DNA from: a virus | Reading direction: 5' to 3' (one strand) | IMG/VR virus record: IMGVR_UViG_3300025759_000339 | Coordinates: 1-34,023 of that record | DNA: 34,023 bases | In this document: positions 1 to 34,023 of the stretch, piece after piece | Layout of the letters: the number at the start of each line of letters is the position of its first letter | Numbering within the stretch: position 1 is the stretch's first letter | Translations under genes and position numbers: made by a program | The notes under the pieces: generated by a model | The model's database searches: none | Told to the model about the DNA's origin: nothing | The model's input: the letters and a program-made list of their open reading frames with translations, nothing else

Positions 1-22
1 AATGTGGTTCGGAGCTAGGAAG

Positions 23-166
23 TTATCCACGGCTTCTCCATTTAGAAAACGCTACGGCTAATCGCTGGTCTGTCTTCTTAAATTCTTTCTTTGCAGACTT
101 ACTCTTCATAAATCTTTCTACAAAGTCCTTTCTCTTATCTGTCTTCTTTGGTTTTGGTAATGGCAT
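23..166 (-). CDS. Small basic phage protein, 47 aa
   Basis: Complete small gene, ATG at 166 and TAA at 23. The product starts MPLPKPKK and contains the pattern FVERFM, then KKEFKKTDQRLAVAFSKW. This resembles a short motif I recall from phage proteins, of the form P-x-P-K-K, F-I-x-R-C-M, K-K-E-F, Q-R-x-A-V-C-x-x-W, sometimes found as an N-terminal segment of larger proteins; the match is from memory. Here the usual cysteines are replaced by F and A. It follows the 68-aa gene by 3 nt in the same direction, so the two are probably co-transcribed. Function unknown. Confidence 0.7.
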   Translation of the reverse strand: MPLPKPKKTDKRKDFVERFMKSKSAKKEFKKTDQRLAVAFSKWRSRG

Positions 167-169
167 AGT

Positions 170-376
170 TTATTTACGAACAGACTTCTTACCTCTACAA
201 CCCCAGGCTTTTCTACGAACTCTAACTTTCTCAGTTTTCTTTTGTCCAGAACTTCTTGCACAGTAAGCGTCTCCGCGTTTAGTTCCAGGTTTACTAATCC
301 TTCGCCGTGTCTTGCCGCTAGAATCTTTGTATGTTGTTCCGTCTGCGTACTTCTTTTTAGCTTTCTTACTTATCAT
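170..376 (-). CDS. Very basic small protein with KPGTKRGDAYCARS motif, 68 aa
   Basis: A 68-residue protein that is about one third Lys plus Arg. The middle carries KPGTKRGDAYCARSSG, which looks like a conserved phage motif; I have a vague memory of similar segments in environmental phages but cannot name a family with certainty. Only two cysteines are present (YCARS and WGCRG), so a single zinc site would be incomplete. It is the first gene after the leftward terminator at 400-425, so it needs its own promoter or read-through. A DNA- or RNA-binding role is inferred from charge alone. Confidence 0.6.
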   Translation of the reverse strand: MISKKAKKKYADGTTYKDSSGKTRRRISKPGTKRGDAYCARSSGQKKTEKVRVRRKAWGCRGKKSVRK

Positions 377-399
377 GCCTTAATTTTAACATTAAAGAA

Positions 400-425
400 A
401 CAGAAAAACACTCCTGGAGGAGTGT
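400..425 (-). terminator. Intrinsic terminator for the leftward late/lysis transcript
   Basis: Positions 408-425 form a perfect 8-bp stem (ACACTCCT / AGGAGTGT) with a 2-nt turn, or a 7-bp stem with a 4-nt loop. Read on the minus strand it is followed directly by TTTTTCTG. It lies downstream of the lytic transglycosylase gene, the last gene of the lysis cassette, and upstream of the 68-aa gene. Confidence 0.7.
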
Positions 426-469
426 CTGTACGTTAGTAGCCCTTTCAGGCGTTACGAATATAGCATTTT

Positions 470-539
470 ATAAGCATAACTCCACCCACTATACCAAAAC
501 TCCGCTTATGGATTCCTTCTTAATAGTGGGCAGGGTTAT
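470..539 (+). ncRNA. Candidate structured RNA with hairpin and possible pseudoknot
   Basis: ATAACTC (476-482) pairs with GGGTTAT (533-539) and, after a CA/CA internal loop, CCCACTAT (485-492) pairs perfectly with ATAGTGGG (523-530). Inside, TCC (501-503) and GGA (510-512) close a hexaloop GCTTAT (504-509). That loop is perfectly complementary to ATAAGC (470-475) immediately upstream of the stem, so a pseudoknot is possible. The one non-Watson-Crick pair in the outer stem is U-G on the plus strand and A-C on the minus strand, favouring a plus-strand RNA. No gene was found in 426-614. No plus-strand promoter could be named. Confidence 0.35.
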
Positions 540-614
540 ATGTACAAGAGCTTGTGTAAGCACACATACAGAATGTGAAATTGCGTGCTTGCACCAACTT
601 TCGTTGGCGGACTG

Positions 615-1109
615 TTAGGCAGTATCCCAACAAGACTCGCTTGCTGGATCTGCTCTCCAATCGGTATCCCCCTGATGTTTTAAGACAAGAACTGCAAGTT
701 CTATATTGTCTTTCGGATTCATTTTATCTCGCTGTGTTGTTTCCCAAAATTGAGAAGCATAGTAATTCCATGTTCCGTCAATAAATTGGAATACACCGCC
801 AGCAGATGAGTAAGGGTTTTGTGCATTGCCAGTGTAGTTTGATTCACACCAGGCGATGCGCAATGCTTTCAAGGTTGTTTCTTCGTTTAAGCCATGCTTG
901 TTAGCTGTTTTGAGGATTGTATCGTGTATTTCGTTTTGGTCTGGGGAAAGATCAATCGGTTTATGAGCAATCCGAATGTCTTGTACTGAATCGTGAGATA
1001 CAACAGGGGGAATATGTTGACTTGCTTCTACTGGTGTAGTGGCAAGTCCTATTGTAATGAGCAAACTTGTAAGAATGGAAATAGTCCGTTTGTTATCAAG
1101 TAATGCCAC
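615..1109 (-). CDS. Secreted lytic transglycosylase / lysozyme-like endolysin, 164 aa
   Basis: Probably cleaves the glycan strands of peptidoglycan at lysis. Residues 1-29 look like a signal peptide: positive start (NKR at 6-8), hydrophobic core ISILTSLLITIGLA, and VEA-S as a likely signal peptidase site. Residues 82-140 carry the SLT/lysozyme-like signature: E89 in WCESNY is the probable catalytic acid, followed by NPYSSAGGVFQFIDGTW, typical of Rpf/transglycosylase folds. C88 and C160 could form a disulfide. It is last in the lysis cassette (holin, M23 peptidase, this gene) and has its own -10 box at 1129-1134. A signal-peptide endolysin next to a holin resembles known signal-arrest-release systems, but that is inference. 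Confidence 0.85.
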   Translation of the reverse strand: MALLDNKRTISILTSLLITIGLATTPVEASQHIPPVVSHDSVQDIRIAHKPIDLSPDQNEIHDTILKTANKHGLNEETTLKALRIAWCESNYTGNAQNPYSSAGGVFQFIDGTWNYYASQFWETTQRDKMNPKDNIELAVLVLKHQGDTDWRADPASESCWDTA

Positions 1110-1128
1110 GTCGGTCGTAGCACACTTA

Positions 1129-1134
1129 ATTATA
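1129..1134 (-). promoter_or_regulatory. Putative -10 box (TATAAT) for the transglycosylase gene
   Basis: The minus strand reads GCGATATAATTAAG, a perfect TATAAT hexamer 19 nt before the ATG at 1109, in the 51-nt gap after the M23 gene. There is no TG extension and no clear -35 box, so this is weaker than the extended -10 promoters elsewhere in the window. Confidence 0.4.
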
Positions 1135-1160
1135 TCGCATATTGTAGGGTAGAGTGTGGG

Positions 1161-1799
1161 TTATTTCCACAGCAACAGTTTTTTAAGAATGTCAAGTATT
1201 TGTAGTACGGTGTTCATTGCTCCTTTACTGGAAAACGAATCCAGTATATACGGCTCTGGATTAACCGCACCAAAATACCCATTGTGTTGCAGTTTGTTTG
1301 ATGTGTCTTTAATAGATTCATCATCTGCAAATACTGGTTTTACTGGTTTTATTGAGAAGTGTAGATGTGGGCCAGTAGCTTGACCTGTTGCTCCTGCAAG
1401 ACCAATGAGCTGACCAACTTCTACGTAATCACCTTTCTTTACCATGTTGGCATTTTGATGCCAGTACCGAAGTTTAAAGTGTTCCTTTTCTCCAGTTTCT
1501 TTACAGTGGAATTTTAGATCAGTGGTTATATCAACACCAAGTCCAGTGTCGGGGTTTGTTGCTACTCGTGTCACCCAACCACTTTGGCCAGCATAAATTG
1601 GTTGCCAGTGAGATGCTTTCATATCAATACCGTTATGTCCTTTCATGTTGCTATAAAAAGAACGGTAGCCAACTGGACACTTTTTTGTGCCAGCTGGCAT
1701 ATCCACAAGCTCACCAGTTGCTTTGTTGATGCACACCAAATTATCACCAAATCGTTGAGTGATCTTATACGGCTTTACTGGTTGAAAGATGAACTTCAT
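1161..1799 (-). CDS. M23-family peptidoglycan endopeptidase, 212 aa
   Basis: Zinc metallopeptidase expected to cut peptide cross-links in peptidoglycan. The LytM/M23 core spans about residues 50-150: H55 and D59 in GHNGID and H145/H147 in GPHLHF form the usual zinc and catalytic set, and H114 is nearby. The strand pattern GDYVEVGQLIGLAGATGQ is also typical. There is no N-terminal signal peptide, so export would rely on the holin or the virion. The C-terminal ~18 residues (MNTVLQILDILKKLLLWK) form a hydrophobic, possibly membrane-seeking helix that is unusual for the family. It sits between holin and transglycosylase, so the phage appears to use two wall hydrolases with different bond specificity. 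Confidence 0.88.
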   Translation of the reverse strand: MKFIFQPVKPYKITQRFGDNLVCINKATGELVDMPAGTKKCPVGYRSFYSNMKGHNGIDMKASHWQPIYAGQSGWVTRVATNPDTGLGVDITTDLKFHCKETGEKEHFKLRYWHQNANMVKKGDYVEVGQLIGLAGATGQATGPHLHFSIKPVKPVFADDESIKDTSNKLQHNGYFGAVNPEPYILDSFSSKGAMNTVLQILDILKKLLLWK

Positions 1800-1803
1800 G
1801 CAA

Positions 1804-2031
1804 TTATTTTTTAATTACTGCCTTTGTACCAGAGTACAAACCTGATGCAGAGAGTCCGACAATGATACCTGTAACAACGTGCTCAATTGCAATACTGCCA
1901 TGCACACCAAGTGTAATGGCGACACCAAGCACGATTGAAACAATAGGTGCGAATCGTGAAGCAAGACCAACTTTCTTGATTGCTTCTACAATTCCTGTGA
2001 CTACTGCGATGACAACTCCAATTTCAATCAT
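1804..2031 (-). CDS. Holin-like small membrane protein, 75 aa
   Basis: Small hydrophobic protein with three candidate membrane segments (about residues 3-17, 28-44 and 49-65) and a basic C-terminus (TKAVIKK). Length, composition and position just upstream of the M23 endopeptidase fit a phage holin that times lysis and lets wall enzymes reach peptidoglycan. The gene has its own strong promoter within the end of the metalloprotease gene (TGGTATAAT at 2058-2066, ATG at 2031), consistent with separate timing. No family-specific motif was recognised, so the call rests on topology and context. Confidence 0.75.
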   Translation of the reverse strand: MIEIGVVIAVVTGIVEAIKKVGLASRFAPIVSIVLGVAITLGVHGSIAIEHVVTGIIVGLSASGLYSGTKAVIKK

Positions 2032-2050
2032 AGATTTTTCTTAATAATAA

Positions 2051-2596
2051 CTACTCAATTATACCACGACTTCGTAATTCTCTTGTCAAGAAATCGGTGA
2101 AGAAGTTGTTGAAACGCCCAAATTTGACGTATACGTGGAGTAAACTGATAAGACCACCCAGATACCATTGTTTCTCATCAAAGCCGTATAGGTAAGGCAC
2201 AGCGTGTCCTAGCTCGTGCTCAAATGTGTACTCAAGTTGGTTTTCTCCAAACGGATAACTCTTGTAATACATAAAGCCATATGCGCCACGAAGTTGTACC
2301 CCGTTTCGTTTCTTAGTCTTTACCTGCATCAATGATTTACCCCATTGACCATAGTGATTTCCACGCACTGTCACTTCTGGTAATTCGTCAATTAAACACA
2401 CACCATCAAAACCACCACACATAAGATACAAGAACTCATTTGATACATAGGTGTTTTTCCGACGTTTTTCTGTTGGGTACTCATCAATACCAATCTTGTG
2501 ATATTCAAACTGTAAATAAGGGAATTTTTTTGTAATGGGAATGGTACGATCTTTTTGCCAATTTTCTTTATGGAGTACAAGAATTTGTTTTTTCAT
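2051..2596 (-). CDS. HEXXH zinc metalloprotease-like protein, 181 aa
   Basis: Contains FEHELGHAVPYLYG with H127, E128 and H131, the HEXXH signature of zincin metalloproteases. The third zinc ligand is not obvious: D140 or H154 are candidates, and the spacing does not match the metzincin HEXXHxxGxxH pattern. No signal peptide or membrane segment is visible. It lies between the XhlA-like membrane protein and the holin, so a role in lysis, entry or virion maturation is inferred from position. I do not recognise a specific phage family. The start ATG at 2596 gives MKKQILVLHKENW; no ribosome-binding site is visible. Confidence 0.65.
   Translation of the reverse strand: MKKQILVLHKENWQKDRTIPITKKFPYLQFEYHKIGIDEYPTEKRRKNTYVSNEFLYLMCGGFDGVCLIDELPEVTVRGNHYGQWGKSLMQVKTKKRNGVQLRGAYGFMYYKSYPFGENQLEYTFEHELGHAVPYLYGFDEKQWYLGGLISLLHVYVKFGRFNNFFTDFLTRELRSRGIIE
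2058..2089 (-). promoter_or_regulatory. Strong promoter in front of the holin gene
   Basis: On the minus strand TTGACA (2084-2089), a perfect -35 hexamer, is followed by TGGTATAAT (2058-2066), a perfect extended -10. The spacer is 20 nt, longer than the usual 17. The -10 lies inside the last codons of the metalloprotease gene (GGT ATA ATT GAG TAG). This is the only copy of the window's extended -10 motif with a consensus -35. Confidence 0.7.
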
Positions 2597-2649
2597 AGTT
2601 GTCTAGTTTTTTATTGATAAGACTATATGCACCATCTTGTTTTGTGAAG

Positions 2650-3030
2650 TCACTGTCCATTTAAAAATGCGTAAGCAAGTGCACCCAAAATAGCTGTTGT
2701 GAGTATGGTGGTAATGATTGACTGTGCGATGCTACCCCATTTTATATTATTGCCATCTATATGCTTATTGACCTTTGCTTCAAGTCTATTAAAGTCGCCA
2801 CGATCTACTTTATCGTACACTCTTTTATGTACTCCCTCTATTCTGCTGTCTATTTGATGTTGATGTTCTGTAAAGCGTGCTTCAATATCATCACGTTTCA
2901 TGTAGTTGCTAGAAAGTATCTCTAGCTTTCCTTCTAGTTTTGCAAAACCAATATTCACCGTTTCTTCAAGACGGTCAAACTCTTTCTTTAAATAGTCAAT
3001 ATCTTTTTGTTGTAAATCTTGCATACTCAT
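2650..3030 (-). CDS. XhlA-like coiled-coil protein with C-terminal membrane anchor, 126 aa
   Basis: Residues 1-90 are charged and predicted helical/coiled-coil (heptad-like runs in LKKEFDRLEETVNIGFAKLE), and residues 101-122 form one membrane span (IAQSIITTILTTAILGALAY) before a short tail. This layout matches the XhlA/haemolysin-like proteins that help holins, and some phage accessory lysis proteins. It is the first gene after the tailspike, so it probably opens the lysis region. MSMQDL and MQDL are alternative starts two codons apart. Confidence 0.55.
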   Translation of the reverse strand: MSMQDLQQKDIDYLKKEFDRLEETVNIGFAKLEGKLEILSSNYMKRDDIEARFTEHQHQIDSRIEGVHKRVYDKVDRGDFNRLEAKVNKHIDGNNIKWGSIAQSIITTILTTAILGALAYAFLNGQ

Positions 3031-3114
3031 GTTACGTGAACCATTCTAACTATAAATTACCTCAAGCCCCAAGATAAGTATGTCTCCTCTATGTGTCGCG
3101 AATTACTTTTCATA

Positions 3115-4242
3115 TTAACTTGCGTAAGTGTGAGCAGTTTCACCTCCTCCACCTCCTGCTGCTGTGTCTACGTTATCAGGTCCTGCATTAGGAGCTACCG
3201 AAGGAGTTATTGCTGTACCACTCTGATAAGCATCAGCTCCACTGTCTATTGTGTAGTCATTACTTGCACTATCTGTAAATGGGTCAGAGCTTTCAGTTGT
3301 ATTATCGTTTGCATACCCCTCATCTCTAGTCCCTACTGCAGTACAGTTATAATCTCTGTTTCCTTGAATTATAAATTGTCCACTATTGCTTGCGATGTTG
3401 TAGGCAGTTGCACCTGTACCATCTACATTAGCAATTATGTTATCTAAGAGGTAACAGAACCCTGTACCGCTAGTAATCACTAACCCAACTGAGTTAGTAG
3501 CGTCATCGTGTCCATCTACAATATTGTGAGCGCAAAGCACTGCGTCATTTACAATTCTTATTGCTCCAACTGAACCACCACAATCCTCAAAGATATTTCC
3601 TACACAATGGTCACTATAACCATTGAACGAAGCCCCAAAAGTACCCATACCTTTAACGTAGTTCCAAAACATAGCAGAGTTAGAAGTAGCCCCCTGACTT
3701 GATCCTCCTGTATTATGGATATAACAACCAATAATCATATTGGCCTCATCTACTACATAGTAATTAGCTGTGTCATAAACTTCACAATTTATAAGAGCTG
3801 AACCATCTTGATTAGAGTGGTAAAAGTCAACAACTGCTCCAGTAGTTCCGTGTAGTTTCCCTCCAACAAAAGCAGTAAACTCAAAAGCAGAAGTGGTAGT
3901 AGATATAATTGTAGCTACTGCGTCATTACCATCAATTTCAAACGCTGGTGATATAGTCCTTCCGTTTGGCACAGTTATAGATATAGAACCACCATTATCC
4001 CAAGCTGCAAAGACAAAAGGGTTATTATCAGTCCTGCTATCATTATTTATTGCAGGAGTTGTTACATCAATTGTACTAGAAAGCACAAAAGCACTTGTAT
4101 TGGCTAGGTACAAAACATTACCACCACTTGTACTCCAAGTTCCATCATTAAGAGCTTTTTGAATTGTCTTCCACGGTGAACCACTTGAACCGTCACCTGT
4201 ACTATCGTCACCGTTTGTGTCGTCTACATAATAATCAGCCAT
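3115..4242 (-). CDS. Right-handed beta-helix tailspike, pectate-lyase-like, 375 aa
   Basis: The N-terminus (ADYYVDDTNGDDSTGDG, then SPWKTIQKAL) is the entry motif typical of right-handed parallel beta-helix proteins with pectate-lyase-like folds. It is followed by many short strand repeats rich in N, G, I and V through about residue 320 (for example NCEVYDTA, GCYIHNTGG, GNIFEDCGG, HNIVDGHDD, DNIIANVDG). The C-terminus is a Gly/Ala/Thr-rich tail (GGGGGETAHTYAS). Proteins of this type bind or cleave surface polysaccharide. No catalytic residues can be assigned. As last of the tail-fibre genes it is the best candidate for a depolymerase or host-surface receptor binder. Confidence 0.75.
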   Translation of the reverse strand: MADYYVDDTNGDDSTGDGSSGSPWKTIQKALNDGTWSTSGGNVLYLANTSAFVLSSTIDVTTPAINNDSRTDNNPFVFAAWDNGGSISITVPNGRTISPAFEIDGNDAVATIISTTTSAFEFTAFVGGKLHGTTGAVVDFYHSNQDGSALINCEVYDTANYYVVDEANMIIGCYIHNTGGSSQGATSNSAMFWNYVKGMGTFGASFNGYSDHCVGNIFEDCGGSVGAIRIVNDAVLCAHNIVDGHDDATNSVGLVITSGTGFCYLLDNIIANVDGTGATAYNIASNSGQFIIQGNRDYNCTAVGTRDEGYANDNTTESSDPFTDSASNDYTIDSGADAYQSGTAITPSVAPNAGPDNVDTAAGGGGGETAHTYAS

Positions 4243-4247
4243 AATAT

Positions 4248-4631
4248 TTATTCTTTAATCCAGCGTTCTTCTTCACTAGGATCTAGTGAAATGCTGTTTT
4301 TATAATCCTTCACAGGAGCATTCCATTTATAATTTGCTCTCTCTACTCCTTTTTGTAGGCGTATGTATGTTTCTCCTCCTGTCTTAGGAGTTGCTTCTAT
4401 CACTTGATCAAATACAGGGTCTTCAGGAGCTTTTTCAATATCTATCTCTTGAACCGCAATATCAGCCAATAAAGAGTTTTTTATATCCTCTGGTAAGTCA
4501 CTCTTTTTTATTTCTTCTTTCCTATCTTTAATTAGATCTTGCTTCTCTTTCTTAGAGATTCTTTCTTTACCAGTTCTTAAACCAACGATTCTTTTAGTAA
4601 CTTCTACTCTTTTTAAAACTTTTTTTGCCAT
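4248..4631 (-). CDS. Hypothetical charged protein in the tail-fibre cluster, 127 aa
   Basis: Lys/Glu-rich and mostly helical by composition in residues 1-85, ending in a more mixed segment with YKWNAPVKDYKN. Not recognised. It is packed between a tail fibre (5 nt upstream) and the beta-helix tailspike (5 nt downstream), so it may be a fibre chaperone, an adaptor or a minor virion protein. The start is preceded by TAATATT and no Shine-Dalgarno site. Confidence 0.55.
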   Translation of the reverse strand: MAKKVLKRVEVTKRIVGLRTGKERISKKEKQDLIKDRKEEIKKSDLPEDIKNSLLADIAVQEIDIEKAPEDPVFDQVIEATPKTGGETYIRLQKGVERANYKWNAPVKDYKNSISLDPSEEERWIKE

Positions 4632-4635
4632 AATA

Positions 4636-5436
4636 TTAAGTCTTAGTTACTTCTAATGCTAATTCTACTCTTGTCACTGTTGCAGCACTATCTACATTAA
4701 ATCCTAAGTAGTCACCCTCTGAAAGAGATGTTGTCCAACCAGTAAGGGTTGCATCTTGTGATTTTTGTGCTGTTGAAAGTGTAGGTTGAGCAGAAGCAGT
4801 AATACTATCTGCGTCTGTTGGGGGAAAGTTTGCGTAAGTATCTTTCCAAACATCAATCACAATACTTCCAGATTGGTCTGCTACTAAATTAGCAGAGTTA
4901 ATTGTACAGTTGTAAGGTATTCTCAAATATCCCTTAATTCCTGTCGTGATAGCACTTCCAGCACCATCAATAACAATTCCCAATGTGCCTTTTGTGAAGT
5001 TGCTTTCAAGCTCTGATGCTCCAATATTTGTGATTGTGTTGTTATCACCATCTATTGTCTTGTTTGTTAGAGTATCTGTTGATGCTGGTTGTACAGCACT
5101 ATCTGCCGTTGCCCCCTGTGCTGCGGTAGCGTAGTCACTAGAGTTAAATGCCTTTACTTGTGCTAGGTTTGTTACCTCTGAATCCATTAACGCACCTGCG
5201 GCAGTTACATTAGTTGTATCAGTAACATCAGCACCAGCTTCAATACCATCTAGTTTTGTTTTATCTCCGTCAACAAAAGCTCCTTCTGATGGTTCTGCTT
5301 GTAAACCAGCGACAAGATTAGTTCTTGTAATTTTTTTACTAACAGGAGTCCCAGACGGGTCATCAACAATAGCTAGAATGTCTTCTCCTGCTACTGTTGC
5401 TAATTCTGTTAGTGCTGTTGTCTTTTTATCTGCCAT
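4636..5436 (-). CDS. Tail fibre protein, 266 aa
   Basis: The opening (MADKKTTALTELATVAGEDI, then AIVDDPSG) is the form common at the N-terminus of phage fibre/virion attachment proteins. Residues about 50-135 hold short repeats typical of trimeric fibres (FVDGDKTKLDGIEAGADVT, LTNKTIDGDNN). The C-terminal 120 residues look like an all-beta knob. It has its own extended -10 promoter ending only 10 nt before the ATG, implying a leader of about 4 nt. It follows another fibre gene and precedes the 127-aa protein and tailspike. Confidence 0.75.
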   Translation of the reverse strand: MADKKTTALTELATVAGEDILAIVDDPSGTPVSKKITRTNLVAGLQAEPSEGAFVDGDKTKLDGIEAGADVTDTTNVTAAGALMDSEVTNLAQVKAFNSSDYATAAQGATADSAVQPASTDTLTNKTIDGDNNTITNIGASELESNFTKGTLGIVIDGAGSAITTGIKGYLRIPYNCTINSANLVADQSGSIVIDVWKDTYANFPPTDADSITASAQPTLSTAQKSQDATLTGWTTSLSEGDYLGFNVDSAATVTRVELALEVTKT

Positions 5437-5446
5437 ATTGACCTAT

Positions 5447-5455
5447 ATTATACCA
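5447..5455 (-). promoter_or_regulatory. Extended -10 promoter (TGGTATAAT), near-leaderless
   Basis: The minus strand reads TGGTATAAT, then ATAGGTCAAT, then the ATG of the fibre gene at 5436. With a start site about 7 nt after the hexamer, the mRNA leader would be about 4 nt. No -35 match was seen. Confidence 0.6.
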
Positions 5456-5460
5456 TAAAA

Positions 5461-6303
5461 TTAATTAAACACTGCATTTTCTCCATCTTCCCAAACCACA
5501 TTTTCTCCATCTTCCCAAATTGCGTTACTGTCAGACACTAGTGTATGCAAAATTTGCCAATCATTATCGTAATAAATTTCTATTGTATTTGTACTAGTGA
5601 TTAAATACATCTGGTTTTCTGTCGGTGAAGCAGGTCGTGAACTTTCAACCTGTAAACCAGAGCCAGAGCCACCTCCACCACCACTACCACTCATGTAGCG
5701 ACCTTTTGATGATTCTTTAAATGCTCGCGGTACGTTCTTGAGAACTTTAAAATCAAGTACGCCTTGTTGCTTGTTCAGTTCTTCAACCATCTTTTGCGGT
5801 GATAGGCTAAGTTCTGCAAGAAGTTCCTTTTTGAGTTTATCTGCAATCTTGTCAGTATCTACTTTTTCTATAATCTCCTTTACCTTTTCTGGCTTTGCTT
5901 TCTGTAGACGTTTCTCAAGACTTTTAATCTCTTTGTTAAGCAAAGAAACCATACTGTCTTTCACTTGCTTCTTTGTTGGGTAGTCCACACCTGCTACTGG
6001 TGGTTCAAGCGTGTCTGCTGCTTTTTTTAGAGCTTTTTCAATACGTTCGTCTTTGATCAGGTCATCAACAGAAAACGACTCAACCGCCTGCTTTGCAATT
6101 CTTGGTAGGTCTTTGTCAATTTGACCTTTTGTTGCAAGGTTTAGTTGACGTACCGCTTCTGCAAACTTTTGTGACATTTGCTTTGCTAGGTCGTCTACGT
6201 CTTTTTGTTGTTGTTTTTCAACCTTTTTTAGGTAATCAAGAACCGCACCAACGGGATTGGTTTTTGCTTCTTGTAGTAATTTTAGTCTGTCTTTTGCATT
6301 CAT
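5461..6303 (-). CDS. Coiled-coil tail fibre with glycine linker and WEDGEN C-terminal repeats, 280 aa
   Basis: Residues 1-190 are Lys/Glu-rich, strongly helical and coiled-coil-like, matching a fibre shaft or an internal rod. Residues 205-216 form a flexible linker (SGSGGGGGSGSG). Residues 217-258 look like a small beta domain with PTENQMYLITSTN, a form seen in phage fibre tips. The end is a short tandem repeat, IWEDGENV VWEDGENA VFN. The gene follows a promoter-hairpin leader at 6314-6366. Fibre assignment is from architecture and neighbours; receptor specificity cannot be told. Confidence 0.65.
   Translation of the reverse strand: MNAKDRLKLLQEAKTNPVGAVLDYLKKVEKQQQKDVDDLAKQMSQKFAEAVRQLNLATKGQIDKDLPRIAKQAVESFSVDDLIKDERIEKALKKAADTLEPPVAGVDYPTKKQVKDSMVSLLNKEIKSLEKRLQKAKPEKVKEIIEKVDTDKIADKLKKELLAELSLSPQKMVEELNKQQGVLDFKVLKNVPRAFKESSKGRYMSGSGGGGGSGSGLQVESSRPASPTENQMYLITSTNTIEIYYDNDWQILHTLVSDSNAIWEDGENVVWEDGENAVFN
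5475..5522 (-). repeat. 24-bp tandem repeat encoding WEDGEN units
   Basis: Two copies of a 24-bp unit, nearly identical at DNA level (CATTTTCTCCATCTTCCCAA in both on the plus strand), encode the C-terminal WEDGEN repeats of the 280-aa fibre. Near identity suggests recent duplication. Confidence 0.75.
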
Positions 6304-6313
6304 ATAAATAAAT

Positions 6314-6366
6314 AAGGGCGTGGAAATTCCAGCCCTTTGTGTCGTATATATAACTGGATTATACCA
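6314..6366 (-). promoter_or_regulatory. Promoter-hairpin leader upstream of the 280-aa fibre
   Basis: Minus strand: TGGTATAAT at 6358-6366, preceded by CG and followed by CC. About 14 nt after the expected start site comes a hairpin with stem AAGGGC/GCCCTT (6332-6337 with 6314-6319), a bulged G and an inner TGGA/TCCA stem. It is followed by ATTTATTTAT and the ATG at 6303. No Shine-Dalgarno site. Same architecture as the leaders at 14263, 21234 and 23627. Confidence 0.65.
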
Positions 6367-6381
6367 CGATTAAGCATGTTA

Positions 6382-9300
6382 TTAAAGGCTAGGGAGGCTA
6401 GGTAATGACGGTAATGATGGGAGTGATGGTAGGCCATCTAGGTCAATTTCTGCTGGTCGTTCTGCACGTTCACGCTCACTGGTTGTCATACCTGTCACAG
6501 CGTAATCAGACCAACCCAAGACATTAGCAATACCTTCTGTTGTATTTCCTTCTATAATGTCGGTAATACCGTCACCAATGGTTCGTGCTTGATTGACTGG
6601 AATACCAACTGCAGTTGCAGCAGAACCAAGTGCATCTAGTGCTTCTGCAAAGTCACCTGCGGTAATGTCTTCAAGTGATGTTTGTTTGAATGCACGTGCA
6701 AGCTCGCTACCAATCTCATTGAATGGTCCAAACTGAATATCCCAGACACGCATTTCAAGAGCCGATCGTATGATTGAGTCAATAACGCTACCAACAATAA
6801 AGATACCGTTGATAGAACCAAGAATACCAGCACGTAGATAGTCTTTCTGTGCTTCTTCGTCTAAACGACCAAAGTTTGAAACGTATTGGAATAACACTGG
6901 GAGAAGTACGTGATACACCATCATAATACGTGTCACTTTTGCAATGTTCTTTGGTGATTTACCACCTTTCTGGAATAGAGATCGGACTGCATTAAGTTCT
7001 TTTTGGTAGTACGCACGTGGTGATGACAACCATTGTGTGTATAGTTTTTGAAACGCATTACCACGTTGTATAAGCGCAAGACGTGAAACGTCTGATGATT
7101 GCTGTGTTTCTTGTGCAAACTCCTCGTAGGTGCTAATTGCCTCACTTCGTGATTTACCTTGTCGTAGTAGTTTGCGACGGTACGCCCAAGAACCAACTGC
7201 AATTGCGCCTTTATCTCCCATCTGCACCATGATCATAAGTGCATGTATAAATGATTGTTTCTTTTGGAATCGTTTAAAGCTGTCTTGTTGCATGGTGAAC
7301 CGCATATCACGCTCCATGTTGTTTGCACGCTCACGCAACATGGTACTTTCTGCATTCATAATACGTAGTGCTTTAATAGGATTTTTTGTGAAACTTAAAA
7401 CACCAGCAGTGAAGTCAACTGGATTAAGTTTTTCTAGGTATGCCATTGTAGAAATCATCTGCTTCACACCGATGGCTGGCTTTGCAGCAAGACCTCCAAT
7501 GGTGAATCCTTGTCGTGCTTTTTCTAACCATTTATCAAGTATTGAGTATTGTGCGGCAAAACGATTACCGTTTGTTGTAAAATCTTCAATGGTTAAGTCA
7601 ATTGCTTTCAATGTTTCAAAACCAAATTCTAGTTCAATAGACTTTCGTACGTCATTGTCAGAAAAGACTCGGTTGAATGTGCGGATACGATCACTCCATG
7701 CAATAAAGTAGTCAGTTTCTTTCATGTGGCGGTCATAAACCTCCAATGCGCCACGTAGTTTAATCTTGTTGACGTTACGAACACGTGTCTTCAAACTTCC
7801 AGTAGACATTGCAGCACGAACACTGCGGTCTTCATTGAATCCTGCAAAGAACTCGTCTGGATCAACCTTGTATCCTTCACGTGCAATTGGTGAATAGTTG
7901 TCTGTTTTTGGTAGGTTCACTCCATACAATGAGCGATAAACAGGGTTTAGGCGTGCATATTGTGTGTCGTATGATTCCATCAAGAGCTTTCCAAGCATCT
8001 TGTCTTGGCGTGTTAAGCCATTGACGATGGCATTTTTCATTTCTTGTGTGTACTTGTTACCAAGCGTAAAACTGTCATCAAGTGTTGGATCTTGAAATTC
8101 TTGATACCGTTTAATCATCTCGTCTTTAGTCATAACGAGCTCTACTTGCACACCATCAGTGTTGGTGAATGTTCCTAAGTTCACATCTTTTTTAAGATCA
8201 TTCATCTTGTTTATAACTTGCCACTGGTATGGCATGAGGACACGCTCAACACTTCCATCAAGGTTCGGAACTTTTACCGTACGTTGTTTAAGATTGTATG
8301 CACGTTGAATCATGTCCATCATCTCTACTGTGTGTTGGTGCTGGAGGTCTTTGTAACTATTTTCTTGTTCTCTAACAGCAAACAGTTCACCTAGCCTTTG
8401 GTTATTTACTGGCATATTAAAGTCAATGATATTCATCAACCCTTGCCAGTTGACGCTCCACGTTTTTCCAAGTGATTTCAATTGTTGCTTGAATTTCTTA
8501 TACCCTCGTATCTTTCGTGGTTCTGCAAACTCATCAACACCACGACCACCAGTGACACGTGATACAACTTCATCTTTGAGTTCCTGGATTTGTTCTTGTT
8601 GTGCTACTTTCTGGAGTTCATTGATCAAACGACCTTGCTCAAACAATGCCTCTAGTGTTTCTAGGGTACTTTCAAGCTCCTGGACTGACATATTATCCAA
8701 GTTGACAATAATGTTTAGCAGTTCGTTTTCTAGCACAACCTCACGTGGTGGTGCTTCTTTTTGGTAGTTTTGGATATTAGATTCCAAGCGTGCCATAGCT
8801 TGCTCTTGATTGAGTCGCATTACATTACGCAAGGTATCAAACACCTCTTGTATATCAGCAGTAAACCTTCCAACACGTTTACCGCCTTGTGTTCGTGTCT
8901 TCGTTCGTTTGAGAAGTGCTTTAATACGTGCTTTGAGTTCTCGTTTGTTTTGTGCTGTTTCCAAACTTTCAATACGAGCAACCACACGTGGTATTTCACG
9001 TGCCAGTTTATCTTGCGTATTGACGTTCTTTACTGTTCGTAGGAACTTTGCACGATCATTAGGTGTAAGTTCTGACCGTTCCAGGAGTTGAATGAGTTGT
9101 GTTTGTGCTTTTGCGACTTCCTGACGGCTTAAACGGATACCCTCTCGCATACCACGATTAAGTGTTTTAAGTTTATCTTTAAGGAGTGTTGCTTCTCGCT
9201 TACGAACAAACGGTGTTGCACGACGTTTGCTACCAACATTTTCGGTGAAGGCTTTTTGTTTTCTTGTTTGTGTACCCCGTGTTGTCCGTTGGCGTGTATT

Positions 9301-10896
9301 TTTCTCAACAAGTTCTAGGAGCTTAATACGACGCTCCTCGCCTCGTGTTTTCTCTATCTGGTCAAAGTCACGTAACATATCATTCAACACTTGTTCTTGT
9401 GCAAGCATTGGATCCATACGATTAAGTATTTCTTGTTCAACCAACCGAAGTAATCGTGCCTGACGTGAGCCACGTGGTTCTTGGTTGTTGTAGTACAGTT
9501 GTTCTACAACCTCAAAAAGGTCTTTGCTTCGTAAATCAGATGGTACAAAATCTGGGAATGATGATGGTTTTGCAGTGACTTGTAAGTCTGGACCATATCC
9601 AGTGAAGATACGTTCTCCTGGTTCTGATAGTTCAAACAACGTAAAGACTTCTGATTCTGCACGCTGAAAGTCCTCATTGATACGGTCAAGTTGTTCACGT
9701 GCTGCTTGAATCTGTTGCTCGTTATCTACTGGTGGTACTTGATCTATAGCGTCTGTCTGATCACTTGGGGTTGGTTGTCCGTCTGATACGTCTTCAATAG
9801 ACAATCCTGCTTGTGGGATTTTTACAGAACCTTGGAATACACGTCGCATCTCATTCACCATTGACCGCATCTCACTTGCAGCAATAACAGCATCACGTTC
9901 TGATACACCTGCTTTTTCTTGTAGTTCACGTGCGGTTTGTGTTTCTACTGATTGTGGTGAATATCCTGGAACAACAAGACCAACAAGGAATGATGGTATT
10001 GCGGTAGCTACAAACGTTTCGTATAACCCCTCAAATATCTCCTGTGAGCGATCTATTCCGTGTTTACGTACTAAGTTCTGCCAAACGGTTTGTAGCGACT
10101 CTGTGGCCGTTTCTACGCCTGATCGTGCAAACGCTTGTGTGATTCGTTTTGGTGCTAGTTTTGCAAACATAAAATTCAAACCAATCTTTTCCAACATAAA
10201 TGTTCCAATACCAGCTTGTGTGGCAATTCTTGCTGCTTCTGTTGGTGTTTTTCCGACTGTCCGTGCGTCGTTATAAAAGTCTGACGATTCAACACCTGAA
10301 AGGAATCCTGCTGCAATGTTAGGGTTGCGTGTTGCAAGAGCAATACCAAGAGCAGTAGCGATAGATACACCACCACTTGCAATAGTAAATGCGTATTCCT
10401 CTGCACTAGATAGACCTTCTTTATCGTCAAAAATCTTTGCTAGTTCTTTTTGCTCTTTGAGGTTAAGTTTGTTGATTTTTTCAAGAGCAAACGTGTTTGC
10501 TTTTCCTGTGAATTTGTTGAGTTCATCTTCACCTAAGTAATCATTGAGCTTTGAAAGAATGCTACTTGGATCATTGAGTGCTTTATTACGTGCATCTGCT
10601 ACTGCTGGTCCGAACATTGCCTCAAACCGATTACTGTCTTTGTCAGTTGCAGCACGAATACCTGTGTAGAATGCCTTTGGTACTTGTGTGGTAAAGAATG
10701 TTTTTGTAGCAGCAGTTGCACCACGAACCAATGGATCTGGTTCTTTCATAACTGGTGTAGATGTTTTTGTGCCAAAGTCTGTGGTGAAATCAAATGATGA
10801 TGGTTGATTGAGCTTTACAGAGAAATCAAAAAGATTACCCCTAGACGGAGATATTTTTTGAATATCTTTTTTCTTGTCATCATCACGTGGTGGCAT
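6382..10896 (-). CDS. Giant candidate ejection/internal virion protein, 1504 aa
   Basis: Largest gene in the window, in the position where podoviruses keep internal core/ejection proteins. The N-terminal ~110 residues are polar. Hydrophobic stretches occur near residues 165-205 (FTIASGGVSIATALGIALA) and around 300 (FVATAIPSFLVGLVVPG), with more near the C-terminus (IMMVYHVLLPVLFQYVSNFG and AGILGSINGIFIVGSVID). The middle, about 400-860, is highly charged and helical. The segment LSSPRAYYQKELNAVR plus the following membrane helices resembles the C-terminal domains of large polyvalent/internal phage proteins. It ends in five PSL tripeptides. Probably packaged in the head and ejected to form a trans-envelope conduit. 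No transglycosylase motif was found. Confidence 0.65.
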   Translation of the reverse strand: MPPRDDDKKKDIQKISPSRGNLFDFSVKLNQPSSFDFTTDFGTKTSTPVMKEPDPLVRGATAATKTFFTTQVPKAFYTGIRAATDKDSNRFEAMFGPAVADARNKALNDPSSILSKLNDYLGEDELNKFTGKANTFALEKINKLNLKEQKELAKIFDDKEGLSSAEEYAFTIASGGVSIATALGIALATRNPNIAAGFLSGVESSDFYNDARTVGKTPTEAARIATQAGIGTFMLEKIGLNFMFAKLAPKRITQAFARSGVETATESLQTVWQNLVRKHGIDRSQEIFEGLYETFVATAIPSFLVGLVVPGYSPQSVETQTARELQEKAGVSERDAVIAASEMRSMVNEMRRVFQGSVKIPQAGLSIEDVSDGQPTPSDQTDAIDQVPPVDNEQQIQAAREQLDRINEDFQRAESEVFTLFELSEPGERIFTGYGPDLQVTAKPSSFPDFVPSDLRSKDLFEVVEQLYYNNQEPRGSRQARLLRLVEQEILNRMDPMLAQEQVLNDMLRDFDQIEKTRGEERRIKLLELVEKNTRQRTTRGTQTRKQKAFTENVGSKRRATPFVRKREATLLKDKLKTLNRGMREGIRLSRQEVAKAQTQLIQLLERSELTPNDRAKFLRTVKNVNTQDKLAREIPRVVARIESLETAQNKRELKARIKALLKRTKTRTQGGKRVGRFTADIQEVFDTLRNVMRLNQEQAMARLESNIQNYQKEAPPREVVLENELLNIIVNLDNMSVQELESTLETLEALFEQGRLINELQKVAQQEQIQELKDEVVSRVTGGRGVDEFAEPRKIRGYKKFKQQLKSLGKTWSVNWQGLMNIIDFNMPVNNQRLGELFAVREQENSYKDLQHQHTVEMMDMIQRAYNLKQRTVKVPNLDGSVERVLMPYQWQVINKMNDLKKDVNLGTFTNTDGVQVELVMTKDEMIKRYQEFQDPTLDDSFTLGNKYTQEMKNAIVNGLTRQDKMLGKLLMESYDTQYARLNPVYRSLYGVNLPKTDNYSPIAREGYKVDPDEFFAGFNEDRSVRAAMSTGSLKTRVRNVNKIKLRGALEVYDRHMKETDYFIAWSDRIRTFNRVFSDNDVRKSIELEFGFETLKAIDLTIEDFTTNGNRFAAQYSILDKWLEKARQGFTIGGLAAKPAIGVKQMISTMAYLEKLNPVDFTAGVLSFTKNPIKALRIMNAESTMLRERANNMERDMRFTMQQDSFKRFQKKQSFIHALMIMVQMGDKGAIAVGSWAYRRKLLRQGKSRSEAISTYEEFAQETQQSSDVSRLALIQRGNAFQKLYTQWLSSPRAYYQKELNAVRSLFQKGGKSPKNIAKVTRIMMVYHVLLPVLFQYVSNFGRLDEEAQKDYLRAGILGSINGIFIVGSVIDSIIRSALEMRVWDIQFGPFNEIGSELARAFKQTSLEDITAGDFAEALDALGSAATAVGIPVNQARTIGDGITDIIEGNTTEGIANVLGWSDYAVTGMTTSERERAERPAEIDLDGLPSLPSLPSLPSLPSL
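6385..6429 (-). repeat. Five tandem PSL codon triplets at the C-terminus of the ejection protein
   Basis: The last 15 residues are (PSL)x5. The codons vary between units (CCA TCA CTC, CCA TCA TTA, CCG TCA TTA, CCT AGC CTC, CCT AGC CTT), so the repeat is kept at protein level rather than being fresh DNA slippage. Confidence 0.8.
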
Positions 10897-10900
10897 ATAA

Positions 10901-12448
10901 CTAACTTATTTGTTTGTAAATGTCTGAATCAGAGAACCCTGCTTTTTGTAGTTCTTTGACGCGTGTTTTGTACACACCTAGTATTTCATCTGCACGAGCA
11001 TTGAGATAGTCTTGCACATCGGTTTCACCAAGTCCTGGTCCAAACTTTGTGTCGTATCCTGCTTTGTTTGCTTCTTTTTTAAGTTCTGACTCTGACTTTG
11101 ACCCTTTAATATCTGCAATGATTGCAGGCTTAAACACATTGTCCATAAAATCATCAGTCAAAAAGTCGCCTCGTAGTTCGTCATCTGATGGCTCTGTTGG
11201 TTTTCGTGTTGCAGATGATTCACGTGCTAGGAATGTGAAGTAGTCCATGTTTTCTGGAATAAGTCCAAGACGTTTTGCGTCTTCGTACTGTCGCACATCA
11301 CCAGTAAGGTCTTGCGGTTCTTCTGTGGTGTATGAAAGGACTGAATCAATTTCCTCTAGGCTAATATCACCAATCTGGTTACCATTTTCGTCGTAGTTGA
11401 GCAGGCTGTATACGTCTGCAATGTCATCGTATCCTTGATCAATAATACCAAGAATTGCAGCTTCACGTGAGATTCGCTGGTTTGCTTCTTGAATCTTTTG
11501 TTGTTTTTGAAGACTTAGTTCTAGTTGTTGTGTGAGGAGTGTTCGTTGCTTTTCACGTGCACTATCAAGTGCATCAATCTTTTCTGTAATAATATCAAAG
11601 CGACGTGTACGCTCTGCATTTACCGCCTCTGCTATCAGTTGCGATTCTTCTGCAGCAAGTTCGTTTAAAAGTCGTACACCTTCTCGTTGTTCTGCCGAGA
11701 TAATACCTGTCGCAACTAATGGTGCGTATCGTGTTGTACCAAAACGTGCTCCAAAACGCTTGTGTTGCTGTACAAGGTTGTCTGTAAGTGTACGTGCCTC
11801 GTCATATAGTCCTTCGTATTTACGTTCAATTGCACGAACCAATGGGTCATCACGACCAACCATAGAAAGGACATCTTCCATCTCATCAATAACCTTGTTT
11901 TTCTCTTTTAAAACACGATCGTCGTAATCCTGGAGAATCTGAAAGGCGTTATCTTGGAGTGATTGTGAACCATCAACTGGAAAGAAAAGCCCTGTAGTTT
12001 CGTCATAACGGACATCGGCAATACTTGCACCTGCCGCCTGCACTTCATCAAACGTTAAACCACCAGAGCGTCGTGCTTCTTTTTCTGCATCTATATCTTC
12101 ACGTGCTTGCTGCGCTCGTTGTTCACGCATGGTACGTGACTCTTGTTGTGATTTGTTGAGCCGATCTTGTTCTTGACGTAGCCGATCAACTTTTTCACTT
12201 GTTCGTTGACGTTCGTTATCAGATGAGATGGTTAGTGGTTCATCTAAAAGGTCCATAGCACCTTGAATTTCAAGTTCATCAACTTTTTCTGTGTTGTACC
12301 CCATTTTACGCAAAGACTCTAAGGCCTGCTCACGTGGAGTATTACGTGTTGCTTCTATATCGCCAGTTGTTGTGTTGGTACGTGTACCTGCCGTCGTATC
12401 AATCACTTCCACTTGGCCTTCTGCGTTTGTTCGTTTAATCGTTGCCAT
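10901..12448 (-). CDS. Coiled-coil internal virion protein candidate, 515 aa
   Basis: Long, highly charged, mostly helical protein. Residues about 75-130 and 265-325 look like coiled coils (LRQEQDRLNKSQQESR and EKQRTLLTQQLELSLQKQQK). It ends only 4 nt before the start of the 1504-aa ejection protein, so the two are probably made together; podovirus ejection proteins usually come in sets encoded side by side. No enzyme motif and no membrane segment were seen. Role in the virion is inferred from order and composition only. Confidence 0.55.
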   Translation of the reverse strand: MATIKRTNAEGQVEVIDTTAGTRTNTTTGDIEATRNTPREQALESLRKMGYNTEKVDELEIQGAMDLLDEPLTISSDNERQRTSEKVDRLRQEQDRLNKSQQESRTMREQRAQQAREDIDAEKEARRSGGLTFDEVQAAGASIADVRYDETTGLFFPVDGSQSLQDNAFQILQDYDDRVLKEKNKVIDEMEDVLSMVGRDDPLVRAIERKYEGLYDEARTLTDNLVQQHKRFGARFGTTRYAPLVATGIISAEQREGVRLLNELAAEESQLIAEAVNAERTRRFDIITEKIDALDSAREKQRTLLTQQLELSLQKQQKIQEANQRISREAAILGIIDQGYDDIADVYSLLNYDENGNQIGDISLEEIDSVLSYTTEEPQDLTGDVRQYEDAKRLGLIPENMDYFTFLARESSATRKPTEPSDDELRGDFLTDDFMDNVFKPAIIADIKGSKSESELKKEANKAGYDTKFGPGLGETDVQDYLNARADEILGVYKTRVKELQKAGFSDSDIYKQIS

Positions 12449-12453
12449 AGATT

Positions 12454-14259
12454 CTAGGTGTAAGTGATAATCATTACTGCTCCATCAGCACCATCACCAC
12501 CTGCTCCTGATGTTCCAGAGCCAGCAGCTCCACCGCCACCACCTCCACCGTAGTTTCCACCGTCGCCACCATTGTTTCCGTTTCCACCACCACCAGAGCC
12601 ACCAGCTCCACCAAAGACTCCTGTAGCATTAGCACCATTTGCACCTGCGCCTGTTGAACGTGCACCACCTGCTGCAGCACCACCCATAATTGCACCTGTA
12701 CCACCTGCACCTCCTTCACGAGCTGTAGAGATGATACCTGCGCCACCTCCACCTCCACCAGCACCGTAGAGAGAGCTACCACCAAAGTAATTCACTGCAG
12801 ATGATGTTTGTCCACCACCTCCAGATCCACCGCCGTATTCTGCGTTATCTGCGGTACCTCCATCACCAAGTGCACCTTGATGTCCTACTCCTGCACCAGA
12901 TGATACAGAGAAACCGCCACCATCTCCACCGTCAGCAGAGCCAGTAGTTGTGTCTGGTGATTCCCCTAAATCACCACCGTATGCGGTTGCGAGTTGTGTT
13001 CCAGAATCTTCAACATAAGAGTCGCCACCAGCAGTACCATCGTTTCCACCACCGTTTGATGAAACACCTGCACCACCAGTACCTCCTGCACCAACATACA
13101 CATCTAAAGTTGCTCCTAAATCAGATGCTTGGTAAACACTTTCAGAGTAATGGCCACCGCCACCTCCTGCTCCACCGTTCTTTTGGTTTGAGCCGTTTGA
13201 GTCACGTGCACCTGATGCTCCTCCTCCACCACCACCAATAGCGATGATGCGTACTGTTTTTGCTGCGCTTGGTTTTGTCCATGTTGCTGGGTTTGCGGTT
13301 GGATCAGTGTATACCTGAACATCAGAAGCGTCTTGTGTAATGTATTTGTTTGTTGATGATGGAGTACCAAAACCTTCAAGAGCATCTTTTTCACGACCTG
13401 TTGGTGTTGATGAGCTGTGTCGCTCTACAAGAATATTTGTTGCGTCAATAGCAATACCGACTTGCGTTTTGATAGTTGGTGCTGATTCTGTCAATGCACC
13501 TGCTGTAGCCGATACATATTGTGCTGCACCTGGTGTCATTCCTGTTTGGTTGCTATCAAGACCAGCAATGAGTACACCGTTTGTGATAGCCGCACCGTCT
13601 GTACCTGCACCTTGTGCAATACCAATCTCTACGTCTTCTGCGGTTGCTGTCGCATCTGCGTCTGCTTTTTTCCATTCTTGGTCAGATGTATCAAAGTACA
13701 CAACATCACCTGCTGCGATAGTTTCTCCAGCAGTTGCCGCAATAACAGTACGGTCTTTTGATGTAGAACCACCTGATGCGCCGTCTACATAACTTTTACG
13801 TGCAAAATGGTCATCATTGGTTGGATCACCTGCGCTTGTCTTTGGGTTTGCTCCAAAGGTCCACTCCTGGCTGATGGTTTCTTCGTTTTCTTTGTTGGCA
13901 AAGTCATCATAGAAAGCAGGGCTATTTGAAATCACAAGCACACTTCCACCTGCATGTGACTTGGCAAATGTCGCTGATCCTGCGTATGAGGCATTTGGAT
14001 CTAGTCCACGTGTAACACCTGTGAGTGTGGCTTCTGCATTTGAGCCGTCTTGTGTGACTCCTGTAAAAGAGATAAATTCTTGCTTTGATCCACCTGGTTC
14101 AATAGTTGCGTATGCTTTACCACCAATGTCTGCTGTGGTGATTTCTGCATCATCACCAATGTTGGTGAATGAAGAAAGCACGATTGACGTGTCTGATGAC
14201 GTAATCGTTGACTTCAATCGGTATGTTTTGCCTCCTATGTATTTTCTGTTATCTGCCAT
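12454..14259 (-). CDS. Tail fibre/adhesin with glycine-rich C-terminal domain, 601 aa
   Basis: Residues 1-160 resemble a virion attachment region, with GTPTSSTN-like and DDHFARKSYVDG segments often seen in fibres. Residues about 160-300 look like a compact beta domain. From about residue 340 to the end the protein is extremely Gly-rich, with GGGGGG, GGAGGGGGHYSES, GGSGGGGQTSS, GGAGGSGGGGNGNNGGDGG and a final IITYT. Glycine-rich receptor-binding domains built from polyglycine-II helices are known in phage adhesins such as S16 gp38, and a related Gly-rich domain is common in fibres. It probably contacts the host. It is preceded by a promoter-hairpin leader. Confidence 0.7.
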   Translation of the reverse strand: MADNRKYIGGKTYRLKSTITSSDTSIVLSSFTNIGDDAEITTADIGGKAYATIEPGGSKQEFISFTGVTQDGSNAEATLTGVTRGLDPNASYAGSATFAKSHAGGSVLVISNSPAFYDDFANKENEETISQEWTFGANPKTSAGDPTNDDHFARKSYVDGASGGSTSKDRTVIAATAGETIAAGDVVYFDTSDQEWKKADADATATAEDVEIGIAQGAGTDGAAITNGVLIAGLDSNQTGMTPGAAQYVSATAGALTESAPTIKTQVGIAIDATNILVERHSSSTPTGREKDALEGFGTPSSTNKYITQDASDVQVYTDPTANPATWTKPSAAKTVRIIAIGGGGGGASGARDSNGSNQKNGGAGGGGGHYSESVYQASDLGATLDVYVGAGGTGGAGVSSNGGGNDGTAGGDSYVEDSGTQLATAYGGDLGESPDTTTGSADGGDGGGFSVSSGAGVGHQGALGDGGTADNAEYGGGSGGGGQTSSAVNYFGGSSLYGAGGGGGGAGIISTAREGGAGGTGAIMGGAAAGGARSTGAGANGANATGVFGGAGGSGGGGNGNNGGDGGNYGGGGGGGAAGSGTSGAGGDGADGAVMIITYT

Positions 14260-14262
14260 ATT

Positions 14263-14326
14263 TTAAGTAATAAAAGCTGGTGGTTAGCCAGCCCTTTGAT
14301 GTTATTTTGTTAGCTTGATTATACCA
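14263..14326 (-). promoter_or_regulatory. Promoter-hairpin leader upstream of the Gly-rich fibre
   Basis: Minus strand: CG, then TGGTATAAT (14318-14326), then a leader with stem GCTGG/CCAGC (14288-14292 with 14276-14280) followed by TTTTATTACTTAA, with ATG at 14259. The 19 bases 14263-14281 are identical to 23627-23645 in the leader before the 106-aa gene. A TTAACG at the right distance upstream could be a -35. Confidence 0.7.
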
Positions 14327-14342
14327 CGATATGTCGGTTTCG

Positions 14343-16139
14343 TTAATTCTTTTTAATCTTTACCCCTTGTGATTCTGACAAGAGTACGTTTGGCCCATGT
14401 GACAAGATTGACCATGATGGATCTTGCTGGTCGGTGGTGAACGTTACTTGTAGCTCGTAAAACTGTTGTTGTGTAAGTGTGTGAATAACACGGAACTTTG
14501 GATTTGTTGATGATGCAACTTGTCCACCAAGTGGCTCTGTACCCAGTGGTGCAGTACCAAGTGAGGCCGTCACACCACTTGTACCAAAGATAAGATCACT
14601 ATCGGCACCGTTTATAGTCCGTTGGATTGATGCGGTTGTACCGTCTAATTCAAAGTCATACAAAACGTCAAGCTGGGTATTGTCTGCAATATATCCTTCA
14701 ACATAGTAATCTTTAAATCGTTTGAGCATCGCTCGTTCTCCAAAGTTCCTGTAGGCAAACTTTGCCGTTGCGATAAATGATGCGTCATTGTCTGACGTAC
14801 CAGTAAACAATTTGTAAGTTTCTGGACTACCATTTGAATGACCATACAACTCACCACCGATAACAGAGAATTTACTAATACCCATCGTCTGCGGTGGTTG
14901 CCAGTACCCCCTGCTGTAATCGTAGATAAATACTTTATTTTCGTTTGGTGCTGATATGAATTGTTGGTTTCGGTAGTAGATTGTGTGTCCACCAGAAAAG
15001 TCAGTTGCGTTAAAGTCTGGCTTGATAGGATCTGATAACACACGTGATTGTGGTGTTTCAATGTTTTCTAAACGACCAAGTTCATCAAGTGAGGGTTCTT
15101 TTGTGACAAAAACTACTGCGTTTTTTGCTGTTGCGATAAGATCACGCCCTTCTGCTGCTTGGTTTGTACCTGTCTTTAGTTTGTTGACTAATACGGTTTC
15201 TGCAAGAGCTGATCCTACTTCAAGTTGGTCAAAACCAATCTCATACCAATCCCTGTCACCACCTGTAACGTACATAAAGCGTTCTTGCGGCTTCATTCCT
15301 GTTACCGTTGAGTCTAGTCTAAAACTTGCACCTTCACTTGGTAGTCGTGGGGAACTGAATGTGAAGTCGGTGAAGTCATCATTCGCTGACATATACATAA
15401 GTTGGTTTGTTTCACTTCCAACAAAAACGTGATTATCTAGTGTTTCAATAGAATCGTTATTGAACCCTGATGCTGGTGTGTTTGAGTTGGTTCGTACTGC
15501 CTGGAATGCTAGTGAGTCGGCAGCTTCACCTGATGGATCTGGTGTTACTCCAGTCAATGTTGTAGTACTTTCACCGCCTGTATAGGTGTATTCCGTACCA
15601 TTGATTACCACTTTACGTGTTCCTGACGTGAGGAAACGTTCATTAGCCCATGTGGTAGAGCCATTTTTGGTGATGGTGTTAGATGTTGCACTGGCAATTG
15701 TGGTGTATGCACCTGACCATTCGTAGATATTTGAATCACCAACAACAAACAAGAGCTTGTCTATACTCTCGCTGTTGTCCCAAAAAGACGTGAAATCAAA
15801 GTCAACATTGGTCCAACCGTCTTTCAACTTAGTCCATGTGACGTTACCATCACTATCAACGTATCTCCATTCAAGTTCATCGTCGTAACTTCGTAGATGG
15901 TGGGTAAGTTCTGATGTTGACGTTCCTGATGTTCTCCAATCATATGAGCTTTCAATACCAGTCGTTGCACTGCTACTTGCACCATCTAGTTCGTATCCAC
16001 CACGAACACTGACAATCTCACTGTCGTTAATGAGTACGTTTTGGCTACCATCAACAAGATACCGTGCGCTGGTGTTTGTTTTGTCTGGTTTTGTAACGTA
16101 TCCACTAAAGTTTTGAATTGTGCTGAATTGTCTAGCCAT
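14343..16139 (-). CDS. Tail nozzle / stabilisation-like protein, 598 aa
   Basis: The start (RQFSTIQNFSGYVTKPDKTN, then DGSQNVLINDSEIVSVRGGY) follows a pattern common in podovirus tail proteins that form the tube end, such as P22 gp10 and T7 gp12 types: a list of defined parameters, then a beta-propeller-like body. Repeated WY/DG-rich strands (KLLFVVGDSNIYEWSGAY, NHVFVGSETNQLMYMS, RFMYVTGGDRDWYEIGF, NKVFIYDYSRGYWQPP) fit propeller blades. It lies directly after the adaptor (8 nt). Assignment rests on fold-like pattern and gene order. Confidence 0.6.
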   Translation of the reverse strand: MARQFSTIQNFSGYVTKPDKTNTSARYLVDGSQNVLINDSEIVSVRGGYELDGASSSATTGIESSYDWRTSGTSTSELTHHLRSYDDELEWRYVDSDGNVTWTKLKDGWTNVDFDFTSFWDNSESIDKLLFVVGDSNIYEWSGAYTTIASATSNTITKNGSTTWANERFLTSGTRKVVINGTEYTYTGGESTTTLTGVTPDPSGEAADSLAFQAVRTNSNTPASGFNNDSIETLDNHVFVGSETNQLMYMSANDDFTDFTFSSPRLPSEGASFRLDSTVTGMKPQERFMYVTGGDRDWYEIGFDQLEVGSALAETVLVNKLKTGTNQAAEGRDLIATAKNAVVFVTKEPSLDELGRLENIETPQSRVLSDPIKPDFNATDFSGGHTIYYRNQQFISAPNENKVFIYDYSRGYWQPPQTMGISKFSVIGGELYGHSNGSPETYKLFTGTSDNDASFIATAKFAYRNFGERAMLKRFKDYYVEGYIADNTQLDVLYDFELDGTTASIQRTINGADSDLIFGTSGVTASLGTAPLGTEPLGGQVASSTNPKFRVIHTLTQQQFYELQVTFTTDQQDPSWSILSHGPNVLLSESQGVKIKKN

Positions 16140-16147
16140 GTGGGTAG

Positions 16148-17314
16148 TTAGTTTCTGTAGTAATAGTTACGCATTTTAATGCGCTGTGAGGGGAATTTTG
16201 AGCGATAATCGCTATATAATTGCTGTAGCTCCCCAACACTAAAAACGGTGTCGTTTACTCCGTCTGCACCCATTTCTTGCTGTGCAGCAAGTTTCAACGC
16301 TTCATACAAGAAGATATTGTTAAATTCTTCTTCAATGTTTACGATGTCCGTATCTGCTGTAGGTGTTTGCAAGAATGTACCACTGGTAGATCGGAATAGG
16401 GCGTTTGAGTAATATTCAACTTCATATAGCTCTCCAAGAGATGACATAATCTTATCAACACGAAAGTCAGTGTCTGCTGTGCCGTCGTAGGTGATTGTGA
16501 CTCGCACGTAATCAACCGCACTCGGATCTACTGTGCCTGTTTCTGTTGCACCATTCCAATCAAACTGTACAAGATTCCAACCCTTTTTGAATACTGATTG
16601 ATCTTGTGGGCTTGTTGCTGTTGCTGACCAGTAATTTGATGAATCATTACCCCAACGCAGCATCACGTTTGTAATAGCCGTTTCGTCTGGGAAATACACC
16701 CATACAAACAATGAGCTTTTTTCGTCGTGTTCTGTAAGATCAACTGATGTAAATGTGCTGTTTTCAATGTATCCACTGGTTGTTGAGCCATCTAAGTCAA
16801 AGTTGAGTGATGCTGACGGTGATACTTTGTTTGTTGTATCTGCCGTTAAATTAGTCGCATCTGCTCCTACACTCCACGTGCCATTACCTGATACCGTGTC
16901 CATCTGGTGAAGTGTGACTGGTGATGTTGATGTTTGTTGAGAGATGCGGAATGATCGCACACCATCATCGTTACGTTCTGAAAACGTCACTTTTCCTGTT
17001 TCAATTGCTTTTCGTAGTGAGAAGTTTCTACTTCCAATGCTTTGCACGTTGTCAGTAAGGTTTCGGTTTACCTGTGGTCGTAAGTCAATAAGAGCTTTGA
17101 AATCACTCGGTGCTGCATAATCATAGATTGATTCGTGTATCGGTGTTGAAAGTAATGCAATTCTGCTTGTTGCGGCAATATCTAGCTTTGCCTGCACATT
17201 TGCTGCCACTCTCCGAAAGAATGAATAATCACTCACACCGACAATTGAATCAACGTCATTACCATGCAGTGAGCCTGCGAGGTCAGTTTTTACTTGTCCG
17301 AGTGTGTATGCCAT
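16148..17314 (-). CDS. Head-tail adaptor with inserted beta-sandwich domain, 388 aa
   Basis: Residues 1-120 and 300-388 together look like a podovirus head-to-tail connector: helices with SDYSFFRRVAANVQAKLDI, then YDYAAPSDFKALIDLRP, and a helical end with FNNIFLYEALKLAAQQEMG and YSDYRSKFPSQRIK. Between them, about residues 130-300, sits an all-beta stretch (ASLNFDLDGSTTSGYI, LFVWVYFPDETAITNVMLRW, GWNLVQFDWNG, DYVRVTITYDG, DFRVDKI) that reads like a carbohydrate-binding-module jelly roll. Such an insert would project from the virion neck. Gene order (coat, anchors, adaptor, nozzle) supports the adaptor role. Confidence 0.6.
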   Translation of the reverse strand: MAYTLGQVKTDLAGSLHGNDVDSIVGVSDYSFFRRVAANVQAKLDIAATSRIALLSTPIHESIYDYAAPSDFKALIDLRPQVNRNLTDNVQSIGSRNFSLRKAIETGKVTFSERNDDGVRSFRISQQTSTSPVTLHQMDTVSGNGTWSVGADATNLTADTTNKVSPSASLNFDLDGSTTSGYIENSTFTSVDLTEHDEKSSLFVWVYFPDETAITNVMLRWGNDSSNYWSATATSPQDQSVFKKGWNLVQFDWNGATETGTVDPSAVDYVRVTITYDGTADTDFRVDKIMSSLGELYEVEYYSNALFRSTSGTFLQTPTADTDIVNIEEEFNNIFLYEALKLAAQQEMGADGVNDTVFSVGELQQLYSDYRSKFPSQRIKMRNYYYRN

Positions 17315-17318
17315 ACGT

Positions 17319-17726
17319 TTAGAGGTTTAGTTCTGTGACAAAGAGGTGTGTTGATGTTGCGTTTTCTGTGACTGCTCGTATTGATCCTGTGTAGAGATTG
17401 TCTTGGTCAATTTCAAAACATTCGTTTGGATCAATAACAGCATCTGCTGATGTTGTTGCAGTAAACGGTACATCATTGAATGAAAGGTATACGCTTTCTG
17501 TTGCTTGGTCATTACACAATGATACGTGGAATCGTCGTGATGATGTTGCAACTACTCGCAGTGATTCTTGTGGGCCAGTTGTTGCAAGTGTTGATGATGC
17601 AGTTCGTACTGATGGTGCATCTACAAGAAGTCGTGCTGCATCTGCCTTGTTAAGTGATAGAACACTCACGATAGCGATGATAACAATAACGACAACTCCA
17701 ACAATAATTTTTGTATTTTTGTTCAT
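17319..17726 (-). CDS. Membrane-anchored small protein in the head-tail gap, 135 aa
   Basis: Residues 6-25 are one hydrophobic segment (IIVGVVVIVIIAIVSVLSL) after a basic start, giving an N-terminal anchor or uncleaved signal. The rest is a beta-like domain rich in T and S, with TSS, ATTSAD and ATST, and two cysteines (C71, C103) that could form a disulfide. This is odd for a gene set between capsid and adaptor: no cytoplasmic virion protein needs an anchor. It could be a minor virion surface protein or a protein shown on the host envelope. No family recognised. Confidence 0.6.
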   Translation of the reverse strand: MNKNTKIIVGVVVIVIIAIVSVLSLNKADAARLLVDAPSVRTASSTLATTGPQESLRVVATSSRRFHVSLCNDQATESVYLSFNDVPFTATTSADAVIDPNECFEIDQDNLYTGSIRAVTENATSTHLFVTELNL

Positions 17727-17764
17727 AAGTTTTAATTAGTTACTAATGGGCTACCCACCCAAGT

Positions 17765-17800
17765 CTTGCCCTCCTGGATCTTCAGTTCACGAAGGGCAAG
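17765..17800 (-). other. Hairpin between the two membrane-anchored genes
   Basis: CTTGCCCT (17765-17772) pairs perfectly with AGGGCAAG (17793-17800), enclosing 20 nt. No U-run follows on the minus strand, so it is not a classical terminator; it may be a processing or stability element in the 89-nt gap. Confidence 0.5.
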
Positions 17801-17815
17801 GTTGACTGGCTAGGT

Positions 17816-18160
17816 TTACAAACCTGCACATGTACCGTATGTCCAGTATGCAACACCTGGTGTGGTAGTTGCTGATAGACGAATTGCGGTATCTGTTGAG
17901 GTTGCGTAGGTATCAATACAACCAACTTCAATTGATGATGTTGCTGTATTTGATGTTGTAACGGTTAGATTTTGTCCTGCTGGGAGTGTGATTGCTCCAC
18001 TTCCATCAATGATGGTTGTTGAGTCAACTTTGTACCCGTCAGTTACATCTAAACTGTCAAAGTTGGTGTCGCCACCGAGTCCACTTCCACCAGCCGATCC
18101 TGAAACGAGTGCCACTGCAAGTGCAATGATACTGATTCCAATTGCTATATTTTCTTTCAT
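17816..18160 (-). CDS. Membrane-anchored small protein after the capsid gene, 114 aa
   Basis: Residues 4-20 form a hydrophobic segment (IAIGISIIALAVALVSG) followed by a glycine-rich hinge (GSAGGSGLGG) and a beta-like domain with T/S-rich runs (TTSNTATSSIEV, TYATSTDTAI, SATTTPG). C81 and C111 may pair. Same plan as the 135-aa neighbour: N-terminal anchor, small beta domain, one cysteine pair, so the two may be ancient paralogues or partners. It directly follows the major capsid gene. Confidence 0.6.
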   Translation of the reverse strand: MKENIAIGISIIALAVALVSGSAGGSGLGGDTNFDSLDVTDGYKVDSTTIIDGSGAITLPAGQNLTVTTSNTATSSIEVGCIDTYATSTDTAIRLSATTTPGVAYWTYGTCAGL

Positions 18161-18189
18161 AAAGCTAGTTTCAGTTAGTTAGTAGTGGG

Positions 18190-19131
18190 TTAGACAGTTC
18201 CGTTTGAACCAACGATTCCTTCCCAAGAAACTGCTGTAACAACTTCTCGGAAACGAGCCTTGTAAGTGTAGCGATCTGCATCATCTGTGTCTGGTGAGAC
18301 CATAGATGTTGTAAGACCTACACGTACGTAACGTCGTACTGTGTGATGTCGTGAAACAACGTAGTAAGACGTGTCTGCGTTTGAGTTAGCACTGTTGTAT
18401 GTGCTGTCTAGGTAAGCTGATGTACCAACTACCATTCCTGGATAAATCCGTGAGAAGTAGTTTAGGTTGTTATTACCAGTACCTGTTTGTAGTTCTGACT
18501 CTGCAATTTCAATTGCATCTGGAAAATCAGATGGTGATACAAGAAGACCAACTACGTTGTGTCCTCCTACTTCACCGTCTTGTGCCTTTTGCAGTCGTAG
18601 TGACTTTACAACTGTTTCTAGTCCTGCTGCTGAAAGTGCTGCAGTTTCTAGGTTATCAATTGTGTCACCGTTCATTGCGGTGTGTGAGTTAGAAATAAGT
18701 GCTGCACCGTCAGATGTTGTTACACCTGAAAATGCGTCACCGTATGAGTTAGAAAATGCGTGTTTGTCACGTGATGTTCGTGCACGTAGACCAAACTGTT
18801 CTGCTGTTTCTGCAACTACAGAGTGCATTTCGTCTTCATAAAACTCAACTGGAATCTTGATAGATTTTTTGTAGTTGAGCACTGTGTGTGTTTTTTGATT
18901 TCCTGTTCGGATTGTTGCCTGTTTGATTTCTTCTTCTTCGGCGTGTTCCTCAAAGAGACCTGGCCCTTTGTATTCTTCGGTGATAACTGCCTGTCGGTCA
19001 GTTGTCATTTGTTTGAAGAACACTGGGTTTGAAGCAAGTACCTCTTGTGGTTCTTGCTCACGGTCAAACTCTGGATACACAACCTCATCAATGGCTGTCT
19101 TTACCAAACTTGGGTTTAGACCTGTATTCAT
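18190..19131 (-). CDS. Major capsid protein candidate, 313 aa
   Basis: Position (scaffold, decoration-like protein, then this) and size fit an HK97-fold coat protein. Features include a helical, charged N-arm with EEHAEEEEIKQATIRTGNQK, a spine-like helix VVAETAEQFGLRARTSRDKH and a P-domain-like strand run through GLLVSPSDFPDAIEIAESEL to RRYVRVGLTTSM. The C-terminus is rich in strands (YKARFREVVTAVSW). HK97 fold is inferred from order and pattern, not from an identified motif. Start ATG at 19131 has no Shine-Dalgarno site. Confidence 0.7.
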   Translation of the reverse strand: MNTGLNPSLVKTAIDEVVYPEFDREQEPQEVLASNPVFFKQMTTDRQAVITEEYKGPGLFEEHAEEEEIKQATIRTGNQKTHTVLNYKKSIKIPVEFYEDEMHSVVAETAEQFGLRARTSRDKHAFSNSYGDAFSGVTTSDGAALISNSHTAMNGDTIDNLETAALSAAGLETVVKSLRLQKAQDGEVGGHNVVGLLVSPSDFPDAIEIAESELQTGTGNNNLNYFSRIYPGMVVGTSAYLDSTYNSANSNADTSYYVVSRHHTVRRYVRVGLTTSMVSPDTDDADRYTYKARFREVVTAVSWEGIVGSNGTV

Positions 19132-19163
19132 GATTGATTAGGTTAAGTTAATAAGTTAATGGA

Positions 19164-19676
19164 TTAGTCCATTGTTTGACCAGTCAATGGTGCTGCTTCG
19201 GTTGCAAGTGCGTGTACAAGAACATCAAGTGTTCCACGTACAATATCACCAGCAACAATCTTTAGACCGTGTACGTTTGGATCATCACCTTCGTTTTCGT
19301 CAATGGTGAATACTCCTGCTGTAAGGTCAAATGCTACGTAATCTCCAAGTAGACCAAGCAATTCTGCGTCTGTATCCATGTTGCCTGGTGTGGTTGCTTT
19401 ACCACGAAGTTCTGTAAGTCCTGGAACGATTGAAAGGTATGATACCTGTCCATCTGCTGTTGAAGTTTCAGTTGATTCTGCTGCTGCAACACCAAGAAAT
19501 TCGTCAGTTCCTACTTCGGGATCACCTGTAGCACAAAGGATTGCGAAGTTACCGCTTTTCTTTAGCGGTTCTCCAGCCTTCAAAGTTGCAGAAGTTCCTG
19601 ACGTTGTACGGTCATCAACTTTTGCCACTCGGACTGGCCCTCGCCCTTTGATTACTTCAATATCTCCTACTGCCAT
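19164..19676 (-). CDS. Capsid decoration/stabilisation-like protein, 170 aa
   Basis: Beta-rich, acidic protein with GDIEVIKGRGPVRVAKVD, GEPLKKSGNFAILCATGDPEV, FLGVAAAEST and DVLVHALATEAAP. This pattern of short strands with Ala/Gly/Val resembles the small capsid-associated proteins that sit beside the coat gene in many phages. It lies between scaffold and coat genes, a common slot for decoration proteins. No family can be named with certainty. Confidence 0.5.
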   Translation of the reverse strand: MAVGDIEVIKGRGPVRVAKVDDRTTSGTSATLKAGEPLKKSGNFAILCATGDPEVGTDEFLGVAAAESTETSTADGQVSYLSIVPGLTELRGKATTPGNMDTDAELLGLLGDYVAFDLTAGVFTIDENEGDDPNVHGLKIVAGDIVRGTLDVLVHALATEAAPLTGQTMD

Positions 19677-19715
19677 GTTGGTGTGGAATTAAGTTGTTAA
19701 TGCCACACAAGTAGT

Positions 19716-20450
19716 TTATGCCTCTGGAATACGCTCGTATTGCCCTTGTTCGTTTATACGAACATTTTTACCAAGAACAAGATTGTTCTTTTCAAGGAAA
19801 CGACGATCAGCGTCAGAAAGTGGTTGTTGTTCCTTTTTCTGTGGCTTTTTCTGTCCTGATCCTTGTGGTTGGGCCTTTGTTGTCTCTGACAACTTTGAGC
19901 GTTGACGTTCTCGTATGATGCCGTTGATACGTGTTCTGTTTGCAATTGCGTGAGCAACTTCAATATCAGCACGTACATCACCTGTTGGGCGTATGCTGTT
20001 CTCGTAGTGATACAAGATAGCTTCTGCTTCTTCTGGTGATCCAGCAAGTGAGCTGGCTTCGTCTTGTGCAAGTCGCATTGATTGTTGCAACTGTTGTTGC
20101 ATCATGCGCTCGTCAAGCATGCGTTCTACGTCGTCTTTGGTAAGAGAACTTTCACCATATTCGTCAACAAACTTTTGGCTTGTTTCTTCTGATGATTGAC
20201 TCTTGCCTTCAACCTGCTCACGATAGCGTTGTGCTGCGGATTCCGCTTTCTCACGTCGCTTTCGTTCTGCCTCCAGTTCGGCTTTGTAATCTACTTGTTG
20301 TGGTTCTGTTGCTTCCTCATCAGTTGAATCTGCCTCTTGTGAAGCATCTTGTGATTCATCTGTAGATTCTGCGTCTTCTGCAGGCGAGGCCTCCTGCTGG
20401 GTTGGGTTGTCGGTTTGTTCAACCTGTTCGTTTTTCTCCTCTTGTGTCAT
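19716..20450 (-). CDS. Scaffolding protein candidate, 244 aa
   Basis: Very acidic N-terminus (residues 1-50 rich in E, D, S and Q), then a long charged helix with EAERKRREKAESAAQRYREQ, then a basic Gln/Lys-rich C-terminal region (QKKPQKKEQQ). Disordered acidic head, coiled-coil middle and positively charged tail is the usual layout for phage scaffold proteins that template procapsid assembly, and the gene directly precedes the decoration and coat genes. The leader holds a structured RNA element at 20533-20603. Confidence 0.75.
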   Translation of the reverse strand: MTQEEKNEQVEQTDNPTQQEASPAEDAESTDESQDASQEADSTDEEATEPQQVDYKAELEAERKRREKAESAAQRYREQVEGKSQSSEETSQKFVDEYGESSLTKDDVERMLDERMMQQQLQQSMRLAQDEASSLAGSPEEAEAILYHYENSIRPTGDVRADIEVAHAIANRTRINGIIRERQRSKLSETTKAQPQGSGQKKPQKKEQQPLSDADRRFLEKNNLVLGKNVRINEQGQYERIPEA

Positions 20451-20532
20451 GTGTATATCTCTACTTTTTCGCTAGAGCAACGAGATCTTAATGTATTTAG
20501 TGTATCCAGACTTCAATAGGCTCTGGCAACCC

Positions 20533-20603
20533 GAATCCGTTAAGGATTCTGTGGAACGCCCATACCGACTCCTGCATTGCAGGCTAGACGCTCCGCAGAA
20601 CCC
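20533..20603 (-). promoter_or_regulatory. Candidate bistable RNA element ahead of the scaffold gene
   Basis: On the minus strand GGGTTCTGCGGA (20592-20603) pairs with TCCACAGAATCC (20544-20555) and extends by four more pairs (20556-20559 with 20588-20591); the only mismatch is one C-A, with G-U wobbles on this strand. An inner hairpin CCTGC/GCAGG lies at 20571-20583. An alternative stem GAATCC/GGATTC (20533-20538 with 20544-20549) uses half of the first stem, so the two folds compete. It starts directly after the stop codon of the 111-aa gene. No U-run follows. Confidence 0.5.
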
Positions 20604-20939
20604 TTAAAGGTTCTTGATTCGTTTTAAGACATCTTGATATAGATCGTTTGTGTACAACATGACTTTCCCAACAATGAGGTCGTCATTGTCTTTTGATTTG
20701 AGAAACCCACGTTCTACCGCACGATACTCCGCTTCTGCATAAAGAATCGGCCAAAGTGATGATTCGTATATAACAGTTGCTTGTTCTTTGAGAGCTTTGA
20801 TTTGATCTTCGCTCAATGGTTTGTTGCGAAAATATATCCTTCCGTCTTTACCTTTGCGCAATATGTCTTTTGCGGTGACTCCTTTGTAGAGTCCACGTAT
20901 GACGATGTTAATGAGCAAGTTATAAAGTCGGTTTTTCAT
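20604..20939 (-). CDS. Hypothetical protein, 111 aa
   Basis: Mostly helical, moderately charged protein with ITRKGKDGRIYFRNKPLSED-like middle and a helical end with YTNDLYQDVLKRIKN. Not recognised. It lies between the portal region and the scaffold and is followed by the structured leader. It could be a small head-assembly protein or a head-tail joining protein; nothing in the sequence decides. Confidence 0.5.
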   Translation of the reverse strand: MKNRLYNLLINIVIRGLYKGVTAKDILRKGKDGRIYFRNKPLSEDQIKALKEQATVIYESSLWPILYAEAEYRAVERGFLKSKDNDDLIVGKVMLYTNDLYQDVLKRIKNL

Positions 20940-20951
20940 AACGATGTTCTA

Positions 20952-21212
20952 TTACTTTTTCTTTTTAGATGTCTTCTTCTTTGTGAGTCGCTTGGTCACT
21001 TCTGGTTTTAGTTCCTCTGGAACACCAATGTACGTTGCTGGTTCACCAACAATCGCACCACCAAGTGCAAGGTATGCTTCCTTCACTGATTTTTTGTACA
21101 GTGGGTTTGCAACAACATCTCCTTTTTTGTCACGGATTGTTTCCTTTCGGACTGACTCCTGTGCTGCGAGATATTTTGCCTTGTTTGCGTAGTTGAAATC
21201 TGCGTCTGACAT
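20952..21212 (-). CDS. Hypothetical basic-tailed protein, 86 aa
   Basis: Short protein with a helical first half and a strongly basic end (TKRLTKKKTSKKKK). Not recognised. It is the only gene I checked with a fair ribosome-binding site (AAGGA about 7 nt before the ATG). It is preceded by the longest promoter-hairpin leader (21234-21284). It lies between portal and the 111-aa gene, in a head-assembly context; the basic tail suggests nucleic acid contact. Confidence 0.5.
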   Translation of the reverse strand: MSDADFNYANKAKYLAAQESVRKETIRDKKGDVVANPLYKKSVKEAYLALGGAIVGEPATYIGVPEELKPEVTKRLTKKKTSKKKK

Positions 21213-21233
21213 ATTGTTTCCTTAGTTAGTAAA

Positions 21234-21284
21234 AAAGAGCCGATGGCATTACTGCCGTCAGCTCTTTGTAGCTAGATTATACCA
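21234..21284 (-). promoter_or_regulatory. Promoter-hairpin leader upstream of the 86-aa gene; terminator-like
   Basis: Minus strand: TGGTATAAT (21276-21284), then a hairpin starting almost at the expected +1. Its stem is AAAGAGC/GCTCTTT (21261-21267 with 21234-21240) plus a 7-bp inner stem GACGGCA/TGCCATC around a GTAA loop. A run of six T follows, then TTAGTTAG, with ATG at 21212. By itself this hairpin is a textbook intrinsic terminator, yet it sits between promoter and gene. Confidence 0.7.
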
Positions 21285-21306
21285 CAGAATTACAACTCTA
21301 TGTAGT

Positions 21307-23289
21307 CTATTGACCAAGTAGAGCGTTCAAACTATTGCTTCCTGTGGCTTGTTGTACGAGAGAAGATAATTGTGGTTCTTGTTGTCCACCAAGAATATCT
21401 TGCACACCAGCTTCTTGTGCCTTCTTCATGTATTTATCAACATCTCCTTTAGCGTAATTCTTGACCAAGAAGTCACGTGTCACAGCTTCTGGGTTTGTAA
21501 ATGGATTGTTAATCATACGATCATATCCTTCAAGATCAAAGGCTTTTTCAAGAGCCATACTTCGTGGGAATATCTGATCTGCTTTGACAATGGCTTTGTA
21601 TGAGCGTGATGCAAACTTATATGGATTTGCTTCAATGATTGAGATGTTACTTTCAAGACCGCCTGCTTCTGCAAAAAGACGCTTTTCACGCTTTTCTTTT
21701 TGGTCTTCTGACATTCGTGCACCAATAAGATCTTCCTTGAACCGTACAATTTTCTTAATCTTTCGGCCATCTTCATCTTCATCATCAAGAATGAATTGTC
21801 GGAATTTCATTCTACCGTTTGAATCTAATAACTCATCAAGCTGTGCAACGCTTTGGTGTTGGAGTACAACATCTGACAAGAGTTGTCCTACCTCTACCGT
21901 TGCTTCTGCAATCATGCGACCAAAGATTGATGCGGTAATTTTTGCATTTTCTTCAATACGAGAAACCTCAAATGCTGTTCGGTCTCCTGATGTAGCAGTT
22001 CCACCACGAATAGGGTCTTGTGTTGAGTCGTTAATAGACCGTTCTAACTCCTGTACGGCTGCGTAACCAGAGTTTAGGTTATTTCCAACGTTTAGTGCGT
22101 CAACACGTGTTTCTTCCTCTAAATTCGTTACAGCACCAGGTAAGATAACACTTGAATCAACCATATCACCACCTGATGTAATCACTGGTGGCATAACCGA
22201 TAGAGCTGTGCCATCAAGCACCATGCGCCACATACGATCTAGTAAGTCTTGTTCTGGACCAACTTTATCTACTGCTGATTTGTAGTAGTAAAAACGTTTT
22301 GCATCTAATGGTTCAAAACCAAACTTTGCTTCACCATATACCGGCACTGATACTGGTTCACCTGTGTTGTCTAGAATGTAACGTCGGTGTTTGATCATGT
22401 TGTCATTGACATCTCCATCACCAAGATACACACCGTTGATAAAGTTCACTTCAACATCACCTTGTCGGTTTTGATAGTTGACATGCTCAACCAGTGATTG
22501 ATTTTCCTCGTCGTATTGTTGATAGAACTGTCCTTTATCGTCGTTATAAAAGATTTTTACACCTGGAGTGACGAACTTAAAGTTGTCGTGATCACCAAAA
22601 AGTGCCTTTGCTTCTGCATAATCAATGAATCGTCGTCGGATACGGAATCGTTGTTTTGGGTGGTAATACTCGTAAATGTTACTAATCAACATCTCATCTA
22701 CTGGAATGTTGCCGTATTTTACCCCTGAAAGTACCTCATCTAGTATTTCCTTGTAGGTAATATCACCGTTTTCTAGGCGTACTTTGATTGATTGTGTTGC
22801 TTCTACGTAGTCAACACTAAAGTAAGCACATGGGTTGACCAATGCTGATATAACACCAAACAGGTGTGAGATCTCATAATCACTGTTTTCAATGTTCCAT
22901 TTGACCATTGTGCGCATGAGATTTGCTGCTTCCTGGTCTTGATTGTCATCAGAATCTTGTGCAAAGAACTGTGGATAGACAATCTGTGCGGTCATTTGTG
23001 CAGCCATACCAATAACACGCTGACGTGAGATTGGTCGTGTTGTATTTGCATGCCATTTTTCCTCGTAGTTGTCTGATTGTGGCTCTACGTATGAGTTGAA
23101 ACGTTTTTGGTTTTGCTCTGACTTGGTGAGAACGTTGACATCATTAAACTCTGCATACTGCTGGTTTTGAATGTTGTCTCCGATTTGGTAATCATCACGA
23201 ATCTGTTGAGTAAAGACACGCACATCTTCTGGTGGCATGTACGCACTTGGATCGTGTTTGTCTTTATTAAACTCTTTTGGGCTTAACAT
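21307..23289 (-). CDS. Portal protein, 660 aa
   Basis: Size, acidic/helical composition and position between TerL and scaffold fit the dodecameric portal of podoviruses. Typical elements include a helix-rich N-terminus with QNQKRFNSYVEPQSDNYEEK and RQRVIGMAAQMTAQIVYPQF, a central strand-rich region (RFRIRRRFIDYAEAKALFG, FNGVYLGDGD), and a C-terminal stem/crown region with helices EFEVSRIEENAKITASIFGR and EVGQLLSDVVLQHQSVAQLD. The last ~40 residues are Gln/Ser-rich (QQEPQLSSLVQQATGSNS), as in several P22-like portals. It forms the DNA gate and binds TerL and the adaptor. Confidence 0.75.
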   Translation of the reverse strand: MLSPKEFNKDKHDPSAYMPPEDVRVFTQQIRDDYQIGDNIQNQQYAEFNDVNVLTKSEQNQKRFNSYVEPQSDNYEEKWHANTTRPISRQRVIGMAAQMTAQIVYPQFFAQDSDDNQDQEAANLMRTMVKWNIENSDYEISHLFGVISALVNPCAYFSVDYVEATQSIKVRLENGDITYKEILDEVLSGVKYGNIPVDEMLISNIYEYYHPKQRFRIRRRFIDYAEAKALFGDHDNFKFVTPGVKIFYNDDKGQFYQQYDEENQSLVEHVNYQNRQGDVEVNFINGVYLGDGDVNDNMIKHRRYILDNTGEPVSVPVYGEAKFGFEPLDAKRFYYYKSAVDKVGPEQDLLDRMWRMVLDGTALSVMPPVITSGGDMVDSSVILPGAVTNLEEETRVDALNVGNNLNSGYAAVQELERSINDSTQDPIRGGTATSGDRTAFEVSRIEENAKITASIFGRMIAEATVEVGQLLSDVVLQHQSVAQLDELLDSNGRMKFRQFILDDEDEDGRKIKKIVRFKEDLIGARMSEDQKEKREKRLFAEAGGLESNISIIEANPYKFASRSYKAIVKADQIFPRSMALEKAFDLEGYDRMINNPFTNPEAVTRDFLVKNYAKGDVDKYMKKAQEAGVQDILGGQQEPQLSSLVQQATGSNSLNALLGQ

Positions 23290-23294
23290 AGTTG

Positions 23295-23615
23295 TTATCG
23301 TCTATTGTATCGTCGTGATTGCTGTCGGTATCGTCGGTTCTTTGCTTCTTCTTCTCGGAAACGACCTTCAACAACGTCTGGAACAAAGTTTACTGCTTTC
23401 TTGATTGCTTTCTTTACGCTACTTGCAGCCCTTCGTCGTGCTTCACCACGTTTACTCATACGTGATTCCATTCGTTTTTTAGCTGTTTTTTCTTTTTCTA
23501 GTTTGTTTACGTGACCTGCAAGTTTATTCATGGTCATGGTTGTACGTGGTCCTGCTGACACACGTCGTGCTGATTGTCGCTTGCTATTTCGTAGTCTGTT
23601 TACTCCTGATGGCAT
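23295..23615 (-). CDS. Highly basic protein between TerL and portal, 106 aa
   Basis: About a third of the residues are Lys or Arg (RRRAASSVKKAIKKAV, ending RRYRQQSRRYNRR); almost no hydrophobic core. Predicted largely helical or disordered. Could bind DNA or RNA in the packaging vertex, or be a small head protein; no family recognised. It is preceded by the promoter-hairpin leader at 23627-23680 and followed by portal 5 nt downstream. Confidence 0.5.
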   Translation of the reverse strand: MPSGVNRLRNSKRQSARRVSAGPRTTMTMNKLAGHVNKLEKEKTAKKRMESRMSKRGEARRRAASSVKKAIKKAVNFVPDVVEGRFREEEAKNRRYRQQSRRYNRR

Positions 23616-23626
23616 AATAATTTCTA

Positions 23627-23680
23627 TTAAGTAATAAAAGCTGGTCGGTAAACCAGCTCTTGTATGCAGTGATTATACCA
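23627..23680 (-). promoter_or_regulatory. Promoter-hairpin leader upstream of the 106-aa gene
   Basis: Minus strand: CG, then TGGTATAAT (23672-23680), then AGCTGGT/ACCAGCT perfect 7-bp stem (23652-23658 with 23639-23645) with a 6-nt loop, then TTTTATTACTTAA and, 12 nt on, the ATG at 23615. The 19 nt 23627-23645 are identical to the leader at 14263-14281. It lies directly downstream of the TerL stop at 23685. Confidence 0.7.
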
Positions 23681-23684
23681 CGAG

Positions 23685-25121
23685 TTAGTAAGTAAATGAA
23701 GTGCGGAATTGCTTTGCTTTCTTTCTTTTACGTGTATCTTTGTGATCTATTTCAAAAAACATACGCATCATCATGGCATCTGAAAGGTCTGGTGATCTAC
23801 CAATATGTTCTTTGATAGTGTCTTTTGGCATCACCATGAGCTTTCCATCTTTATCAAAGTCTTTTGCTTTTACTTGCTCTAGTTCCTCAATAAGCATCTC
23901 TTTATAGTTGTCCATCTTTTCGGCTTTGACGGAAATACTGATTTTGTGATGGTTTATGTAATCGGCCAGCTTGTAGTAGCACTGACTCTTTAGGTTGTTA
24001 AAGTTTTGTTTTACCTTCTGGTCTTCTAGTGGGCGTGAGTTGTTAATAAAACCTTTGACTCCGTAGAGCATGTCTACAACACCACCACCAACACCATCTT
24101 CATCAATAAGCACATGAGAGTAAGGAACACCGTATTGATTGATTTTTTCTTTGATTTTGTCTTTTGTCACAACCGTACTAGATTTACTCAACACTTCCAT
24201 ATCAATCAGTTTTAGCCCTTGCCATACCATAATGACAGTTTTATCTTCCCCAAAACGTGCAATGTCGGCTGTTATGTAAAACTCTTTTGAGTCATCTATC
24301 GTGTTGGTGAATAGATCTAGGATATATTCGTAGATAATAAGCGCGCTTGGGTCGTCGTCGTATTCCCAGTTACCAAACATCAAGCGTTCTCTATCTGCGG
24401 CGTTGCTGATAGCCGATAGTTTTGACTTGTAATCCTTTGCGGTGAATGGGTTATCGTTGTACAGGGCCTGAATAAATGCGTAGTTTACGTCTTCATCACC
24501 AAAGGTTTCAGTCCATGTAATCATCTTATCGTTATGCATGTCGCCATGTTCTTTTGCTTTCTTGTAAAACGTGCGATATGTCCAGTTTTTACTTGGGTTT
24601 CCTGTGACAAAGAATTTACCTAATAGGTTATATTCCTTGTTTTTCCAACGACCAATACGTGATTTAAGAATGTCGTATGCCTTAAAACCACTGTCTGAAC
24701 CTGATCCCTCACCAGCTTCTTCAATCCAACCGTGTGTGTAGAGTGTTGAACCAAACCGTGCATAGTCTGGATCTGATGGCTGATATGCAGTTGCAAGGAG
24801 ACTTATCGTGCTTCCATTGCTGAATGTAATGACTTTGTTTTGGCCATTAAACTCCCATGTACCCTGTGGCACTTTGTGATGTTGTGACACCTCGTTAAAA
24901 GAAACAAGGACAGATTCCTTGAGTGTTGATATTTCACGTCGTGCAACAAAGAGTCGTACACCGGGATACTGTAATGCGGTTACTAAAAACCATTCACAAC
25001 CAAGCCATGTTTTTCCACCACCAGCCGCACCACCGTAGAATATAAAGGTTGTTTCATCGTCAAAGAGCGTTTGATACGCAACGTGTTGCTTCGCTGTTGG
25101 TTTAATCGTTATCTCGCTCAT
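23685..25121 (-). CDS. terL: Terminase large subunit (packaging ATPase-nuclease), 478 aa
   Basis: Motor that cuts and drives phage DNA into the procapsid. ATPase: Walker A GGAAGGGKT at residues 30-38 (K37, T38), Walker B with acidic pair in HGWIEEAGEG (E134/E135), coupling motif VTGNP at 172-176. RNase H-like nuclease: D286 in ITADIARFGEDKTV, acidic cluster D340/D342 in LIDEDGVGGG, and SPDLSDAM near 443-450. Length is normal for the family. It overlaps the zinc-ribbon gene by 20 nt and precedes the 106-aa gene and portal. Confidence 0.95.
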   Translation of the reverse strand: MSEITIKPTAKQHVAYQTLFDDETTFIFYGGAAGGGKTWLGCEWFLVTALQYPGVRLFVARREISTLKESVLVSFNEVSQHHKVPQGTWEFNGQNKVITFSNGSTISLLATAYQPSDPDYARFGSTLYTHGWIEEAGEGSGSDSGFKAYDILKSRIGRWKNKEYNLLGKFFVTGNPSKNWTYRTFYKKAKEHGDMHNDKMITWTETFGDEDVNYAFIQALYNDNPFTAKDYKSKLSAISNAADRERLMFGNWEYDDDPSALIIYEYILDLFTNTIDDSKEFYITADIARFGEDKTVIMVWQGLKLIDMEVLSKSSTVVTKDKIKEKINQYGVPYSHVLIDEDGVGGGVVDMLYGVKGFINNSRPLEDQKVKQNFNNLKSQCYYKLADYINHHKISISVKAEKMDNYKEMLIEELEQVKAKDFDKDGKLMVMPKDTIKEHIGRSPDLSDAMMMRMFFEIDHKDTRKRKKAKQFRTSFTY

Positions 25122-25401
25122 GTTTTTTTAGCTTTTTTTGGAGTTCTTGCAGAATTTTGTATAGAGATTCTTTAGTAAGCCATACCCCATTTTCCATGTA
25201 TATAAGGTATTTAGAAACATGTACTCCATTTCGTCGCACTTCCTGGTATGTCTTTTTACCTCTTGCAGTCTTTTTTTGAATTGGTTTTCTTTGTTTTGCA
25301 TTCCTACATTCTTTACACTTCGCAACACTACTTCGGTTATATCGTTGTATGTCTTTACTACAACCAGAACATTGTATTGTGATTAGTGTTTTTCTTTTCA
25401 T
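25102..25401 (-). CDS. Zinc-ribbon protein between terminase subunits, 99 aa
   Basis: Residues 11-32 carry CSGC and CKEC pairs (C11, C14, C29, C32), a single treble-clef or zinc-ribbon site, followed by a basic stretch (RNAKQRKPIQKKTARGKK). The rest (VRRNGVHVSKYLIYMENG, then LQELQKKLKKHE) has no nuclease residues that I can identify. Start and stop both overlap its neighbours (TAATG with TerS, 20 nt with TerL), so it belongs to the packaging operon. It may bind DNA at the packaging site or be a remnant of an HNH element; both are guesses. Confidence 0.6.
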   Translation of the reverse strand: MKRKTLITIQCSGCSKDIQRYNRSSVAKCKECRNAKQRKPIQKKTARGKKTYQEVRRNGVHVSKYLIYMENGVWLTKESLYKILQELQKKLKKHERDND

Positions 25402-25814
25402 TACTCATCTTTGCCCGTCTCGTCTTCTATCTCTATTCCAGGAGTTAGGTAGTTAATCTTGTTAATACGTTGACCTGCTGTTGTTATGTCGGTTTCTGTT
25501 TTTGTTGAGAACTCTTGTTTCATTCTACGTTCTAACCACCACTTTGTTGTTTCTTTTCGTGGGTCTTGGTCTTCACCTTCTTTTTTAATAGCATCGTAGA
25601 TATTCTGCATTGCAACCTTATTTACAGCGTTTTCCCAGCCTTCCACTTTCATTGAAAGTGCTTCATCTTTTGACAACCATTTAGAAAGTGTGGTTTCGTC
25701 AAAACCTATTAGTTTACAGGCTTTACTACGGCTAAACCCAAGCTCAAGGTACTCCTTGAGGCTTTCAAGGATTATTTGTCTTTGTTCGTCTGTATATGCT
25801 TTACCTTGTGCCAT
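25401..25814 (-). CDS. terS: Terminase small subunit candidate, 137 aa
   Basis: Helix-turn-helix N-terminus: YTDEQRQIILESLKEYLELG then SRSKACKLIGFDETTLSKWL, the layout of small terminases that recognise pac/cos DNA. Residues 93-107 hold KWWLERRMKQEFSTK, an element characteristic of TerS oligomerisation/C-terminal regions. Acidic C-terminus. Position just upstream of TerL supports the call. Start ATG at 25814 has no Shine-Dalgarno site. Confidence 0.85.
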   Translation of the reverse strand: MAQGKAYTDEQRQIILESLKEYLELGFSRSKACKLIGFDETTLSKWLSKDEALSMKVEGWENAVNKVAMQNIYDAIKKEGEDQDPRKETTKWWLERRMKQEFSTKTETDITTAGQRINKINYLTPGIEIEDETGKDE

Positions 25815-25821
25815 CTGTTGT

Positions 25822-25962
25822 TTATTTCTTATCTGTCTTCTCTTGTTTGATTGCTTCCTCTAGAACCTGGAATGCTTGATCTACTACCTGGTGTTCTGGG
25901 CGTGTGATCTTTGTTAGTTCTGTAAGGTTCTTGATGATTTCTAGTGCTTTTTCTGGTGACAT
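25822..25962 (-). CDS. Small helical protein upstream of TerS, 46 aa
   Basis: ATG at 25962, TAA at 25822-25824; the product begins MSPEKALEIIKNL and is amphipathic-helical with an acidic/basic end (EEAIKQEKTDKK). It ends 7 nt before the TerS start and is preceded by a 22-aa reading frame, so spacing matches a real packed gene. Too short for motif evidence; function unknown. Confidence 0.55.
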   Translation of the reverse strand: MSPEKALEIIKNLTELTKITRPEHQVVDQAFQVLEEAIKQEKTDKK

Positions 25963-25967
25963 AGTTA

Positions 25968-26036
25968 TTATCTTGTTAGGTTATATTCTGGAGTTATTTG
26001 CCCTGATGCTGTGCTGTTATAGGGTAATTCTACCAT
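25968..26036 (-). CDS. Possible 22-aa mini-gene
   Basis: ATG at 26036, TAA at 25968-25970. It begins 2 nt after the stop of the 72-aa gene and ends 5 nt before the next start, as expected for packed phage genes. The product begins MVELPYNSTASGQ. The length is short enough to arise by chance, so this is only a candidate. Confidence 0.3.
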   Translation of the reverse strand: MVELPYNSTASGQITPEYNLTR

Positions 26037-26038
26037 TT

Positions 26039-26257
26039 TTACTTGGTTTTGTCCTTTATGACTGCGCATTTTACAGCTCCAATGAAGTCGTTACAGAGCA
26101 TATCGGTGTATGCTTTGACAATTGTTTTGAATGATCCAAAGGTTTCATCTTTACCAAGTCCTTTCTGTGTCACTTCTACCTGTGAGTGTTCTTCTGCGGT
26201 GGCAATAATGTTTCCTTTTGTGTCGGATAGTTCTGCTGTAATGCGTACATTAAGCAT
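26039..26257 (-). CDS. Hypothetical protein next to the chaperonin, 72 aa
   Basis: Alternating-strand pattern (LNVRITAELSDTKGNIIATA, then SQVEVTQKGL) followed by a helix with KAYTDMLCNDFIGAVKCAV. Not recognised. It is 1 nt downstream of the GroEL-family gene and in the same transcript, so translational coupling is likely; it might aid the chaperonin or packaging, but the sequence does not show this. Confidence 0.55.
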   Translation of the reverse strand: MLNVRITAELSDTKGNIIATAEEHSQVEVTQKGLGKDETFGSFKTIVKAYTDMLCNDFIGAVKCAVIKDKTK

Positions 26258-26258
26258 G

Positions 26259-28108
<1,850 letters not shown>

Positions 28109-28114
28109 ACGCTT

Positions 28115-28123
28115 ATTATATCA
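28115..28123 (-). promoter_or_regulatory. Leaderless promoter for the chaperonin operon
   Basis: TGATATAAT on the minus strand at 28115-28123, followed by AAGCGT and ATG at 28108. With +1 about 7 nt after the hexamer, transcription would start on the A of ATG. The TGA is also the stop codon of the 78-aa gene, so one sequence ends translation and supplies the TG of the extended -10. Confidence 0.65.
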
Positions 28124-28357
28124 CGATTCGTTTGCACTTTCATTAAGTTCGTTTTCTAATTCGTCACGAAATTCCTCAAAAAAGGCAAGCTCTGTTGAGA
28201 GTGCGTGGAGGCGTGAACGAAGAAAGGTGTTGTACAACCGTGCATTGCGAAGCAAGAGTTTTCGGAGCTGTCTTTTTTGTCGTGCATCAAGTGTCTTGCC
28301 CGTTGACCGTTCTATGAATAAATAAATATCTTTCCTGCAATGTGCTCCTGGTTTCAT
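28121..28357 (-). CDS. Hypothetical charged helical protein, 78 aa
   Basis: Strongly charged helical protein with KTLDARQKRQLRKLLLRN near the middle and an acidic C-terminal half (FFEEFRDELENELNES). Not recognised. Its ATG overlaps the RusA stop by 4 nt (ATGA), so it belongs to the same unit, and its TGA stop is part of the next promoter. Possible partner of the recombination proteins or an inhibitor; nothing decides. Confidence 0.5.
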   Translation of the reverse strand: MKPGAHCRKDIYLFIERSTGKTLDARQKRQLRKLLLRNARLYNTFLRSRLHALSTELAFFEEFRDELENELNESANES

Positions 28358-28695
28358 ATGATGTGAATTGTTACTTCATCGCTTGTACCTTTCTGTGTGT
28401 ACGCACCTGTAAAGGACACGTGTTGATAGCTGTCATCTTCAATGATGCCATTCTTGATCAATCCGTCTTCTAGGCATTTTGCCATAAACATACAATTGGT
28501 GCTGTCTAATGGTTTCGTCTTAAATCTGAATATGTAGGTTATCTCTACGGGGTACTCGGTGACCTTGTGTCCTTTGTGTTCTATTAAGGACATATGATAT
28601 AGGTCGGCTATCTTCTTTCTCTGCGCCCAATGTGTTCCAGCATATATCTTGTTGGTTGATACTTTCTCTGGAATTGGAATGGTGATACTGATCAT
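28354..28695 (-). CDS. rusA: RusA-family Holliday junction resolvase, 113 aa
   Basis: Endonuclease that resolves four-way DNA junctions during phage recombination or replication. The family layout is visible: N15 in the N-terminal strand region (STNKIYAG), D64 and N67 in KPLDSTN, K73 plus D77 in AKCLEDGLIKNG, and D87/D88 in IIEDDSYQHV. Length about 113-120 aa matches RusA. It overlaps its neighbours on both sides by ATGA, directly after the NinB-like gene, a common phage pair. Confidence 0.85.
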   Translation of the reverse strand: MISITIPIPEKVSTNKIYAGTHWAQRKKIADLYHMSLIEHKGHKVTEYPVEITYIFRFKTKPLDSTNCMFMAKCLEDGLIKNGIIEDDSYQHVSFTGAYTQKGTSDEVTIHII

Positions 28696-29087
28696 ACAAG
28701 GAATCCTGCATCTTTTGGATCTGGTAATGGTACGCCAGTCAGAGCCGAAATCTTGTCTAGGTATTCTCCAAAGGCAATCTTATCTAGTTCTCGTGTGGAA
28801 CTTGTAACAGCAAAGGTTTCTCCGTACAGTTGTTTTACGGTTACTGGTAAGAATTTTCTTTTGAATATGCTATGGAGTTCGTTTCTATCGTTTCCTGTTT
28901 CTGCTTCTACCAATCCGAGATACAACCAATAGTAGTTATTCTGTGAAAGTGATCGTACTGGTTTCTGACGTTCTATTCTGTACGTTGCACCTTCGTTGTT
29001 TTTTACATCTTCTAGAAATCTTGCTTTGTTTGCGTCACTTCCGAGAGAAAGTTGACCTTGTTTTGCGACAGCTCTAAATACTGACAT
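28692..29087 (-). CDS. NinB/Orf-like recombination protein, 131 aa
   Basis: Shows KPVRSLSQNNYYWLYLGLVE at 42-61, the R-S-x-x-Q-N-x-x-x-W pattern typical of NinB (lambda Orf) proteins that help load recombinase on DNA, then helices with ELHSIFKRKF and FGEYLDKISALTGVPLPDP. Immediate linkage to RusA supports a recombination role. Related phage proteins of other names share the same motif, so the exact subgroup is uncertain. It is expressed from the divergent promoter at 29094-29102; the ATG is 6 nt after the -10. Confidence 0.6.
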   Translation of the reverse strand: MSVFRAVAKQGQLSLGSDANKARFLEDVKNNEGATYRIERQKPVRSLSQNNYYWLYLGLVEAETGNDRNELHSIFKRKFLPVTVKQLYGETFAVTSSTRELDKIAFGEYLDKISALTGVPLPDPKDAGFLV

Positions 29088-29093
29088 GGGGAT

Positions 29094-29127
29094 ATTTTAC
29101 CACAAACACATTAGTTCGTGGTAAAAT
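29094..29127. promoter_or_regulatory. Divergent palindromic promoter/operator
   Basis: ATTTTACCACAAAC (29094-29107), spacer ACATTA, GTTCGTGGTAAAAT (29114-29127): 13 of 14 positions are symmetric. Leftward it reads TGGTAAAAT, then 6 nt to the NinB-like ATG (leaderless). Rightward it reads TGGTAAAAT toward the initiator gene with expected +1 near 29134. Each -35 region would overlap the other side, so the two promoters would interfere or be bound together by a repressor. Confidence 0.7.
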
Positions 29128-29197
29128 GTACTGGTACTGGTGAATTGACTCATAGCCAGTATTTTACTAAAGTACCAATCCATAACTAAGAGCCTAT

Positions 29198-29261
29198 AGG
29201 CGAGGAGGGGGGTAAAACACCCACGCATGACGGTACTCATGCGAAGTCACCCTCCTCACCT
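29198..29261 (+). ncRNA. Three-way junction RNA in the initiator leader
   Basis: AGGCGAGGAGGG (29198-29209) pairs with CCCTCCTCACCT (29250-29261), one C-A mismatch. Between them sit two hairpins: GGGT/ACCC (29210-29213 with 29219-29222, AAAAC loop) and CGCATGA/TCATGCG (29224-29230 with 29237-29243, CGGTAC loop). One arm contains GAGGAGG, Shine-Dalgarno-like; the other is anti-Shine-Dalgarno-like. It lies about 20 nt before the initiator ATG. The mismatch is a G-U wobble on the minus strand, so the strand is not certain. Confidence 0.5.
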
Positions 29262-29282
29262 GTGGGCTTTTATATTACCTGC

Positions 29283-30035
29283 ATGTCAAAAATAAATTTC
29301 AAAAAAGATCGGATACCTTTCACACAAGTAGCAAACGAATTACTAAACTATAAAAACCTGTCGTTTAAAGCAAAAGGTTTATACGCCTACCTGTACTCAA
29401 AACCAGATGGTTGGGATTTCTCAATAGACAGAATTGCAAAGGACACATCAGAAGGTCGCAGGAGTATCAATTCTGGACTCCAGGAACTAGAACGAGAAGG
29501 GTTCTTAATCCGAGAACGTCAAAGTACTGGTAGGGTAGCATATTTACTAAAAAGCCAAATGCTCAAAATGGACATGGGGAACGAAAAGCCAAATGTCCAA
29601 AACAGCAAAGTGCTAAAACAGCAAAGTGCTAAAACGGACACGGTAAGTAATAAAGATAATAAAGCAATAAAGAGTAATAGTAATAAAGATACTGGCGAAG
29701 CTGTCACTTCGCATGGTTCAAAGGTATCTAAGAAAGAAAAATACTCTGTTCTTGGTGCAGACATTTTAAAGTTGTTTGAAAACGTCAACCCAGCTTGCCG
29801 CAAAATGTACAACAACAAAACACAACGAAAAGCATGCGATAATCTCATTGAGCTTTATGGTTTTGAAACTGTGGAAAAAGTTATCGCAATTTTACCAAAA
29901 ACAAATACAATGAGTTATGTACCAACAATCACAACACCTCTACAGTTAGAGCAGAAATGGGTATCACTAGAGTCTGCACTTAAAAAGAAAAAAGAAACAT
30001 TACAAGACAAAAAAGTAAAAGTTGCATTTGTATGA
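29283..30035 (+). CDS. Winged-helix replication initiator candidate (origin-binding), 250 aa
   Basis: Start taken at ATG 29283 (MSKINFKKDR); a GTG at 29262 would add 7 residues but lies in the hairpin. Residues 12-90 are the winged-helix of phage replisome organisers/DnaD-like initiators: FTQVANELLNYKNLSFKAKG, LYSKPDGWDFSIDRIAKDTS, INSGLQELEREGFLIRER. Residues ~90-155 are a charged linker whose DNA carries iterons and an A-rich tract. The C-terminal region (about 155-225) is helical and may bind a helicase loader; no DnaD domain was confirmed. First gene of the rightward operon; the downstream gene overlaps by ATGA. Confidence 0.65.
   Translation: MSKINFKKDRIPFTQVANELLNYKNLSFKAKGLYAYLYSKPDGWDFSIDRIAKDTSEGRRSINSGLQELEREGFLIRERQSTGRVAYLLKSQMLKMDMGNEKPNVQNSKVLKQQSAKTDTVSNKDNKAIKSNSNKDTGEAVTSHGSKVSKKEKYSVLGADILKLFENVNPACRKMYNNKTQRKACDNLIELYGFETVEKVIAILPKTNTMSYVPTITTPLQLEQKWVSLESALKKKKETLQDKKVKVAFV
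29550..29691. other. Candidate replication origin with iterons and A-rich tract, inside the initiator gene
   Basis: Four related 15-16 bp units: AAAAGCCAAATGCTC (29550-29564), AAAAGCCAAATGTCC (29584-29598) and two exact copies of AAAACAGCAAAGTGCT (29599-29614, 29615-29630). The core AGCA-AAG-TGCT is dyad-symmetric. GGACAT (29570-29575) also mirrors ATGTCC (29593-29598). Next comes a purine-rich, AT-rich tract (29643-29691) with four AATAAAG repeats. Lambda has the same order inside gene O: iterons with dyad symmetry, then an A-rich region. Confidence 0.6.
29599..29630 (+). repeat. Two exact tandem 16-bp iterons
   Basis: AAAACAGCAAAGTGCT repeated twice without gap, each with AGCA/TGCT dyad symmetry. 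16 is not a multiple of 3, so the unit is read in different frames and encodes different amino acids in the two copies: the repeat must be kept at DNA level, as expected for binding sites. Confidence 0.85.
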
Positions 30036-30367
30036 AAATCAAACTTATTCTCGGATATAGAAAAGATCAAGAACACACCATTGATGCACATGAGGCACAT
30101 AAAGCGTACTACTTGTTTTTGAATCCAGACGAGCGTGGCATATTCTCAACTGGACTTGCTGTACGTGGTCAAGACATTCAAGCAATAGAGCCAGACTATG
30201 TTGCCACAATGGGTTGGAACACAGGTCACCAACTGACTTCGGAAGACTGGAACGAAATTAAACAACAAGGAGTTGATAAAAAAATAAAACAATTACTCCT
30301 GGAGGCAAAAGAGATTGCACTATCTGGAAAACAAGATCTGCTCAAACAACCACTACAACTAAATTAG
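30032..30367 (+). CDS. Hypothetical protein, 111 aa
   Basis: Begins MKIKLILGYRKDQE, followed by a helix with DAHEAHKAYYLFLN and a middle with GLAVRGQDIQAIEPDYVATMGW, then a long charged C-terminal helix (KKIKQLLLEAKEIAL). Not recognised. Its ATG overlaps the initiator stop (ATGA), so it is translationally coupled to replication initiation. Confidence 0.55.
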   Translation: MKIKLILGYRKDQEHTIDAHEAHKAYYLFLNPDERGIFSTGLAVRGQDIQAIEPDYVATMGWNTGHQLTSEDWNEIKQQGVDKKIKQLLLEAKEIALSGKQDLLKQPLQLN

Positions 30368-30375
30368 TTTAAAAA

Positions 30376-30663
30376 ATGACTATAAAAAAAGACAACAAAC
30401 GAATGCGACCTTGTAAGTATTGCAAAAAGATCAAATACATACACGTTTCTGTGTGCTACCAATGTCAGTACAAAAAAGCTATTGAGAACATAGCAGAAAA
30501 AGAAAATCTTTATATGACTGATGATCATAAAATATTACAACGATGTGCATGCGGACATGGCTTTCTCTCTAATGGAAACGCAACGATGTGTAAATGGTGT
30601 TGCCCAGAAAAGAAAGATACCGAGTACCATTGCTCACGGTACAGTGTATGTATGAAGATATAG
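30376..30663 (+). CDS. Cysteine-rich zinc-ribbon protein, 95 aa
   Basis: Two zinc-binding sets: C13/C16 with C27/C30 (CKYC, CYQC), and C57/C59 (CACG) with C72/C75 (CKWC). Extra cysteines at 76, 86 and 92. No nuclease motif such as HNH was found. Small double zinc-ribbon proteins in phage early regions often bind DNA or RNA polymerase, but this is inference. The 8-nt gap to the previous gene and A-rich start context fit the operon. Confidence 0.6.
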   Translation: MTIKKDNKRMRPCKYCKKIKYIHVSVCYQCQYKKAIENIAEKENLYMTDDHKILQRCACGHGFLSNGNATMCKWCCPEKKDTEYHCSRYSVCMKI

Positions 30664-30742
30664 TTGTGGATAACTTAGACTATACAATTACAAACCATGT
30701 GCTACACTTATACAAGTTCCTTTCAAACATATCTACTTTGAT

Positions 30743-31009
30743 GGAAGCACACGTAAACCAATTGGCTTTCACAGCTCTTTAGTTGGCAATAACCTATGTG
30801 TGCTGCCACCAGAGTAGATAGAAACGTGGACATATGAGCGTTTGTAAGTACAACAATTTTAAATGTACGTTACTTGATAACTTACATTATGCTCTCCCCA
30901 ACCAATGGTACGAGCGATTACTGTGGTTGTAACGAAAACCGACATTAACTGGGGTAATACGCTACTCATAGGTACTGTGTGTCCACGTTCCTGTCTGGTC
31001 TGACAGGGA
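30743..31009 (+). ncRNA. Large candidate structured RNA in the only gene-free stretch >300 nt
   Basis: The 30664-31035 gap has no convincing gene. Stems seen: GG-A-AGCACAC (30743-30752) with GTGTGCT-G-CC (30798-30807), 9 pairs around one mismatch; AACGTGGACA (30823-30832) with TGTCCACGTT (30980-30989), 10 perfect pairs; next to it TATGAG (30833-30838) with CTCATA (30965-30970); GTAAGTAC with GTAC-G-TTAC nearby; CCCC(A) near 30896 with (T)GGGG near 30950, around ACCA/TGGT; last hairpin CCTGTC/GACAGG (30990-30995, 31002-31007). Wobbles are G-U on the plus strand, favouring that strand. No known RNA class was recognised; no tRNA. Confidence 0.45.
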
Positions 31010-31035
31010 TTAGAAATGATTAAGAGCTATACACT

Positions 31036-31230
31036 ATGAGCGTAAAAGAAATGGATTGCCTATATGAATCACTTGCAGAGTGGTTAGGCGAAAAAGAAGT
31101 TGTTGCTGCAGACATTAAAAAAGACAACGACGGATACTACATCTTCGCAAAAGACGGAAAAGATTATAAAGAGTTTGGATTTGCTAAAAAAGAATACCTA
31201 CCAAAAGCATTCCAACTAATGAACATTTAG
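31036..31230 (+). CDS. Hypothetical protein, 64 aa
   Basis: Acidic-start protein with helix KEMDCLYESLAEWLGEKEV, then a beta hairpin-like DNDGYYIFAKDGKDYKEFGF and a short C-terminal helix. Not recognised. First gene after the structured region, so its expression may depend on that RNA. Start preceded by AGCTATACACT, no Shine-Dalgarno site. Confidence 0.55.
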   Translation: MSVKEMDCLYESLAEWLGEKEVVAADIKKDNDGYYIFAKDGKDYKEFGFAKKEYLPKAFQLMNI

Positions 31231-31234
31231 AGCT

Positions 31235-31630
31235 ATGACACATAAAGAGCAAGAAGCCCTATTTCAAAAAGGGTACAAACACTGCCCACAATGTAAGGTG
31301 GTAAAGGAATTAAACGACTTTTACAACAACAAAAATACGAAGCACGGAAAAGCGACATACTGTAAAATTTGTCACAAACAAAAAAAACTCATGTCACAAG
31401 GAAGACAGATGCTAAAGAATGAACTCATGGAACGACGAATGGAAGCATTAGAGCCATACGACAAAGGTAAAGACACATCACAACCGTACAACAAGGAGAG
31501 CATGAAGCGCGTGTACGCACATCACAGCATGGAATTTAGAGATGGATTACTTATCTTTGGTGCGATTTACTTCTCGTTTATCGCACTTGGTGTTGTTGGA
31601 TACGTCATTGGAAAACTTATTTACGGATAA
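31235..31630 (+). CDS. Zinc-ribbon protein with C-terminal membrane segment, 131 aa
   Basis: Residues 16-46 form a treble-clef motif (HCPQCKVVKELNDFYNNKN, then CKIC; ligands C17, C20, C43, C46), the N-terminal module often found in phage HNH-type proteins, but no HNH follows. Residues 104-126 are a hydrophobic segment (GLLIFGAIYFSFIALGVVGY) before a short tail, so the protein looks membrane-anchored. A cytoplasmic zinc module on a membrane anchor in the replication region is odd; function unknown. Confidence 0.6.
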   Translation: MTHKEQEALFQKGYKHCPQCKVVKELNDFYNNKNTKHGKATYCKICHKQKKLMSQGRQMLKNELMERRMEALEPYDKGKDTSQPYNKESMKRVYAHHSMEFRDGLLIFGAIYFSFIALGVVGYVIGKLIYG

Positions 31631-31631
31631 T

Positions 31632-32339
31632 ATGTTTGAATTTGACGAGAAAACACACGTATACAAGCTAGATGGAAAGCGCCTCACAGGCGTCACAACC
31701 ATTCTTGGAGTGATTGCAAAGCCAGCACTTATTGGCTGGGCTGCAAACAAAGCCGTAGATTACATCAAGGATCACATATACGACAACGATATTGATGCGA
31801 TGGTGACAAAAATTCTACCAGAAGCACGGAAAGCCCATACCAAAATTAAAGACACGGCTGCTGACTACGGTACACATGTACACGATCAGATTGAAAACTA
31901 CTGTAAAGGTAAAAAGGTTGTATCAATCAATGAGCAAGTAGATAAAAGTGTTCAGTCATTCATTGATTGGTTTGAACGACAAAACGCAAAAGTGATTGAA
32001 AGTGAAAAGCGCTTGTATTCAAAAGAACATTGGTATGCAGGAACAGTTGACCTTGTCTTAGAAATAGACGGCAAGCATTGGATTGCAGACATCAAGACAA
32101 GTAATGGTATCTATAACACCTACTTCTTACAGATGGCTGGATACCAAATTGCGCTAGAGGAAACAGAAAACTACGACATTGAGGGTCACATGATCATTCA
32201 ATTAACAAAAACAGGAAAGGTGCGTGTAGAGAGAAGTTATGGTGTTGAGAAGAATAAAGAAGCATTTTTAGCAGCACTCACGCTCTACCGAACATTACAA
32301 GACCTTGATAAACAATTAAAACCGACATGGAACAAGTAA
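31632..32339 (+). CDS. RecB/Cas4-type PD-(D/E)XK nuclease, 235 aa
   Basis: Probable DNA exonuclease for recombination or degradation of host DNA. Start chosen at ATG 31632 (MFEFDEKTHVYKLDGKRLTG) since upstream in-frame sequence overlaps the 131-aa gene. Motifs: H82/H84 in YGTHVHDQIEN, D140 in AGTVDLVLEI, D153-x-K155 in WIADIKTSNG, and Q167-x-x-x-Y171 in QMAGYQIA, the QxxxY motif of the RecB-type nuclease family. No iron-sulphur cysteine cluster is visible (only C91), unlike Cas4. It is followed by the SSB-like gene, with 13 nt overlap. Confidence 0.8.
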   Translation: MFEFDEKTHVYKLDGKRLTGVTTILGVIAKPALIGWAANKAVDYIKDHIYDNDIDAMVTKILPEARKAHTKIKDTAADYGTHVHDQIENYCKGKKVVSINEQVDKSVQSFIDWFERQNAKVIESEKRLYSKEHWYAGTVDLVLEIDGKHWIADIKTSNGIYNTYFLQMAGYQIALEETENYDIEGHMIIQLTKTGKVRVERSYGVEKNKEAFLAALTLYRTLQDLDKQLKPTWNK

Positions 32340-32764
32340 TAATTACAAAAGTCTACAAGTCAGACAAAAAGAAAGACGGACAAGAGTTTAAAACAAAAGA
32401 TGGTAAGAAGTTTTGGCGTGTAGCGATTCAAACAGATCGGCACGGTGAAGAATGGTTGAGTACACTAGCATTCAAAGAAGACGACAAAGCAATGAAGCTC
32501 AAAGAAGGTGACGAGGTAATGCTCAAAGTAGAAGACACAGACTACGGTTTGAACTTTAGACTACCATCACGACTAGATGTTGAGATTGCAAACCTACAAA
32601 CACAAATTAACGCTCTCAAGGCACGACTTGATCGTATTGAGGGAGATACACCAAAAGACACAGAAAGTCCGTTAGAAGCTAAAAATGAGCCAGATACAGC
32701 ACCTGTAATTGATTACCCAGAAGATTCTATAAATCCTGACGACATACCTTTTAGTCAGAGTTAG
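32327..32764 (+). CDS. SSB-like OB-fold protein with DDIPF tip, 145 aa
   Basis: Residues 1-75 have an OB-fold rhythm (VIITKVYKSD, KFWRVAIQTDRHGEEWLSTL, GDEVMLKVEDTDYGLNFRL) as in single-strand DNA-binding proteins, followed by a short coiled-coil helix (VEIANLQTQINALKARLDRI) and an acidic tail. The end is NPDDIPFSQS: DDIPF matches the SSB C-terminal tip that docks partner proteins, here with three extra residues. It likely coats ssDNA and recruits the adjacent nuclease. Fold is inferred, the tip is seen directly. Confidence 0.6.
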   Translation: MEQVIITKVYKSDKKKDGQEFKTKDGKKFWRVAIQTDRHGEEWLSTLAFKEDDKAMKLKEGDEVMLKVEDTDYGLNFRLPSRLDVEIANLQTQINALKARLDRIEGDTPKDTESPLEAKNEPDTAPVIDYPEDSINPDDIPFSQS

Positions 32765-32811
32765 GGTATAACAACCAAACCTCTAAATCAGTACTACAAA
32801 ACAGATGGCAG

Positions 32812-33129
32812 ATGGCCATTTTAAAAAGTAACAAACATATGAAAAAATTACATAAAAAACAGTGGGTCAAAAAAGTTGGCCCAGCACGAAACAGAACGCA
32901 AAACACCAAGATCTACAATGCGCTTGCAGAACTTGAATTGAACGAAGCGTTAGAGTTTTTTGACGACGAATGGAAAGCAAAAACCAGCCCACGTAGATTG
33001 ATTCCATCACTCACAAAGGCATCAAAGAGAAAGGGATACGAAAAGTCACCACGTGCACAGCTTCTCATTGATAAAAAGTTCTCAATCAGAAAGACAGCAC
33101 AAGGCTGGATTGTCATTAGAGTCATGTAA
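32812..33129 (+). CDS. Hypothetical basic protein, 105 aa
   Basis: Basic, helical protein: KKLHKKQWVKKVGPARNRTQ, then LAELELNEALEFFDDEWKAK, then SIRKTAQGWIVIRVM. Start at 32812 (MAILKSNKHMKKL) is chosen; an inner ATG at 32839 is also possible. Not recognised. Basic surface and position among replication genes suggest DNA binding. Confidence 0.5.
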   Translation: MAILKSNKHMKKLHKKQWVKKVGPARNRTQNTKIYNALAELELNEALEFFDDEWKAKTSPRRLIPSLTKASKRKGYEKSPRAQLLIDKKFSIRKTAQGWIVIRVM

Positions 33130-33130
33130 T

Positions 33131-33376
33131 ATGCGATACGATATTAAAACACTACACAACGGTAAGGCTTGGATAGCAGACAAGATATTACGGAAAGCAC
33201 AGAACTTGTCAGAGGATCTAGTCCTGGTGCATGAAGGAAAGAAGATGGTTATTGAAAACGAACGGATCAAGAAGACAAATACAACACTGTTTGAACCACA
33301 CCCACACAACCCACAGAAAGATAAATTCGGCGGTGAGGACTATAACCTGTACGGTGTTCACTTTATCGCAGAATAA
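33131..33376 (+). CDS. Hypothetical protein, 81 aa
   Basis: Start chosen at ATG 33131 (MRYDIKTLHNGKAWIADKIL), directly after the previous stop, because an earlier start would overlap the 105-aa gene. Strand-helix-strand pattern with LVLVHEGKKMVIENERIKK, then a polar end with HPHNPQKDKFGGEDYNL. Not recognised. Confidence 0.5.
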   Translation: MRYDIKTLHNGKAWIADKILRKAQNLSEDLVLVHEGKKMVIENERIKKTNTTLFEPHPHNPQKDKFGGEDYNLYGVHFIAE

Positions 33377-33401
33377 CAGGATTTATAACTAATCAAAAGA
33401 C

Positions 33402-33527
33402 ATGAAACCATCAAATATTAAAAAAGAATTAGAAGCACGTTACAAAAAATCACCATACAAGCTATACGCACTTTGTATGATCGCACTGCTTTACTTCGGA
33501 CTACATGTAATCATTTACCTGTCATGA
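33402..33527 (+). CDS. Small single-span membrane protein, 41 aa
   Basis: ATG at 33402, TGA at 33525-33527. A basic N-terminus (KPSNIKKELEARYKK) is followed by one hydrophobic span near residues 22-40 (YALCMIALLYFGLHVIIYL). The stop overlaps the next start (ATGA), a strong sign of a real gene. Topology is N-in by the positive-inside rule. Function unknown; small membrane proteins in phage early regions often modify host envelope processes. Confidence 0.6.
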   Translation: MKPSNIKKELEARYKKSPYKLYALCMIALLYFGLHVIIYLS

Positions 33528-33679
33528 AGCCTGAGTTGGAAGTAAAAACAAAGTACCGCCTCATCTTCAGTGAAAAAGATATGGAGATAAAAAACGGTAA
33601 GGTCTACATCAAACAAACAGAAAAAGAACTGACAGACCTAACAAAACAATTATCAGAAGAACTTGAATTAGATATATGA
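33524..33679 (+). CDS. Hypothetical protein, 51 aa
   Basis: Start at ATG 33524 (MKPELEVKTKYRLIFSEKDM), coupled to the membrane protein by ATGA. The middle has beta strands (MEIKNGKVYIK) and the end a charged helix (ELTDLTKQLSEELELDI). Not recognised. Confidence 0.5.
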   Translation: MKPELEVKTKYRLIFSEKDMEIKNGKVYIKQTEKELTDLTKQLSEELELDI

Positions 33680-33987
33680 AACAAAACAAAAGTATAGAGG
33701 AGGAGGTAGAAGAAAAGTATCCAGCAAATGGTCTTTGTTGTGGTAACGATTCTTGCTTCTCTGAAGAGTGTCATAAAGAAAAAGTTGAATTTATAAAAAG
33801 TGTGGTTGATAAAACACAGACAGAAGATTGGATAGAAATATACTATTTACTTAAAAGTTTCCACGATTTTACAAACACTCTTAATGGTTTGACTAAAGCA
33901 GACATTATTGAGGTCGCATATACTCTTCATACAAACGCATCACCAGTAATTGACAAGCTGGAAAGAAATCTTAAAAGCAATAAATAA
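33676..33987 (+). CDS. Hypothetical cysteine-containing protein, 103 aa
   Basis: Acidic start (SIEEEVEEKYPANG), then CCGNDSCFSEECHKEKVEF with C21, C22, C27, C32 and H33, which could be a small metal site. The remainder is helical (WIEIYYLLKSFHDFTNTLNG). Not recognised. Start overlaps the previous stop by ATGA. Confidence 0.5.
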   Translation: MKQNKSIEEEVEEKYPANGLCCGNDSCFSEECHKEKVEFIKSVVDKTQTEDWIEIYYLLKSFHDFTNTLNGLTKADIIEVAYTLHTNASPVIDKLERNLKSNK

Positions 33988-33993
33988 CTAGAT

Positions 33994-34023
33994 ATGGAAA
34001 AACTATTCACACAGGTTATACAC
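33994..34023 (+). CDS. Partial gene at the right edge
   Basis: ATG at 33994 opens MEKLFTQVIH, cut by the end of the window. It follows the 103-aa gene by 6 nt in the same operon. Ten residues are too few for a function. Confidence 0.4.
   Translation, partial: MEKLFTQVIH

Follow-up and report, generated by a model that had tools for sequence, protein, structure and literature searches.

Promoter-hairpin cassettes as candidate boundaries between transcription units in the structural arm of an uncultivated phage

Four short cassettes in the minus-strand structural arm of a 34,023-base virus record (34 kb, hereafter the window) probably act as composite boundaries between transcription units. 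In each of them a predicted extended -10 promoter of the sigma-70 type sits just past the stop codon of the upstream gene, and a terminator-like hairpin with a U-run lies within the first ~40 nt of the predicted transcript, ahead of the next start codon. At this hairpin, polymerase that reads in from upstream would be partly released, the promoter just ahead of it would restart transcription, and the same hairpin would attenuate the new transcript, so that the output of each module would be set locally. Between about 29.1 kb and 0.2 kb the genes are found mainly on the minus strand and include those for terminase, portal, head, tail and lysis functions.

Architecture of the cassettes and their promoters

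The extended -10 box TGGTATAAT occurs six times on the minus (coding) strand of the window and not at all on the plus strand, while dinucleotide shuffles give an expectation of 0.28 for both strands together. The variant TGATATAAT is present once on the minus strand and is likewise absent from the plus strand. By its sequence TGGTATAAT is a sigma-70-like extended -10 element, and the sites are predicted to fire as promoters. Four of the seven extended -10 leaders carry the cassette, in which TGGTATAAT is followed by a hairpin of 9-14 bp, a U-rich run and ATG, with 54-63 nt between the -10 box and the ATG. All four copies listed in an earlier note on this DNA are present and read on the minus strand, and they adjoin terminase, portal, head and tail genes.

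This arrangement can be read directly from the four sites (all minus strand; d is a terminator score discussed below). Cassette 1 begins 4 nt past the stop codon of the terminase large subunit with the box at 23672..23680, continues with hairpin AAGAGCTGGTTTACCGACCAGCTTTT and U-run TTTTATTACTT at 23629..23661 (fold -14.1 kcal/mol, z -5.0, d +3.4) and leads to ATG 23615 of a 106-aa gene. Cassette 2 lies past the portal-like gene and comprises the box at 21276..21284, hairpin AAAGAGCTGACGGCAGTAATGCCATCGGCTCTTT with T6 at 21234..21267 (-21.0 kcal/mol, z -5.1, d +22) and ATG 21212, which is preceded by AAGGA. Cassette 3, with its box at 14318..14326 and hairpin AAGGGCTGGCTAACCACCAGCTTTT plus U-run at 14265..14296 (-10.6 kcal/mol, z -2.5, d -10.8), precedes a 601-aa tail-fibre-like gene starting at ATG 14259, and cassette 4, with its box at 6358..6366 and hairpin AAGGGCTGGAATTTCCACGCCCTT plus U-rich run ATTTATTTAT at 6304..6337 (-13.7 kcal/mol, z -4.6, d -3.3), precedes a 280-aa gene starting at ATG 6303. 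The 19 identical bases that the earlier note had noticed in two of the copies were found to be ACCAGCTTTTATTACTTAA.

Three further extended -10 boxes, which were absent from the earlier list, have no hairpin. The TGATATAAT box at 28115..28123 is located 6 nt ahead of ATG 28108, for which a leaderless start is predicted; a TGGTATAAT box at 5447..5455 stands 10 nt ahead of ATG 5436 (predicted near-leaderless), and another at 2058..2066 is followed by a plain 26-nt leader and ATG 2031 (all minus strand). We also noticed that TGNTATAAT is preceded by CG at five of the seven window sites (2066, 6366, 14326, 23680 and 28123; consensus TCGTGRTATAAT) versus 5 of 138 host sites, and the CG-extended -10 is perhaps a phage-specific promoter feature.

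Hairpins as predicted terminators

Each cassette combines a GC-rich stem with a directly adjoining U-rich run above chance, which is the sequence signature of an intrinsic terminator. Termination strength was predicted by a d'Aubenton-Carafa-type score d in our own implementation, by which cassette 2 is strong and clearly above threshold, cassette 1 is at the threshold and cassettes 4 and 3 are below it. The 21234 copy, previously called a textbook terminator, deserves that description and is the sole strong one of the four. When the four leaders were shuffled (200 mononucleotide shuffles), d never exceeded 0, and the 95th percentile was -50. A chance origin was rejected: TGGTATAAT occurs 6 times versus 0.28 expected, leader z-scores range from -2.5 to -5.1, and positive d was absent from all 200 shuffles. 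Only one other notable same-strand terminator was seen among the intergenic hairpins of the arm, at about 434-406, where the arm ends. It speaks against the boundary function that three of the four scores are borderline or sub-threshold, and that a terminator placed right after a promoter would lower the output of that promoter, with no antiterminator gene recognised.

Hairpins in a 5' UTR could instead stabilise the mRNA or keep the region of the start codon open, with termination being incidental. We regard this as unlikely. Such a role would suit hairpins that are close to the 5' end and separated from the ATG by an A/U-rich stretch, as well as the leader hairpins without U-run in the relatives L027 (5180) and L045 (5190). 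It would also suit the scarcity of Shine-Dalgarno sequences described in the earlier note, which holds for three of the four leaders and breaks down at the 21234 copy with its Shine-Dalgarno-like AAGGA. With +1 assumed to lie 7 nt past the -10 box, the unpaired stretch ahead of the stem measures 2-4 nt for cassettes 1 and 2 and some 14-15 nt for cassettes 3 and 4. A spacing of 2-15 nt (about 22 in L021) is too variable for shielding, while the contact between stem and U-run is constant, and the genes behind the boxes at 28123 and 5455 of the same phage manage without any leader. Variable distance together with constant contact favours intrinsic termination over protection of the 5' end. Among the functions suggested earlier, the stopping of upstream transcripts and attenuation fit, and 5'-end protection fits poorly, given the 2-15 unpaired nt ahead of the stem.

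The 5' arm AAAGRGCTG is common, exactly or almost, to all four copies. Pairing is kept although the 3' arms differ, with one double-sided change (GGGC/GCCC versus GAGC/GCUC) that suggests slight covariation among what are paralogous copies only. A MAFFT alignment of the four cassettes misplaced the 21234 stem, and Rfam 15 yielded no RNA family above gathering score in the window. The shared arm would be expected if the inverted repeats were DNA operators binding a regulator of the promoters. This is extremely improbable, as the spacing between the arms varies widely among the copies and the U-run is present on one side only. We rank both the operator and the 5'-protection explanations below a boundary function.

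Contrast with likely hosts and recurrence in relatives

Binning makes a CPR (Patescibacteria) host plausible for this phage group, since the related record L033 (39.4 kb) also turns up in a MAG with the title Candidatus Microgenomatus (L066); the hosts of this uncultivated lineage are probably of Microgenomates type. As host sample we used 1.84 Mb comprising the bin of L066, four L066 relatives and the bin of L065. In this candidate host DNA the distance from the -10 box to ATG peaks sharply at 6-7 nt, and TGNTATAAT-N6-ATG was counted 136 times versus 3 in the reversed control across 20 Microgenomates-type genomes. Genes with an ATG 6-10 nt past an extended -10 box were noted in relatives of G023 as well as in the window. 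Leaderless starts are therefore likely to be widespread in these hosts, and the hairpin leaders of 54-63 nt would then be an extra rather than a requirement.

Outside long ORFs the host sample contains 85 extended -10 leaders, of which 2 have a terminator behind the promoter and 21 a terminator ahead of it. The promoter-first order is found in 4 of 7 leaders in the window versus 2 of 85 in the hosts (Fisher p = 0.0002, a value descriptive of the contrast and no independent discovery, as the four cassettes prompted the host test). With nine phage records pooled, 8 of 34 leaders are promoter-first (p = 0.0007 versus hosts), one of the eight, at 10061 in L033's record, being doubtful by eye. The order of promoter, terminator and start codon is not habitual in the likely hosts, where terminators usually precede promoters.

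This contrast bears on whether the composites merely reflect ordinary crowding, in which the terminator of the upstream gene and the promoter of the downstream gene fall into the same short gap, in an order without function. Intergenic spaces are indeed short, composites come and go between relatives, and both orders occur in the T4-type phage RB49. All four window copies nevertheless have one and the same order, whereas the 85 host leaders include 2 that are promoter-first and 21 that are terminator-first, and we give crowding a small chance of being the explanation.

The terminase is closest to those of Flavobacterium phage 11b and Bacteroides phages (identity 42% or less), and the best relatives sought reached 53% identity for terminase and 44% for the major capsid protein. 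Single-sequence search returned no portal relatives, while a portal alignment led to 14 loci; 11 were examined, one of them being L013's record again. No promoter-hairpin-U leader was present at the portal junctions of these 11 loci (ten beyond L013's record), and DNA pattern scans of viral contigs with the core of the shared 19-mer and with the cassette found no cassette elsewhere. L013's record has the best synteny over the whole arm and carries no cassette, its junctions measuring only 27 nt (terminase/portal) and 16 nt (counterpart of cassette 3). The absence from this most syntenic record and from ten further portal loci argues against the boundary function.

Parts of the arrangement recur in other relatives. 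L033's record and L027 have extended -10 boxes at both the terminase/portal and the portal/head junction, and in L005, L015, L038 and L045 such a box lies immediately downstream of terminase. The full order of promoter, hairpin with U-run and ATG is present in L033's record (26824 and 38007) and in L021 (2630), and L023's record has the same order after terminase with a plain TATAAT. The composite-bearing relatives have stems that do not resemble the window's. The check proposed earlier, whether stems are conserved in relatives, gave a divided result: promoter positions and the composite recur in several lineages, but the stems are not shared and L013's record lacks cassettes. The predicted promoter position is often kept, and the hairpin composite is sporadic and genome-specific. 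In L033's record (G010) a small hairpin with the pattern YTTACGAR, different from the window stems, precedes the main stem in the leaders at 26824, 29516 and 38007; cassettes thus seem to arise by copying inside one genome and not by exchange between genomes.

A terminator behind its own promoter would make sense if it could be bypassed, with the early leader loading a phage or host factor so that locally started polymerases pass the hairpin and those reading through from upstream stop. Such conditional antitermination has precedents in lambda late transcription and the HK022 put RNA, and the extra YTTACGAR hairpin before the terminator in L033's record could be accommodated by it. Pfam and PHROGs recognise no antiterminator gene in the window and no leader element is conserved across the phages, so that we consider this very unlikely.

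Two further features of these genomes were noted. A long structured RNA lies upstream of the capsid genes, in the gap that separates a ~111-aa gene from a scaffold-like gene (minus strand 20451-20612 of the window; L084:2486-2688; L027:7959-8140), with z of about -2.8 to -4.3 in the window, -6.2 in L013's record and -5.6 in L027; L034 also has a long stem at its scaffold-gene gap (about 15070-15190). In L027 and the window one segment can pair upstream or downstream in an attenuator-like manner, and the L027 copy contains a textbook terminator. No Rfam match was obtained for this RNA, which could alternatively be an RNase III site. Furthermore, a GroEL-type chaperonin (Cpn60) is encoded at 26259-27800 of the window, and the records of L013, L033 and L027 have one too, immediately ahead of the packaging genes.

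Comparison with known systems

In phage lambda the single late promoter PR' is followed by the intrinsic terminator tR' in its own, longer leader and is controlled by the Q antiterminator. The window cassettes resemble PR'-tR' in that a late phage promoter is followed by a predicted intrinsic terminator within its own leader, and differ in being four, with short leaders and no recognised Q-like gene. T7 class III transcripts carry 5' leader hairpins, and a hairpin near the 5' end of structural-gene mRNAs is the feature in common; bacterial-type promoters, a variable distance from +1 and the U-run past the stem set the window apart.

The closest resemblance is to the promoter early stem loops (PeSLs) of T4-type phages (Arbiol 2010 and Comeau 2014, as cited in PMC4503421, which also cites a paper on composite promoter-terminator motifs); our comparison is based on the sequences of RB49 and 44RR and on such citing papers. 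Like PeSLs, the window cassettes pair a predicted sigma-70-like promoter with a terminator-like stem-loop in gaps between genes, and several copies are present in the genome. PeSL stem-loops are effective transcription terminators, and by score the window has one strong stem, one at the threshold and two below it. PeSLs are further characterised by recombination between copies that shuffles gene modules; the window offers here the 19 bases common to two of its copies. Escherichia phage RB49 shows the same order as the window, with promoter, hairpin and U-run, RBS and ATG, at 20558, 14492 and 9421-9489. The window is always promoter-first, whereas the T4-type genomes often have the terminator first (RB49 at 34481 and 45322; exclusively so in a 30-kb stretch of 44RR). 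Moreover, the window promoters are recognised by an extended -10 and have no clear -35, the 34-kb record with its terminase affinities elsewhere is not T4-type (Straboviridae-like), and the cassettes lie in the structural arm, while PeSLs are found among early, non-essential genes in hyperplastic regions. The likeness to PeSLs raised in the earlier note holds for the anatomy. The T4-type genome and the early hyperplastic location are lacking, and we therefore do not file the cassettes as PeSLs; judged from sequence they are a PeSL-like variant in an unrelated phage. An independent origin, in phages of Patescibacteria-like hosts, of PeSL-like promoter-first boundaries that work by conditional antitermination and are gained, lost and re-copied within each genome seems quite unlikely to us.

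Should the elements function as predicted, this uncultivated phage lineage would set the output of its structural modules by local start-and-stop elements with an insulating and level-setting role, in an order that its likely hosts rarely use. Promoter-terminator composites would then extend beyond T4-type phages as compact boundary parts. The parts themselves are familiar and their arrangement is unusual, with similar composites known from T4-type phages.

Follow-up and report, generated by a model that had tools for sequence, protein, structure and literature searches.

Lambda, SPP1, and lactococcal phages are known to carry a replication origin within the gene for the initiator itself. In lambda, the origin sits in the middle of gene O, where the O protein binds iterons, and two iterons together with the AT tract are enough for unwinding (PMC7466680). 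In SPP1, the oriL repeats bound by gp38 lie in gene 38 itself, next to an AT-rich unwinding element, and this phage has two origins approximately 13 kb apart (PMC6316719). The ORF13 protein of TP901-1 and the ORF16 protein of Tuc2009 each bind direct repeats located in the gene that encodes them, and these repeats constitute the origin, as experiments have shown for TP901-1 (PMC8965321). We analyzed a window comprising an entire IMG/VR virus record (IMGVR_UViG_3300025759_000339; 34,023 bases, classed as linear), in which positions 29550-29692 very probably form a theta-type replication origin inside the linker-coding part of the phage's own initiator gene.

By its sequence, the source of this record is a tailed phage; no exact terminal repeat was found in the 34,023 bases. 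The window carries a terminase large subunit gene (23685-25121), NinB-like and RusA-like genes (28.3-29.1 kb), and an exonuclease gene (31632-32339). Genes point leftward to the left of 29.09 kb and rightward to the right of 29.28 kb, and the first rightward gene is that of the initiator. The cumulative GC skew reaches its minimum at 28177 and the AT skew at 29064, and this is also where the genes change direction; the GC skew was set aside because it is confounded by this change. Neither a helicase nor a primase was recognized among the window genes searched, a subset of all genes, which fits reliance on the host. A 111-aa gene on the plus strand (30032-30367, from the ORF list) follows directly, its start overlapping the initiator stop in an ATGA. 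This gene received no Pfam assignment above the cut-off and no PHROG match, and the ORF downstream of the initiator in one related phage (L006) resembles its product, as judged by eye. The 111-aa protein is a possible partner of the initiator.

The initiator gene (29283-30035, plus strand; 250 aa) was assigned on the basis of Pfam HTH_36 and PHROG matches. Residues 25-75 match the HTH_36 winged helix (PF13730, E 3.1e-9; approximately 29355-29507), which is followed on the same strand by a linker-coding part (approximately 29550-29730) and a C-terminal helical domain (approximately 29730-30026). Among PHROG families, the protein matches those of replication initiation proteins, DnaD-like helicase loaders, and O-like proteins (best 1.3e-15; O-like profile 1.5e-9). 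The AlphaFold2 model is confident only for the C-terminal helical domain, the linker and winged helix being of low confidence; a PDB fold search with it was uninformative because of the low confidence of the winged helix, and a viral fold search led to a 229-aa protein, A0A5Q2W837, with 46% identity. Phage_rep_O (PF04492), present in lambda O and in the related phage L066, was absent from the window initiator in the Pfam search, and its C-terminal 100 aa gave no match to the DnaD-type domain (DnaB_2). Profile comparison of the C-terminal domain with that of lambda O also yielded no significant match: hhalign aligned the expected region, but with an E of 0.11 and a probability of 0.5%. By its N-terminal domain and the available tests, the initiator therefore appears to group with HTH_36-type initiators and not with the lambda O family.

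Since HTH_36 occupies residues 25-75, the repeats come after the winged helix, in agreement with the first-pass annotation, which had placed them in the linker part of a winged-helix initiator gene. That annotation had further described four related iterons, including two identical 16-bp tandem copies. The identical pair was confirmed at 29604-29635, where iterons 3 and 4 (29604-29619 and 29620-29635, plus strand) both read AGCAAAGTGCTAAAAC, with an AGCA-AAG-TGCT dyad. The other two are diverged iteron-like copies on the same strand, which match the exact repeat at only 12 of 16 positions (AGCCAAATGCTCAAAA, 29553-29568, with an AGC-N5-GCT dyad) and 10 of 16 positions (AGCCAAATGTCCAAAA, 29587-29602). 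When the upstream stretch is shuffled, 4-10% of the shuffles yield a match of 12/16, and the two upstream copies pair with each other at 17 of 19 positions (29550/29584). Their kinship to the exact pair is marginal, and the solid copies number two; no further copy of AGCAAAGTGCTAAAAC within 3 mismatches occurs in the window. The pair is followed by the A-rich tract on the plus strand, found as it had been described: 49 nt at 29644-29692 (29 A, 11 T, 7 G, and 2 C; 40/49 A/T) with four AATAAAG motifs, at 29649, 29658, 29666, and 29682. By composition, this tract is a candidate DNA unwinding element; with 37 A/T in 45 nt, it ranks among the window's most AT-rich stretches of that length, a value reached at about 0.1% of positions. 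Relaxed DnaA boxes number 3 in the window, against an estimated 2 or so expected. A 13-nt inverted match between 29238 and 29703 was dismissed as being, by our estimate, at chance level.

As in the lambda origin in O, a DNA-binding domain, iterons, an AT-rich tract, and a C-terminal domain follow one another in the same order. However, the lambda iterons measure 18 bp and those of the window 16 bp, lambda O carries Phage_rep_O and the window initiator does not, the C-terminal domains are not detectably related, and no recognizable P gene follows the window initiator, the next gene being the 111-aa gene without a family match. The first-pass description of the origin as lambda-type thus stands for the order of parts and fails for the protein family. 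SPP1 oriL in gene 38 likewise combines direct repeats with an AT-rich unwinding element inside the initiator gene. SPP1 differs in having a helicase and a helicase loader of its own as well as a second origin; no second iteron site was found in the window. TP901-1 and Tuc2009 (Rep2009) resemble the window in having a gene for an HTH-type replisome organizer with internal direct repeats; the TP901-1 Rep is a tblastn relative of the window initiator (3e-8), and its repeat also lies directly after the winged helix. Unlike the window initiator, it has a DnaD-type C-terminal domain (DnaB_2), and its repeat differs in sequence and in period (15 by our own statistic, against 16).

This shared placement bears on the possibility that the repeats are operator sites that let the initiator repress its own gene or set the timing of its expression, with the true origin elsewhere. 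Winged-helix proteins encoded beside their own gene commonly autoregulate, and a structured leader and a weak promoter-like match are present just upstream of the initiator. Yet the repeats lie approximately 320 bp inside the gene, away from any promoter, and run into the A-rich tract, the window has no other copy within 3 mismatches, and the equivalent placement is the origin in TP901-1, SPP1 oriL, and lambda. We therefore regard an operator function with a distant origin as improbable; binding of the repeats by the initiator could, for its part, serve both operator and origin roles.

A period of 16 does not divide by 3, so that translation passes through the two exact copies in different frames and yields a non-repetitive protein. 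The repeat is therefore kept at the DNA level, as had been proposed, and its score of 21 was reached by none of 2000 synonymous-codon shuffles in which the protein was held fixed (maximum 17) and by none of 2000 codon-order shuffles (maximum 15). The same statistic recovered the annotated iterons in lambda O, which served as a control. Tandem Repeats Finder ranked the array at 29599-29635 (period 16, 100% match) first in the window with a score of 74, the next reaching 52, and across 43 coding stretches of the window the repeat excess was greatest in the initiator gene (z 8.9; next 2.5). We extended the synonymous-shuffle ranking to the window and 67 loci with a related terminase, which together gave 641 ORFs of at least 150 aa. 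Where the period was a multiple of 3, the repeats were mostly ordinary protein repeats, and the four strongest with other periods belonged to L006, a gene of L099, the window initiator, and L002. The L099 gene is initiator-like in layout only, its sole Pfam match being DUF6291.

Searching IMG/VR with the initiator itself returned no close relative, and the exact iteron DNA had 0 matches there; no near relative with the same iterons was found. Relatives of the exonuclease were only distant. A related terminase was carried by 62 contigs and 5 genome contigs, with up to 53% identity over the best segment; terminase relatives occur in contigs labeled Microgenomatus, Prevotellaceae, Rikenellaceae, and unnamed bacterium. 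Initiator genes were found in L006, in L002/L003, and, by way of a weak HTH_36 match, in L066 (the same as L038); L064, with a further weak HTH_36 match, is a candidate only. Most other terminase relatives have no HTH_36 match and therefore provide no test of an in-gene origin. The three phages compared (terminase approximately 44-51% identical) carry different repeats between the winged helix and the C-terminal part. In L006, an 11-bp array of GGACAACAAAC with approximately 3.5 copies is followed by A/T-rich sequence; L002 has an 11-bp array after the winged helix that runs into A/T-rich sequence; and L066 has a 24-bp array in four copies after the winged helix, followed by A/T-rich sequence. 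The L066 array exceeds its shuffles but constitutes weaker evidence, as its period is a multiple of 3 and it is in frame. The initiator of L066 (= L038) is a Phage_rep_O protein (E 1.4e-19), which, set against HTH_36 in the window, suggests that DNA-binding domains may be swapped. The first-pass annotation had pointed to related phages as a check, and at the same place all three possess repeats and A/T-rich sequence, the sequences themselves being different.

These comparisons leave little room for a recent, neutral slippage duplication in a fast-evolving linker. Linkers tolerate repeats and the exact copies number only two, but strong out-of-frame repeats concentrate in initiator genes among the 641 ORFs, and unrelated repeats recur at the same place in relatives, which is not expected of random slippage; such an accident is accordingly quite improbable.

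Initiator genes of named phages show a similar pattern. In nearly all of about 20 such genes, from phages of Lactococcus, Lactobacillus, Planktothrix, Gordonia, Arthrobacter, Alistipes, Vibrio, and others, the best in-gene repeat lies just after the winged helix (approximately residues 98-174), and these repeats often run into AT-rich sequence. Synonymous shuffles were clearly beaten in about half of the genes, for example those of PaV-LD (14 bp, three copies), LL-H, and Clawz. The TP901-1 repeat beats its shuffles weakly (12 of 150 reach its score), and in Pointis, REQ2, and 1961P the in-gene repeat was not above synonymous shuffles. This survey strengthens the case for iterons after the winged helix as a general trait of phage HTH_36 initiators.

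An origin within the initiator gene, as first proposed, is by far the best reading of 29550-29692, because the repeat is out of frame, lies between domains, and runs into an A-rich tract, and because the same place holds different repeats in relatives and the experimentally shown origin of TP901-1. By analogy with the described systems, the winged-helix domain of the initiator would bind the 16-bp dyad repeats, and several bound copies would distort the DNA such that the adjacent A-rich tract opens. The C-terminal domain might then bring the host replicative helicase to the melted DNA, either alone or together with a partner; a host enzyme is assumed because no helicase was recognized among the window genes tested. 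The analysis provides a candidate origin for a phage without a cultured host. Moreover, the synonymous-shuffle test on periods that are not multiples of 3 singles out initiator genes among hundreds of ORFs and could serve to locate origins in uncultivated phages at scale.

Immediately before the initiator start, a branched leader hairpin followed by a short U-run (TTTTATATT) occupies 29187-29272 on the plus strand (-55 kcal/mol, z -6.7). The gene to its left points away, so the hairpin cannot end that gene's transcript, and no Rfam family was assigned to it at curated thresholds. Strong hairpins just before the initiator were also found in L002, L006, and L066/L038, that of L006 on the assumption of a downstream start. 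A purely topological search for three-way-junction hairpins returned no more matches than shuffles; shape alone is thus no evidence, and the folds were judged instead by their strength relative to the same stretch. In a sliding scan, no hairpin was stronger than the one before the initiator in the window, L006, or L038, and in L002 it came second; other genes of the compared phages also have strong upstream hairpins. A possible promoter of the initiator operon, TTGACT-17-TAAAGT (29145-29173, plus strand), is a weak consensus match and the only sigma-70-like match in 28600-30600. Shuffles give more such matches, so it is no evidence by itself.

A leader or attenuator is the simplest guess for the hairpin. 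That it or the gap at 30664-31035 is the main origin, with the iterons accessory, is very improbable: each folds much more stably than its shuffles (z -6.7 and -4.35), relatives also have strong hairpins ahead of the initiator, and the two origins of SPP1, approximately 13 kb apart (PMC6316719), offer a precedent, but neither element has iterons with an AT-rich tract, and the U-run after the hairpin is more like that of a leader or attenuator. With the iteron region retained as the probable origin, we offer as a tentative and rather doubtful suggestion that the replication module of this lineage is a fixed unit of branched leader hairpin, initiator gene, and internal origin. The hairpin might then be a conserved attenuator or antitermination leader controlling initiator supply, and swaps might exchange the DNA-binding domain jointly with the iterons under a constant layout.

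Several further features of the window were observed. No obvious gene occupies the 372-nt gap at 30664-31035, whose fold (-107 kcal/mol, z -4.35) includes a long-range stem. The gap matched no Rfam family and no DNA of named phages, had no exact match in IMG/VR, and is a candidate structured RNA. Further strong hairpins occur in intergenic gaps of the leftward arm, at 20451-20603 and 21213-21306, and are possibly terminators. A Shine-Dalgarno-like motif precedes only 2 of 40 gene starts. Of 42 starts, 8 have the motif AACTAA at most 25 nt upstream, where 0.5 would be expected, an excess for which stop codons of upstream genes may account in part. The phage also encodes a divergent chaperonin of the GroEL/cpn60 family at 26259-27800 (PF00118, 6.5e-33).
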